In this document: piece by piece, positions 1 through 64,000 of the stretch
Layout of the letters: the number at the start of each line of letters is the position of its first letter
How positions within the stretch are numbered: position 1 is the first letter of the stretch
DNA from: Branchiostoma floridae
Lineage: Eukaryota > Chordata > Leptocardii > Amphioxiformes > Branchiostomatidae
DNA length: 64,000 bases
Reading direction: 5' to 3'
NCBI RefSeq assembly: GCF_000003815.2
Contig: NW_023365730.1
Location: 223,147-287,146 of the forward strand
Notes under the pieces: model-generated
Database searches by the model: none
What the model saw: the letters and a program-made list of their open reading frames with translations, nothing else
What the model was told of the DNA's origin: nothing
Program-made: the position numbers and the translations under genes

Positions 1-28
1 ATGTTGAGGCATCATTTACACGCTCTGT

Positions 29-390
29 GTGAAATGGACCAGGTGTGAAATTGAGCCAGTTGAGTGTCGCTCAGTGATCCGGTTTTTGTATTTGAAAGGA
101 CGCACACCAAAGGAGACTTTTGATAAAATGAAAGAAACTTATGGTGATGATACCCCATCATATGACCTTGTAAAACGCTGGCATCCTGAATTCAAACATG
201 GTCGGAAGTCTGTGGAAACAGCTCCCAGACTCGGTCGTCCCTCTTCTGCCATTGATGAGGCATCTGTTGGAGGACCAACCTGGGTGTCCTACAAAAACGG
301 TGGCCAGAGCTGCATCAAATGATCGGAGAAATGCATAACTCTGGGTGGTTCCTATGAAGAAAAGGCTAATAACTGTGCCAAGTTTCATTA
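29..390 (+). pseudogene. Mariner/Tc1-type transposase remnant, internally deleted
   Basis: The first ~75 codons resemble the N-terminal helix-turn-helix of mariner-family transposases: a cysteine/valine-rich start, then FLYLKGRTPKETFDKM, then YGDDTPSYDLVKRW, and a GRPS motif near residue 70. There is no catalytic DDD/DDE core. About 80 codons in, the frame changes to a segment reading KCITLGGSYEEKAN before a stop, which resembles the far C-terminus of mariner transposases. A large internal deletion is therefore likely. The frame opens at a GTG and I see no convincing ATG start. This is a dead transposon copy cut by the window edge or by decay. Family identity is inferred from motif resemblance. 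Confidence 0.6.
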
Positions 391-1010
391 ATCTCCTGCT
401 ATGGGAAATGGGTCAGGGGCATTTCTTATTGCACGCCCCTCGTAAAACTGACACAAAACTATGGGGTACGTTTTATGTGAACATAAAAGGCTTGTGACTT
501 AAATGTACGCACCTCACACAGACTTAAAATACACCCTCGGATCTATACAATTTAAGGTTACGACACACTCACACAGGAAAGGACCTCTGATCTTCTCGAT
601 ACGTTTAGTGGTTCTTTATCTCGCTCGAGGCCTAGCTGTCTTACATCAAACGCAGGACCTCAATTTTCATTTCGAGGGACACCCGTGTGTTAGTGGTTTA
701 TATGAGCTTAAATGTTATAGAAGCGAGCGTGTGTTTTAAGTCCGTGTTATGTCTGTATATGTTATATATAAGCAGTCTTCAGCACAAAACTTACAGATTT
801 ACAGACAGGGTTGCCCAACTAGTCGGAGCCTATTATGAAGGGCTAGCCCTAGTCAATAGTATAAAGAATGCATTGCGTTCACCGACGCGACACATGTTTA
901 TGAGGTTTAGTTTACGAAGTTGGTTATACAGACAATGCAATGTAGGGAATGAATTCACACGCAATGCGTATTATAATCGCTTTGTAGAAGTTTTCTGTAC
1001 GCAATGGCAT
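391..1010. other. No recognisable feature
   Basis: Only short open frames without family resemblance are seen here. I found no repeat copy shared with the rest of the window. Confidence 0.4.
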
Positions 1011-1054
1011 GCACACACACACACAAACACACACACACACACACACGCGCGCAC
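1011..1054. repeat. (CA)n microsatellite
   Basis: A nearly pure CA dinucleotide run of about 44 bp, ending in a CG-alternating piece. Confidence 0.95.
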
Positions 1055-1728
1055 AATACGGTCAAATGCGGAGGGTACTTTTATTTTAATGCAATCGACC
1101 GTACATTGTTACGCAGCCCATAAGTTATAAATACGCAGATCATCGGTTTTATATTGGTCTAGTACGGTAAAGCAAGGAGGTTAAAGGTAGAACTCTTCTG
1201 GTAGAAGTGTCATATCCATGTGTTGTTGGACGTAAGCGCTTTATACGCTGTTGCACGCTGATTTCTTGACACGTGGTCTGGAAGTGCGTATGAGGCCGAA
1301 TACATAACGTAGTGCAACGAAACGGTGATACACTAAATAGTAAAAGCAGACATACTGAACGAATCGGTACAGTTGGTCCTGTGGTCTGACAACGCAGTGT
1401 AAATGTGCCTACTTAGATAACATACACTTCGAACATCCAGTGTACATTGAAGATTTGGTGTCCATGTTTCGGGAGGCCGATGGTGGAAACCACATGCAGT
1501 AATTTGCACTGAAGCAACAAAGCAGATCAAGACAGATAAATTTTGGGCAATCGCCAGGTGCGCGATTGGTGTAAGTTTAGTGCGTCTGACATTCGCGCTC
1601 GATGTACAATGCACACGTACCCATTCGCAGGAAAAGAAATTAGGTTCCGCACTGCTTACGCATCAACATACGTTATGGAAATGGCGAATTCGGTATCTAT
1701 GCGCTTGATGTTTATTACCCATAAGTCA
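1055..1728. other. No recognisable feature
   Basis: Unique-looking sequence. The short open frames on both strands have no signal peptide, domain motif or convincing splice context. Confidence 0.4.
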
Positions 1729-1748
1729 ATATATATATATATATATAG

Positions 1749-1830
<82 letters not shown>
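1729..1830. repeat. Compound microsatellite (TA)n-(GATA)n-(GA)n
   Basis: Three abutting simple repeats: TA to about 1748, GATA/TAGA units to about 1768, then an uninterrupted GA run to 1830. Open frames across it are simple-repeat translations. Confidence 0.97.
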
Positions 1831-1831
<1 letters not shown>

Positions 1832-2640
1832 AAAACCTCTTCTTAAAAATAAAGATAAACGCTACCGTTCTGATATGTTTTTTGCACCTATGCATATTAA
1901 GGGGGGAGGTCTCCATAGACCTATACTAGTAAGAGTATGTAAAATGAGATCAAATGTAACGGAAACGCAATGAAAAGATATTATCTCCTACATGTAATTA
2001 TATATATAATTTTTTGCTTTAGAGAACTACGACAATAAAAAAAGGCGAAAATCAACTGATTGTATGTGAACGTACAGTCGGTCCAAAGCCTGTAGATATG
2101 TTCTGTACATAAGCAATACCCGTTTCATCAATACGGCACATAAAAGGATACTTAAAGGTTATGTTTAGATATCACATGTATTTAGTTTGCCTTAACGAAT
2201 ACGGAAAGGTTACGGAAAATGTAAAACCATAGTTTCCGTGGTCTTTACGATACCGTAAACTCTGCGAAAATATTTACCACCTTTAGGCTACATTTAAGTA
2301 TTTCGGAAAGTAGGCTTAAATATTAGTTTTCGTGCTGTGCTTGCGACGCCTTGCGTAAAACATGTCAGTTCGATTGCTTACAAACAAACAGCTTGTGCTT
2401 GCATGCCTACCAACAGAAAAAGAGCAGTTTAAATGCGCTGTGGTATGCCACTCGTAGTTTAGAGATAGAGCTCATGCTGTTGTTACTCCAGATTTGAGCA
2501 CAGTACATAGGTGACCAGTACGCTGAAAACAGCTCACTTTTTACCAACGCTGAGCAGTAATTGAATCGTCGGACGAGCGAATTTGCCCGAGATTAAAAAC
2601 CTCTGACCTGGGCTCGAATTGTCGAGTCATCCGAAAGGTC
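1831..2640. other. No recognisable feature
   Basis: AT-rich sequence without a supported gene or a repeat copy that I could match elsewhere in the window. Confidence 0.4.
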
Positions 2641-2648
2641 AGGAGTAA

Positions 2649-2912
2649 TTATGCTATGTAACCAAGATAAGTGGCAGAGGAGACATAATTTAAGGCGGTA
2701 TCGTACAGCATTAGCGGCGGATGTGGCAAAAAACTCATGCCGAAGCGGCGACACGGGAAATACATACATAGTATTTTCGTTTCATTAAACAACATGTCAA
2801 TATCCGCTCCAGAGAGCTCACAAATACTAATCAATTTCTGCAACGCTTTAACAGACGGACAGACGAGGCAAATGTCATCCGCGTACACCAAGTGTGTACA
2901 CCAAGGTGTCAC
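2649..2912 (-). pseudogene. Non-LTR reverse transcriptase fragment (YADD box)
   Basis: The minus-strand translation contains HLVYADDICLVCPSV. This is the catalytic YxDD box of a reverse transcriptase with its usual hydrophobic flanks, followed about 45 residues later by an NYVSSATYLGY-like segment that fits the post-catalytic region. Only about 87 residues are open, there is no endonuclease, and no further RT blocks are in frame. It is a short decayed piece of a LINE. The exact clade cannot be told from this length. Confidence 0.7.
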
Positions 2913-2989
2913 CTACATAGCATCCCACAGCTAAACTTTCCCAAGGAAACTAGAAAATAAAGAACATGTTATGAAACGGTCTTTCCTGT

Positions 2990-3222
2990 ATAAAGGGTAA
3001 GTGACCCGTATGTGCTTGTCAGTCAAATGCCCGATGGCACACAAATTTTTGGCTGCACGTAAAGTTCTACGGCGTGTCTGCGTGCTCCAAAATCCGTCGG
3101 ACTCCCTACGAGATCGTACGGAGGCGGTACTTACCACTTACGGATCCCAAAAGATTACCCACTTTTTGGCACGTAGACAGCACGTATTTGCACGTACAGC
3201 GGGTTGAGCTCTTAGCTTAACA
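2990..3222 (-). mobile_element. CGTACGG-type MITE, truncated copy
   Basis: In reverse complement this copy starts with AAGCTAAGAGCTCAACCCGC and continues through the segment shared with copies near 10388, 14330 and 30900. Its far end diverges from the complete element at 30900-31175, so only one terminus is present. Confidence 0.75.
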
Positions 3223-3796
3223 TAACGGGAAACCACATCAATAAATCCAGAGCCTCATCTATATCATTAAGCTCACTTACCAGATAGGGTGAAAATATCT
3301 TCAAGACTCACACAGACATACATTACAAGGTAACAAGGTTCAGATTACTCACAGTTTTCTCTCTTTGGAAAGCCTTTTTTTGTTCTTGTGTAACAGCTCA
3401 ACAAACTGTGCGTACTTTTCTGTACACGTACAAACATTTGGTCTGCGAGGGAACAAAAGGTTGCTAAGCCTTTCAGTATTTTTGCGTGGTGATTTGATGA
3501 AATGTCCCTGAAAATGTAAAAATTTTCTCGATCGAAAAAAAGTTGGCTGACAACTACTTATTGTGATCATTTGGTTTTTCTTTTGCAAACTGTTGAAGAT
3601 TTAATTTTTCAGCATATGGTGAGTGGAGATGTTATAAAGTACATCTGTGTGCCTAGGTGTTCTTTGTGGGGTTTTATCAGGTGTCATGTTGACTTAACGA
3701 ACGATTAATGTGGTCAGGTGCAGAATTATAGAACAGTTCATTTGATACGTTTGCGAACTGTGATGGGGGCGGTGGTGGTGCGGGTGTTACATAATC
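3223..3796. other. No recognisable feature
   Basis: Flank of the long-TIR element. I saw no supported gene or repeat. Confidence 0.35.
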
Positions 3797-5353
3797 CTAT
3801 GATTTCTACTCCGGTCAAAACTCAACTACGACGTACTTCAGCCAACTACGACGTAGTTTGACAAAGCAAGACATATTTGGTCTAAGTACGATCTAGTTCA
3901 CATAAGTGGCTCCAATACGACTTGACTTTTCCAAGTACGTCATAGTTGCCTGAAGTACGGCCTGTCTCAACTACGTTTTAATAAACCCTAAGATTGACTA
4001 AATCGCACTCCTAGCCCAACAGTAACCGCACCCTCATTTATCCCAGCCAGCGAGAGATTGTGTAAACACTTGCTAATAAATGCCCAAACTACGTATTTTC
4101 ACTCATACTTCAATACTGGACTGCAGCGTCTTACCCCATCAAAGTCACCTCACCATATAAAGTTACATGTATTCATGCACCCCCAAATACACTACACCGA
4201 GAACAATATTTTTGTCACGTTCCAGTGCATCGCCATTCTGAACAATTACTAGATCAGCATAGGAGACATCAGTACATCCTTTCTAAAATAATAAGCTGGG
4301 ATAACTTACATACTGTGAAGCTTTTCAAACCCTGTTCACAGCGACGGAACACACCCTTCATTCCCTCACCTACAATCTGGCCAATAAATACGGTCCCACC
4401 TGTGACACAAAATTGTGGACAGCGCCAGAGATCTCCAAACTTGCAGTGCTGACCTGTGAATGCTGTCTTTAGAACCGGTTTTCTGTAGATGTTATGTAAC
4501 TTTTTCACTAACGAAGATGTTCACTAAGATGTTATATAACTGTCCTTCACTAACTGTAGATGTTATATAACTTTTTCACGTGTGCTTCACTAACTGACTT
4601 GAGGCAAAATCACCAAGGTCAGTGAGATACTCATTACGTAAGTCAGGATCTAACTTACATAATGCATCGTTTTCCATGAACTCTCATACATGTGACATTT
4701 GTAGCTAAGAAGGGAGGTATATCGTTAGATAATTTATTTGTCCACATACATGACAGATTTGCACAATGGACGAGCTCGAGGAATATTATGATTCTATGAT
4801 GGTACATGGCGAGGATTTCGATACTTGCGGCATTCAAAAAAGGTTATGTTCAAATAAAATTTAAAACTGGCAACAACAATGATGCAGCATTATATACATG
4901 TGCATGGATTTCATAGCTCCCGTTGTGTAGTGTCCATACCCCGAACACAGCACAGCCACAGTACAACGTAGCTGGGGTTACTGTAAATGCAGAAATGTTC
5001 GCGGCGGATTAATGTTCGCGGTTTTCGCGGTGACCACTTCACCGCGAACTTAAAACCACCGCGAACATTTTTCTATAATGGTATTAGACTGCAGTCTATG
5101 GCGTTACCGCGAAATTAAAACCACCACGAAAAGTCGTTTTTCCAGCTACCGCGAAATTAAATCCCCGCGAACATTTACAGTATTACGGTGTTGTTGAGTC
5201 AGGCCAGGCCGTACTTCAGGCAACTACGGCGTACTTCAGGAAGTTAAGCCGTATCGGATCCAGTTCTGTGAACTACGGCTTAGTTCGCCAAAGTACGGCG
5301 TAGTTGGCCGAAGTACGGCGTAGTTGAGTTTTGACCGGAATAGAAAACCATAG
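3797..5353. mobile_element. Non-autonomous DNA transposon with ~150-bp complex TIRs
   Basis: The left end (from about 3797) and the reverse complement of the right end (to about 5353) share a long alignment. Both begin CTATG...TTTCTAYTCCGGTC, then AAAACTCAACTACG, and carry repeated CAACTACG/CGTACTTC sub-motifs for about 150-170 bp, with one ~18-bp indel. The interior (about 3990-5195) encodes no recognisable transposase and contains a nested MITE at 4981-5180. The motifs within each arm are themselves palindromic. Superfamily is undetermined and no clear target duplication was found. Confidence 0.75.
4981..5180. mobile_element. TA-flanked MITE (CTGTAAATGC family), copy 1
   Basis: A 200-bp element bounded by TA on both sides with inverted termini CTGTAAATG/CATTTACAG. 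The interior is a chain of inverted GTTCGCGG/CCGCGAAC motifs. Further copies lie at 7140-7347 and 62467-62645. The TA flanks fit a Tc1/mariner-type target duplication, but no transposase is present. Confidence 0.85.
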
Positions 5354-7139
5354 ACATTTATCCACTTGTGTCATTCAGTGGTACTTCAATGTGCTAGTAT
5401 TATTTTTTCCGATTTAAGTTCTTACAAAATCAGCAAATTTGTCTCCCGTGTCATCCTATAAAATAAAAATGAACGCTTAATCGTGTGTTTAGTACGAGGG
5501 AGGAATTGTATGGATTATTCTTGAGGGTATTGTAACGTGGACAATCTCAACTTACGGGGAGTTAGCTGTACGGAGCTTTGCGAGGTCTTCTATTGAGTTG
5601 AGCCCCTCTATGGAGTTGTAACAATTTCATGAAGGTGACGAGAACCAAATGTTTGTATCCATAGTGCGTAGAGCTGCTTGTTCAGCCCATCCCGTACGGT
5701 ATGTTTGTCCATTACGTGAGAAGTTCCTCCACGAAGGTGTTTGTATTCATAGTGCGTAGAGCTCACTCCGTGGAGTTGGAGGGCTGCACGATGGGTTTAA
5801 GAGGGGTTTAATAACCATTTACGACATCTTTAAGCTGCTGAAAGACAACTGGAAAACCGGAAAATAAGGACTAACACGGACCTACGGAAAGACCACTTAA
5901 AGGCAATATTTGCGTACTCGTATAAGTGGTGTATAGATCCGTAAAGAAGGAAAATACGTCAACATTACGCATGGTTTCAGCACGCTTAAATACCGTTTTT
6001 CGTGCCGTGTGAGCAACCTCCTTGAAGGACCTCTGTGGAACTCCTTCATGGAGGTTGCTCGTGCAGCCCCTATTGGCTGTCCAGCTGGATAACTTCGCAT
6101 TGTTACAAGAAATACATCGGCAAATGGGGGTTTGCAATAAAAAGGTTTCTATTTGTACTGTACCTGTAATTTGATTTGAAATTGTGGATCTGAAGAACTC
6201 AAGCCTGGAGCAAAACATATAAAGATCAAACACTGTCCATTTCGTGTCAAGGGAAATTACAACGTTTAGGGGCTTTCAAAGGCCACAAGGTTGAACTAAT
6301 GGTACAATTTGCTAAACCTAAGATGCGTGGAATTCCATAGACAACCGAAGTAAAGTCAACTCGATGTTTTCACTCAGAATAAGTTCGTCAAAGGGGAAGG
6401 ATGGTTTGATTTCCTTAGCACTCTATTTATCATGCATCAAAACTAATTGCTGTAATCACGCACTATACAAAAATTAAAACAAATGATTTTTTTTTCATAT
6501 TTTCATTTCCGCGGCTGTTTAATTTAGGCATGGAAAGTGACACAATTCGATTGAATTAGGCCATTTATCTATAATAACTTCAATAGTTTGTAGAATTTTG
6601 ATACTTTATTGTATAACCCGCGCCTTACCTCTTTTGCACAATGCGAATGGACGCTGGCGAAAGCATTTTTAAAACTAATATGAACAATGTATGTAATGTA
6701 ACGTTCTCTTATTATTAGCATTCAGTGATTAGAATTAGATGTCTTGGTTGTTTGAATATGCTTTTACAACATTTAACATACGCAGGAGGTTTATGTACTT
6801 ATTATGGATTGCTCTCCATGTCTAATCCCCAATTTTCTGTTTCTAGTTCTATATCAGCAGGGCTAAATCTTTTAAATAGGCAAGAGCAGTAGTATATCTA
6901 CAGCTTGGCAGCCCTGGCTGTGCGTGCTGAACAACCAAAATAACACTAGGTAGATGAATAAAAGTAATGTACTAACCTTCCTCCATCCTTAGAATACAAC
7001 AACACACGTCTATAGAATGTTGCGCTGCCAGGAATAACATCTACTGAAAAATAAAATGCAGATGGTAATGAAATTTTGTGATTATGAGGAAACGTCCTTC
7101 TTTATCTAAATGTCCATTGATCGCCAAGCCCATGTATTA
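5354..7139. other. No gene seen; one strong hairpin
   Basis: Apart from the hairpin at 6011-6060 and a short local duplication (a TGTTTGTAT..CATAGTGCGTAGAGCT phrase near 5650 and again near 5737) I see nothing recognisable. Confidence 0.35.
6011..6060. repeat. 18-bp inverted repeat (hairpin)
   Basis: GAGCAACCTCCTTGAAGG at 6011-6028 is the reverse complement of 6043-6060 with one mismatch, separated by a 14-base loop. It may be the relic of a palindromic element. I have no functional evidence. Confidence 0.85.
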
Positions 7140-7347
7140 CTGTAAATGCAGAAATGTTCGCGGTGGATTAATGTTCGCGGTTTTCGCGGTGACCACTTTA
7201 CCGCGAAATTAAAACCACCGCGAGCATTTTTCTATAATGGTATTAGGCTGCAGTCTATGGTGTTACCGCGAACTTAAATTCACCGCGAAAAGTCCCTTTT
7301 CCCGCTACCGCGAAATTAAATCTCCGCGAACTTAAATGCATTAACAG
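7140..7347. mobile_element. TA-flanked MITE (CTGTAAATGC family), copy 2
   Basis: Same architecture as 4981-5180: flanking TA, CTGTAAATGCA at one end and a degenerate TGCATTAACAG at the other, and internal GTTCGCGG/CCGCGAA inverted motifs. Confidence 0.85.
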
Positions 7348-7844
7348 TATACAATGGGAAACATCACCCAGTCCTAATGTTTTACTGTGAAAAGTGTACT
7401 TATTTCATCACGCAGTATGTGCAACGAAAGGAAAGCATCAACGTTTGATAATACTTAATTACTTGAAAAAAAAGGGAAGAAAAAAATATAAGATATACAT
7501 CTTACCTGCACCAAGGCCAGCTAAGAAGTGAGCGAGTGTACATGTATTGGGGAAAGTTTATATAAGCATGTGTAAGTGATCCTTGACACGCAGGCAGAGG
7601 AAGACGGGTCCTCCCTACTGACCTCTGCTTTGATCTTTGTTGACATCGTAGATATATAGAACTGATGTGCGTGAGATGGAAAATGATAATACGTCTTTAG
7701 TAATGTCAACTGCTTGAGTTGAAAGGAATCTGTTAAGGTATACACAGTTACATACATACATAAATACATAAATAGTCATACTCGTATCGAGTTGTAACAT
7801 TAACAAAGTTCCACTTCCAGTATGATCTATTATTTCTCATAATA

Positions 7845-7845
<1 letters not shown>

Positions 7846-7899
<54 letters not shown>
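7846..7899. repeat. (TA)n microsatellite
   Basis: An uninterrupted TA run of about 54 bp. Confidence 0.97.
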
Positions 7900-7903
<4 letters not shown>

Positions 7904-7950
7904 ATCATTTAGTCCAGTTTCTGATTCAATAAAGTTCTTTAGCGTGAGTC

Positions 7951-8133
7951 ATGGACGGCCTCTTCTCCTTTTTGCTTCTGGGGACCAGCTGGTTCGCCAT
8001 GTCAAGTAACATGTCCAGCAAGGCTTACCCGACGTCTCTTGACTTCAGCAGAGATGGGTGGAAGAGTCCCTTAGAGTTCTTTGTTTGTTGTACATGTGTG
8101 TTCCCACCAAGGTCTGCTGTATACAACAGGTAG
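7951..8133 (+). CDS. Possible small signal-peptide ORF, doubtful
   Basis: An ATG-initiated 60-codon frame starts MDGLFSFLLLGTSWFAMSS, which reads like a signal peptide, and later has a VCCTC cluster. Potential donors near its end (AAG/GTCTGC and CAG/GTAGCA) are weak, and no partner exon or family was recognised. It lies just after a TA array. It may be chance. I list it only because the hydrophobic start follows a true ATG. Confidence 0.15.
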   Translation: MDGLFSFLLLGTSWFAMSSNMSSKAYPTSLDFSRDGWKSPLEFFVCCTCVFPPRSAVYNR

Positions 8134-8690
8134 CACCATGCATCATGTTCTATATGTTAGAAATAAACTGTCTTGGATTATTGCTTATTATTAGATGAGA
8201 AAAAGTAGCTAATCGCGCGAATTTTTGACCGACGTAATTTTTTTCGTATCTCATTCATGCAAGGTTCGCGTTCATTCAATCCATTCTCATAAAACACAAC
8301 TGGTATTTTTATGTAGGTGGTGATTCTCTTCTAAAACGCATTGGAGATGTCCTGACTCTTAGTGACGTCATCGTTCTTGCCTTGGGCTTAAATCTCTCGT
8401 CGGAAATGACTCTTTCCATCTTTATCTGGTGTTCATAATCTCTCGCCGGGTCTCGCGAGATTTGCACGTCACTGATGCAGATGACCTTTGTGATAACCCG
8501 GCTGACCTACGGGTCAAAGGTCGCGCTTTAGTGCCACAGAAAGGGAAACTTAGAATGGATGGGAATTTGATGGCTTTTTGGCACATCAGGAAGGCTGCAT
8601 ATTAAGTTATTATGTTTCCATCAGGAAGATCTACATTAGAGTCTCAACTATGGACAGGACATCAGATTATTGGAACTTGCAATTTGAATT
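8134..8690. other. No recognisable feature
   Basis: No supported gene or matched repeat was seen. Confidence 0.35.
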
Positions 8691-8694
8691 GGAA

Positions 8695-9550
8695 ACATTA
8701 TTACCTCCATGAANNNNNNNNNNNNNNNNNNNNNNNNNNNNNNNNNNNNNNNNNNNNNNNNNNNNNNNNNNNNNNNNNNNNNNNNNNNNNNNNNNNNNNN
8801 NNNNNNNNNNNNNTGTCTGTGTGTCTGTGTGTCCGCATATTTGTGGTCAGCATAACTTTAGAACCTCTGGATGGATTGTAATTATATTTGGTATGTGGGT
8901 AGGTGTTTTGGAAGACAAAGGTCATGGTTGATTTTGGCCCCCTTGTGTGTGACCTTGGTACTGCAGCAGAACTTTTTGTATCTTTTGACCTGAACATGCT
9001 ATGGTCTTGATTTTTGGGTGGCAGATAGCTTGTGATGTAAGGAAGAGGGTATATAGGTTTGGGACCCCTAGCGGCTTGCTCTGGAACTGCAGGGTCAATT
9101 TTGTCAAAATCTTCCTAGGAGTATAACGGAACATAGGAACAATGAATTTCCATGATATTTAGCATATAGGTATGTTTGGCAGAGATTTACATAATGAAGT
9201 GCAAATTATGCAAATTTGGACTTAATTTACATACCTAATGAGGAAAATCTATATTGCCAGTATTTTCCATTATAGGACTCACATACATGTACTAGTAACA
9301 TGTAATTTGTGGCAGGTCGGAAATTGACAGATGCCAATTATGCAAACAAGTCCCTAATTTGCATAATTAATGTGAAAGTGTCCTAATTCATCTAAGTATA
9401 TGTAGTAAATGATTGGATTGTCAACATTGTGACCTGTTTAAGTTATTTAAAGGTGTACATAACCAAGCATAAATTATGCAGATGTGCAAGCCATTTGCAT
9501 AATCAGGATATTTCATGGAGGTATGAGGTCTACGAACTTTTGTCTATACA
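8695..9550 (+). repeat. Dispersed repeat with internal TG/CTGT microsatellite, interrupted by assembly gap
   Basis: The text TTACCTCCATGAA before the gap and TGTGTCCGCATATTTGTGGT after it also occur, continuously, at 47757-48060. The right part (GGTCATGGTTGATTTTGGCC, then AT-rich text with TGCAAATTATGCAAAT) follows the same order. A third copy at 23160-23500 has the TG tract greatly expanded. No coding capacity was recognised. Confidence 0.75.
8714..8813. other. Assembly gap (100 N)
   Basis: Exactly 100 Ns, probably a placeholder length. In the paralogous copy at 47760 the equivalent interval is only about 30 bp of TG/CTGT-rich sequence, so the gap probably hides a microsatellite. Confidence 0.98.
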
Positions 9551-9886
9551 CGAGTAACGAATTCCTTTACCTCTGAATCTGAATGTAAGTTGAATGTTGA
9601 TACTTCTGTTGAGGGTCCGAATATCATCAGCGTCAAAACTACGGTTTACCCTTGACAGTGACAATCACATGTCCTTGTTCATAGTGAATAGCTTCTTGTT
9701 CCTAAAAAATGTGCTTTATATGAGCTGTTCTAGCTTTTCTGCTTCATACTGTTTAATTCGTGAAAGTTGTTTTAAGAAGTCATTTTATCTGGTGATGTGA
9801 TTAAACTAAAGCCTTTAGACAACAGCTGGTAAGACAAAATTTACCCAGCAGGCTTCCTACATCAAGCTGAGGCATTGGATCAGTAC

Positions 9887-10297
9887 TAGGGGTGGGTACC
9901 GGTTTTTCTTATTAGACCGGTCCAGAAAAAAACCGGACCTGAAAAAAATCGATGAACCTGATGTTGGACCTATTAGAAAATAAACAGATTATATGTTCAG
10001 GCATTCACACGTTTTGGGGCTTACCAGTCGAGGAAAATAACAAGAGTGAGGTGGAGTAGAGTTTATAGTAATTTCTACCAAGTTTTACAGCCAATCGTAC
10101 AGGTACAGCTAGCGTTGTAGGATTTTAAAACGCCAGTGTAAGTCTAATACTTCACCAGACAGATTTCTTTGTAGTGAAATGGACCATTGGTATAAGTCAT
10201 ACTGAACCAGGTCCAGGTTCAGGTCCGGACCTGGACCTGATCCTCTGCACCTGAACCGGACCTAGACCTGAATTTTCTGTACCGGTACCAAGCCCTA
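9887..10297. mobile_element. hAT-like MITE (TAGGGGTGGGTACCGGT family), copy 1
   Basis: Termini TAGGGGTGGGTACCGGT and ACCGGTACCAAGCCCTA are inverted repeats. Sub-terminal AGGTCCGGACCT palindromes lie on both sides. No transposase frame is present. It is flanked by a ~20-bp direct repeat (9866-9885 and 10300-10319, one mismatch) rather than an 8-bp duplication. Confidence 0.8.
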
Positions 10298-10387
10298 ATG
10301 CTGAGGCATTGGATTAGTATTGTTTGAAGTCGGCAGGTGGCGCGCTTAACTGCTGCTTGTATGCAAGAAATGGTTGCGTAAAGCTCA

Positions 10388-10575
10388 GGGCACAACCCTC
10401 CGTACGTGTAAATACGTGCTTTCTACGTGCAGAAACGTGGGCAATCTTTCGGGATCCTTAAGTGGTAAGTACCGCCTCCGTACGAACTCGTAGGGACCCG
10501 ACGGATTTTGGAGCACGCAGACACGCCTTAGAACTTTACGTGCAGGCAAAACTTTGTGTGCCACCGGGCTGCGGA
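10388..10575 (+). mobile_element. CGTACGG-type MITE, truncated copy
   Basis: Matches the element at 30900-31175 from the CACAACC..CCGTACGTG start, through GGATCC and CCGACGGATTTTGGAGCACG, to GTGTGCCACCGGG, then diverges. The right terminus is missing. Confidence 0.8.
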
Positions 10576-11250
10576 TTTCACCATCATGGAATGGTGTGTG
10601 AGTGCAGGGGGATTTAAACGAAGTTACCTTTACTATGAGATTTGGATCTTCGTGACGAGAAAGGAAAATTTTTGTTCAAAAGTATCATTTGTTATATAAC
10701 GCAGCAGCAAAATTGAATATACCTGCAACGTTTAGTTGGTTAAGTTAGTTATAGTAACTAAGCAACTATTACATACTACCTAAATGTGGATAACATAATC
10801 ACTGTAGTTTAATATGCCTTGTTTGAACCTTTGTGATAAACAGGAAGCTTAAAAAGGCCTGCAGGTCGCTTGTGGTGTGATGGTTTGTCAAATTGTACAC
10901 CATTTCCTGGCTTTTTATCTCCCTGCAATATTCATGGATATTATATCACGCTAGCGTTTGTGTGTATCTGTGTGTGTCTGTGTGTCGATGAGGGTTAGAC
11001 ATCCAGGTAATAAGATTTTCCAAAAAGCAGTTACTCAAGCAACTGGATATGATTTCCAAAATCATATCATTTGCGTGAGTAACTGCTTTAAAAAGAAGAT
11101 AACATTGTTACTTCCGTCTTGTTAGAACCTTTGTAATAAACAGGAAGCCCAAAACGGGGTGGTGGTTTATCAAATTGCACTCCATTTCCTGGCTTTTCAT
11201 CTCCCAGCAGTATTCATGTGTGTGTGAGACATTTAAAACCAGCACATTAA
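10576..11250. repeat. Two diverged copies of a short repeat plus a 62-bp palindrome
   Basis: A segment around 10825-10930 (AACCTTTGTGATAAACAGGAAG ... CCATTTCCTGGCTTTT, quoted in part) recurs at 11125-11210. Between them, 11026-11087 is a near-perfect palindrome built on AGCAGTTACTCAAGCAA, a phrase that also occurs singly at about 24.3, 24.6, 24.9, 25.9 and 59.9 kb. Confidence 0.6.
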
Positions 11251-11333
11251 ACAACCGCTTCAGAGACCTATGTCAGTGCCTTTAAGGACAGCTCCTCAAG
11301 CCAAACATTGGTGTCAGACTGCAAAAATAAAAG

Positions 11334-11640
11334 AAACATGCCCCCCCCCCCACCCCCGACAGTCAGACTCTGCATCTGGCTATCCGCTGGAAAACACATT
11401 AACCTTAATAAGACGGCCACCAGCACTGCATTTCCCACAAGGACTATTTACTTTATTACCACCATTTACTTAAACATTCCTAGTTCGACTGCATAGATTC
11501 AAAAAAACATGCCCCCCCCCCCACACACACACAGAAAGTCTGAGTCTGCGTCTTGCGCTTAAGAGGATGGCTACGAACACTACGTCTCCCAAAGCGACTA
11601 TTTTCTTTATTACGACCTTTACTTAAACATGCCTAGTTTG
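11334..11640. repeat. Tandem duplication, ~171-bp period
   Basis: Two units, each starting AAACATGCCCCCCCCC and running to a TTACTTAAACATKCCTAGTT phrase, at 11334-11500 and 11505-11640. Each carries a poly-C tract. Confidence 0.75.
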
Positions 11641-12490
11641 GATGGTTTCGCCCTCGTCCAATCATCCTAAACCTACACAAATCCAAGGATTGCCCACAAA
11701 GGGAAGATGCCGTTTATCGGTCCTGTTGGGCTCATCGTGTACAGGCGTTTACTGTGACGTGGGGAGACATAATAGAGGTTGTGCGCTTTGGGGATTATAG
11801 TAAACTAATGCACCTTCCACATGAGGTTTATCTGTTCTTCCCATGTGGGCGGATAAAAGGAGGATGAAAACCTTGGTAATTATACTCGCTGCATTTCTTT
11901 AAGATTTGCAATTATAGTAAATGTACTGAGACACCTTATTTGACAGTTTTCGAAGCAATGGACTTTCCTTTTGTGCTGAGATTTTTGTCATCACAAGTAT
12001 GCTTATTTTTTTTTATTTAGAGGTAGTTGACTTTATAACCATAATTCGTTACTCGTTGTAATAAGTCCTTTTTGAAGATTGATTCTGTTTCTAATATTGG
12101 TGGTTTGTCTTTTTGTTGGAATCTTCGTAGCAGTTGGGATTTATGTATAATTTCCATCCCAAGACTTGGTAAATGTAAGGCGTATTGACTCTCTAGTTAG
12201 CTATCTCTTCTACAACTCACGGTATAGATTGCTAAACAATAAAACTATACCAATACGTCTCATCAACCCATAAAATGCATCAATCCCAGATACAGAAATC
12301 GTTGAAACTTTATTAAGTTTGTCAAACAAATTACTGCATTGCCTTCCATACCCTCTAAAGCTCTAAGATAAACGTATCAGTTTCTTGAGACATAAATTAT
12401 TCCTTGTCAATACTGAGGTACGCGTTCTCAATTTCCATGCAGACTTCGTCCCCTGCACCATTCTTTACTAGTCTATAACTTCGGAAAATC
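11641..12490. other. No recognised coding; possible 3' flank of the minus-strand gene
   Basis: Two AATAAA hexamers on the minus strand at 12496-12491 and 12314-12309 lie downstream of the candidate terminal exon at 12750. Otherwise nothing was recognised. Confidence 0.35.
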
Positions 12491-12496
12491 TTTATT
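12491..12496 (-). terminator. Candidate polyadenylation signal AATAAA
   Basis: AATAAA on the minus strand, about 95 bases after the longest open frame in the candidate terminal exon ends and about 170 bases after the phase-compatible stop. A second AATAAA is at 12314-12309. Position fits a 3' UTR, but the hexamer is common by chance in AT-rich DNA. Confidence 0.3.
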
Positions 12497-12664
12497 TCAT
12501 CTAATTAATCACTCTAATCATACGATTTAAAATTGACCTTTCACATCTTTTTCTTTTGGCACAGCGTATATTTCAGGCCTCTTTGAACGCTTATGTATCT
12601 AATGTCGACTGCCTGATGACCACAATGTCCACTGCCATGTTGAGATTTTCCGCTAGATGGCTTT

Positions 12665-12750
12665 TTATGTACTCTCGTTGTTCGGCCACCTCCCTCTCGT
12701 CTCGTATGCCTTGAGACACGCCTGGATACCACCGCGGAAAACTGCACAAC
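12665..12750 (-). CDS. Candidate terminal exon of small secreted-peptide gene
   Basis: On the minus strand a TTATTGTTTCAG acceptor precedes this sequence. Joined in phase 1 to the exon ending at 19322, it continues the KR dibasic with G, then CAVFRGGIQACLKAYETRG, and stops at 12667-12665. That gives a 27-residue tail with two Cys (C-x9-C). All three frames are open after the acceptor: one runs to 12591 and reads RWYPGVSQGIRDEREVAEQ, which looks protein-like but needs a phase-2 donor. The linkage to the upstream exons rests on strand, order and phase only. The true frame is uncertain. No family was recognised. Confidence 0.35.
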
Positions 12751-13122
12751 CTGAAACAATAAGATGCAGACTCAGCATGAAAGTTCATCTGTGTTGGTAG
12801 AATACATTTAAAAAAATTGTAAAACAGAGACGGGGGGTGACATAGGCTTTCTGATACTTATGACCCCTCCTCCATAAGTGGTGTCTTCCTGACGTCACTG
12901 ATGGAGATAGAAAAGGTCATTCTGTAAACAAGGTCAATGGAGATATACCGAAAATTTAGGGGTACGTCCCTAAGTTATTACAGTGTTGGAAGGAAAGTTT
13001 AGCAATTTTTCTTTAAGATGCAGACTCATTAGCATCAGAAAGTCAAAGTCCTTCCCGCGCGTTATGGCGCAAATATTGGCGACCATCTCCGTTTCTGTAG
13101 CCCTGGGCCACACAATTTTGTG

Positions 13123-13320
13123 CAATCACTACAGCAGGGGGCTTGTCCGCCGGCAGTGGTGTGTGTTCAACTCCCATACTCACATACACACAGGCCACTA
13201 CAGCAGGGGGCTAGTCCACTGGTAGTGATGTGTGTTCATCTTCCATACTCACATGCACACAGGCCACTACAGCAGGGGGCTAATTCACTGGTAGTGGCGT
13301 GTGTTCAACTCCCATACTCG
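13123..13320. repeat. Tandem repeat, ~69-bp period, three units
   Basis: Units begin CACTACAGCAGGGGGCT near 13126, 13194 and 13264 and end in a CATACTCACAYRCACACAGG phrase. Related text occurs near 27348, 28220 and 28490. Confidence 0.85.
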
Positions 13321-13468
13321 TTTACGAAAGCTGAGTGTTATGCAGAGAAAGCAGCATTTACCATTCTTTTAAGTCTTTGGTATGACTCGCTGGGAATCGA
13401 ACTCACGCCCTACCTAATACAAGGCGAACGGTACCCACTCGGCCATATTGCACCGGTTAGTATGGGTA
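13321..13468 (-). mobile_element. tRNA-derived SINE
   Basis: In reverse complement the segment starts GGTGCAATATGGCCGAGTGG (a tRNA A-box) and about 45 bases later has GAGTTCGATTCCCAGC (a tRNA B-box), so it carries an internal RNA polymerase III promoter. The A-to-B spacing fits tRNA. Downstream it shares the text CATACCAAAGAC...TGCTTTCTCTGCAT with a truncated copy at 28740-28860. It is a retroposon rather than a functional tRNA, because the acceptor stem and anticodon arm are not convincing. Confidence 0.7.
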
Positions 13469-13499
13469 ACTCATCAGCACGGAGATAGCGAAATGCTAT

Positions 13500-14329
13500 T
13501 TTGCAAGTAATCTACAGTAAAAATTGCTTGTCTTCATCTTTGGGATCTCAAGTAATTACTGAGTGTTGTCTAGAAAGGTTTCTTATGTTGAATGTTGGGT
13601 AAGCTGACTTTGGAGGCACTCACTTGTTGTAAGTTAAAAAAAAAACAACTATGTTCAACAGAATTGCAGCATTTCTAGCAAATATATTATATAAACAGAC
13701 ACAAAGAGTCTGTATGATATCAACTCAATTCAAATTCGTCGTCCTGAAATGAACATTTGTACTTTGTTCACGTGTTTTAAATAGTTGTAGGCTTTTGGTA
13801 TTATCATATGATATTGATTTTATAAAGCACAAACCCTGTGCTAAACCCTAGCTTTTGATGCATCAACTATTTGCACATTGTAAATTGTTGAATAGCATGC
13901 ATGTACGGAAGATCATGTGAAAATATGTCATCCCATCTAGTAGGACATACAGAAGTGGTGACACGCCAATGTAAAACAGTGAGTGCTGAATGATCCGAAC
14001 ATATGAGAACAAATATCCTAGATAGCCGTTTCTAATATTGTGTATTTATTATAACAAATGTTTCCATCATAACAATTCAGCATGCATGTGCACGTTTTTG
14101 TAAGTCTATCAGTGGCTAACCGTTAAACCCGTGGTCCTACGTAACGCACCCACGCGGTGAGTAAAAAACTCGTAACCATCCGAAGGTACCATAACCGTTT
14201 GATGTTTTAACTGACTGTGCGTTTGAAGTGCTATCCTCGTGAATTGGACACGGTTGTAAAGTGGACGTACACTGAGGAATATTTGCGCTCAATTATGGCT
14301 AGTTTTAAACCGACTTCACTCCCCGGGTA
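13500..14329. other. No recognisable feature
   Basis: AT-rich sequence. I saw no gene or matched repeat. Confidence 0.35.
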
Positions 14330-14465
14330 AAGCTAAGAGCACAAGCCAACTTAAGCTAATGGCACAACCCACCGTACGTGAAAATATGTGCTGTCTACGT
14401 GCCATATGTGGGCAATCTTTGGGGATCCGTAAGTGGTAATTACCGCCTCCGTACGTACTCGAACT
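14330..14465 (+). mobile_element. CGTACGG-type MITE, short truncated copy
   Basis: Shares GGCACAACCCACCGTACGTG and GGGATCCGTAAGTGGTAA with the complete element at 30900-31175. Only the left ~130 bp remains. Confidence 0.75.
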
Positions 14466-14674
14466 TCTGCCAACGTATTGGCATAAAACATAATCTTAAA
14501 TTCACAATTCAGAGACACGAAACAACTACTACCTCTCTCATGCCCGGCATTTCGACTATCTAACAAACTTAAACTGAGCTAACTCATTCACATAGTAATA
14601 AATGCCCAAAGGATATTAACCCTACATCACAGCTATATAGTAAAGTTCAAACGCCTGGTATACATTGATGTAAA

Positions 14675-15045
14675 GGGTTGATATGGTTACTGTTGTTTGA
14701 CAAGTCTTTCTTGGATCTTTTTGAATTCGTAGAAGTATCTAATTTGCTGGCAGGATCTAGGAAGCTTTTGTTGGTGGTCGGTAATGATATTGTACTCTCG
14801 TTTCCTGAACGTCTTTGTTGTGATGCCCTTCTTTGTTGTTATCCCCCTACACCATTGAAGGCTTGATATTGTTACTGTAGTTTGACAAGTCTTTCTTGGA
14901 TCTTATTGAATTCGTAGAAATATCTAATCTGCCTGCAGGATCTAGGAAGCTTTTGTTGGTGGTCGGTAATGATATTGTACTCTTGTTTCCTGAATGTCTT
15001 TGTTGTAATGCCCTTCTTTGTTGTAATACCCACACCATTGAAGGC
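14675..15045. repeat. Tandem repeat, ~175-195-bp period, two units
   Basis: Two units share TTTGACAAGTCTTTCTTGGA, GGATCTAGGAAGCTTTTGTT and CACCATTGAAGGCTTGA. They are diverged relatives of the array at 15253-15720. Confidence 0.85.
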
Positions 15046-15252
15046 TTGACATTGTTACTTTTATCTATTCATCTCCAGACATGTGGGTAGCCCCGTCAAC
15101 TTATTTGAAGTTGATTTCCAAGGGGGCCCACTACATAAATAACAAAAACGAAACGTGTTACATTCTGTAAGACAACCAGAGGACAACGAACAATATATAC
15201 AAATAAACCAAAGCGTCATTACCAAGAACAGTTGTCGATGTCAACCAAAAAC

Positions 15253-15720
15253 GTCAACTGTAGTTGATCAGGTCTTTCTTGAACCTTTGTGACTTCGTAG
15301 GAGGCTCAAATCGGCCTGCAGGCAACTTGTGGCGGTGGGTAATGATTTTGTGCTCACTCTTCCTGAACTTTATTTGTTGTAATGCCCACACGCCATTGAT
15401 GTAAAGGTTTGACATTGTTACTGTAGTTTGATAGGTCTGTCCTGAACCTTTGTGACTTCGTAGGAAACTCAAATCGGCCTGCAGGCAACTTGTGGCGGTG
15501 GGTAATGATTTTGTGCTCACTCTTCCTGAACTTTATTTGTTGTAATGCCCACACGCCATTGATGTAAAGGTTTGACATTGTTACTGTAGTTTCAAATTGA
15601 TAGGTCTGTCCTGAACCTTTGTGACTTCGTAGGAGGCTCAACTCGGCCTGCAGGCAGCTTCTGGCGGTGGGGAATGATTTTGTGCTCCCGCCTCCTGAAC
15701 TACTGTAATGTCTCCACTAA
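15253..15720. repeat. Tandem repeat, ~175-bp period, three units
   Basis: Units share CTGAACCTTTGTGACTTCGT, CGGCCTGCAGGCA and TGGCGGTGGG(T/G)AATGATTTTG. They differ by few substitutions, so the expansion looks recent. Confidence 0.9.
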
Positions 15721-15903
15721 TTCCTGGATCAGTTTTCAGAGGAAAGTTACAAATGCATATGTTGATGCATTTGCATCTATTTTTGTCAAGATACAACGCC
15801 AGTTCACCTTTATCCGCGGGGCAACTTTTATCCGTTGTATATAAAATAGGAGTATTTGGGATTATCAAGTTGACAGACGAGTGTTGTTACATCCTAGAAT
15901 GTC

Positions 15904-16912
15904 GTTTATCCTAAAAGCGCTTTTAGGATAGAAGCGCTTTTAGGATAGACCGGCATCCAAAATGTGCTTCTATCCTAAAAGCGCTTATGGGATATCCAGA
16001 ACACGTCGCAAGCGAGGAGCGCATTCTGGATATCCTGAAAGCGCTTCTGTCGGAGCGCATTCAGGATAAGCCGACGTGTTTATCCAGAACGTGCACTTGT
16101 GGGAGGAGCTTAATATCTTAGGAGGCGGAGACTATCTTGTATGTGATTTTTCGTAGTCAACCTGAGGCCGCCATCTTTGTTCTCCCACGAGGTCACTTCC
16201 GGGTTTGATTGTGATAGAAGATCGCATATACTTACACCAAATCAACGTAGTCTGCACAAACCAAATCATTTTTGGGGACTCTGTGGCACGATCTAACCCT
16301 CACATAATCACGTAAAATCTAGGTTCAGTGCTTGCTTTATAAACTGCGTATTTCCATCACGTAGATTACGGCAGGTGTCGCGAGGTCGAACTAAATATGT
16401 AAACTTTGGTGTAAACAATCGCCAGAAGTGACCGCTGCCATTTTCTCGTGACGTGTTGACTGCATGGACCCAACACACCGAGATAGTATCGCTATCTCCG
16501 GTTTGATAGTTCGAAACAAAACCAGAAGCTGAAATTCAGCAAGCCATTAATAACGTCTGCACAGGAGAAGACAGATGTCGGCCGCCTTCGACTGGAGCGC
16601 ATTCAGGATATCCAGAATGCGCTTCTTCGCTTTCGACGTGTTCTGGATATCCTAGAAGCGCGTTTAGGATAGACGCAGATTTTGGATGCAGATCTATCCC
16701 AAATGTGCTTCTATCCCAAAAGCGCTTCTAGGATATCCAGAATGCGCTCCTTCGCTTGCGACGTATTCTGGATATCCCAGAAGCGCTTTTGGGATAGAAG
16801 CACATTTTATCCCAGAAGCGCTTTTTAGGATAGACGACAAGATACTTTTCTTGTTAGACGAACATCTGCTTCTATCCCAGAAGCGCTTTTGCGATAGAAT
16901 ACAACCTGGGAA
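15904..16912. mobile_element. Palindrome-rich foldback-type element
   Basis: Both ends are built from alternating inverted motifs: TCCTAAAAGCGCTTTTAGGA (a perfect 20-bp palindrome) and GGATATCCAGAA ... TTCTGGATATCC. The unit at about 15990-16040 is the reverse complement of units near 16600 and 16732, so the arms (about 15904-16085 and 16590-16912) are inverted complex repeats around a ~500-bp core with no transposase. Foldback-like structure is an inference from this layout. Confidence 0.7.
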
Positions 16913-17404
16913 CTGAATGGCTGATCAATGCATGTGCAGCTGGACGTTTTCACTGACTGTCATCATGTTTTATTATGGTACATTTTGTAATACATTTTAT
17001 ATGGTACATTTTGTTGTACATCTTGGGATGCACTATTGAGAATTGCTTTTTGTGTCTTCCATGCACATTTAGATGAAAATAATATAGTGAGAATCAAAAG
17101 GACAAAATAGTGTTTAATCTGCATGGAATTAAGTTTGATAAATGTCCCATTATCTGTGTACACTGTATACATATCGCAGTGTATGATTACATCTGTGCAT
17201 TAACTTGCAATAAAGATAACTTCCATTAGAAGATGTGTCATCTTTTCTTTTCATATCCATGAAGGAGAAATAAAAGCTACTATACAGTACGACAGGGCTT
17301 TGAGAAATTTCATCACTAACTAAAAAGACTGTTGCAGATATATATCATCACATTCAGTCCCTCCATGTTTTTATTTCAGTAACAAGATGTCTTGAATAAA
17401 TGAC

Positions 17405-17695
17405 TCTAAATGGTGGAATTTGCACATCAGCCAGCATTCAGCGCAATTATCGCAAGTAGACTGTCTCGACGTCTCGCGATCGCGAGGTCGAACCAAATAT
17501 GGAAACAATCGCCGCTTACGGTCCTGTCAATCACCATGACTGAGGGCGACAAAGAAGCGCATCTGGGATATCCTGAATGCGCTCTGACTTAGAGCGCTTT
17601 TAGAATAGAAGCACATTTAGGATGCAGGCCTATCCCAGAAGTGCTTCTATCCTAAAAGCGCTTTTGGGATAGAGCACATTTGGGATAGTACAGTG
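17405..17695. mobile_element. Partial second copy of the foldback-type element
   Basis: Contains the core phrase TCGCGAGGTCGAACCAAATATG, close to the version near 16380, and then the right arm with GGGATATCCTGAATGCGCTC and TATCCTAAAAGCGCTTTTGG. The left arm is missing. Confidence 0.65.
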
Positions 17696-19058
17696 TCTCA
17701 TGCTGGAATGCAATTCTAAACCAACGTTTGTCGATTAGATCACTAAATATCTCGTTTTCAAAAACAAGCGGATATTGGTTACCATGTGGATGAAGGTGAA
17801 CCACCGTTACATGTGCTATAAATAACCTGAGCCAAGTTAGGTTTAGAACCTAAGGACGCCAGGAAACCGCTTGTATCCATCTGTTTGCCTTTTAAGAGAG
17901 GCTGAGTACTCTTTCTAGTAAGGTGCAGGTAGCCAATTTGGGTTTTTCTGTATTCCATTCATAATTCATAATTAAAAGCATTTTGCGGAATTTTTTTCTT
18001 TCATTTTGGCATACTACATATGGGTACGTTCTGAATTAAGTGTGAATCCGACCCTTGCAGAAACTATTTTATGAACGCCTACACAGAGCCTCTCATATCT
18101 TGTTAAACGAACCCGCGAGAAAACTTGATTGTAGAAAGTCTCCTGGCAAAGAGTATAGAAAAGGAGATTATAATTAAGTTACTAGCATGTCTTCTGGAAA
18201 GTAACTTTATTATCTGGGTGACGCATGGTTCAACTGTAAGATCTGTATGACTGAAATGCTTCTCAACGTTATTTCACATCTACAAGACAAGACTTCACAT
18301 TTACAACCCAAGGCGAAGGGTGCTGTTGTGTTTCATGTAACCCTGCAATAAGTCACAATCAGCCTTTGGGTCATTCGAAGTACGTCATTTCTTTATGTTA
18401 CTGTTAACGGAGTCAGTTCACACGGCTTTGAAGTATTAAATCTGAACTGGAGAAACAGATAGATAGTTGCTGCGTATTTTCCTGAAATTTTGAAGTTAAT
18501 TTACCGCTCCAAAGATAGCCTTGTATTACCACTGATTTAGACCATAAGCGTGTCATAAACGAACAGAGATGTTGAGATGTGACCATGAGAGAAACGAAAA
18601 GCTGTCTGCTGGACTCTACTAACTGTCAGATACAATATAAACTGAACGACTGAGGTTTGCTGGACACTGCTACAGATACAAGGAAACATTGCCTGGTGTG
18701 GTGCATAGGATTTGCTATTGTTTTCAACGTACGTTTTATTTGATTTAACTTTCCGCAATGGTTTATTGTTCGGTATCTGATAAGACCATATGGGCTGGGC
18801 GACTTGCGGTTGAATGTCGACTCGCTAAATATAGGAGAAATAGATTTTGTAGATATTTTTTATTTTATTTACTTAGAGTTCACCGCAAAACAAGGCTCAT
18901 GGAGCCACTCAAGCGTTTTGGGTCACAGTGGGGGAGCAAGTCTATGGAAGCTTATTCCATAGCGATGTTGTTATAGGAAAGAAGCTCTGAGCGTGAAACT
19001 TCCTCCTGTTATAGGAGGATTGTGAAGGAAAAAGGGATGATTTGCTTTCGTGGAAGTG
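17696..19058. other. No supported gene; AT-rich with possible retrotransposon scraps
   Basis: On the minus strand near 18900-18990 there is a degenerate, stop-broken frame followed by AAGTAAATAAAATAAA, which could be the end of a LINE copy. It is too decayed to classify. Confidence 0.3.
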
Positions 19059-19067
19059 GCAAAACGG

Positions 19068-19249
19068 TAGTCTCCAAACAGACTCTACGGTGCCTTAGAA
19101 ATAGTATCAAAGCTGGCAAGGGACTTAGTATAGCGGCACCAGGTGCTCGTTTGACTCCCTTTGGCCGGCTATCTCCCTTTGGCCGGCTATACTCCTTTGC
19201 CAGCTTTGATACTATCTCTTTAGGCACCGTAGGGTCTGCTTGGAGACTA
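19068..19249. mobile_element. MITE with ~53-bp TIRs and 9-bp target duplication
   Basis: 19068-19120 and the reverse complement of 19195-19249 align over about 53 bp (TAGTCTCCAARCAGAC...ATAGTATCAAAGCTGGCAA). The element is flanked by a perfect 9-bp direct repeat GCAAAACGG at 19059-19067 and 19250-19258. Long TIRs with a 9-bp duplication are typical of Mutator-like elements. The interior has two CTCCCTTTGGCCGGCTAT units and no transposase. Confidence 0.85.
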
Positions 19250-19321
19250 GCAAAACGGGTTCTTGCAGTGAAAGTTCGCATTGGAGGCGCAAATGAGTGA
19301 AGTTGCAGGTTCTAAACTCAC

Positions 19322-19406
19322 CTCTCTTCACAGCCTGCCTTCGCCGCGCTTCCTGCCTGTGTCCCAGCACGTTCCTTAGAATGTTGTAGGCTCCCATCAG
19401 CTGCAC
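19322..19406 (-). CDS. Internal exon of small secreted-peptide gene
   Basis: The minus strand shows acceptor CTCGACAG, 85 coding bases, and donor AGAG/GTGAGT. In phase 0 (matching the donor at 21572) it reads VQLMGAYNILRNVLGHRQEA followed by RRRQAVKR, and it leaves in phase 1. The segment is basic, predicted amphipathic and ends in a KR convertase site, as in peptide-hormone precursors. QLM after acidic residues recalls parathyroid hormone and ILRNVL recalls the CRF family. Both resemblances are short and could be chance, so I give no family. Both splice sites are strong and the phases agree with the upstream exon. Confidence 0.5.
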
Positions 19407-19515
19407 CTGTCGAGATCATCAAAAAGTTGTCAGTTTATATATTATACTTCATAATGTTCACAGCCATGACTTCAAGTACCAGAGTTACCAAGCTAGGATT
19501 GATGTGTTGAAAAAT

Positions 19516-19650
19516 TCGTATTTTCCCAGAACTATCGTAGAGTGGAACTTGTTATCACCAAGCACAGTAGGGGCATCTTCTCTGGATAGTTTTGAAGAAC
19601 GCTTGCAGATAGATGTGCAGAAGTTAGGTGTGACGGATCGTTCAGTGTAA
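19516..19650 (+). pseudogene. Non-LTR retrotransposon ORF2 C-terminus fragment
   Basis: The frame SYFPRTIVEWNLLSPSTVGA, then SLDSFEERLQ, then a stop, is the terminal motif that ends many CR1/Jockey-type reverse transcriptases (FFPRTxxxWNxLP...). Upstream text with ACTTCAAGTACCAGAGTTACC is shared with the minus-strand copies at 20965-21200 and 25255-25490, so three 5'-truncated insertions of one family lie within 6 kb. Confidence 0.75.
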
Positions 19651-19679
19651 TATAACCAGCTGCTGCTGCACCGCGTGCC

Positions 19680-19928
19680 TGCGAAGCTGGTGTGTTACGC
19701 CAAAGGGCGGTTATACCGGCCATATAGATACAGATACAGATACAGAAGCTGGTGTGTCACGCCGAAGGGCGGTTATACCGGCTATATAGATACAGATACA
19801 GAAGCTGGTGTGTTACACCGAAGGGCGGTTATACCGGCTATATGGATACAGATACAGAAGCTGGTGTGTTACACCGAAGGGCGGTTATACCGGCTATATA
19901 GATACAGATACAGATACAGATACAGACA
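19680..19928 (+). repeat. Minisatellite at a LINE 3' end (~60-bp unit, four copies)
   Basis: Four units start GAAGCTGGTGTGTYACRCC and end in a GATACA hexamer run. They directly follow the RT stop codon and 3' UTR. A single-unit version sits at 25250-25310 on the other strand, so the array grew from the retrotransposon tail. Confidence 0.85.
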
Positions 19929-19940
19929 GCGTGTGTAAAT

Positions 19941-20960
19941 AACATATGAAACTCTTTGGTGGCAATAAAGCAAAGGAAAACTATGTGCCGTCTTGCCGTT
20001 TGTCAATAACTCTTTATCAACTGTTGTAAGCTAAAACCTCGCTAGAAATTAACTGCACCAGTATTCTGTACATTAGATACTTAATTGTAAATTTGTTGAA
20101 TGATGTAGCTGAAATACAACAAACTTTACCAAAAAATTGGCCACAATAGTGCTAGTTTTAGTCCCTAGACTGCCATTGACTATGCCTAAACATTATGATA
20201 TACATTGTATGATCCACAATTGCTGTTCGTTATTGTCGATGGTTGAGCATTGCATGCAATATATAACCGATTTATAGTTTTTTTAAATGTGAACAACGAG
20301 CAAGAATGGGCAGACTGATTCGGAAATCGGCATTAAGCGGCGACACTTCATTCCAACGAATTGTCTTGTGTATTTTGCATTTCTGCCATAAACAATAGAT
20401 CCTAATGGCAACAGGATCCGGAGTCATGCTTTTTTATATTCTCCTGTCGATTTGACAGATGAGGAGGCAGACAGACATTTGCCTGTTTGCCTGACCTGCA
20501 CATGACTTTTTATGGTGAAGGAGGGGTATGCAATTCCTTCTCCACCCTCTCGTCTATTGGAGCACCAAGTCTCACAGGGGCAACTGTATGGAACGTGTGA
20601 GGCGGCTCCAGCAGATGCAGCTTTGTTGTTCGGAGTATCCGTCTCCTAGGAGGACTTCCGACCAAGGATGTTATGAGTTCCTCCTACCCCCGACTCGTGT
20701 GTCATGGCGGGTGCGTCATGCCCGAACATGCCCCTAAGGCCTATCTCATACTAGCAGTGATTGAAAAGCCGAGTTTACGGGTTAGAAACTTGTAGACATG
20801 TACCCAGAAACTCGAATTTTTGGACATTCACAGAACGTATAGACCTAAACATGCTGCCTGTCCGGGCCATTGGCACACCCATAGATTCCTGCAAACGAAT
20901 TACTTTTGTGTCCGGGGCGTATCTAAGGCCTATGCATATCCGCACACTTAACCTTGAAAC
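19941..20960. other. No recognisable feature
   Basis: A few plus-strand frames (20528-20737, 20761-20960) are open but show no motif. No repeat match was noticed. Confidence 0.3.
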
Positions 20961-20964
20961 ATCC

Positions 20965-21200
20965 AGATATGCCCAAACACGCAGCGCGGCAGCAGCTGGT
21001 TATATTACACTGAACGACCCGTCACACCTATATAACCTTTGCACATCTATCTGCAAGCTTTCCTTAAAAATATCCAGAGAAAATGCTCCTACTGACCACT
21101 GTGCTTGGTTTTAACAATTTCCACTCTACGATAGTTCTAGGAAAGTACGAATTTTTGAACACATCAATCCTAGGTTGGTAACTCTGGTACTTGAAGACAT
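20965..21200 (-). pseudogene. Non-LTR retrotransposon 3' end, same family as 19516
   Basis: The reverse complement aligns with 19440-19670: TTCAAGTACCAGAGTTACCA, ACTATCGTAGAGTGGAA and GTAATATAACCAGCTGCTG occur in the same order. A frame-breaking insertion is present. Confidence 0.75.
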
Positions 21201-21332
21201 GACTGCTGTATCCCAATTGAACAGAAGACCTACTAGAATAACATAAAGAATATAATGTTTGTCTGCGTTATTGACATCCAAGAGCTCACGAGGAAGTACT
21301 GATATTTTGCATCCAGCAACAAAAACAGCTAT

Positions 21333-21510
21333 GTCATGGGCTCCTAAGGGCACCCGCCCCAGGGGCAGGCCAAAAAATACACTAAGACGGACAATCTTAG
21401 ATGATGGAAGGAAAATGGGTCTAAACAACATGGAAAGCATGGCAGTAGCTGCGCAAGACCGCAACCTTTGGAGAAAGTATGCTCGACGAGTCGACCAATG
21501 CAAGTGTTGC
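21333..21510 (+). pseudogene. Endonuclease-reverse transcriptase C-terminal fragment
   Basis: The frame reads KGTRPRGRPKNTLRRTILDD, later SMAVAAQDRNLWRKYARRV. The RGRPxxTxRRT ... AAQDRxxWR pattern is the usual C-terminus of several non-LTR endonuclease-RT proteins. No RT core is present and it is open for about 90 residues only. It lies antisense to, and just downstream of, the signal-peptide exon at 21757-21572, inside its first intron. Confidence 0.7.
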
Positions 21511-21571
21511 GGGAGGGTCTTAGGTCTAAGGTAAGGTAACTACTTGTGAGTTGCTGGCCTCACACACTCAC

Positions 21572-21757
21572 CTCTTCGTCGCTGGCGTTGTTCTCTGGTT
21601 CCATGAGGATCTTGTAGTCATCTTTGTAGACCTGACTCGCTCCCCTCTCACCTGGTACCAGCCAAGTGATCTTCCCTCCTTCTGACTTCTCCACCAGCAG
21701 AAACACAAGAAGAAAGGCCAGGAGCGAGACGGTCTTGGTCGTGTCGGTCTTCATCAT
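21572..21757 (-). CDS. First coding exon of a small secreted-peptide gene (signal peptide)
   Basis: The frame starts at tandem ATGs (21757 and 21754) and reads MMKTDTTKTVSLLAFLLVFL followed by LVEKSEG: a basic start, a hydrophobic core and a plausible cleavage site near residue 26. Next come GGKITWLVPGERGASQ and an acidic stretch ENNASDEE, ending exactly at a consensus donor GAG/GTGAGT in phase 0 (62 codons). A TATA-like TATAAG lies 50-55 bases upstream. I chose the first ATG for its context and the TATA spacing; the frame is also open upstream for 36 codons, which I treat as 5' flank. The product is a secreted protein of unrecognised family. Confidence 0.6.
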
Positions 21758-21806
21758 CCTGTTGCTTCTCTTTCTCCTCAGTGACTCCGCCGCCGCGCGG
21801 AGCGTT

Positions 21807-21812
21807 CTTATA
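21807..21812 (-). promoter_or_regulatory. Candidate TATA box (TATAAG)
   Basis: On the minus strand CTATAAGAACG lies about 50 bases before the first ATG of the exon at 21757-21572, leaving room for a start site near 21780 and a ~25-base leader. The flanks are GC-rich (CGCGCGGCGGCGG). Confidence 0.5.
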
Positions 21813-21959
21813 GAAGGCGGAACTTCATTATTATCTATGGGAACAGGCCTCTGGTTGGAGGACATGCGTACAGGGGTTTGCTTCTCGTCATCTTAACACC
21901 CACGGGTTTGTTAATAGCTGTGTTAGTCACGAGGTTAATTGGGCGTTGAAGATTGAATG

Positions 21960-22360
21960 ACGGAAGGTGACTCGCTACTCATTTCAAACGTGATTGCTTA
22001 ATTACTGGATATAATTGAGTATAATTAAATCTTTTCTTCCTTTCAGAAAGGGTGTTATTAGGAAGTAGAGAATCGGATATAAAAACGGAAAAGAAGAAAT
22101 ATGTACAGTTTGCGAATTAAGTAGAATTTCAATAAGCAATAATTGCAGGATACAATTGAATGATAGAAACGCTTTGTTTTTTTCTTCCGGAAAGTGTGTC
22201 GTATAGAATCAGTAGGAAGTATAGAATCGGATGTAAAAACGGAAAAGCAGAAATATATACATTTTGCTCAGAAGTTGATCAAAAATCATTTCAGACGAGA
22301 TTGCTAAATTACTAGATATAATTGAATGTAATAAAACCTTGTCTTTCTTTCCGAAAGGGT
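21960..22360. repeat. Local duplication upstream of the secreted-peptide promoter
   Basis: A block at about 21978-22110 recurs in parts at 22182-22345. Examples are AGAATCGGATATAAAAACGG against AGAATCGGATGTAAAAACGG, and GATATAATTGA with similar neighbours in both. It is a diverged ~150-300-bp duplication with no coding. Confidence 0.65.
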
Positions 22361-22365
22361 GTAAT

Positions 22366-22680
22366 ACCCCCATTCCACTGGGACGGCGCTCTCGCGGCGG
22401 TGGGATCGCCATGGTCGCCATAGGAGCGCGGTGAGAGCGCGGTGAGAGCGCCGTGAGAGCGCGGCGGGAGTGCCATCGCGGCGAGAGCGCCGTCACCACG
22501 GCGATGGTATGAAGCCCTGCCATACCATCGCCGTGAGAGCGCCGAGGATGGCGATGCAACAATGATCGCCGTGAGAGCGCCATGAGAGCGCGATGAGCGC
22601 CAATAGGGCTAAACAATGGTATATGATAGGCCCCATTCCACTAGGACGGCGATGTTACCGCGCTCTCGCTGCGCTCTCAA
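22366..22680. mobile_element. GC-rich palindromic MITE cluster (GAGAGCGC family)
   Basis: It begins CCCCCATTCCACTGGGACGG and carries many GAGAGCGC units. Its centre is a perfect 15-bp inverted repeat (22497-22511 and 22521-22535). A second left end, CCCCATTCCACTAGGACGG, starts at about 22632. The termini match the MITE at 58026-58269. Confidence 0.7.
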
Positions 22681-22910
22681 CTATAGTTCATGCAGTCTTT
22701 ATTCTTGAAGAAGTATATTTTGATGAATTTTGTTGTCAAATCATACTTTAGTGTCATGAATCACTTCCTAATTAAAACCATGGGTAAAACAAATTGGACA
22801 ACTACACATACGGTGCTTTATTCAGCGTTTCGAGTCACAGGATTACTCCAGACTAGATATAACACAAATTGACGAGAAAGAACTCGGAGAAATGTTCAAA
22901 ATGTACAATG

Positions 22911-22961
22911 AATTAATGAGTGATAGATGTTACAAATCAATGAGTGATAGATGTTACAAAT
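22911..22961. repeat. Short tandem duplication, 26-bp unit
   Basis: AATGAGTGATAGATGTTACA occurs twice in tandem. Confidence 0.85.
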
Positions 22962-23189
22962 TTGCAAATTTTGATAAAACCACATATTGGATTTCAAACC
23001 AATCAATTTGCCAAATTCAGTTTCATTCAAATCTAATAGTATTTGCGTACACAGAATAATGAAATTGACCCGTTTCTGCTTCAATAGAAGACATGACAAT
23101 ATTGCAGCCCATGCCAAATCTAGTTGGTCTGTCTTCTTTGCGCTCAAAACCTGTCTTGTTATCTCCATTGGGTCTCTCTCTCTCTGGGT

Positions 23190-23190
23190 A

Positions 23191-23259
<69 letters not shown>

Positions 23260-23442
23260 TGCGTGTGTGCGTGTGTGCGTGTGCGCGCGCGTGTGTGTGT
23301 GTGTGTGTGTGCGTGCGTGTGTGTGTGTGCGTGTGTGTGTGTGCGTGTGTGTGTGTGTGTGTGTGCGTGTGTGTGTGTGTGTGTGCGTGTGTGTGTGTGT
23401 GTGCGTGTGTGCGTGTGAGTGTGTGCGCGTGTGTGTTTGTGT
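23190..23442. repeat. Long (GT)n microsatellite inside a dispersed repeat
   Basis: About 250 bp of GT with GC interruptions. It is followed by TGTCCGGATTTTTTGTCAGC, the same text that follows the TG tract in the copies at 8814 and 47815. Long open frames of alternating Cys-Val or Thr-His on both strands are translations of this repeat. Confidence 0.97.
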
Positions 23443-23499
23443 GTCCGGATTTTTTGTCAGCATAACACAAGAACCTTATGATGGATTACAATGAAATAT

Positions 23500-24330
23500 A
23501 TTTTGATATATTTTTCAATATATATTTGTAATTTACAATAGCTCTTACATTTAGCAGCTGCTTTGAACGATGTAGAGTATCGTGAAAAGCATTATTTGGA
23601 AACAGAAGAAAATTTATGCGCGCGCGGATGTCATCCACATAATCAAACTTACGTACATAGCCTCATTAGGAAAAAGCCTGAAATCCACCAATCTCATGCC
23701 TTTTCCGTTCATTTACAGCCAAACAACCATAGTGATAAAGAATAATGGACCATTCAGTGGCCACAAACACAAAATTATGTGGAACTACTATGTTATCATC
23801 GCTTGTTCCCTCAGCTTATACCATAACTACATCCTGGGCGGAAGGATACCACACACTGGATAACGACTACGAATGACGTCTGCGCGTCTGGTTTACTGCG
23901 CATGAAATGCGAAGATGAGAGAGTAGCTTAAACACAATCGTGTCATTCCCGACGTAGTCTGTTATTAAGGTCGGGAAGGAAACTCCTGTTTATGCCCAAA
24001 GACACGTCCTCTATTAGTCTTTGAGACTCAGTTACATAGACACGAGCATGGCCGTTTGATGTATAGATCCGATGTAAGTTGGCGCGTCTCATGTAGAATT
24101 AGGGTTCATTAGCAGTTTTGTTTGAGGATAGACAATATTCCAGATCAGCCGGCGAATTGAGTTTTGATGCGTTTGTTCCTTAACCTGGTAGTAAAATGAA
24201 ATGGATGAGACCTTCATCTTTTATGAAGTTTTCTGCGTGCTGTTTTATGTCCCCCGCATCCTGTAAATGTAATTGTAAGCCTCGTTTGCAACCTCTGAGA
24301 ATGAGTATTTGGTTAGCTATAATAGCTGTT
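23500..24330. other. No recognisable feature
   Basis: A frame at 23563-23863 is open but shows no family features. I saw nothing else. Confidence 0.3.
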
Positions 24331-24334
24331 GTTG

Positions 24335-25075
24335 GTGACGCCAAAAAGCAGTTATACAAGCAACTGGAGATGATTTGGGAAACGGTGAGACGTTTCAAAC
24401 AGCCATCCGATGTCTTTCGTCAGTGACACTGGATAAATCTTGTCGGAGTCTAACCATTTTTCCCTTGGACGACTAAAAAAATGTGTCCACTTTGCATAAT
24501 AATTCATTGTTAGGATAAACTTGTTCTCCAACTAGATGTTTTTGTCACAGATAGGATATAAAAACTCTCCATCATGATTTCTCCAATGGCACTCACTAAA
24601 GACACCAGATTTCTATCTGAAACGTCTGATCATGACCGTTTCCAAAATCATATCCAGTTTCTTATAATAAGTAACTGCTTTTTTGGCGTATCTTATTACC
24701 TGGATGCTCAACCTTCATCGATGTTGTTGGTGAGTTTGCATGGTCGTTAGTTGTCACTATACATCTACCGAAGATGTGACGCCATTGTCAGGATATTCAG
24801 TGTTTGGCAGATCGTGAGCAACTTTGAAATAGTGGATCCATCGTCAGCTTCACTAAATAATGGTTGCCCAGAAATCCCAACATATTAAAACGTTATACAA
24901 GTCATGTAAGTGTTGATGAAGGTTAGACATACAAGTAATGAGATACGCCAAATAGCAGTAACTCAAGCAACTGGATATGGTTTTGAAATGGTCAGATGTT
25001 TAACATCAGTTATCGTTCGTCAGTGACACTAATTTAGATATCTTGTTGGAGAGCTGGTTTTTATCCTGACTATAG
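24335..25075. repeat. Cluster of AGCAGTTACTCAAGCAACTGG-type dispersed repeats
   Basis: Three copies of one repeat lie in alternating orientation: about 24343-24480 (reverse), 24555-24735 (forward), 24905-25070 (reverse). Each links a CAGTTACTCAAGCAACTGG-like phrase to GAAACGTCTGA-like and TCAGTGACACT-like phrases. Further copies are at about 25925-26075 and 59805-59975. It is probably the 3' end of an unidentified retroelement. Confidence 0.65.
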
Positions 25076-25249
25076 ATTAATATCATATACCCAAGTTGTG
25101 TATAACGTTATCTTTTGAAAATTAGGTATGTTCGTCACTACTAAGATGATTATGAGGAAAATAAAAGTATTCGTCTCAAAGTAATCATATCAATTCAATG
25201 TACATATGTATATATGTATATGGTCAGTGGGGAAATTTACATATGTATC

Positions 25250-25490
25250 CGTATCTATATAGCCGGTATAACCGCCCTTCTAAGTAGCACACCAGCTTCG
25301 AAGGCACGCGGCGCGACAGCAGCTGGTTATATTACACCGAAGGACCCGTCACACCTAAATTTTGCACATCTATCTGCAAGCGTTGTTTAAAACTATCCAG
25401 AGAAGATGCCCCTACCGTGCTTGGCGATAACAAATTCCACTCTACGATAGTTTGGGGAAAATACGAACTCTCACTTGCAGTCATGGCTGT
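25250..25490 (-). pseudogene. Non-LTR retrotransposon 3' end, same family as 19516
   Basis: The reverse complement contains ACTATCGTAGAGTGGAATTT, ATCTTCTCTGGATAGTTTTA and GTAATATAACCAGCTGCTGT, then a single tail unit with GGGCGGTTATACCGGCTATA. It is the third copy of this family, opposite to the one at 19516. Confidence 0.75.
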
Positions 25491-25688
25491 TGCTTGTTCT
25501 TTTCTGAGCTGGTATTAGATACTTATCAGTCGGTACGTCCACCAGTTTATTGGTCATTTTGTACATCATGCAAAGTCTGCATGCTGACTACAGATGTACA
25601 ATGTAACGTTGTGTAGAGAAGTGATTACATGTGACGACTCACGCAGATACAACCTCTGAAAATGACATCGGTTAATTAATCTGGCTAC

Positions 25689-25832
25689 AATGGACCGATC
25701 CTGTCGAACGCCATATCGAACAGATAGAACCCCCTATTCTATATCGAACACCTCCGTCAAAAACTGCCCCATGGAGGTGTTCGAAATAGAACCATGATCG
25801 ACAAGGGGGCGGAGCTTTGGGATCGGTCCATT
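25689..25832. mobile_element. Small MITE (~144 bp)
   Basis: Inverted termini AATGGACCGATCC / GGATCGGTCCATT enclose an inner inverted pair (CGAACACCTCC ... GGAGGTGTTCG). No coding capacity. Confidence 0.75.
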
Positions 25833-26129
25833 GAGTGGTGACGTTTAGGTGACGTCATCAGGTTGGTCTTCAAGCAGATCCGACGAACGGCGTGGGCTCT
25901 TCATGCGTCAGAAGAAGTAACATGAGTAACCAACTTGATGTGCCAAAATCAGTTACTCAAGCAACTCGATATGGCATCCACCTGTGACCATCTTTCGTCA
26001 GTGATACTGAAGTCATCCGGGAGAAACTAGTCTTTTCCCCTATGGATGCAAAAAGATGAATGCAATTACCTGGATGTGTAACCGTCGTCGACGTAACCAA
26101 CATGAGTTACTAGGTGATAAAGATGATAT

Positions 26130-26500
26130 CAGGTTTTTATTTTTATTTTAAGTCACATTTGTTTAGCAAGGATTGGACACGAAGCAACACTGCTTATCTG
26201 GGTCGTCTCATCCTACACATAAACAAAAATAAGGACACACACTCAACACTACGGACACTGAATAACAAAGTTAAAAGACATAAATAAACAAGGAATCAAA
26301 TAAACAGAGTGACGTGCGGCTGGTATACGCACAAACTTAGGAATAATCAAATAAGGCTAAATAGATTAATCAACTAAAACTTAAACTCAAAGGATGGTAT
26401 TAGAATCGTTGTCTGTGCAGACCTGCTTGCCTTTGATAAAAGAAGGCATTGCCGTTGTAACCATGGGATAATGAGGACAACAACCTCTACCAGTCACTCA
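26130..26500 (-). mobile_element. LINE 3' UTR fragment
   Basis: In reverse complement the sequence ends CCTTGCTAAACAAATGTGAC then TTAAAATAAAAATAAAAACC, with CCAGATAAGCAGTGTTGCTT just before. This is the usual layout of CR1/L2-type 3' ends (short stem-loop region plus A-rich simple tail). No coding is retained. Confidence 0.5.
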
Positions 26501-27244
26501 AATTGATATCAGATGATGCCTTGTACTTGCAACCTATTTTTTAAACAGTTCTCTTTTTACATCACAAAACCCACACAAAATAGAAAAGGTGGGATCTTAC
26601 GTCTTCCACTGTCTTCAAAAAAGGAGTCGAACCCAATAACCCAGGATCTAGAGTTAGCTTTTACTAGTTTTAGACTAGAGTAGCCACTTGTGATGTTGTA
26701 TTTTACACTGTTTAAATCTTTTATGTTACTTGCAATTAGCCCATGGACAAGAATTTGCAAAAAAACTTGTTAACATCATTATTAAACAAACCAGCAATGG
26801 CTGGGTAATAGTACATCAGTTTAGCATATCATGGCCTTCGTAATTCCGGGGACATTTTGTTTGCTTGTATTTCTGGTTTGTTTGTGTTGGTGTGTGTTCG
26901 CAGTTATATGATTTATTGAAAGTATATGACGCATAAGATAACGTAACTAGTAGAATGGGAAGGAATGGGTCCAAAGATGCCACCTAGGATGACCGCAAAA
27001 TGTGGTGTAGATAGAATTGTCGAAAATTCAAATGATGAATATAAAACAAATTTTAAAGTTGGGGGGGGGGAGGTATGAAATGTTCAATTTTCGTCAAAGA
27101 CGTTCCAAAAGCAGGGCAAAACTACTTCTACTGCTGGCTTCTAGTTTTTCTGTGATGACTAATATCGAGGCTTAGCGTAATTACTACAATAAGACGTCTC
27201 CGTAATTTGGAGAGCGATGGACCGTGATTTTAAGAGTCGCAAAT
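26501..27244. other. No gene seen; part of a larger local duplication
   Basis: A phrase near 26870-26945 (GTTGGTGTGTGTTCGCAGTT) recurs near 27607-27640. Otherwise nothing was recognised. Confidence 0.35.
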
Positions 27245-27770
27245 CACCAGATTCCCATATCTCCTCCCCACAGACCCCTGTTCTGGTGTAATAGGGACAT
27301 CAGGTACGAACACATGTAGAGCATGTAACAGACATGGCTGCCGCTTTCTGCAATCACTGCAATAGAGGGCTAGTCCACCGGTCTTTCCCAAATGTTTTCA
27401 AAACGTTGCGCAACACACTCCAGGACAGTAGTACTCCTTCTGAACGAGTTCATTGCCCCGCCCAAACAGTCGTTCAAACGTTCAAATTGATATGTGATGA
27501 TGATTCTTACTTGGAACCTAACAAAACATGTGTAATTTACAATCAGATTGGTATATAGTGAAATTCGTGAATACATATCTTTAGTCTGTATTTCTTGTTT
27601 GCCTGTGTTGGTGTGTGTTCTCAGTTATTTATTGAGGCGTACGTTATCTGAACGATATTGATAAAAGGCTTCATCACCAGATTCTCATATCTCCTCCCCA
27701 CAGACCGCTGTTCTGGTGTAATAGGGACATCAGGTATGAACACATGTAGAGCATGTAACAGACATGGTTG
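27245..27770. repeat. Local duplication (~100-bp blocks)
   Basis: TATCTCCTCCCCACAGACC...CTGTTCTGGTGTAATAGGGA and GAACACATGTAGAGCATGTA occur at 27258-27340 and 27686-27770 with few differences. Confidence 0.85.
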
Positions 27771-27775
27771 GCAGG

Positions 27776-28101
27776 GCTCGAAATACGTTTTTCTGCATAC
27801 CTGCACTGGTGCAGGTAACATTGAAAATTACTTGCACCAGACAAATTTTACCTGCACCACCATGAATTGCGAAAGTATGGATCATACTAAAACTGTTCAG
27901 AAACCATTGCTATTTTTCATTTATCCTTCATGGGTGGTAATAGTCAATGCATCTGATAACAATCCATATTCACCTACATCATAGGACATTTGTCTGTAAA
28001 ACCCAGTACATGGACCAGTGCAGGTACGTAGACACCAGAAATACCTGCAAAGCTCCAATTTTACCTGCACCAAGTTGCATATGCAGGTGGTATTTCGAGC
28101 C
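27776..28101. mobile_element. MITE with GGCTCGAAATAC termini
   Basis: The left end GGCTCGAAATACG and right end GGTATTTCGAGCC are inverted. Sub-terminal TTACCTGCACCA/TGGTGCAGGTAA motifs are repeated on both sides. It is hAT-like in style, but I could not define a clean target duplication. Confidence 0.7.
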
Positions 28102-28194
28102 ACGGTATGGCAACAGTTTGGGTATGTGGCAAATTCGTCACAATCATTGTGTTGTTACAATGAGTATGTAAATAGGTTATATCAAAGTCAATGT

Positions 28195-28735
28195 CCTTGG
28201 CGGCGCCTGGTGGCGAGTCCCATTGTGCAATCACTACAGTAGGCGGCAATTCCACTGGTCTTTCCCAAATGTTTCCAAAGCATTGCGCAACACACTCCAG
28301 GACAGTAGTTCTCCTTCTGAACGAGTTCATTGCCCCGCCCCGGAACAACTGCTACAGCCTCCGTCGTGAGGGACGCTACCGGGCAAAGACAAGGAGTAAA
28401 ACAAAAGGACACGGACTTTCCTTTGTTCCTAGAGCAATAAGATTGCTCTGTCATGCTGACGACGTTTCATTACCTATGAGCTTTGTGCAATCACTACAGT
28501 AGGGGGCTATTTCACTGGTCCTTTCCAAATTTCCAAAACGTTGCGCAACACACTCCAGGACAGTAGTTACTCTTCTGAACGAGTTCATTGCCCCGCCCCA
28601 GAACAAGTGCTACAGCCTCCGTCGCGAGGGACGCTACCGGGCAAAGACAAGGAGTAAAACAAAAGGACACGAATTCTCCTTTGTTCCCAGAGCAATAAGA
28701 TTGCTCTATCTTGCTGACGCAGTTTCAGTACCTTC
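28195..28735 (+). pseudogene. Tandemly duplicated retrotransposon C-terminal fragment
   Basis: Two ~285-bp units (from about 28205 and 28485) share GTGCAATCACTACAGTAGG, GCGCAACACACTCCAGGACA and GGGACGCTACCGGGCAAAGA. In the first unit the frame reads GRYRAKTRSKTKGHG then SFVPRAIRLL, a pattern typical of non-LTR RT C-termini. A related ~125-bp piece lies at 27348-27470. Confidence 0.65.
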
Positions 28736-28739
28736 CTTT

Positions 28740-28862
28740 CCAAATGCAGAGAAAGCAGCATATGCATGTACCATGTTTTTACGTCTTTGGTATGACTCGG
28801 CCTGGAGTCGAACTCAAGACTTGGTGCGGGATACCAGAACTGCGTTTTACATTGAGGATGGT
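28740..28862 (-). mobile_element. Truncated tRNA-derived SINE
   Basis: Matches the SINE at 13321-13468: TTTGGTATGACTCG, then a B-box (GAGTTCGACTCC in reverse complement). The A-box side is altered. A shorter relative of its downstream part is near 29917-29950. Confidence 0.55.
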
Positions 28863-28989
28863 TTGCAACTCAAGACCGACCAAATGCAAGACGAACACTC
28901 TACACAGTCGCCTTTTTCAAATGATATTTGTCTTGATACAATAAAAATCATCTTCCAGCGGCCCTTCCACTTGTCAGGCCCAACATAGA

Positions 28990-30899
28990 AGGAAGCCTAA
29001 ATGAACAACTGAACATAATGTGTAAAACAGGCAGCAAAGGGCACGCACGGAATAAAACATGTGCTTTAAATGCTGTTCTCCTTGAGCTTAGCGCTTAACG
29101 GCTTTTGCTTTTTGAAGATCTAGCTTAACTCAACGATTTGTGCTGATCCAGCTGATTTAGGGTTGGCCGGCATAGGAACATGCATGATGGGTAAAAGGTG
29201 CATAAACTTTAAGGCATCAGAAATAGCGTTGACTGTTTTCCTACCATGCTCTGTCAAAGGTACTCATTTACAGGCTTTTCTAGCAACTGGGGTAGAGAAT
29301 GGGGTAGTGAATTTCCCGAGCAGCCTCGATACTCCTAACCCTTATTGAGTCAATGAAGTCAAGCTTGCCTAAGCTTCATGTTTCTGACTTAGGGAAAAGA
29401 GTTGCGGCTACAGTTATCGCTATGAGTTGCTCTTCATCTTCATGATGCTAACATCGACCCTACAAACTTGATTAGAAAAACTCTGCTCGTATTTTGTTAT
29501 TCTTATATCAGCTTGATAAGCAATAGCAAGCTATGTAAAACAATTGTCATGCAGTGGATACAGACTTTAATCTTAGCCAGTACAATATGAAGAGTCATGA
29601 ATACAGACACGCACCTCTCAGTTTTGCAATTCATCTCTTTAATCTTTCTTTGATTTTCTCTGATCCTTGATATGTCTTATCGTTTGTCTCAGTTTCATTG
29701 CTTTTGTCCATCGACTGCAACACCATGAAACATGTACGCTCACAGGATTGTGCTGTGAGCAGCTCTGGTGGTGGGGGAAACCACAGATACAATAATATAT
29801 ACAGACTCGGTGCTAGCCTGATTAAATCTCGCTTATAGCAGCCCGCCCAACATCCGCCGGGCCAGTTACAGCTGCCCTGGACAGCGGAGTTTGTGTTACA
29901 CAGACTAACTCGGTGTGGAATACCAGAACTGTCGTCCTACATTGACGATGGTTTGTAAGTTCCGTTTACACAATTGTCATATTCAAAAGCTCAGGTACTA
30001 CAATACTTGACGATATATGTCCATACATTCCAGCGTTTACAGCTTAGAGCTACCGTTAATATGTTGAAATGACACTAACTTATTGCATCAAACTGGCATC
30101 AACAACTCTATTGGTACGTTTACGAGGAAGAGTGAGATTATGGTTTGGTCCGAGAAGGCTTTTACATGATTATATATGTTTTTAAAACCACTGTTTCTTC
30201 CCCCATGTTGTTATCATAACCCTCTTCAAAATAACATTCAGCACCAGAAGGAAGCTCATTGTTGTCATGAATGTTAGGTCAACTATTTGGTCCAGAACAA
30301 GACTACATACCATTAGAAATGGCAATGAAAATGATGTGGAAAGAAGTACTTCAATAAAACCTGGTCTGTATTAATGATATTTTGACGTATATAGATAGAT
30401 AGATAAATAGATAGATAAATATTCTTAAATGTGTGAATATACTACCATATCTGCGATAAAATCTAGGGTAACGCTCTTATTTGTCGAGTGACAAAATCAC
30501 ATTATATGGTTCAATTGCTTGTGCGAAAAAATCAATAGTCTCTTAACTCTTGAGTAATAAGATAAAACCCTGCTCTTAAACTGATTTTATAACCTCCTCA
30601 TGCACAAGGATCTCAGCTGCTTCCATTGCTGAATCGACACATCACTCATTGTGGATATAATATTTTCATATTAAAAGATTGATGATAAATTGATATTATC
30701 GTATCGATATGTAAGTGTAAGTAGATATTGCTTTGTTCAACATCGTTATTTGTAAAGAATATTCCGTTAGACTAACTCTTGATGACAAAGCTACAAGTCG
30801 ATGAGCAAAACTACAAAGTAAATATAGTCTTGGGTACATAGTGCTCCATGCAATATTCCCTTATGACATACCGTCCATGCGTTTACATCTATATCCCAT
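28990..30899. other. No supported gene
   Basis: AT-rich sequence with a small GATA/ATAG run at about 30392-30420. No other feature was recognised. Confidence 0.3.
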
Positions 30900-31175
30900 T
30901 AAGTTAAGGGCTCAACCCGCCGTACGTAAATATACGTGCTGTCTACGTGCCAAAACGTGGGCAATCTTTTGGGATCCGTAAGTACGAACTCCGTACGAAC
31001 TCGTAGGGAATCCGACGGATTTTGGAGCACACAGACACGCAGTAGAATTTTACGTGCAGGCAAAACTTCGTGTGCCATCGGGTGACGCGCCTGCCCTGTA
31101 CAGCCTTTTCAGAAATACGTGGCGGACGTGGCCTCTCAAAAAAAAAAACGTACGGCGGGTTGTGCCCTTAGCTTA
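30900..31175. mobile_element. Complete CGTACGG-type MITE (276 bp)
   Basis: The left terminus TAAGTTAAGGGCTCAACCCG and the reverse complement of the right terminus, TAAGCTAAGGGCACAACCCG, agree over about 28 bp with two differences. It is the only copy in the window with both ends, and it defines truncated copies at 2990, 10388 and 14330. No coding. Confidence 0.85.
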
Positions 31176-31955
31176 CACTGTCCATTACAGCGTAGCGTAT
31201 CCAAATATGTATTCTTTCCTTGGCTCTTAATTCGTGTTTTTGACAGGTCAACTGAGGTGTACTGAAGATAAAACGGACGCCATTCTTGTTATTTTTTAAT
31301 GTCCGCGCACATGAGCAATGGTTTTTAAGTCTTTTGGTTTGTATAGCATACGTGTGTATGGCAATACTATGAATCGTTAAATGACCCGTAGAATATGTAA
31401 ACTACATCTTGTGTTGAAGGCGAACTATTGTAAAATCCTTGGCGCTGACCCAACCGTGGTAGCTGCATGTAATAAGGGCGGGTGCACTGATGATTTTTCG
31501 TGAAGTGGAGCCGATAGCTTATTGCCGACGAGTCTGCTTACAACGCCTTGTGACAGTAAATGACTGCCAGATAATATGTGTACTATATGCCCAAAAGCTC
31601 TACAACTGCCCAGAAAAATGTATTGGTTGATTCTTCTCTGCCTTTGGCTATACCCTCTTTATTACGATATTATTGGCCACAGTGTTAGTCTACACTAATA
31701 GTGGTAGAATCCTGCCTACCTTACTTTGAAAATATATAATGACGTCATCTGTGGGACAAAGATAGGGATCTGGTGCAGTCGTTTCCTTTGTGTGACTAAA
31801 GCTACTTTTATTTTAACACATCCTCTTTTGATGAGTTATAGCTTGATCGGAACATTGAATCCTGTGATCCTTTATGATAATATTTTACTCTGTCAGTAAT
31901 TTTTCTCTCAGAACCATCCATTCTGAGTATTTAAGTCTTCTTGTCAGCTAATCCT
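31176..31955. other. No recognisable feature
   Basis: Sequence between two MITEs, downstream of the insulin-like gene. Minus-strand AATAAA hexamers occur near 31662 and 31807. Either could serve as a distal polyadenylation signal, but this is unproven. Confidence 0.3.
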
Positions 31956-32389
31956 TAGGGCGCGGTCACATAGGTCGTAAGATCGTTGTACGATCGGTAA
32001 CTTTGGGCATTTTGGAGAACAATCATTGACGTTACCTGCAAAGTTCAACTGCCCTTGTACACAAAATGCTTGGGATCCATGTTGGTGGTTTGGGTTTGGG
32101 TTTAAATTAGGATCTCCATTAGTGACTTATACGTAACTATACTTCCTGGAATACGGGTGAAAGTTACTAATTTTCATTTGAGTGAAGTAAAAGTGAAAGT
32201 TGTGTTAAGTGCCTTTGCCAAACGGCGCAAGATCTGTGACACGGCAGGTTTCGAACTCAGGAAGTTTTGGGCCTGAGCCCAACGCACTGCCGATTGTCGA
32301 TAGGTGGTTGGCTCTGCCACGGCCTGCCTGAAAATCCTATGGCATCAAAATCGTACGACGATCGCACGACCTATGTGACCGCGCCCTTA
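31956..32389. mobile_element. MITE with AGGGCGCGGTCACATAGGTCGT termini and nested SINE
   Basis: The left terminus AGGGCGCGGTCACATAGGTC and right terminus GACCTATGTGACCGCGCCCT are inverted for about 40 bp. A SINE occupies about 32085-32330 inside. The right end lies only ~20 bp downstream of the insulin-like stop codon (minus-strand sense), so the 3' UTR must run into it. Confidence 0.8.
32085..32330 (-). mobile_element. tRNA-derived SINE, copy A
   Basis: In reverse complement it has a tRNA-like head with B-box GTTCGAAACC, then AGATCTTGCGCC...AAAGGCACTTAACAC, and it ends in a CCAAA/CCCAAA repeat tail (plus-strand TTTGGGTTTGGGTTT). It shares this order with the copy at 34258-34596. The AAGGCACTT motif recalls the conserved central domain of V-type SINEs. 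Confidence 0.65.
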
Positions 32390-32409
32390 TTCCCTTCTAC
32401 AATGTCGTT

Positions 32410-32765
32410 CTAACAGGCTACGGCCAGCTGCCGCGGGGTGCAACCCTTTCTGCAGCAATAGTCGGCGATCCCTTTGTAAGCGTACCGCCCTCTTCCCCGC
32501 GGCCTGCCCCTGCCTTTCCCCCTCCCCCTGCCCTTCCCCCTCCCCCTTCCTCTTCTCTTCTCCTCTTCTCTCGTCTCGTCTGCACTCATTCTCGCGAGAT
32601 CTATGACGGAAGCGACGTTCCAGAAGTCGAATGGCGCGAGAGTCGGGAACGTGGTTGTGTACGAGGGCAGGCTGGACAGGGTAGAGTGGAGCGGGCCCTC
32701 GTCACGGAGTAACGCTGACCTGGGTGTCCTGATGGAAGGAGGCTTCAAACCGGGAGGTCTGGGCT
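32410..32765 (-). CDS. Relaxin/insulin-like peptide, exon 2 (C peptide and A chain)
   Basis: This exon encodes the C-terminal half of an insulin-superfamily hormone precursor. An acceptor with a strong pyrimidine tract (CCTGTCTTTTTTTCCAG) precedes it and it enters in phase 1. It gives a Pro/Ser-rich C peptide, then a polybasic Arg-Gly stretch (EEEKRRGRGRGKG...), then YAYKGIADY and CCRKGCTPRQLAVAC, and it stops at once. The CC-x3-C-x8-C spacing is the diagnostic A-chain pattern, and ending on the last Cys is usual in the superfamily. With exon 1 (63610-63433) it forms a 177-residue precursor: signal peptide, B chain, C peptide, A chain, with six Cys expected to form the three canonical disulfides. 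Processing is expected at KR after the B chain and at the RGRGR-type sites before the A chain. A MITE begins ~20 bp past the stop. The product should be a secreted hormone acting on an RTK or relaxin-type GPCR; which one is inference. Confidence 0.85.
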
Positions 32766-33036
32766 CTGGAAAAAAAGACAGGAAAATTTCATTATTTGTT
32801 GCACACACCCTCGACATAAGCGACCATAAGCAGAAGGTCTCATTCCTACATTTGAAAGTCCCATTGGAATCAGTGTTAAGATACGAACCCGTAAAAGATA
32901 AACTGTATCTGAAGATGTTTTGGTTTCTAACGTAAGCAAACTTGTTCGTTAAATGACTTTGTTAAATGCTTAAAAATGGGAGGTCTGGCTCTGGAAAAAC
33001 AACCATAAAGAAAAAAAATGCATTATTTGTTGCACA
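32752..33036 (-). repeat. Duplicated intron/exon boundary of the insulin-like exon 2
   Basis: The plus-strand text GGGAGGTCTGGGCTCTGG, an A-rich run, then CATTATTTGTTGCACA at 32752-32805 recurs at 32978-33036. In minus sense both copies offer a pyrimidine tract plus CCAG/AGCC acceptor. The upstream copy leads only to a short frame with an early stop. Confidence 0.8.
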
Positions 33037-33039
33037 TAT

Positions 33040-34185
33040 AACCAGGTAATCAGGCAGAGGTCAGGGAGGTCATGAGGTCAGGAGAGACCCGGATGTTCAG
33101 TTCAGTTTGAGTTCTAGTTGAGTTCAGACAAGTTTTATGCATGTATAGTTTCAGAGTGTGTGTGTTTATAACGCTAGTTAGTTTAGTTTACGAGTAGTTA
33201 AGTTACACGGTGGGTTGCCAACTGTCCGGAGAATCACTGAGGCCATAAAAGAACCTACACTGACAAGGTAGGAGTCTTCCCCTTGTACACACAATTATAA
33301 TACCTCGTATATAGGAAGTTAATTCTGTAGGATACAGGACTTCAGGTCAACGAGCTTCACTCTATCCTGCTGGACAGAAACTCGTGGCAATCTTGGTGTC
33401 ACTTCTCTGGGGATGAACTGAACTAAACTGTTGCACACACCCTCGACATTTGCATAGGTTGTGAAAAGGCATGCATATGAATGTATGATTGTGGCCACCA
33501 CCAGGCCTTTAAGTTACTATGGGGTATACGAAGACCGTAGAAGTCGGGAAAAAATTTGAAAATTGACAAGCTATGGGAGTCAATCCACCCTAAGTTTAAT
33601 GTTTTGCCTGCGCGGCCGGCCAACTCCTCTGGTAGCAAAACTACCCTGGCAAATTATTCTCCCAATGATTGCGTAGACTAGTCAGTCTGGTAGAGACTTG
33701 CGTGCTTGCAATGTTGCGGATAATTGGTAGATGTCGCTGTTGCATGGCGACCCAAGCGATTTTCCTTGCATGCAATTCCATTGTAAATCGCCTGGTGGCA
33801 TCTTTGAGAATGCCATACCAGCTGCTGCATCTGAAACTATGTTGATGAGTATTTCTCTTTTGCAGCTCAAGCGTACTTGAAAGTCAAAGCAAAACCATTA
33901 CGGCGGATCCTATTTTGAGAGCTGTTTAAACATCTGACACAAGGGGTATTGACAACATATTTTTGCCTAATCCTTGGCTAAAGCTGTTAACTACACGTGG
34001 AGACCCTGACCTATTCAGTGTTTTTTCAACTCTATTTTCGGCCACGTCAAGTCATTGTACCCAAACACCTTATGCTTATTGATTTTAGCTACGAAAAGCT
34101 TGGCAAAGCGCGCGGAGATTCCATTTCCTTGAGCCTAGTTAAGCAGGGTAAGATCAGCAGGGCGCTCTTCACACACCCTGGGGAG
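33040..34185. other. Intron sequence, nothing recognised
   Basis: Inside the inferred 30.7-kb intron of the insulin-like gene. Short frames only. A phrase GTTGCACACACCCTCGACAT recurs near 33432 and 32800. Confidence 0.35.
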
Positions 34186-34189
34186 CCGA

Positions 34190-34960
34190 GGCGGGGCGTG
34201 AGGGCGGACGGCCATCAGAGCGTTGTACCGTCAGAAAATCATGACATTTGGGGAGCCAAGGTTTGGTTTGGTTTGGTTATACAGATCTCCATTAGTGACT
34301 GATATGTCACTATTTTTCCTGGGAGTCTGGGTGATTTGTAGAGAATCACCAATTCTAGACGGAAGGACCATCGCGCGTGTGTGCATTCTTTAACTTTCTT
34401 GGGTTTCTTTCGAAACACGAGACCTCCATTTAAAGTCCTATCCGAGGGACGGCCCTAGCCGAAGTTAGCTACTAATATTCACCTGAGTAAAGTGAGGAAA
34501 GCCGTGTAAAGTGCCTTTCCCAAGGGCACAAGATCGGTGACATGGCAAGACTCGAACTCCCGAGCCTAACACGCTGCCGCTGCACCGCACGATCCCACAA
34601 GGGCGCAAGGGCGGTCGATCGTCGGAGCGTTCTACCGTCAGAAACTTATGACATTTGTGTGTCCGACAGCGCACGAAGAGCGCTGTTACTATTTAGCGTC
34701 AAACTCGGGGATGCATCAGAATTGCTAGGTCGAAAGACACAAACCTGCTTTCCAAGAGTACGAAAGAGGAGGCTTCTTCTTTAAAGCACGAAGGAGAAAT
34801 CCGCCTCGGAAAACCTAAGGTGGCTCTCCATGCCTGTCTGACGGGGCACGATCATCAGAGCGTTGTACCGTCAGGACCTTATGATATTTGTGTGTCTGAC
34901 AGGCCGTAAAGAGCGCTGACTACTTTTCAGCACCAAACTCAGGAGTATTTCTTCAAAATA
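34190..34960. repeat. Three copies of a dispersed unit, split by a SINE
   Basis: AGAGCGTTGTACCGTCAG and similar, followed by AACTTATGACATTTGTGTGT-like text, occurs at about 34195-34250, 34610-34690 and 34850-34925. The first copy is interrupted by the SINE at 34258. Confidence 0.7.
34258..34596 (-). mobile_element. tRNA-derived SINE, copy B (near complete)
   Basis: In reverse complement: a tRNA-like head (GGATCGTGCGGTGCAGCGG, B-box GAGTTCGAGTCTTGCC), then TCACCGATCTTGTGCCCTTG and GGGAAAGGCACTTTACACG, a ~200-bp body, and an AACCAAACCAAACC tail. The CCTTGGGAAAGGCACTT core resembles the central domain of V-SINEs. This copy is longer than the one at 32085-32330. Confidence 0.7.
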
Positions 34961-35439
34961 TGTTTCGTTCGTGGGAAAATCTGCGTCTGTGGTAGGGTAC
35001 CTGGCTACTTTAGAAACGCAAGACACAAAAGGGAAATAGTTTTCTCTTTGAATACCCATTAAGGTATATAGTAAGTCTGACAAATCCTATCGGCTCAACG
35101 CCAGACGTTTATTGTTTAATACTTATTTAGACATACAGCACTTCCTACAGCGAACTTACATTAAATGCTCGATATACAGGACGGAACTAACATGCCTTGT
35201 AGAACATGAGATCAATTTAAGCGCAGGTATTCCGGACATACCTAACGATGCACATTTATCAAAGAAATTCGTTACGTAAAAGTTGTTATAGTTTAATCAT
35301 TGTACAACATTCTGTAAGGTAACAAAAATAAACTAGCTTCATTCTTTATACCTGCATACCATCTTCAGTCGAGGGAGGAGTGGACTCCTGTAGTGGACTG
35401 ATCTTGTCACTTCAGGTCATCGGCTAGGCATGCTCATAC
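34961..35439. other. Intron sequence, nothing recognised
   Basis: I saw no gene or matched repeat. Confidence 0.35.
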
Positions 35440-35805
35440 ATAAGATGGCTCCAATGTTTGTCTAGTTGGTTTTTGAATTGGTTCACTGTCTTACTGCTCA
35501 CCAATTTTTCTCTGGCAGGAAGTTCCAGTTATTTACTACTCTTGTGCTAAAAACCTGGGCTCTAAACCTCGACTTAGCGAGGGGAATCTTCGATTTTAGA
35601 CTGTGTCCTCTTGTTGTTATGTTTTCCGCCCGTTTTATAAGATTTCACTACCAAGAGAGTGTCATAAAGCAATCGTCTTTGATTTATAACCCGGTGGATA
35701 AGACTCCCTGGATATACAGTATTGCCTCCCGGAGCTTCTGCAAGTTAGTGATGTCTGATCGTTTAAACCCTGAGGAGAAGGGCTGCAGAGATGAATGGAA
35801 ATGAA
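35440..35805 (-). pseudogene. CR1/Jockey-type RT C-terminal fragment
   Basis: The minus-strand reading, with stops and shifts, gives FKRSDITNLQKLREA near its start and FSTRVVNNWNFLPE then VNQFKNQLDKHW near its end. That is the FFSxRVVNxWNxLPE...FKNxLDxHW signature that closes many CR1-like ORF2 proteins. It directly abuts the 3' tail of the full LINE at 35829, so the LINE inserted next to an older, decayed one. Confidence 0.75.
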
Positions 35806-35883
35806 AACTCTTTTCTGAAGATTTATAGTTTTTATTTATTTATTTGAACTTCACCATATTGTGTTTACAAAATGGTAGGGAGG

Positions 35884-35924
35884 CAAAAACAGGTTGTAAC
35901 CTTTACTAGTTGCCTCCCGTGCAA
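35884..35924 (-). other. 3' UTR stem-loop of the LINE
   Basis: In minus sense GGGAGGCAA ... TTGCCTCCC forms a 9-bp stem around a ~23-base loop, about 55 bases before the AAAT tail. Stem-loops at this position are recognised by the RT in L2/CR1-type elements (family knowledge). Function here is inferred. Confidence 0.65.
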
Positions 35925-36089
35925 CTAAATTATACAATAATAGAAAAATAATCATAATGATAACAAATAATAACAATTGTACAATCAAATAATAATGATT
36001 TTGTCAACGACAATAAAAGCAAATATACAATAATAACAAATATAAAGAAATAAATCATAGAAATAATGGTAAGATGAAATATGAAATAT

Positions 36090-39000
36090 CTAGAAAGGTG
36101 TACAACTGGGACACTGACAGTGGGTGACCCAAGTACATACGTCGTTGGAGTTAAATCTGTCGTTGGTAAGAGAGAGATAGTGAACTAGGATTGCTTTCTT
36201 AAAGGTATTAATTGTAACAACTGGGGAAAGTTTTAGAGTTCTAATGTTGAGGGGTAAAGCGTTCCAGATGTGAACGATTCTTTGGAAGAAATAGTTTTTA
36301 AACGTAGTGGTGAGACATTTTTGGGGCTGGAGCTTGGCTTGTGAGTTGGATCTTAGGGATGTGAGTGGAAAACTTATATATTGATGAATGTCAATACCGT
36401 ATTGTCCCAAGAAACATTTAAATAGGAAGGATAAGTCTAATAATTCTCTGCGGTAAGATAGAGGTAAGAGTTGGCAGTAGATCAATCTATCCCTGTAATC
36501 AGTTGTATGGTTGTTGAGAATGTATTTTGTAGCACGTCTTTGGACTTTTTCAAGGGAAGTAATTAAGTTATGAGTGTGGGGGGACCAGATTAACGAGCAA
36601 TATTCGAGTTTGGGCCTAACTAGTGTAATATATAGGATTTTCTTAACATTTGCAGGGGCATGGTAACCAACAGATCTCTTAATAAAGCCGAGGGTCGAGT
36701 TGGCACTAGCTGTGATGTTTTTTATATGACTCTTAAAAGATAGGCAGTTGGACATAGTAACACCTAGGTCATTAAATTCCGTAACTGATGAGAGCACTTG
36801 TCCCTCAATTTCGTAGTCATAGAGCACTGGTGTTTTAGACCTACAGATAGTGAGCACGTTACATTTAGAGGTATTAAATTTCATCATCCATGTGACACTC
36901 CATTCGACCATGTTGTCAATATCATGCTGAAGGGAAATACAATCAGCTGGTGATGAAATTTGCTTGTAACATTTTGAGTCATCAGCATAAAGGGCCATGG
37001 GACATTCTATAGTAGAGGGCAGGTCATTAATATAAAGTAAAAAAAGTAGAGGTCCCAAAATGGAACCTTGTGGGACTCCGGATATTACAGGAAGCCAGTC
37101 TGAAGAAACTCCTTCAATGACTACTCGTTGTCTTCTATTAGACAGATAATCAGAGAACCAATTTAGGAGATTCGAGTGGAATCCAAATGTCTTAAGTTTG
37201 TGTACAAGAAGGTGATGTGGAATGCTGTCAAAAGCTTTGGAAAAGTCGAGGTAAATTATATCTATCTGGCCACTGTGATCCAAAGTTGTCCCGACGGTTT
37301 GAAAGGTTTCCAATAGTTGGGTAGTAGTAGATTTTCCTTTAATAAAGCCATGTTGTAGTGGGTGAATTTGGTCTTGAAGGTGAGGGAAAATACGGTTAAA
37401 AATGCAACGTTCCATAACCTTACTTACTACACTGAGTAAGGAAATGGGTCGATAGTTTTCAACAGAGTCTTTACTGCCTTTCTTAAAGACGGGACAGACG
37501 TTGGCTTCTTTCCATTTAGCTGGAACTATGCCCGATTGAATACTTTTGTTGAAGATGGCAGTAAGTTGAGGAGCTAATACGTGTGCACCCTCGCGTAGGA
37601 TCACTGGGGATATAGAGTCAGGGCCAATAGCTTTTGTACAATCTAAGGTAAGCAAGACATCTAGAACTTCCTTGATTGTAAAGTCAATGTTGCCGAGGAA
37701 GGGATGTCTCCAAGCACTGATCTCAGGGAGAGGCTGATTTACTACAGGGGTAGTAAAAACAGAGAAGAAGAACTTGTTAAACAGATTTGCTTTATCAGTA
37801 GGTGTCGTTCCTTGATAATGTTTGTATTTCAGAATTTGTGGCAAGCAATGTGATTTTGTTTTATTTTTAAAGAAAGTCCAAAATTTCTTAGGATTATTAT
37901 TGACCAAGGATCCCAAGTTCTCAAGAAACAGTTTGTACTTGTAATGAATAAGTTTTTGTAGACCATTTCTAAGTTTCCGGAACTTATGCCAGTGGGCTGG
38001 GCGATTAGTTTTCTTTGCCCTTCGCCATGCAGTCAACTTCTTATTTCTAAGATGGTAGACATCACCATCACACCATGGCATGGAATAAGAATTTTTTATT
38101 TTAGCTTTTGGTACATGGTTTTCAACCAAGCCACACAAACATTGTAACCACGTATCCCAACAGTCATCAATGCTATCAGATTCTACAAAGCCTTGAGAAC
38201 CGAGAGTGTCTCTGAGACTTTGTCGTAGGTTATCAAAGTTGCATTTTTTATACTGGTAGGCATGTCTTTTCATGTTTGATTGACGGAATACCGTACGAAA
38301 ATTCAGGTCAAACTGTAGAATAGTGTGATCAGTAGGAAAATCAGATGATACTTTTTCAACTTTGGAACATTTTTCAGGAACGTTAGTCAGAATCACATCC
38401 AAAAGATGGTTATGACTGTTAGAAGTAACATTATTAACCTGTGTTAGTGAGAAATCATTCAAAACATCACAAAACTGGTTTTCTGTAGTAGAATTGCCTA
38501 TCAAACTACACCAATCGATATTAGGGAGATTCAAATCACCTAATAAGACCACCTTGTTGTATTCTTGGTCGGCCAAACGCAATGTATATTGGAGGTTATT
38601 AGTAAATGCCAGTAAGTCCCCATTAGGGGGTCTATAAAACAAGATGATACCGATTTTCCCCTGTTTTTCTGTCAGCATTTCGCAGACCAAGATTTCGTCA
38701 ACAGGTTCAATATCAGACCTCCTTCTTGACAGAATATTGCCATTGACAGCTAAGAGAATGCCCCCGCCGATTTTGCCGGGAATGACAGTACAACGATCTT
38801 TGCGATAAAGCAAGTAGCGCTTGGGAAGCAATTCGTCGTCTTTGATACTTGGGGTTAGCCAAGTTTCAGTTACTGCCACTAAAGAAGGCTGATTTGATTC
38901 AACAAGGTTTTGGAACAGCACTAATTTATTTCGCCGACTGTTAACAGATTTGATACTACGACCATTCATGTATAAAACTTTGATTTGGCTTGCGCTATCT

Positions 39001-39221
39001 ACTTTATGCAATTCCTTACGATCTTTGCTATTGTCATCCCTATGTAGCGGGGGCGCTGCAGAAGAGCTAACCGATCTCAGAGTTCTACTACTAAGAGAAA
39101 TGTTCCCAATTGACAGTCTTTCATCGTTATTATTATCGTTTAGGCAGGAGTCTGTGTCTGTCTGCTGAGTCAGTAACTCTTCCGGCTGAGTTGCACTAGT
39201 CTCCTTTGGACTTCGCTCCAT
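36090..39221 (-). CDS. LINE ORF2: APE endonuclease and reverse transcriptase
   Basis: A 1043-residue uninterrupted frame, about the full length for CR1/L2-clade ORF2. Residues ~80-305 form an AP-endonuclease-like domain with VLYMNGRS (Asn86), VTETWL (Glu119), LLGDLNLPNIDW (Asp229, Asn231) and PTDHTIL (Asp298, His299). Residues ~510-770 are the reverse transcriptase with VENYRPISLLS, HGFIKGKST, YLDFSKAFD, GVPQGSILGPLLF and catalytic ALYADDSK (745-748). The C-terminus has IVHIWNALPLNIRT. The protein nicks target DNA and primes reverse transcription from the cut. ORF2 is in a different frame from ORF1 and its open frame overlaps the end of ORF1 by 50-100 bases, so translation by reinitiation or frameshifting is likely. 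All visible catalytic residues are intact. Confidence 0.93.
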   Translation of the reverse strand: MERSPKETSATQPEELLTQQTDTDSCLNDNNNDERLSIGNISLSSRTLRSVSSSAAPPLHRDDNSKDRKELHKVDSASQIKVLYMNGRSIKSVNSRRNKLVLFQNLVESNQPSLVAVTETWLTPSIKDDELLPKRYLLYRKDRCTVIPGKIGGGILLAVNGNILSRRRSDIEPVDEILVCEMLTEKQGKIGIILFYRPPNGDLLAFTNNLQYTLRLADQEYNKVVLLGDLNLPNIDWCSLIGNSTTENQFCDVLNDFSLTQVNNVTSNSHNHLLDVILTNVPEKCSKVEKVSSDFPTDHTILQFDLNFRTVFRQSNMKRHAYQYKKCNFDNLRQSLRDTLGSQGFVESDSIDDCWDTWLQCLCGLVENHVPKAKIKNSYSMPWCDGDVYHLRNKKLTAWRRAKKTNRPAHWHKFRKLRNGLQKLIHYKYKLFLENLGSLVNNNPKKFWTFFKNKTKSHCLPQILKYKHYQGTTPTDKANLFNKFFFSVFTTPVVNQPLPEISAWRHPFLGNIDFTIKEVLDVLLTLDCTKAIGPDSISPVILREGAHVLAPQLTAIFNKSIQSGIVPAKWKEANVCPVFKKGSKDSVENYRPISLLSVVSKVMERCIFNRIFPHLQDQIHPLQHGFIKGKSTTTQLLETFQTVGTTLDHSGQIDIIYLDFSKAFDSIPHHLLVHKLKTFGFHSNLLNWFSDYLSNRRQRVVIEGVSSDWLPVISGVPQGSILGPLLFLLYINDLPSTIECPMALYADDSKCYKQISSPADCISLQHDIDNMVEWSVTWMMKFNTSKCNVLTICRSKTPVLYDYEIEGQVLSSVTEFNDLGVTMSNCLSFKSHIKNITASANSTLGFIKRSVGYHAPANVKKILYITLVRPKLEYCSLIWSPHTHNLITSLEKVQRRATKYILNNHTTDYRDRLIYCQLLPLSYRRELLDLSFLFKCFLGQYGIDIHQYISFPLTSLRSNSQAKLQPQKCLTTTFKNYFFQRIVHIWNALPLNIRTLKLSPVVTINTFKKAILVHYLSLTNDRFNSNDVCTWVTHCQCPSCTPF

Positions 39222-40684
39222 CGGCCTCTCCTGTTGAATACATCCTCCTGAAAACCCTGCCGGATGTAGTCGTTAAGATGGGTGGCTAGAAGAGCTGTTC
39301 CTTTCGCGGTGAGATGGACTCCATCGTACAAGTGATGCAGCTCAATGTCTTTGTTGTCCAAAAACCCCCACCCTTTCCTAGCACACAAGGATGCTAGATG
39401 CTGGTTAACTTTGCTCACTTTCACAGTAGACCCGTCTCTGACTGCCAAACTGGAGAAGCAGAGTTGAGTCGAGTTTCCGGACATACTGTTGCCCAGGGTC
39501 TCGAATTTTCTCGTTATGGAAGAAATGTCTTCATGAAGGTTGTTCGTCCCAACGTGAAGAATGAGCAACTGAGGTTGGATGTCAGATAGATCATTCTCTG
39601 CCAATCTTTCAACCTGCTCTAAACGAGCTCCTCTGTGTGTCCTACATATGACTACTTTCCCAGTGCTTCGGGACATACGCCTTGGATTCAAGTCTTTCGT
39701 CATGGAGTCTGCCAAAATCACAACATCCGGGCTTTTCCAGGGCTGACTTTTGTGTTGGGGCATCTGTGGACGGGTAGCTTGACTGAAACCTGATCTTCTG
39801 GGAGACTGTGGGCCACGGGTAGCTTGACTGAAACCTGATCTTCTGGGAGACTGTGGACCACGGGTACCTTGACTGGAACCTGATCTTCTGAGAGACTGTG
39901 GACCATGGGTGCCTTGACTGAAACCTGATCTTCTGGGAGACTGTGGACCACGGGTACCTTGACTGAAACCTGATCTTCTGGGAAACAGCCTAGAGTTCTT
40001 TACTTGTGGCGTGGGACTACGTTGGTACTCATCATCACTGCGCTCCTCCTCTATATCCAGAAGTGACTGATATCTGTTTGACAGGGGAACACTAGTACTA
40101 CTCGAAGGGAAAAGATTACTAGTTGCAGGGGGGCCTTTAGACACGTGATTCCATGTGTCCTCCGTGTCCTCCCTGACTGTACTGGACGAGTGTTTTCCAT
40201 CGGTCATAAGAATACGAATCACTTCTTTTAGGGACGCATTTTCATCCCGTAGTCCTTGTGATAACATGTACACATTTTCTTGAACTGAGGCCAATGTGTT
40301 TGCTACATTCCGAAGTTCCAGTGTGATGGATTCAAGACTAGGTTTCGGGACTTCTGGGACTGGTGAGGAGGGAGGTAGGCTGATCTTCACTGGCTCACCA
40401 GCCACGCGCTTTGGTGACGTTTCAGCCTCCAACGTATCAATGTCTGAAGGGGAAGGAGGTAGGTTGATCTTCACTGGCTCACCAGCCACGCGCTTTGGTG
40501 ACGTTTCAGCCTCCAACATATCAATGTCTGAAGGGGAAGGAGGTAGGCTGATCTTCACTGGCTCACCAGCCACGCGCTTTGGTGACGTTTCAGCCTCCAA
40601 CGTTTCAATGTCTGATGGGGAAGGAGGTAGGCTGTTCTTCACTGGCTCACCAGCCACGCGTTTAGGTGACGTTTCAGCTGCCAA
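39170..40684 (-). CDS. LINE ORF1: repeat-rich protein with SGNH/GDSL-type esterase domain
   Basis: In order: four 28-residue repeats (unit ETSPKRVAGEPVKISLPPSP) at residues ~3-114; a predicted coiled coil (LESITLELRNVANTLASVQE and onward, ~115-165); five 15-residue repeats (RRSGFSQGTRGPQSP) at ~236-306; and an esterase-like domain at ~319-475. The esterase has VVILADSMTKDL (Ser327), LILHVGTNN (Gly378, Asn380) and YDGVHLTAKG (Asp454, His457), matching the Ser/Gly/Asn/His blocks of SGNH hydrolases. Such domains are known in ORF1 of CR1-like LINEs. The frame opens to 40753 but begins here at TTG. The first in-frame ATG is at 40519 within repeat 2, so the true start is lost, non-ATG, or further upstream. 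Role: ORF1 proteins bind LINE RNA; the esterase substrate is unknown. Confidence 0.88.
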   Translation of the reverse strand: MAAETSPKRVAGEPVKNSLPPSPSDIETLEAETSPKRVAGEPVKISLPPSPSDIDMLEAETSPKRVAGEPVKINLPPSPSDIDTLEAETSPKRVAGEPVKISLPPSSPVPEVPKPSLESITLELRNVANTLASVQENVYMLSQGLRDENASLKEVIRILMTDGKHSSSTVREDTEDTWNHVSKGPPATSNLFPSSSTSVPLSNRYQSLLDIEEERSDDEYQRSPTPQVKNSRLFPRRSGFSQGTRGPQSPRRSGFSQGTHGPQSLRRSGSSQGTRGPQSPRRSGFSQATRGPQSPRRSGFSQATRPQMPQHKSQPWKSPDVVILADSMTKDLNPRRMSRSTGKVVICRTHRGARLEQVERLAENDLSDIQPQLLILHVGTNNLHEDISSITRKFETLGNSMSGNSTQLCFSSLAVRDGSTVKVSKVNQHLASLCARKGWGFLDNKDIELHHLYDGVHLTAKGTALLATHLNDYIRQGFQEDVFNRRGRWSEVQRRLVQLSRKSY

Positions 40685-40788
40685 AGTTTTAGACTTTGGT
40701 AATGTCTCAGCACTAACAGACTCATTGGTGACCTGTTTTATGGCTTTCGTGATTCAGTAATAATTCTACAAACGTCCCTGCGGATGCA

Positions 40789-40989
40789 TTACTTTAAGTC
40801 ACAAGAGCAGCACATCCATAGCGGCTTGCAAGAGAAAAATGAGCACGTTCTCACTGCTTCCACCGGGATATCTATAGAAATTTTTTGTCCTTTGAAGGGC
40901 GACACTTTCGTAGGTATCCTGAGAATACCTTGTCGCTTACAAATGTCACATACTCTACAATGTGAATATATATCATTTATATCCTGCAT
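40789..40989 (-). CDS. Cys-rich 66-codon frame upstream of LINE ORF1
   Basis: A true ATG opens a frame with YSHCRVCDICKRQG (C-x2-C-x2-C) and, 30 residues later, VRTCSFFSCKPLWMCCSC. It ends at a stop 36 bases before the ORF1 open frame, in another frame. The WMCCSC ending recalls zinc-binding fingers, and PHD-type fingers are known in ORF1 of some CR1-like LINEs. It could be the separated N-terminus of ORF1. Assignment is tentative. Confidence 0.3.
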   Translation of the reverse strand: MQDINDIYSHCRVCDICKRQGILRIPTKVSPFKGQKISIDIPVEAVRTCSFFSCKPLWMCCSCDLK

Positions 40990-40999
40990 TGTTAAAACT

Positions 41000-42329
41000 G
41001 TACTGATCTAGTGCCTGATGACACCGTCTTAAGAAAAGTCAGATACGGGAAAGCGCTGCTTATATCCAACTACCGTGAATCATGTATACATCTTGACAAT
41101 TCGCATCTGTAGAACGAACCAGTAAAATTCATCATCCGAATCCAAGTCTCAAAACTACATTTCCGATAGAAACGCGTATTTATGGTAGTATTCTCGATTC
41201 CAGCAGATTAGTTTTTGATACTTGATCCCACTTGATAGATGTGCTTGCTGGCTAAGGAACCGCCTCAGCACGACGCGCTGGATCCTCTTTGTACTTGAAC
41301 TTGAACTTCATCTGAACCCAAGCTTCAGACATTTGAGATACCCTTAGATATATAAGATATATCCTAAGATATATGCTAAGATATATCTCTAGATCTTTCG
41401 GTACTATGTAACAGATCGAAGTAAGCTGATAGTTGCTTATCATATAGACATTTTTGGTCTAGTATTTCACTGACGCTGTCTGTTGCAATTGTGATGAAAC
41501 AATAGAGACGTGCACAAGTCTCAGAGATACTCAGATATAAGAACTCACTGTAGAATATTCCACTGATTTTTTTTAGCCCGAAAAATGTTATCAAACTTTT
41601 CTTTGGTAGAGATTGATACTTAGGATTGTACCTTGCTTTTGAAAATGCAGTGGTGCTCATGGGCACTACAAATCATACTAAACTGCATTGAGCTGTAAGA
41701 TGGAGGAAGCATCGCAGATTTCCTTCGGCTTTTCTTTGCTCACATTTACGGCGTGATACTGGCCATTCGTCACGGACATTGCATCGGATCACCAACTTCC
41801 GGTACTCCTGAGGAATGACATTCGTCTTCCCCGCTCTTTACTACCGTACCTCCCGCTCGTTATAGTAGTACATAAGGCCACAGCAAGTACATTTTATGGA
41901 TGCCATCAGCGCGCTCATTGTCTTTCGCCTGATTTCAGAAAAAAAGGAATATTTTTTTCCTATTCGTGAATGGTCAGATAGACCAAAATATGCAAACATG
42001 TTGTGCTGTAGCCTAATACTAGAAATCATACTTGTAAAAGTGACACTAGGGAGGACGCCATGACTATAGCCGTTGAAGTGAAAATTGTTGGATAGTTGTA
42101 AAAGTGCCACCAATATGGAAGCCATGACTGTAGTTGACAGCTTGGCAAGTGATACCAGTGTACCGCGCATTAGTATCACTTTTACTACACTAGTCCACTT
42201 TTTTAATACAGGAATGAATGCTTTGTTAGTTGAGATGCCACTGATGCCACATTTTGTCACTTCAAATCTTGTTACGACGTTTATGGTGTTTATTTTGAAA
42301 ATTTAGCCGTCTTTTTTTACCTATCTTGT
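41000..42329. other. Intron sequence, no supported gene
   Basis: Short frames on both strands only. Small AGATATAT clusters occur near 41345-41390. Nothing was recognised. Confidence 0.3.
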
Positions 42330-42530
42330 ATCTTCTCGCCAGTGAAGGAGGTTATACACCTTTCAGCCACGGAGCGTGTTTTATTCATAGCCATCTAAGC
42401 TGAAAGGCGAAGGTCAACTACACTGCGGATGGAATCATTTCTGGACCGGTGGGCCATCACAGACTCACGATCTCAGATAACATCCCAGAGGGGTGAATAT
42501 AAATGACTATAAATACAAATACAAGATGCA
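42330..42530 (+). mobile_element. Probable LINE 3' end
   Basis: The plus strand reads AGGGGTGAATATAAATGACT followed by ATAAATACAAATACAAG, a short AT-rich repetitive tail. A weak RT C-terminus-like frame (MESFLDRWAITDSRSQITSQ) precedes it. It is decayed and tentative. Confidence 0.4.
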
Positions 42531-42540
42531 AGTATTTCTT

Positions 42541-45262
42541 TTCAAAGTTCCATCTTCTCGCTGCTAAATTTAGTAGCAAAGTTTCGGCGGACAGGATGCT
42601 CAAGACGAGTTCTTAACTTGAAAGTTCATCTGTGTTAGAAAAAAGGCATTCTGGATTAAGTTCAGTTTTTCAATTTCCGACACAAAAATTTGACAAAGAC
42701 TTTGAACTAGTCCAACATTTCATTTGTAAAATGAAATGTTCTGAAAGATTGCTCACATTACTGAGGAATCCTTTATTCTACGGTGTACCTTGAATCTTTT
42801 TAAAACTATAGAGCACTTTTGCATATCCAAATTTTTGAGGTTTCAACAACATGTACAGCTGCAGTAAGTCGAATAGATCCATAATCTAAATCGTCTACTT
42901 TAACCCAGTGTGTCCTTCAGCAGCGGATTTGAAAAGGATGAAGACGTTATTTCCTCTTTGAACAGAGGCCTCAGAAGCCAGAATGAAAACATACAACATC
43001 AATCAAAAGGACATTTTGGATATAGACAGATTATCAGCGAGGGTCTCGGTAGTCTAACATTGCTTTGTCGCGTCCATGATCGTAAACCGTTTAGTGCTCA
43101 GTCAGCCCCCCGCAGTGCGACAAAAGGTAGAGACCCGCGTTGTTTCAGCTGTTTCAACTCTCCAGATCCCCTTTTGTCGCGCCCCGTGGGGTCTCTATTG
43201 GCTAATGCCCTTTTCTTGGAAGGCATGACAGAGAGTTGTAGGACGTATTGCTCTCCGAACATGAACTCATTATCAGAAACTTGAGCAAAATATATACCCA
43301 CTGGCCATAACTTATCTGTGACATAGAGATACAAAGCTACACAAACTTTAAGAATATATAAAAAATTCCATGCGCAATTGCGCAAAAGTTTTGTCTTATA
43401 ACAAAGCTTTAGCTCTATGCTAACTACAAAACAATGAATAGACACCATGCTGATACAAGGAAGGTATCAACATTTGGCTAATGCTTTTGAATTAAAAGAG
43501 CATAGTAGTAAGATCTCATCATCTTGAAAACCCAATTAAAAAACCTCTTGATCTAACACCTCCAAAGACGGAACCACTTACAACAGTGATGAGCTAAGGT
43601 TTCTTCGGTAGCATTGTTCAAACCTCTCTTTAGACGTTTAAAGCTGCCAATCATCAATTGGCCAGAAATCAAAAGAAGGTACTCTCGGTTGTAATAAGAC
43701 CACTAAAGTACAAGACAAAAAGGTACTTGACAACCGTGAATTAACCAAGTATGCATTACTACAAGGTAACACCCCTTTCAATGAAGTCTTGGAACACTTG
43801 CTTAATAAACAAGCTCTTTTGGATCGATTTTTTTCGAGATTTCAATTGTAAGATGCTAAGTCTGGGTACTTGACCTGGATTTCTTTACATCAATGTCCTA
43901 TGGCGTAACCGTGTGCCGTAACTGCATGGTATTACCAAATTAAAGGCTTTAGAAGGAGATTGACTTGGTCTGCCTTCTAATATCGTACCCTATACAAAGC
44001 AGATAACAATGTTAACCCCTGACAAGTTTCAATAATGTTAAAAGGATATAGAATACTCATGAAAACACACGCAAAGTTGTGAAGCAAAATTTACAAAGTC
44101 ATCGTTAACAACGATCATCTGGCTTGGCCGATAATATGTTTACCTTTGTCAATAAGGTTGTGTTTTCACGAAATTTCAGTTATTCCAGAGTGGAATGGTT
44201 GTAGCGTGGGTCTGTATGTAGGTCAACAGCATAACTCGAGAAACGTTTCGTGGATCTTCATGTTACGAGCATTTGGTATCTTAATATTGTTAATTGGTGA
44301 ATTAGCCATAAACTCATACGTACATCTTGCATGAGGCTTTGTTTAAGATAAAAGTGGTATTGGTAGAAAGACGAACGACACTTTTATCGCCCATGACGCC
44401 ATCTCCTGCATGTTTGAGTGGCATTTTCACCCTGTTGTAAAGATAAGAAAATCGCGACTAGCTGACGCAATAAATCACTCTACCATTAACGCCCAACAGC
44501 CTCAAGTTACACAGACGTGCCTTGGATGGCGATCTTTTACGACAAAATCTCCCAGAACGTTTCTTGTAATACTTTCATTGGTAGATCTTGGAGGATCTTT
44601 GCAAAGCTGAACTTTTAACCCGCGTATATGGCTACATGAATGATGAAAACCCTGTTTCTGTTTCCATCAAGATGTACCAACACTCCGAAGCACCCAGTAG
44701 GCAGAATGGATGATGCTCTTTCAGAGGTATCTGATGGCAGCTTCCATACGACCATAGAAGCATGTGTACCATCACACTTCAGCAACTGTGTCAGGGGAAG
44801 AACCATGGACTTTTTAGCACATGTGGATGCTTCATGAAACTTTATCTAGTCCTAGCTCTATCAAGGGTACTATACATCATTTATTGTTGCTACGCTTACT
44901 TTGAGTCCATGCAAAGGAGGAGAGTCTGAGATTGGGTTAGTTTTATTGCCGGCTACGACTGAAAGCATTCATGTATTCTTGAGGACAATGACGTTTCAAA
45001 ACGTTTTATCTTCTTCTTGTTTCAACGTCGTAACAGAAACAAAGTAGCGCTAGATTCAAGTAGTATACGGACCTAACTTACACGACAAGAGCCGTTTGTT
45101 AGAGTTATACAGTTTTGCAACTGAGTGTCGCAGGTAACGCTGAAGAGCTGTTTACAAGGGTAGCTTTATCACAGACGTTTTAAATGTTTGCATACTTTAT
45201 CAGTTTGTTATTAAAGACATCTAAAGTACCATTCGTTTGGTAGGAATTAACATCGACAATCG
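42541..45262. other. Intron sequence, no supported gene
   Basis: Includes one imperfect inverted repeat (about 43109-43133 against 43170-43193: GCGACAAAAGG / CCTTTTGTCGC). Several frames at 43100-44840 are open for 60-120 codons, but none shows a recognisable domain. An old decayed transposon is possible. Confidence 0.3.
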
Positions 45263-45475
45263 TAATTCCACCAGGTGCCATAATACTGCCACCTCAAAAA
45301 CGTTAGTATAGAGGTATTCCCAAGATTGTCTTCAACACCAAATGTTAAATATCCTAAATGTAATGCAATTCAGATATTTAGGGGTTGGGGACAATTTTGA
45401 GAAGGCTTCTATAACAACGGTTTTTTTTTTCGTTTTTTTTTTGACGTGGCGGTATAATGGCACCTGGTGGAATTA
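45263..45475. mobile_element. MITE with TAATTCCACCAGGTGCCAT termini
   Basis: The left end TAATTCCACCAGGTGCCATA and right end ATGGCACCTGGTGGAATTA are inverted for about 40 bp, extending into poly-A/poly-T stretches. The ~210-bp element has no coding. The target duplication is unclear. Confidence 0.8.
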
Positions 45476-45849
45476 TGCGAATGTATGTTAACGCCATATG
45501 TTATAATATACGAATTGCTGAATACGGATGAAAAACAGATATGTGAAAATAATTAACGGCTAAATTTGCCATTTCAACAGATCGGTAGCGTTGGTAACGC
45601 CTAACCTCGTTCAGCCATCCCGTAAATTGTATCAGTTACCACCCCTGCACATTCGATTTCATGAAAACTGCAGGTGAATTAACCTTTAACATTTAGTTTT
45701 ATTTCGCCCTGCTGAGATAGTTCATAAAGTGACAGACGAATGCGGACTCCCACCTGGCCGGTGAAGCTTCATGCTGACGTGTTAGTTATATATTACCTGG
45801 CTACACGGGATGGAAACAGTGGGAGAGATCTTATTTCAAGGATAGATAC

Positions 45850-46280
45850 TATTAGATAGATGGTATTTATTGGGAAATCGCAGTGTCAGAGTTCTTTCTG
45901 CACTGAATTTCATCCAATTTACAAATGTAACAAATTATCTAGATACAAAGATTTTTTAACCATTCATATACAATCTATAAGTAGCAATACATAGTACAAT
46001 ACATAGAGCAGAGTAGTGACATAGTCCATAGTAGCTACCTCGGGCATACATCTCACCGCTCGTAGATGCGGCCAGTGAGCGATGAAACCATAGTCTTTCA
46101 CCAAAGCTTTTCTAACACGTCGGCTGACATGTTAGTTATACATCACTTGGCTACACACGGATAGGAACAGCATGGAAGAAATCTTATCTCCAGGATAGTC
46201 TTTTACCAAAGCGTCTCTAACACGTCTAAAAACCCACAGATAGCTGTGGACACATTTGCAAAGGATTTTAAAGAGAAACA
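45850..46280 (-). pseudogene. LINE C-terminus and 3' UTR fragments, duplicated
   Basis: In minus sense LWVFRRVRDALVKDYPG (near 46200-46240) and a decayed second copy reading KSFGERLWFH resemble non-LTR RT ends. The following 3' UTR finishes CTGCGATTTCCCAATAAATA then a GATA-like tail near 45850. The text GTTAGTTATAYATYACYTGG occurs at 45782 and 46132, marking a partial duplication. Confidence 0.5.
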
Positions 46281-46379
46281 ACTTCTGAAGTGAAAGCACT
46301 TTGTAAAATATACATGATGCACTTTGTAAAATGTATGCATAGGCTGGCACTCTGTATCTACAGAGTCGCAATGATATGT

Positions 46380-47185
46380 TTACATAGGTTGCTAGTTATG
46401 TTGTGTAGCAGTGAATAGATATAGCTTCAGATTTAGAAAGTATACGAGTTTATCTAACAAAGTATGACCATATTATAGAATACAGAGAGAGACTTACTTA
46501 CACAGTAAGAAATAAACACAAAGATCTTGAATAAGATTTTAGAAATTCGTCCCCATACCTCTCACATGCAATGAATGTTCGGAATATAGCATATGGACAA
46601 AAACCTGAAGAATTGTTAAGCAAGCTATCTTGTTTTAGACTCGTTGTCCAATTGGCCAATAGCTTAGAACTTCACCGACGTCACCTATAAATCTGTTTCA
46701 CTCAATTCAAGTAGATACACCTAAAACCAAACAGATTCCGTTTTAAAGTTTGGTCGCTTCGTGTAAAGTTTGTCGTTTTTCCTCTCAAACTAAACCCCGG
46801 AGACAAACGATGTAGCAATTAAAATTACCCGATGGATTATCCTTGTCAGAACCCACGCTTTTCAGTGATCATTTCACCTAGAAATGACGCATTTCGCTTC
46901 TATTTCAGTGCTGAGTGTGCTTGTCACATGATAATAATGACTGGCATGGTGCTGCGAATGTTATCCCCCTAGAACAATCGCTCTTTACGCCTTTCATGTG
47001 GTATTTGTAAAAGTTATATGCTGTGATGCTTGAAACAAAACTGATTGCTATGTCTAATTTTAACATTGAGCTTATAGCAAAACTAGATTAAATGCATACT
47101 TGTCGCATTAAAACATTTCTTACAATTTTTAAACCATTTTGAAAGATAGACGAATTTCCCTTCTACTTTATGCCGTATGCACTGT
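46380..47185. other. Intron sequence, nothing recognised
   Basis: I saw no gene or matched repeat. Confidence 0.3.
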
Positions 47186-47189
47186 AATG

Positions 47190-47470
47190 AGGACAATATC
47201 CAGAAAGCAAGACTACGATGGCTGGGGCACGTCGAGACAGAAACTCCCTAGAGCAGTGCCGAGCCGGTGTCCAGCTGGAAGGAGAAAAAGGGGAGGACAA
47301 GCCATGTGATGGAGAAGAACAGAAGAACGAGAATTGGCGGAGATGGGATGCACCTGGGGGGGGGGGGGTGCAGCGAGCAGCAGCAGGCGGGAGAAGTTGA
47401 AGGACAATGACGGCCCGCCTCAGTGGAGACTGACATGCGGCAAGGATGATGATGATGAATGGCATCATGA
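47190..47470 (+). pseudogene. Degenerate endonuclease-RT C-terminus
   Basis: Conceptual plus-strand reading gives KARLRWLGHVE, then after shifts a basic RGRP-like tract and an AAAGG-rich end, resembling the RLRWLGHV...GRP block of RTE/I-type LINE C-termini. It contains stops and a poly-G run (47357-47368). Tentative. Confidence 0.4.
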
Positions 47471-47754
47471 CACTTCATTGCTGGCGATTGAATCAATTGG
47501 ACAGTATATGGGCAGTATAGTGGGTATGTGGATCAGCAGCAATTAGCAATTGGCCTTTAGGTATGAAGGCAGTCCCAGCCACACATAACGTACCACAGGT
47601 GTCTACATGGGCTTTTGATGTGTTACGGGCCAATTATATCAGTTTGACAGTAGTGACAAGGTTCCCTATAAGTAGATGGTATTTAGTGTATTGTAGGTGG
47701 TCCCAACAACGGACGAGTGGCACAGATTTCTCCGCGGTTTTTTTAAAGGCATGC

Positions 47755-48060
47755 TTACCTCCATGAAAAATGTAAGTATAGTTTATGGTGTGACTGTCTG
47801 TGTGTCTGTCTGTCTGTGTTTCCGGATATTTGTGGTCAGCATAACTCAATAACCTCTTCATGGATTGCCATGATATTTAGTCTGTGGGTAGGTGTTGGAA
47901 AGACAAGGGTCAAGGTTGATTTTGGGCCCCCTGGTGTGTAACGTTGGTACTGCAGCAGAACGTCGATTTTTTAAAAAAATCTTTTGACCTGGACAACAAA
48001 TGGACAGCTACTGTCTTGGTTTTCTGGTAGTAGATAGCTTGTGATGTTTAGGACATGCAG
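47755..48060 (+). repeat. Dispersed repeat with TG/CTGT tract (intact paralogue of the 8714 gap region)
   Basis: TTACCTCCATGAAAAATGTA, a TGTCTGTGTGTCTGTC tract, TTTGTGGTCAGCATAACT, GATTTTGGGCCCCCT and GTTGGTACTGCAGCAGAAC match, in order, the copy at 8695-9020. Confidence 0.85.
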
Positions 48061-48527
48061 CATGGGGATCAAATTTACAGTACTAAATTGTACTTGGATA
48101 TTTCCCTGGCTTATCCGATGATAATTTAATGAGATTAGTTAAGCGACGTTGACCAATCAGAAGTCCGCATTTCATATATGATATGACGTCGTAATATATA
48201 GAAATTCATTCAACAATGGTGTTTAACTCATTAAACACCAGTAGTATTTAATCATCCCTTTCCGGGTCCAATAATCATGGATCTTATAAGCAAGGACATA
48301 ATATTTATCGTCTATTTTAAAAGTTTTGAGTTACCCGCGTAAAAGCTCTGACTGAGTACTGAAATTCGGAATGCAAGAATGACATGGCTTAACACATGGA
48401 TATACATTCGCAGTGATATCCTTGCATAAGTAAGGTCCACGCGATGTTCTGTTTCTTATATCAGTTTGTTCCGTCGTTTAGATGTGCTATGGTTTATCCA
48501 ACGATAATCGATTACTTTGCTCTATGT
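48061..48527. other. Intron sequence, nothing recognised
   Basis: A small hairpin TGGTGTTTAA / TTAAACACCA occurs near 48218-48241. Nothing else was seen. Confidence 0.35.
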
Positions 48528-48627
48528 NNNNNNNNNNNNNNNNNNNNNNNNNNNNNNNNNNNNNNNNNNNNNNNNNNNNNNNNNNNNNNNNNNNNNNNNN
48601 NNNNNNNNNNNNNNNNNNNNNNNNNNN
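48528..48627. other. Assembly gap (100 N)
   Basis: Exactly 100 Ns. The flanks give no hint of its content, and the true size is unknown. It lies in the inferred insulin-like intron, so gene contiguity depends on the scaffold join being correct. Confidence 0.98.
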
Positions 48628-48839
48628 TGAATCAGTCTGATAAAGATCTAACAAAATGAAGCTTGGTTTGGTTCGATAAAAAATCCGATACGGCCCAAAA
48701 TTCTGACCAGCTTTAAGAGACTCTTGAAGTATTAGAAATGACTAAAACGAACGGTCATGGAAAGCTGAGCATTCGCTCTACTAATGTTCTGTACCATGTA
48801 CACGTATATAGTGATATATGTTGATAGAATTATTAGGAC

Positions 48840-48965
48840 TCAGTTTAATCTGTAGCTCTGTTATATATTGCCCGACCCTTACCTCCCCCATGACCCCAAT
48901 AAAAGTGACCTGCAGGCTAATTCGAAGTTCTCATGAATAAATAAAGGTTCAAACAAACAAATAGC
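48840..48965 (+). mobile_element. LINE 3' UTR with CAAA tail
   Basis: The plus strand ends CATGAATAAATAAAGGTTCA then AACAAACAAATA, with a gene-end style CCCCAATAAAAGTGACC upstream. This is the usual ending of CR1/L2-type 3' UTRs. No coding remains. Confidence 0.5.
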
Positions 48966-51042
48966 ATTATCTGAATACAATTTGTTGCTAATTTATAGGT
49001 TGGCGACTGTTGGTAGAAGTCTCTCTGAATCAAAGCTTAAGTGTTTAATTTCTCAAACGATATTTTTGACTGTCCAACTTCACACTTTTTAATGAATGAG
49101 CAATCCACATGTTGGGGTAAATTTCAAGTAAGTCCGACTTTATGTTGAAAATCTCTCTGTCAATCAGTCTATACAGACCATTACACTTGTCTGGGCAGAA
49201 AGAACCTAAGCGACAGAGATGTCTACAACACAAAATTGTACAAATTAAATACAATATGTTGAAAATAACAGTTCAATTATGGTTCACACTTTTTATTTGC
49301 CAATCTCTGTCATAAAGAATTTATAGCCTCTGCCAGACTCGCTTCTGGCCGAATGAGGGGACTTAGGCCGAGTTAGGAATAAAAGCCTAGTTAAAGGTAA
49401 TTTGCCTAAGGGTGTTGACCGGCCAAACTGTACTCCTCGGCCATCTGGTTCCTTATGCGTGTTTTCTGTCTTTTTTGGCCAATTTCTACTATATTTTTTC
49501 AGCGGCCTGTGGAGCCTGGTAGAGGCTATAGAATCTTTAGAAGTGTATGAGAAGTTGTCACAATAACCCTGTATGTTCTATACGTTGTAGACAAGACTTT
49601 CAACCGTACGTTCGATTGATTTTTTTTTTCAGTGTGCCTTACCTGTTTTGTCTTCTGCTTTGAAATATTTACACCTATATATACATATGGAAGCATATGA
49701 TATGCGCATCTACCTGACAGTACCGTTTGTGAATTTCAAATTTGGCCAAGTTTTTGGCTGAGCTTTTGGCCGACCTTTTTGTCAAGGTCTAGTGCACGGC
49801 ATGGCTGTACTGGGTAACATTACAGACCTCTCCAAGGTACGGAGTAAGTGCGCTGAAGCACGTCTGTGCAGGTCTGTGTATAATGGTAGCGGCGATTTCA
49901 AAACCCTGAAGTGTAGTTATTGTAGAGAAATGGGCGACCAGGTTCCCCATCCGTGTTGTAACTATGCACACTGTGTGGCGAAGTGTTCCATAACAGGAGA
50001 GCAGAGAGATTGGCGAACTAATTTGGGTAGCATGAACACATCATGACCAGTGCAGGTGAAATAATAAGATAGAAGAATTTTATTTGCAAGTTCGTGCCCA
50101 AGAGCTAGCTGCAAGGACATGGTATAAACATAGTATATGTACAAGTGACAATGGACAGTTATGAACAATATTCTACTCCAATACTAGTGTTGGCTATATC
50201 TATACAGGTAGCAGAGGGAGACGAAAAGCCCCACCTTTTCTAAAATGTGTGGGTTCTGCGATTTCAAGAGAAAAGTGGTTTTCTGTTCGTCTGTCAATTC
50301 GGGGAAAGTTGGGATAAGTCTTTGTGGCTTCTCTAAACAGAGTGATAACGTAGATATGCTAATGGTCTGTGTGAGTGTATACAAGGTCAAGGGCTAGTTT
50401 CTGTAAGTATTAGATTAGAACCTGCGTTTTTACCATTACGGCAATAGTAGAGCCTACAAAGTTAATGATAACGTGAGAAGAGATTGGCGAACTTGTTTGG
50501 GTAGCATGTACACTTGCCTCATATTACCATTACCAGAGTACAGGTGAAATAAAAAATGTACATGCTATTGTTTTGTGTGTACGTGAGTCTGTCTACAGTA
50601 CAAGGGCTATTTTCTGTGGATATTAAAGTATAGTCTGTGCTTTACCCTTCAGGCAATAGTAGAGCCAACGGCAATATCTGATATGTACAAATCTCCGTAG
50701 GCATTTTGAGGACAATTAATCATGAAAAATCATCTGATACTGACATATAGACGGTATTCCAACTTTGATTATCCAGTCCTTATAATGCGGCCGTTTCTAG
50801 TTGCGACTTTACGCACTTCGACTCAAAGAGTTGTTGAATTACGACTAAAAATTATTAGCATAAAGCACCAGATACTGATGTAAGGAGTATTACACTAAGT
50901 TTGCTTGTCTCAGGCAGATGTTTTTCATAACCGTTATAATCATCCAGAGTTGTTCTTTTATTAATGGTTTGTGGTTTCTCATAGGGTCATAAAGAATTGT
51001 TCCCTTTGACATCGAAACATTTTGATAAACTCCTCGAAAAGC
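48966..51042. other. Intron sequence, no supported gene
   Basis: One diverged local repeat: GAGAGATTGGCGAACTAATT... at 50005 recurs as GAAGAGATTGGCGAACTTGT at 50477, with shared context (ACAGGTGAAATAA, GTGTGAGT/ACGTGAGTCTGT), so a ~470-bp duplication is likely. No coding was recognised. Confidence 0.4.
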
Positions 51043-51540
51043 TCCTCATAGAAGTGAGTTTTAAACTTTAACTTTTCATATCCCTACAAACGCTATTCAC
51101 GTGTGCATAATTACATCAAAAAAGTTCCTTATGGAAGTGAGTTTTCAACTTTAACTTATCATATTCCCTACATACGCCATTCACGTATGCATAATATATA
51201 AAAAATTCCCTTATAGAATTGAGTTTTAAATTTTAACTTATCACATCATATCACATACATACGACATCCACGTGTGCATAATACATCAAAAAAGTTCCTG
51301 ATAGAAGTGAGTTTTAAACTTTAACTTATCCTATCATATTTCCTTCATACGCCATTCACGCCTGCATAATATATCAAAAAGTGCATTATAGAAGTGAGTT
51401 TTAAACTTTAACTTATCATATCCCCTTCATACGCAATTCACGCCTGCATAATACATCAAAAAGTTCCTTATAGAAGTGAGTTTTCAACTTTAACTTATCA
51501 CATCATATTCCCTACGCCATTCGCTTGTACATAATACATT
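51043..51540. repeat. Tandem repeat, 82-88-bp period, about six units
   Basis: GAAGTGAGTTTTAAACTTTA (with variants) starts units at about 51051, 51134, 51216, 51304, 51391 and 51473. Units also share CATACGCCATTCACG and TGCATAATACATCAAAAA. Confidence 0.93.
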
Positions 51541-52254
51541 CATACAATTTCTTTGGCAGGAGTCTCCAGACCAGAGCCGACATTCGAACGGCCCTTGGCA
51601 ATAGTGTCAGTCAATTACCAGCGGGAAACCATGACTCATGTATAACGTCTACTGAGGCTAAGGAAAAAATGTAGTGTTTCCAGTTTCAGTACAGAAAAGA
51701 TGGGGTCGGTAGGTAGGGGCTATATTATTTTTTCTTGTAATCTTTATTTTGGTCTAGCCAAATCCCTAGTGTACATATTATTATAATACTAGAGTTGAAC
51801 AAAGTCTGGCCAAAAGTCTAGTGATATATATAACACTCGAATTGGACAAAGTAAACTGAAATACACGAGGACACATGTTTTTTTCATGTCAAACTTTTTT
51901 GCATCTTTCCTTAGATAGAACAAGCAGTGTTTTACTTTAATAGGAAGCAGGTTGAATAAAAATAATAACTGGAAGTGAAAGTGTGACTCTACTGTCCAAC
52001 AAGAAAGTCTAGGGTAGGCAGGTTTTTCTATAGAAGGTAGGGAAACAGGAAACACAACATTTTTCCTAGGCCTGGCTATGAGTCAGCATCCAACCAACGA
52101 AAACTAGTTTCCATCCAAATGGAATCTAAATCTTCAGCATCTGTTCATCAGATTGCCAGATTCCACGGGGAGTCCGGGTATTGAAGGTACTACTTTATTC
52201 AGAGGGTTCACAGATCGGGTCGGTGGCGCTTATCAGATTTAGGCACCATCCCGG

Positions 52255-52358
52255 GAGAAATGTACTCTTTCAGTTCTGTCAGAAGTCCAACCATATGTAA
52301 TGGTACAAATGCTTTTTCTCTCTCTCTTTCTCTCTCTCTCTTTCACTCTCTGTCTCTC

Positions 52359-52389
<31 letters not shown>

Positions 52390-54440
52390 TTCTCTCTTTC
52401 CCTCACTCTCTCTCTCTCACTCACTCACTCTCTCTCACTCTCACTACTGTCAGCAGTCCAACTATATGAAATGGTACAAATGCTCTCTGTTTTTAATATT
52501 GCATATCACAAGAAACGGTGCACATGAAAAAAAGAACCATGTCAGCAAATTATTCACTCTCAGTTCTGTCAGGAGTCCCACCATATGTAGTAGTACAAAT
52601 GTTCTCTCTGTTTTCAATTTTTCATATCAAAAGAAATGCAGCACATGAAAAAAGGAACCATGTCAGCAAAATGCACACTCTGAGTTCTGTCAGGAGTTCT
52701 CTCTGTTTTCAATATTTCATATCAAAAGAAATGCAGCACGTCAAAGAAAACTATACACAATACGTGTAATCCACGTCAGTCAAGTGTAGCACACTCTCAG
52801 TTCTGTCAGAAGTGGTACCATACGTGATTGCACAAATGATTTCTCTCTTCAACATTTCATATCAAAAGAAACGGAGCACGTGAAACAAAATAATTCTATA
52901 GAAAACTATGTACGATACGTGTAACCAACGTCAGTCTATTGTACACTCTAAGTTCTGTCAGAAGTGCCACCATGTGAAGTGATTAAAATGCTCTCTCTTT
53001 TCAACATTTTATATTAAAATAAACGGCGAAGGTGAAAGAAAACTATGCACAATACGCGTAACCCACGTCAGTCTTTCCCAATCAACATTTATAACAAAAT
53101 AAATGCAGCACGCCAAGTGCTCTTCCAATTACAAGTGTCAATTACAAATGCACTCTCTTCTCAAAATTTCACATCAAAAGAAACGGAGCACGTGAAACAA
53201 AGGGATTTTACAGAAAACTATGTACAGTACGTGTAACTTATGTAAGCCTAATGCCCACTCTTAGTTCTGTAAGAAGTGGCAACATATGTAATTGTACAAA
53301 TGCTCTCTCGTCAACATTTCACATCAAAAGAAACGGAGCACGTGAAACAAAGGGGATTCTATAGAAAACTATGTACGATACGTGTAACCAACGTCAGTCT
53401 ATTGTACACTCTAAGTTCTGTTAGAAGTACCACCATGTGTAGTGGTTAAAATGCTCTCTCTTTTCAACATTTTATATTAAAAGAAACGGCGAAGGTGAAA
53501 GAAAATTATGCACAATACGCGTAACCCACGTCAGTCTAATATAGTCTCTCATGTCTGTGAGATATGCAGTGCTACAAATGCTTTCCCAATCAACATTTAT
53601 AACAAAAGAAATGCAGCACGTCAAATGCTCTTCCAATTACAAGTGCCAATTACAAATGCTCTCTTCTCAACATTTCACATCAAAAGAAACGGAGCACGTG
53701 AAAAAAAGGATTATATAGAGAAGTATGTGCAATACGTGTGACTTATGTAAGCCTAATGTACACTCTTATTTCTGGAAGAAGTGACAACATTATGTAATGG
53801 TACACATTATCTCTCTTCAACATTTCATATCAAAAGAAACGGAGCACGTGAAACAAAGGGGCTTCTATAGAAAATTATGTAGAATACGTGTGGCTTATGT
53901 AAGCCCAATGTCCACTATTAGTTCTGTAAGAAGTGACACCATATGTAATGGTTCAAATGATCTCTCTTGAACATTTCATATCAAAAGAAAGGGGGCACGT
54001 GAAACAAAGGGGTTCTATAGAAAACTATGTACAATACGTGTGACTTATGTAAGCCTAATGTCCACTATTAGTCCTGTAAGAAGAGACACCATATGTAATG
54101 GTTCAAATGATCTCTCTTGAACATTTCATATCAAAAGAAAGGGGGCACGTGAAACAAAGGGGTTCTATAGAAAACTATGTACAATACGTGTGACTTATGT
54201 AAGCCTAATGTTCTGTAAGAAGTAGGAACATTATGTAATGGTACAAATGATCTCTCTTCAACATTTCATGCCAAGTGGGACAGAGTACGGCCAATCAATG
54301 ATTGTAGAAGGAAACCTATTACCATGTATAGATTATGTGCAGTACGTGTGACCCATGTCAGCTAGCCTAAAGACACTCTCAGTTTTGTTATTTATTAATT
54401 GGGATAAATGCTCTCTCGCATCAGCAGTTAATATCAAAGG
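52255..54440. repeat. Satellite array, ~115-150-bp monomers with higher-order structure
   Basis: Around fifteen diverged monomers share CTCTNAGTTCTGTNAGAAGT, ACATTTCATATCAAAAGAAA, CGGAGCACGTGAAACAAAG and CTATGTACAATACGTGT. Monomer starts include 52263, 52437, 52554, 52676, 52790, 52942, 53254, 53406, 53759, 53911 and 54061. The units at 53911-54060 and 54061-54210 differ at only a few bases. 52790-53253 and 53254-53758 form a two-copy higher-order repeat. The short open frames inside it are products of the repeat. Confidence 0.93.
52309..52445. repeat. (TC)n-rich microsatellite
   Basis: TC/TTTC/CACT low-complexity tract inserted or expanded within the first satellite monomer. Confidence 0.95.
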
Positions 54441-54920
54441 GGACGGAGCACGACCAATTAAAGATTGTAGAAGGAGTCCGATTGTAATGTATAGATGATG
54501 TACAATACGTATGACATATGTCAGACTTCATCTACAATAGCACGGCCAATTAAAGTTTGTAGTAGGGGTTGTAGTAGCCCTATTAAAATGAAAATATTGT
54601 ATACGTGTACTCGTAAGCCATGTCAGCCTGACATCTACAAATCTACAAGGAATATATTATCTTTCCATTGCTTATGCAACATTAAAGGTAAATTTTCTAT
54701 GATATACACGGACTGAAGTAAAGTGTTGATAAGCTTTCCCAACTCTTCGTTTGTGCGAACATTACCCGGAGTGTCACTGTATCATAAGTACATCTGATTC
54801 AGTATATTTCTGTCACCACATCTACTTCACACCTTCATCCTCTCCACCATTAGACAAGTCACCGAAAATTCCCACACAAATCTTTAGAAAGGACATAAAG
54901 TGTTGGTAGAAACCTTCCCT

Positions 54921-55425
54921 ACAGCCACACTCGACTGTCGGTGTGATAGCATCTTCACTAAGAGACAGGTTCCAAATACTAGTACCAGTAGACAACCTCA
55001 GGGCAGATATTGGCATGATTCCACTTAAAACATTTCCTCAAAAAGGTTACGTGAGATTGTTGTCCCCTACATTACTTACAAAACTCTAAACTACAGCCCC
55101 ACTCGGTTGTCGATGTGATACCATCTTCACTGAGAGACGGATTCCAAATACTAGTACCAGAAGACAACCTCAGGCCAAATATTTCCACGATTCCACTTCA
55201 GACCTATCCACAGAAGGTTACGTGAGATTATTGTCCCTTCACATTACTTATAAAACTCTAAACTACACTCGGTTGTCGGTGTGATACTATCTTCACTAAG
55301 AGAGATATTCCAAATACTAGTACCAGAAGACAACCTTAGGCAGATATTTCCACGATTCCACTTCAGACCCCTCTGCAGAAGGTTACCTTAGATTATTGTC
55401 CCCTACATAACTTATAAAACTCTTT
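54921..55425. repeat. Tandem repeat, ~172-bp period, three units
   Basis: Units share CACTCGNNTGTCGGTGTGAT, CCAAATACTAGTACCAG and CACGATTCCACTTCAGACC, starting near 54921, 55094 and 55262. It is unrelated to the neighbouring arrays. Confidence 0.92.
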
Positions 55426-55545
55426 GGATGTTGAATTTGGTTGACAGCAAGATGAGATCCATATCTGAGCCACGCCGAAGTCGCCGTAGATGTTAAAGTA
55501 CTTCGTGTAAAGTACGCAGAACAAGCAAGGATTTAATGACTAAAG

Positions 55546-55777
55546 GTGGTATCTCACTGCACTTCGGGCACCGGTGCGGCACTGCGGGGTTCGTTTGCTG
55601 TTTTATTTGTCATTTTCACCAATGTTTTATAATGCTTAATACGTAAAAGTATGACTTACAAGACAACAAAATACACAAAACATGAGAAAATTCGTTCTTC
55701 ATCTCTAAAATTCGTTGATTCATCTACAAACCCCGTAGTGCCGCACCGGTGCCCCAACTGCAGTGAGATACCGCCTT
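55546..55777. mobile_element. MITE with GGTATCTCACTGC..GCACCGGTGCGGCACT termini
   Basis: The left end (AAGGTGGTATCTCACTGC, then GCACCGGTGCGGCACT) is the reverse complement of the right end over ~50 bp. The interior ACGTAAAAGTATGACTTACA and GACAACAAAATACACAAAA is shared with the MITEs at 58026 and (inverted) 58480. Confidence 0.88.
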
Positions 55778-56035
55778 AAGATGCGCTTGTAGATAGACAC
55801 ATCTTTTACGATTTACGTTGTGAAGCAAAAGTGCCTGAAAGGTAGTTAAATGCACTTTACAAACCGGGCCCTGTGGAGTATGACGTAGAAAGAAAGCTAT
55901 TTACAACCTTTACAACGCGAGCTACAAATTAGACTCACTCTTTAAGTACGTTGCTCCGAAACTATTGGAATGGGCTACATGGAGATTTTGGCTTGTGATT
56001 TCAAACGGAACCAAACGTTTGGCACTAGGGGTGGG

Positions 56036-56464
56036 TACCGGAACACAAAATTCAGGTCCAATTCCGGCTGAGGTTCAGATGATCATGTCCAGGTCCGGAC
56101 ATGAACCTGGACCTGACTCAGTATTTGAAAACTTGTGAATGGCCATATAGACGATACTCAAAAAATGGTCCATTTCACTACAAAGAAATCTGTTTGGTGG
56201 AGTATTTTACTCACACGGGCATGCTAAATTCCTACAATGCTAACTGCCCTTGTTCGATTGACGGTAAAACTTGGTAGAAATGACAACAGACTCTACTTCG
56301 CTCTTGTTGTTTTCCTCGATCGTTAATCCCCAAAACTTGTGAATGCATGATCACATAATCTGGTCATTTTCCAATAGGTCAAAAATTCGGTCCACCGATT
56401 TTTTTTCAGGTCCGTTTTCTTCTGGACCGGGCCAATAAGAAAAAAACGGTTTTACCCACCCCTA
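56036..56464. mobile_element. hAT-like MITE (TAGGGGTGGGTACCGG family), copy 2
   Basis: Inverted ends TAGGGGTGGGTACCGG / ...ACCCACCCCTA are flanked by an 8-bp direct repeat, TTTGGCAC (56028-56035) and TTTTGCAC (56465-56472), 7 of 8 identical. An 8-bp duplication fits the hAT superfamily. A related single end lies at 56754-56829. Confidence 0.85.
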
Positions 56465-56753
56465 TTTTGCACCATTCTTTAATGTGAAATGAATCTTCAT
56501 TCTCAGGGTTTGGGAGTTTGAAATGAATGCAAGAAGTCAGTTTTTGGACGTGGCCCAAGGTTTATGCGGCTCTTTGCGTCAGTGTTGATGGGAGTGTCAT
56601 TAGGCTATGTTCCTACTACCTTCTATTATTGCCCCTCCCATGCTAAAAGTAATTGTGCTATTCCCCAGGCCCCTACTGCTATCGCCATGAGCATCAGTTT
56701 GTCTTGAGGCTCAATTACCACTTTTTTTCTCGCTCATATCGCGTGTCCGCTAC

Positions 56754-56829
56754 TAGGGGTAGGTACCGGTACAGAAAATTCAGCTAAATGTCAGGTTCGG
56801 ACCTGAACCTGGACATAATTGTTTGTGAA
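56754..56829 (+). mobile_element. One-ended fragment of the TAGGGGTGGGTACCGG MITE
   Basis: TAGGGGTAGGTACCGGTACA followed by GTTCGGACCTGAACCTGGAC. It ends where the next tandem array starts. Confidence 0.75.
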
Positions 56830-56836
56830 TGGGCAC

Positions 56837-58356
56837 CATTTCAAGTAAACTAAGCTTGTCTAGTGTTAAGTCAAAATTTGCGCCAAATAGAAGCCATTCA
56901 AACAGTAACGTTACATCCCGTTTCAAAATTACATGCAACAGTCTAAAACTTTCAACCATGCATAAAAATCATACAATGCTGAATAAAACACCTCAAAATC
57001 TATGCGTATTGATGTATGACTCTATGTACTTATGAAGCCATTCCGTTCTCTTGGAATGTCAAGTTCAACCTGTGGCATTCCACTCTTCCATCTCCAGCAG
57101 ATGGGTGTAGCTGGTCGGTGAGTAAGGTTAGAACATTAAGGTATAACCTGAGTGGCACATACCCATTCTTCACAGAAATACTGCACCTGTGAGATACGGT
57201 GACATTAGCTTGATAACACGGTAAAAACGTTTCAAGTAAACTAAGCTTGTCTAGTGTTAAGATGAAATTTGGGCCAAATAGAAGTCATTCAGGCAGTATG
57301 AAATCTTTGTTCTAACTGTAGGTATGCGTTAACTGACATAGTGAATCTCGTCTCTATGTTAAATGCGGCAATCTTAGACTTTCAACCATGCAAAACAGAC
57401 GTACCGTGACTGAAAATTTGTGTGTATTAATGTGTGACTCTATGTACTTATGAAGTCATTCCGTTCTCGTAGAATGTCAAGTTCAACGAGTCACATTCCC
57501 CTCTTCCATCTCCACCACATGGGTGTGCCAGGTCGGTGAGTAAGGTTAGAACATTACGGTATGACCTGAGAGCTTCACACCCATTCTTCACTCAGTAATA
57601 CTGCACCTGAGATATACCATGACATTAGCTTAATAACACGGTACTAAAACCATTTCAAGTAAACGAAGCTTGTCTAGTGATAAGATGAAATTTTGGCTAA
57701 ATAGAAGTCATTCAAGCAGTATGAAAAACTTGTTCTATCTGTAGGTTTGCGTTGACATAGTGAAACTCACTGTTTCATGTAATATTAAGATATTATATGA
57801 AACAGTCTAAGATGTTCAACCGTAAATAACAACCATACAACGCCTTAAAATCTATGTATATTAATATATGGCTCTGTACACTTATGAAGCCATTCCATTC
57901 TTATGAAATGTCAAGTTCAACTCGTGGCATTCCCCTCTTCCATCCCCAGCAGATGGGTGTACTTGGTCCGTGAGTAGGGTTAGAACATTAAGGTATGACC
58001 TGAGTACCACACAGCCATCCTTCACTACTCCTTTCCACCAGACGGCGATCGCGCTGCGCTCTCACTGCGACCAAGAAAGAATATGTGTAACTTTTGATTT
58101 CATACTGGGTACATCATACAAATCGTAAAAGTGTGACTGAGCAGACAACAAAAAAACACACAAGTGTAAAACTATTCGTTTCTTTTCTATACAATTCGTT
58201 GAGCGATGTGTCATATTTTATGTCGCAGAGAGAGCGTGGCGAGAGCGCCGTCCTAGTGGCAATGGAGTATAAGGTATGACCTGAGTGGCTCACATCCATC
58301 CTTCACTCAGTAATACTGCACCTCAGAGATACCGTGACATTAGCTTAATAACACGT
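56837..58356. repeat. Tandem array, ~395-420-bp monomer, three units, third one interrupted by a MITE
   Basis: Units start TTTCAAGTAAACTAAGCTTG at about 56839, 57230 and 57653. They share TTCTCGTAGAATGTCAAGTT-like text, GGTCGGTGAGTAAGGTTAGA and CATTAGCTTAATAACACG. The third unit is split by the MITE at 58026-58269. Confidence 0.92.
58026..58269. mobile_element. MITE (GACGGCGCTCTCGC family) with long flanking direct repeat
   Basis: Termini TACTCCTTTCCACCAGACGG and the reverse complement of CCGTCCTAGTGGCAATGGAGTA agree over ~45 bp, including GC-rich CGCTGCGCTCTC motifs. It sits in a satellite monomer and is flanked by a 36-bp direct repeat (57990-58025 and 58271-58306, 4 mismatches). Confidence 0.85.
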
Positions 58357-58479
58357 AACGCTCAACAGCATGCGTTTTACTGCCGGGGTGATACCGCCAG
58401 ATCAAAGGACGATACATCACCACGGCAGCAAACCCGGGAAACTTTTACAGCTTTCTTCCGTGGTTTACGATCGCTATTA

Positions 58480-58808
58480 AAGGTGGAGTCTCACTGTACT
58501 TGGGGCACCGGTGCGGCACTGCGGGGTTCGTAGATGAAGAACGAATTTTCTTCCGTTTTGTATATTTTGCTATCTTTTAAGTCATACTTTTACGTATCAC
58601 TCACTCACTCACTCACTCACTCACTCACTCACTCACTCACTCACTCACTCACTCACTCACTCACTCACTCACTCACTCACTCACTCACACGTATTACGCA
58701 ATATCTAAATCATCCCAAATCGCGAAAATACCAGTACAGCGCCGCAGTGAATGAACCCTGCAGTGCCGCACCGGTACCCCAACCGCAGCGAGATCTAGAG
58801 TCCACCTT
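58480..58808. mobile_element. MITE (GCACCGGTGCGGCACT family) expanded by a TCAC microsatellite
   Basis: Inverted ends AAGGTGGAGTCTCACTG and (reverse complement) AAGGTGGACTCTAGATCTCG, with GCACCGGTGCGGCACTGCGG inside the left arm. The interior matches the 55546 element in reverse orientation. It is flanked by an ~83-bp direct repeat (58397-58479 and 58818-58900). Confidence 0.88.
58597..58688. repeat. (TCAC)n microsatellite
   Basis: About 92 bp of pure TCAC units inside the MITE. It produces a poly Leu-Thr-His-Ser frame. Confidence 0.98.
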
Positions 58809-58959
58809 CAATCTGTGCCAGATCAAAGGACCATACATCAACCTCGTCCGTGGCGCGAAACTTTTACAGCTTTCTTCTGTGTTTTACGATCGCTATTAAA
58901 TCTGTGCAGAGCTATTTTTCGGCTGACGTTTTTTATGGGACCCTCTGGCATCGACAGCA

Positions 58960-59450
58960 AATTGAGTGGTAAAACGCCCTTACATATTTAATGGCTGACG
59001 CTATTAGCTTCATCGAAAGACTTCATCATTTGCGTATGTCGTGTACGGAAAGGATGGTCTCTTTAGACAAATGACCAAAATGAACAGACACGGACCCTAA
59101 GATACGATAATATAAGAGAGCATCTGTATCACTACATTGGTAGCATATTGAGTGAGTGGAAAAACGTGCTTACATATCTAATGGCTGTCGCTATTAGCTT
59201 TATTGCATTATTTGCGTATGTTGTGTAGGGAAAGGATGGTCCTTTCAGACAAATGACAAAATGAACAGACACGGACTATGAACCCTAAGATAGGATAATA
59301 TCAGGGAGCATTTGTATCACTACATTGGCAGATAATTGTGTGAGTGGTAAAACATGATTACATTTCTAATGGCTGTAGCTATTAGCTTCATCTAAAAGGC
59401 TTCATTTTACTATGTCGTACGAAAGGGACGGTCTCTTTAGACGCTTTAGG
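58960..59450. repeat. Tandem repeat, ~188-bp period, three units
   Basis: AATGGCTGTCGCTATTAGCT (variants) at about 58991, 59180 and 59368, with GAAAGGATGGTCTCTTTAGA and ATGAACAGACACGGAC in each or most units. Confidence 0.9.
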
Positions 59451-59804
59451 TCGCATCAGGGAGACTTTCAGAGACATTGAGACTGAATGAGCCGCACAGA
59501 ATAGTCAGGAAATTGTTGGATAGACAAAGGGAAATGTTGCTCAAAAACGCACATTCAAATCTACAGAGATAAACCGTAGACTCTATCGTCACTACATGTG
59601 CTTTTATGGCATAAGGAAAGAATTATGGCCTTGATTTACAAGTTCATCACTCCTCACGTCAAAACGCTTCGCATGGCACTGTTTTCACGTAGTGTTAACT
59701 TGTCCTACCTTTGCATTCAAAATTTGTCTTCCTCCGTTTTTTGCATATCAATTAATAGTTAAGATATCTGTTCTTCACCTAGATCACTTTCACATATAGA
59801 TTCA

Positions 59805-59975
59805 CAGCTAGGATATAAAAACCCTCTCCAAGAAGATCTCTTCAGTGTCACTGACGAAAACTTGCGGGTGCTAGTTGAAACGTCTGACCGTTTCCAAAAT
59901 CAAATCCAGTTGCTTGAGTAACTGCTTTTTTGACGTATATTATTACTTGGATGTCTAACCTTCATTGACACGTCG
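59805..59975 (+). repeat. Dispersed repeat (GTTGCTTGAGTAACTGC family)
   Basis: GTGTCACTGACGAAAACTTG, GAAACGTCTGACCGTTTCC and AGTTGCTTGAGTAACTGCTT in the order seen in the 24.3-26.1 kb cluster. Confidence 0.75.
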
Positions 59976-61079
59976 TAGTGATATTCCAGTGTAACATCAA
60001 GCTGCAAAGCCGAAGGATGAATTTACGTACAGACATTGCGTATGGGAAGATGAATATCGTAGATTACATACGTCTCTATCATATGATAGGAAAATATCAC
60101 AAAGAAAATATCAAACGTCAACTTAGGCTTTGATCTGAAGAGAAACCTTTCAACCATTCTAATCAATCGATGGGCTCCTATAGAGTGACAAACAGTAAGC
60201 CGTTGTATGAGCGATAGTGTAATTAAATTACATGAGGATGTAGTACCTGGGAGAATACCTCATACTCGTATAGAATGTAGCACGGCGTATTCCGTATTGT
60301 CGAGGTACGGCCCGGCCGCGGGTAGGATCGCATGAAGGCCGGAGGACGATCCGACCTGCGGGAGGGCTGGGTGCGAGGGGGATGCGGAATACCTCGTGTT
60401 GTATTTTATTTATTATATCATACAAACCCGAAAAAATCGTGTTTATCGCAAAACAAAAGGCAAAAGACGTGACAGCGAGTACAAATCGCGTCAAAAACGT
60501 TGCCAATTCCAACAACAACAAAAAACGGCGAAGTATTCAAACAGTTTTCGACAGCGGCACTCTCAAGCGGGTTCGAATATTGATCGAACTATGGAGCCCC
60601 GGGCCGTACCTTAACATAAGGACGTCCGGTAATAACACCGATATCAAGCGTAAACACGGACCGGGTATGATATAACGACTCATATCCTGCCTTAGCCTTT
60701 TATGCTGTAGAAACTTAAGTCTAAAAACGTCCATAAACAGGACGGACAGCATCATAGAACACGTACATAAGGCAATACACGTCCAGTGAATGAAAGGAAG
60801 TCAATTCGTGGCAATGATTTAATGGCTTTGGAAGTTATTCACCCTCAGGTATGTACTTTTCGTAAATGATCAAATGGTAAACCGAACCCAACGGATAACA
60901 GGGTGGATAGAAAGGAGGTTTTGATTTTAAAAGAACTGGAAATGTTGTCTTGGGATACGAAGGCGTAAATATGTTGCCTTTATCTCCACTTTAAGGAATG
61001 ATTTAAAGTGTGGATTAAAGTATTCTCTAAGGTTTTGTCGGCGAAATGTCGTCGTGACATTCTGTAGCTTTATATTTCC
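59976..61079. other. Intron sequence; a GC-rich patch with a 13-bp inverted pair
   Basis: AGGTACGGCCCGG near 60304 and CCGGGCCGTACCT near 60600 are inverted and could be the ends of a ~310-bp element, but the alignment stops quickly. No gene was recognised. Confidence 0.35.
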
Positions 61080-61900
61080 AATTTTTTCTGAAGGAAGCAA
61101 CAAAGTCACAACCTTAATGCAAACGCCAAACATAGCTTTGTATTGTATCATAAACTAACAACAATATCTTCAGCATCAACTTCATCATCGTCGTCCCATA
61201 GCTTTTTTAATCACCCGTAGGGGCAGCACAACTTGCTGCGCTGTATCAATAGGATTTTAGTCCCCTGGTGGTGCCTATCTCCTCTCCTCATCAACTTAAG
61301 ACAGCTACATGCATATATGCTCTCCAAGAACACGCTTTTTTTTTTGGCGGAAATAATATAGACAGAACCTTATTCCAGACGTCAATGATAACTTTGAACT
61401 GCATCATAAAGGGCTACAAATTGACAACAATCAACTACAGCAACAGGAACACACGTCACATCTAAATTTGTACTCTCTTTTAACATACATTTTTTATCTC
61501 TGACGGAAATTATATATTAAGACAGAACTTTATTGCAGACGTCAATGATAACTTTGTACAGCATCATAAAGGGCTAGGAACTGACAACAGTCAGCTACAT
61601 CATCAGCTACAAACAGCTACATTTTTACTCTTGGAGAACATGCATGTTTTTGTTTTTTTTTCCGACGGAAATAGTATAGACGGAACCTTATTGCAGACGT
61701 CAATGATAACATCATAAAGGGCTAGGAACTGACAACAGTCAGCTACAACATCAGCTACAGAGACAGCTACATTGATACTCTCCAAGAACATACTTTTTTC
61801 TGACGGAATCAATAAAGACACAGCATTAGTGCAGACGTCAAGTAAAACTTTGCCCTACGCTACAAAAGGTTACCCACGGGCAACAACCAACGCACAGCGT
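61080..61900. repeat. Tandem repeat, ~150-170-bp period, four to five units
   Basis: Units share GACGGAAATAGTATAGACGG, GCAGACGTCAATGATAAC, GCATCATAAAGGGCTA and ACTGACAACAGTCAGCTAC. The first unit near 61090 is the most diverged. Confidence 0.9.
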
Positions 61901-62466
61901 GCCACTCTCCACAAACATATATGCTGGATGATCAAAAGTTAGCTGCGATGTCAGTTATCTGCAGACTTACTGGAGACATAGGTATGTCTGGTGCCTATAT
62001 GTCCGGCTTTTACTTTACTTGAAATCCCCTCAGAGATCCTGACATTCAGTTTTGGACTCTTCCCCGTTTGATTTTCTATCTCTGTGACAGAAAGTAGCGC
62101 TTACGGGAAGCTTTTAAACATACCGGACGTCTGTCTTCTTTTATTGCAGTAACATTGAATGATGTTTCAGGAACGTTCTTATCCAGTAACTCGTATCTGG
62201 TTTGGCTGTGTCATCAAGTAAACCGGGCTGCCTAACAGTGTCAAGGTGAAACTCTCTTAGCATCCCAAAGAGAGTCTCAAAGTTATAAAATATCAACTCA
62301 GAGTACACGGATAAATGTGTTTGATTCCCATTTCTACATGTATAATCCTACCGAATATAACAAGAAAATGACTAAAGATTATGCAAACATCAACTTGCTT
62401 GCAATTCGGCTCAGCAGAATTTAAAGTCTTGAAATCCATTGTGATTGTTGAAAAGAGCTAGGAATA
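61901..62466. other. Intron sequence, nothing recognised
   Basis: I saw no gene or matched repeat. Confidence 0.35.
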
Positions 62467-62645
62467 CTGTAAATGCAGAAATGTTCGCGGTGGATTAATA
62501 TTCACGGTTTTCGCGGCGGCCACTTCACCGCGAATTTAAATCCGCCGCGAACATTTTTCCATAACAGTAAGAGACTACAGTGCATGGTGCTACCGCGAAA
62601 TTAAAACCACCGCGAGAAGTCCCGCGAACTTAAATGCATTTACAG
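62467..62645. mobile_element. TA-flanked MITE (CTGTAAATGC family), copy 3
   Basis: Perfect termini CTGTAAATGCA / TGCATTTACAG with TA on both sides and GTTCGCGG/CCGCGAA motifs inside. It is the shortest of the three copies. Confidence 0.88.
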
Positions 62646-63432
62646 TATGTCCCCGATACAACGAACAATATAAATTTATTTGTTTATTCATCTATGCATC
62701 TAGGGCAGTCCAATCAGTTAGTTTTAACTGATATATAGCGTAATTACTGTAAGTAGCGCCTGTCTTCCCTGTCAAGACCAGTGGAGGAGTGGGTCTTCAG
62801 TGAGCTAAATTATATCGATATCAGTTTCACTTTGAATAAACAGCTGAACCGCCTAGCCATTTCTGGTCGGGTAAAACAAAGATAACGCAAGATAGATACA
62901 ACCAAAATATACTATTCACAAGAAAAAATATTTAAGAACGTACAAAAAAGAATCAAGAACGTTAAGAACCAGAAGCGGCATCACGGTCTACATCTTCACC
63001 ATGTTTTAAGCAACTACAACAAATTGATTTCCACCACTTTCAATTTCGGGAAGACAACTTGTAGAGGTGACCCGACACCTGTTTTGTCTCACCTTCCATT
63101 TTTGTAATGGAAAATTAAACAAACAAATTGCTATTGCTCCAATGACCTCATACTACTTGTCCCTCCGGTGAGAGCCTTTCAGCGTAACACTAGGTTCTCT
63201 ACATGTCCTTCTATAGAAACAGTTTATTTCCACGGACAGCTAAATTATAGAACTCTCTCAACACCTGCTTTCCCCTCCTGTCTATTACTCCTCAGCCTTC
63301 AAAACAAATGCCCACCGCTATCTCCGTGCTCAGTTATTTCCAACTCCTTAGTTCATTGCCCAGAAGTGGTCTCGTGACATTGCTTTGAACAATCTCGTTA
63401 AAACAATTTTAAAAAAACTTTCCGTCCCTTAC
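62646..63432. other. Proximal intron of the insulin-like gene, nothing recognised
   Basis: Begins at the exon 1 donor on the minus strand. I saw no other exon or repeat match. Confidence 0.35.
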
Positions 63433-63610
63433 CTGAGAAGTCGGCTTGTCTGCTCGCGTCGTGGCCGGACCGTTTGTGCATGCCGCAGACCAGGAAGGTC
63501 GCCCGCAGGAAGGACCTTCCGCAGAGCTTCACTCCGAACACCGGGCGGGTCGGGGACAGCACCGACAACAGAAGCACCGTCACAACAACGGTTCTGTATA
63601 GCCGACCCAT
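63433..63610 (-). CDS. Relaxin/insulin-like peptide, exon 1 (signal peptide and B chain)
   Basis: The minus-strand frame starts at ATG 63610: MGRLYRTVVVTVLLLSVL is a signal peptide with likely cleavage around PVFG, then VKLCGRSFLRATFLVCGMHKR. LCG-x9-LVCG with C-x11-C is the insulin-superfamily B-chain signature. VKLCGR and R-x3-R-x2-F are closest to relaxins, whose receptor-contact motif is R-x3-R-x2-I/V. KR then gives a convertase site, and the C peptide begins SGHDASRQADFS. The exon ends at a consensus donor TCAG/GTAAGG in phase 1, the conserved intron phase of this superfamily and complementary to exon 2 at 32765. The joined codon is GAG. The start codon lies within the first unit of a minisatellite that continues upstream. 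The hormone is secreted. Relaxin versus insulin/IGF-type receptor use is not decided by sequence. Confidence 0.87.
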
Positions 63611-64000
63611 GCAGAGACTATTCGGTTCCTGGAGAAAAAAAACACGAGAAACCGCGTCAAACAACGGTTCTGTGCAGAAAATCTTCAGTACCTGGAGAAA
63701 AACGCATGAGGTACAACGTCAAACTGTCTGTACAACCGACGGAAGCAAAGACGCGTCAGTACCTGGAGAAGAACGTCAAACAACGGTTTGGGGCAACCGA
63801 CCATTACATATATAGACTCTTCAGTACCTGGAAAAGACACGGAACAAAACATAAGAGAAGGTTCGGTACAACCAACCCATGCAGAGACTCTTCATTACCT
63901 GGAGGAAACAAACGAGAAACGGCGTCAAACAACTGTTCAATATAAGAAACAAACACAGATACTCTTCAGTACCTTCAATAAAAACAAGAAGTACAACGTC
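63578..64000 (-). repeat. Minisatellite overlapping the insulin-like 5' UTR and start codon
   Basis: Units of about 57-80 bp share (plus strand) CGTCAAACAACGGTTCTGTA, ACCCATGCAGAGACTCTTC and CAGTACCTGGAGAAAAA, with unit starts near 63578, 63654, 63717, 63774, 63850 and 63923. The unit nearest the gene contains the ATG and about the first 10 codons. The long plus-strand frame (63385-63945) is a product of the repeat. The array runs off the window end. Confidence 0.85.
63808..63815 (-). promoter_or_regulatory. Possible TATA-like element upstream of insulin-like exon 1
   Basis: CTATATATGTAA in minus sense about 200 bases before the ATG, inside the minisatellite. It could place a start site near 63780, but it may be a chance AT run. 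Confidence 0.2.

Follow-up and report, generated by a model that had tools for sequence, protein, structure and literature searches.

Gene organization

The window (the whole 64,000-nucleotide stretch of Branchiostoma floridae DNA that was analysed) begins at position 223147 of its contig, here called C172; coordinates prefixed with C172 are contig positions. It contains a B-chain exon and an A-chain exon, both on the minus strand, together with copies of their edges and a long intron between them (Table 1). We consider it very probable (about 0.96) that the two exons form a single relaxin-type hormone gene predicted to specify a secreted peptide.

Table 1. Features of the relaxin-type gene and its surroundings (window positions)
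Feature	Position	Strand	Remarks
B exon	63433..63628	-	18 nt putative 5' UTR, signal peptide, B chain and start of C peptide; coding part 63433-63610
Signal peptide MGRLYRTVVVTVLLLSVLSPTRPVFG	63533..63610	-	Hydrophobic start; cleavage site judged by eye
B chain VKLCGRSFLRATFLVCGMH	63476..63532	-	Followed by KR site, 63470-63475
Intron	32766..63432	-	30,667 bases, phase 1, in C-peptide region; contains LINE and 100-N gap
Assembly gap, 100 N	48528..48627	.	Inside intron
LINE	36090..40753	-	ORF 36090-39272 with endonuclease and reverse transcriptase domains; upstream ORF 39170-40753
A exon	32410..32765	-	Bulk of C peptide, A chain, stop codon; assigned from sequence, Pfam and orthologues
Arg/Gly-rich C-peptide end (RRGRGRGKGRGRGKGRGRPRGRGR)	32485..32556	-	Retained in two other species, lengths differing
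A chain YAYKGIADYCCRKGCTPRQLAVAC	32413..32484	-	Terminal Cys
Acceptor-type mirage array, in-window part	63654..63974	-	5 decoy copies of B-exon 5' edge; a sixth straddles window end
Decoy copy of A-exon acceptor	32967..33036	-	Decoy exon start 32990; in-frame EPDLPFLSI, then stop
Donor-type repeat fragment	62971..63036	-	C172:286117-286182, in intron just 3' of B exon; main repeat lies upstream

By direct reading of the sequence an acceptor (CTCCAG|GAACC) precedes the B exon and a phase 1 donor (CAG|GTAAG) follows it, the 3' end of the exon being ...CTTCTCAG|GTAAG with 63433 as its last base. The A exon starts in phase 1 at 32765, preceded by ...TTTTTTTCCAG, and its stop codon ends at 32410. 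This confirms the phases proposed for both exons in an earlier, sequence-only reading of this DNA. Seven acceptor cuts were tried for the A exon; two left a stop-free frame, and of these only 32765 (32766 when the shared G is assigned to the A side) comes after an AG. The other cuts were ruled out by stops or by the absence of a preceding AG. The joined coding bases (178 + 356) give 177 residues and a stop codon. The six cysteines of this precursor have the exact family spacing, C-x11-C in the B chain and CC-x3-C-x8-C in the A chain, which closes ...LAVAC-stop, i.e. with Cys as its last residue. The residues bordering the A chain (RPRGRGR|Y) are Arg-rich and not a clean dibasic site. The agreement of splice sites, phases and frame, together with full-length orthologues in two species, bears out the proposal that the exons are the two halves of one precursor.

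The description of the locus as a two-exon gene holds for its coding part. It probably does not hold for the gene as a whole, since an acceptor stands only 18 bases ahead of the ATG at the start of the B exon, and at least one non-coding exon is therefore likely upstream, beyond the window. This first exon is probably to be placed around C172:289.55 kb, where it would precede the B exon by 2.8 kb. CRE-like sites were seen near the supposed promoter; because TGACGTCA was found 35 times in 264 kb they were given no weight.

In the mature hormone the signal peptide would be removed, the C peptide would be excised at the KR following the B chain and at the basic, Arg-rich site preceding the A chain, and the usual three disulfides would join the chains into a hormone of roughly 43 residues. 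This would be expected to act on an RXFP1/2-type leucine-rich-repeat GPCR; five rxfp1/2-type genes have been reported in amphioxus (PMC3310001).

The large intron is unremarkable by itself and holds a LINE. Pfam analysis of 8 of the 70 ORFs listed for the window returned the LINE and one transposase domain; 10 ORFs to the right of the window, picked by eye, gave none above the cut-off and one sub-threshold match (DUF6172). A second gap lies in the window at 8714-8813. A pattern scan of 264 kb (C172 223147-487146, including several N runs of which the longest is 12.9 kb) revealed three CC-x3-C-x8-C motifs, each an insulin-family A chain, and none further between the two exons. Four intron matches to one B-like pattern were rejected; each lies near stop codons and is without a signal peptide by eye. 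No credible alternative partner exon was found by motif patterns in the 264 kb, as the sequence-only reading had held for the interval between the exons. To the left of the window the DNA read was C172:196600-206500.

Homologs and database searches

The joined product matched the Pfam Insulin family (PF00049) over residues 28-177 with 28.8 bits (E 2.6e-6; cut-off 23). In a six-frame genome search the A exon by itself stayed under the cut-off with 17 bits (E 5.08); the B exon was absent from the matches listed. When the whole precursor was compared with solved structures the first five rows matched the basic Arg/Gly-rich part, with relaxin-3 sixth.

A search of 5.8 billion proteins returned two orthologues (E 7.5e-94 and 8.9e-90) which match end to end, junction included: the B. 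lanceolatum "prorelaxin H2-like isoform X3" record (P0001, 173 aa; 85% identity by BLASTP, 88% in the alignment) and the B. belcheri PREDICTED model LOC109477363 (P0002, 174 aa; 81% and 86%). Their B-chain cores are identical to that of the window gene at 18/18 and 17/18 positions, respectively, and they differ from it in the length of the Arg/Gly-rich stretch. The presence of the whole joined protein in these orthologues, at least one of which is a predicted model, is the strongest evidence for one gene despite the length of the intron and its gap. Since the sister species have the same protein, there is nothing exceptional in the gene as a family member, and in B. lanceolatum it already has a name. 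Structure prediction of P0001 was poor (mean pLDDT 41.4).

Among the 81 rows of the unmasked search P0001 and P0002 are relatives; 78 others, none with the insulin Pfam domain listed, were set aside, and P0070 (Patiria) was rejected because by eye it shares only a basic repeat. Masking of the Arg/Gly-rich stretch left the two orthologues only, 7997 candidates, those sharing most words, having been scored. Neither the full-length nor the masked query found a relaxin outside the lancelets at E <= 10 among the 5.8 billion proteins. No B. floridae protein for the window gene was returned from this collection, so that its record may be missing or wrongly modelled. In the genome search with the product (10 rows) the two exons were the only strong matches, the next (E 0.234) falling in the Arg/Gly-rich stretch.

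Relationship to relaxins and insulins

Sequence comparison indicates that the predicted peptide falls with the relaxins rather than with insulin/IGF. Against solved structures the B chain scored 22.9 bits with human relaxin-3, 18.7 with relaxin-2, 16.5 with INSL3 and 13.6 with insulin. For the A chain relaxin-2 was best (20.4 bits), with INSL3 (16.5), fly DILP5 (16.4) and IGF-I (15.8) close to one another and relaxin-3 (14.1) level with insulin (14.0); the A-chain scores part the sub-classes less clearly than do the B-chain scores. As a control, the insulin-like peptide (ILP) encoded on the same contig matched IGF-II and insulin at 49 bits. In a tree of 40 A+B columns and 11 hand-chosen rows (P0083 and P0085 left out), with 6 of 8 inner branches left open and with long relaxin rows, a split supported at 97/92 separates a relaxin side (the window gene and its two orthologues, LOC118407870 and its B. 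lanceolatum orthologue, RLN2, RLN3 and INSL3) from INS, IGF2 and ILP. Identity to the window gene over the A+B core is 21/40 for relaxin-2 and 16/40 for both relaxin-3 and insulin.

The window gene resembles human relaxin-2 and -3 in chain layout, in its six cysteines, which account for six of the identical core positions, in the terminal Cys and in the B-chain CGR-x3-R. It differs in the vertebrate motif RxxxRxxI/V: R-x3-R is present, while Phe replaces Ile/Val in the three aligned lancelets. Because of this the putative hormone is filed as relaxin-type and not as a vertebrate relaxin. The B-chain scores, tree and three-lancelet alignment all agree with the original description of a relaxin-like B chain carrying Phe. 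A further difference from human relaxin-2 and -3 is the Arg/Gly-rich C-peptide end of the window gene; relaxins are not known to have such an end. According to PMC4772807 an A chain that ends in Cys, as that of the window gene does, characterizes the relaxin/INSL sub-class. In the same paper RGP shares this sub-class and the terminal Cys and is without the RxxxRxxI/V motif, a comparison made here from its description.

Mirage arrays

Upstream of each coding exon, copies of its splice acceptor occur that resemble the "mirage" minisatellites of amphioxus. Beyond the window the acceptor units continue to C172:287621 and are scattered to C172:288057. Two of the acceptor-type decoys include the start codon and reproduce the first nine residues, in the frame MGRLYRTVV-stop. 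The A-exon decoy has a local score of 35.9, which was reached by none of 349 control segments (maximum 17.5). All the matches listed, at least 11 to an acceptor unit (one being the exon itself) and at least 10 to a donor unit, lie on C172 within 286117-289597. The arrays are thus locus-specific tandem repeats across an exon-intron boundary, as mirages are defined. We infer that a real exon borders the donor units. The donor of the supposed first exon and the acceptors of both coding exons would then have been copied mirage-fashion, and splicing would have to choose the authentic sites among decoys. Tandem copies across the exon-intron boundary are likewise described for Adh3 and the globins BflGb6 and BflGb9 in PMC3087553, where mirages are reported not to block regular splicing. 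Unlike these, the window gene has arrays at two exon edges and one decoy at a third.

Contig neighbourhood

The gene shares its contig with an aromatic amino acid hydroxylase (TH/PAH/TPH family), with a further relaxin-like gene and with the gene for the insulin-like peptide. The second relaxin-like gene (LOC118407870, P0082) also has two coding exons, a phase 1 intron and a terminal Cys, and is on the same strand; it differs in having 16/40 core identities, no R-x3-R and an intron of about 0.5 kb. The two ILP matches are about 5.3 kb apart.

Insulin-related gene triplets have been described in arthropods and ambulacrarians. A wider reading, which we regard as doubtful, is that the contig preserves a group of genes already linked in an ancestor (those for the aromatic amino acid hydroxylase, the relaxin, the second relaxin-like peptide and the insulin/IGF-like peptide), the chordate counterpart of those triplets and the source of the vertebrate INS/IGF and relaxin loci, and that the mirage arrays work as a switch of variable length, in which decoy-acceptor splicing would place short upstream reading frames, two of which read MGRLYRTVV-stop, ahead of the start codon of the hormone and lower its output.

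Alternative explanations

Could each exon come from a gene of its own within a relaxin/insulin cluster, its partner exon unseen, or could an assembly error at the intron gap have brought the two together? The position of the gap, the two further insulin-superfamily genes on the contig and an intron much longer than those of the neighbours speak for this. It is nearly refuted by the orthologues, which carry exactly these halves joined; to the misjoin that the sequence-only reading had allowed for, this is a better answer than anything inside the window. The same residues adjoin in the orthologue proteins as at donor 63433 and acceptor 32765; strand and phase are the same for both exons, the patterns used gave no extra A-chain motif between them and no credible other B exon, and the genome search was strong at these two places only. 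Scarcely more credible is the idea that the gene is a degenerating or weakly expressed copy, in which minisatellites have upset the exon edges and transposons have enlarged the intron. The decoy acceptors at both coding exons, the LINE and long intron, and the missing B. floridae protein are what such a copy might display, but all 177 codons are open, the splice sites are intact, every cysteine is retained, identity to two species is 86-88% over the whole length, and in the Adh3 and globin accounts of PMC3087553 mirages do not stop regular splicing.

That the peptide is of insulin/IGF type and signals through a receptor tyrosine kinase is improbable, though less so than either of these. The superfamily is shared, receptor choice is not provable from sequence alone, and the A-chain scores do not separate the sub-classes cleanly. 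The receptor of starfish RGP/GSS is also disputed, being an RXFP1/2-like GPCR according to one paper (PMC7682835) and the tyrosine kinase as argued in another (PMC8286064). The terminal Cys of the A chain, taken as the relaxin/INSL mark (PMC4772807), the R-x3-R of the B chain, and the B-chain matches and tree placement all argue for the relaxin-type assignment instead.

Significance

The analysis provides a complete model of a B. floridae gene whose relaxin-type hormone has most of the B-chain motif that binds the receptor in vertebrates. Automatic annotation may have passed the gene over or built it wrongly, and the decoy acceptors and long intron could be the cause. The lancelet lineage matters here as the origin of relaxin signalling is under discussion in it, and a contig which physically links relaxin-like and insulin-like genes with a hydroxylase bears on the split of the two hormone branches.

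Gene model and orthologues

On the minus strand of the window the coding part of the B-chain exon runs, as read from the sequence, from 63610 to a GT donor at 63433, and the A-chain exon from 32765, behind an AG acceptor, to a stop codon at 32410. Donor and acceptor are both in phase 1, and the joined exons encode 177 residues free of stops. Two of seven cuts at the A-exon acceptor stay open, and AG precedes only 32765 among these two. The intron is very long, yet by itself it is of little surprise. Among the ten matches listed for this product in the 513.4-Mb genome, strong ones fall at the B and A exons only; the next (E 0.234) lies within its Arg/Gly-rich part. In the insulin-family HMM check proposed with the sequence-only reading, Pfam Insulin covers residues 28–177 (28.8 bits). 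In a six-frame Pfam search of the genome the A exon by itself fell under the cut-off and the B exon was unlisted.

The sequence-only reading, in which the two exons are halves of a single precursor, holds in both its observation and its main interpretation: phases and frame fit, and a protein search yielded full-length relatives in two further lancelets. These match the product from first to last residue, the B. lanceolatum protein ('prorelaxin H2-like isoform X3') at 88% in the alignment and 85% by BLASTP, and that of B. belcheri (LOC109477363) at 86% and 81%; both are database proteins, the latter labelled PREDICTED. At the level of sequence comparison, we would regard this end-to-end match as the deciding evidence for one gene. 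In that search, held to candidates of 0.55–1.75 times the query length, none of the hits was a B. floridae product of this gene, whereas LOC118407870, a second relaxin-like gene on the same contig (C172, NW_023365730.1; the window is its bases 223147-287146), was recovered at 100%. The gene is likely unannotated in B. floridae, though a wrong model far above or below this length range would have escaped notice.

Features in the window, on contig C172 and on other contigs of the B. floridae genome
Feature	Location	Strand	Remark
Aromatic amino acid hydroxylase exons	C172 198562-204052	minus	leftmost of four
Tandem repeat	C172:200807-201494		9.1 copies, 76 bases, 96% matches
Relaxin-type gene (this study)	C172 255556-286774	minus
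LOC118407870	C172 372650-373680	minus	annotated as uncharacterized
Insulin-like peptide gene (ILP)	C172, B match from 417186; A match 422609-422728	plus	rightmost of four
ORF with HTH_48 domain of Mos1-type (mariner) transposases	window 8-322	plus
Arg/Gly-rich C-peptide end	window 32485-32556	minus	matches Sm D1 tails in structure search
Long LINE	window 36090-40753	minus	endonuclease/reverse transcriptase ORF, 1060 codons open; upstream ORF with weak GDSL-hydrolase match, under its cut-off
A-chain-like exon	C135:60187-60285	minus	insulin-like, DDCCFNVCTFDTLESYC
A-chain-like exon	C12:6366080-6366184	minus	under Pfam cut-off, DVCCERGCSTEELVIYC
Aromatic amino acid hydroxylase genes	C19 4670449-4677626; 4858337-4868418	minus; plus	~180 kb apart

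Hormone class

The A chain ends in Cys, a mark of the relaxin/INSL sub-class according to PMC4772807. Searches of solved structures place the B chain nearest to relaxin-3 and relaxin-2, in keeping with its earlier description as relaxin-like. For the A chain the best match is relaxin-2; INSL3, a fly insulin-like peptide and IGF-I follow closely, and relaxin-3 scores about the same as insulin. The control, ILP, is nearest to IGF-II and insulin. With the whole precursor as query the first five matches cover the basic stretch only, relaxin-3 being sixth. Over 40 A+B columns the identities are 21 with relaxin-2, 19 with INSL3, 16 each with relaxin-3 and insulin, and 13 with IGF-II, six of each count being Cys. 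A tree of 11 rows on these columns, of low inner resolution and with long branches, splits the relaxin from the insulin side at 97/92.

R-x3-R is present in the B chain, and the Phe noted previously at the vertebrate Ile/Val position is seen in the three aligned lancelets, so the B chain departs from the strict receptor motif. RXFP1/2-type receptors are reported from amphioxus (PMC3310001), and its first relaxin-like models are given as four from B. floridae in 2015 (PMC4361685). The Arg/Gly-rich C-peptide end is retained in three species with varying length, and on its account the A-chain cleavage site is ambiguous. Insulin-family A-chain-like exons occur on two other contigs (see table).

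Gene neighbourhood

From left to right C172 carries the hydroxylase, the relaxin-type gene, LOC118407870 and ILP. LOC118407870 has close relatives in B. lanceolatum, B. belcheri and a floridae x japonicum hybrid. TH and INS are near neighbours in most vertebrates (PMC11222543); the hydroxylase here is assigned to the TH/PAH/TPH family. Published accounts give insulin-related gene triplets for arthropods and ambulacrarians (PMC7357564, PMC8286064; the words Branchiostoma and amphioxus are absent from both main texts), and PMC8805411 mentions a tandem pair of INS/IGF genes in amphioxus. Among the papers listed in literature searches, titles and abstract beginnings gave no description of the four-gene linkage; it may partly be in print, since papers citing the 2008 amphioxus genome paper credit it with six insulin-relaxin genes and synteny with vertebrate loci. 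The two hydroxylase genes on C19, opposite in orientation and near-equal in score, either arose by inverted duplication or reflect an artefact of the assembly.

Splice-site repeats

The B exon is preceded, on its upstream (5') side, by a tandem series of degenerate copies of its own 5' edge. Within C172:286500-290000 a profile search found 14 units at E < 1e-5, the authentic exon included, and 12 of these, again counting the exon, keep an AG under a loose pattern; two decoys (copied splice sites) read MGRLYRTVV and then stop. Farther upstream, at C172 288.55–289.55 kb, are six copies of a donor-like edge (GGATAAG/GTACGG, the slash marking the boundary, and near forms), an arrangement that hints at a non-coding first exon whose end would lie near C172:289548. 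Searched against the genome, one acceptor-type unit gave at least 11 matches, including the exon itself, and one donor-type unit at least 10, all within C172 286117-289597. A single decoy acceptor lies 225 bases upstream of the A exon; its local score of 35.9 was reached by none of 349 control segments. Such exon-edge minisatellites are known from amphioxus as 'mirages', and regular splicing is reported undisturbed by those in the Adh3 and globin genes (PMC3087553). A hydroxylase exon on C172 runs into the tandem repeat at 200807-201494, which copies the exon's 3' edge together with a GTAAGT donor; it is a mirage of the donor type.

The four-gene cluster and the decoy-acceptor arrays are of specialist interest and worth pursuing.
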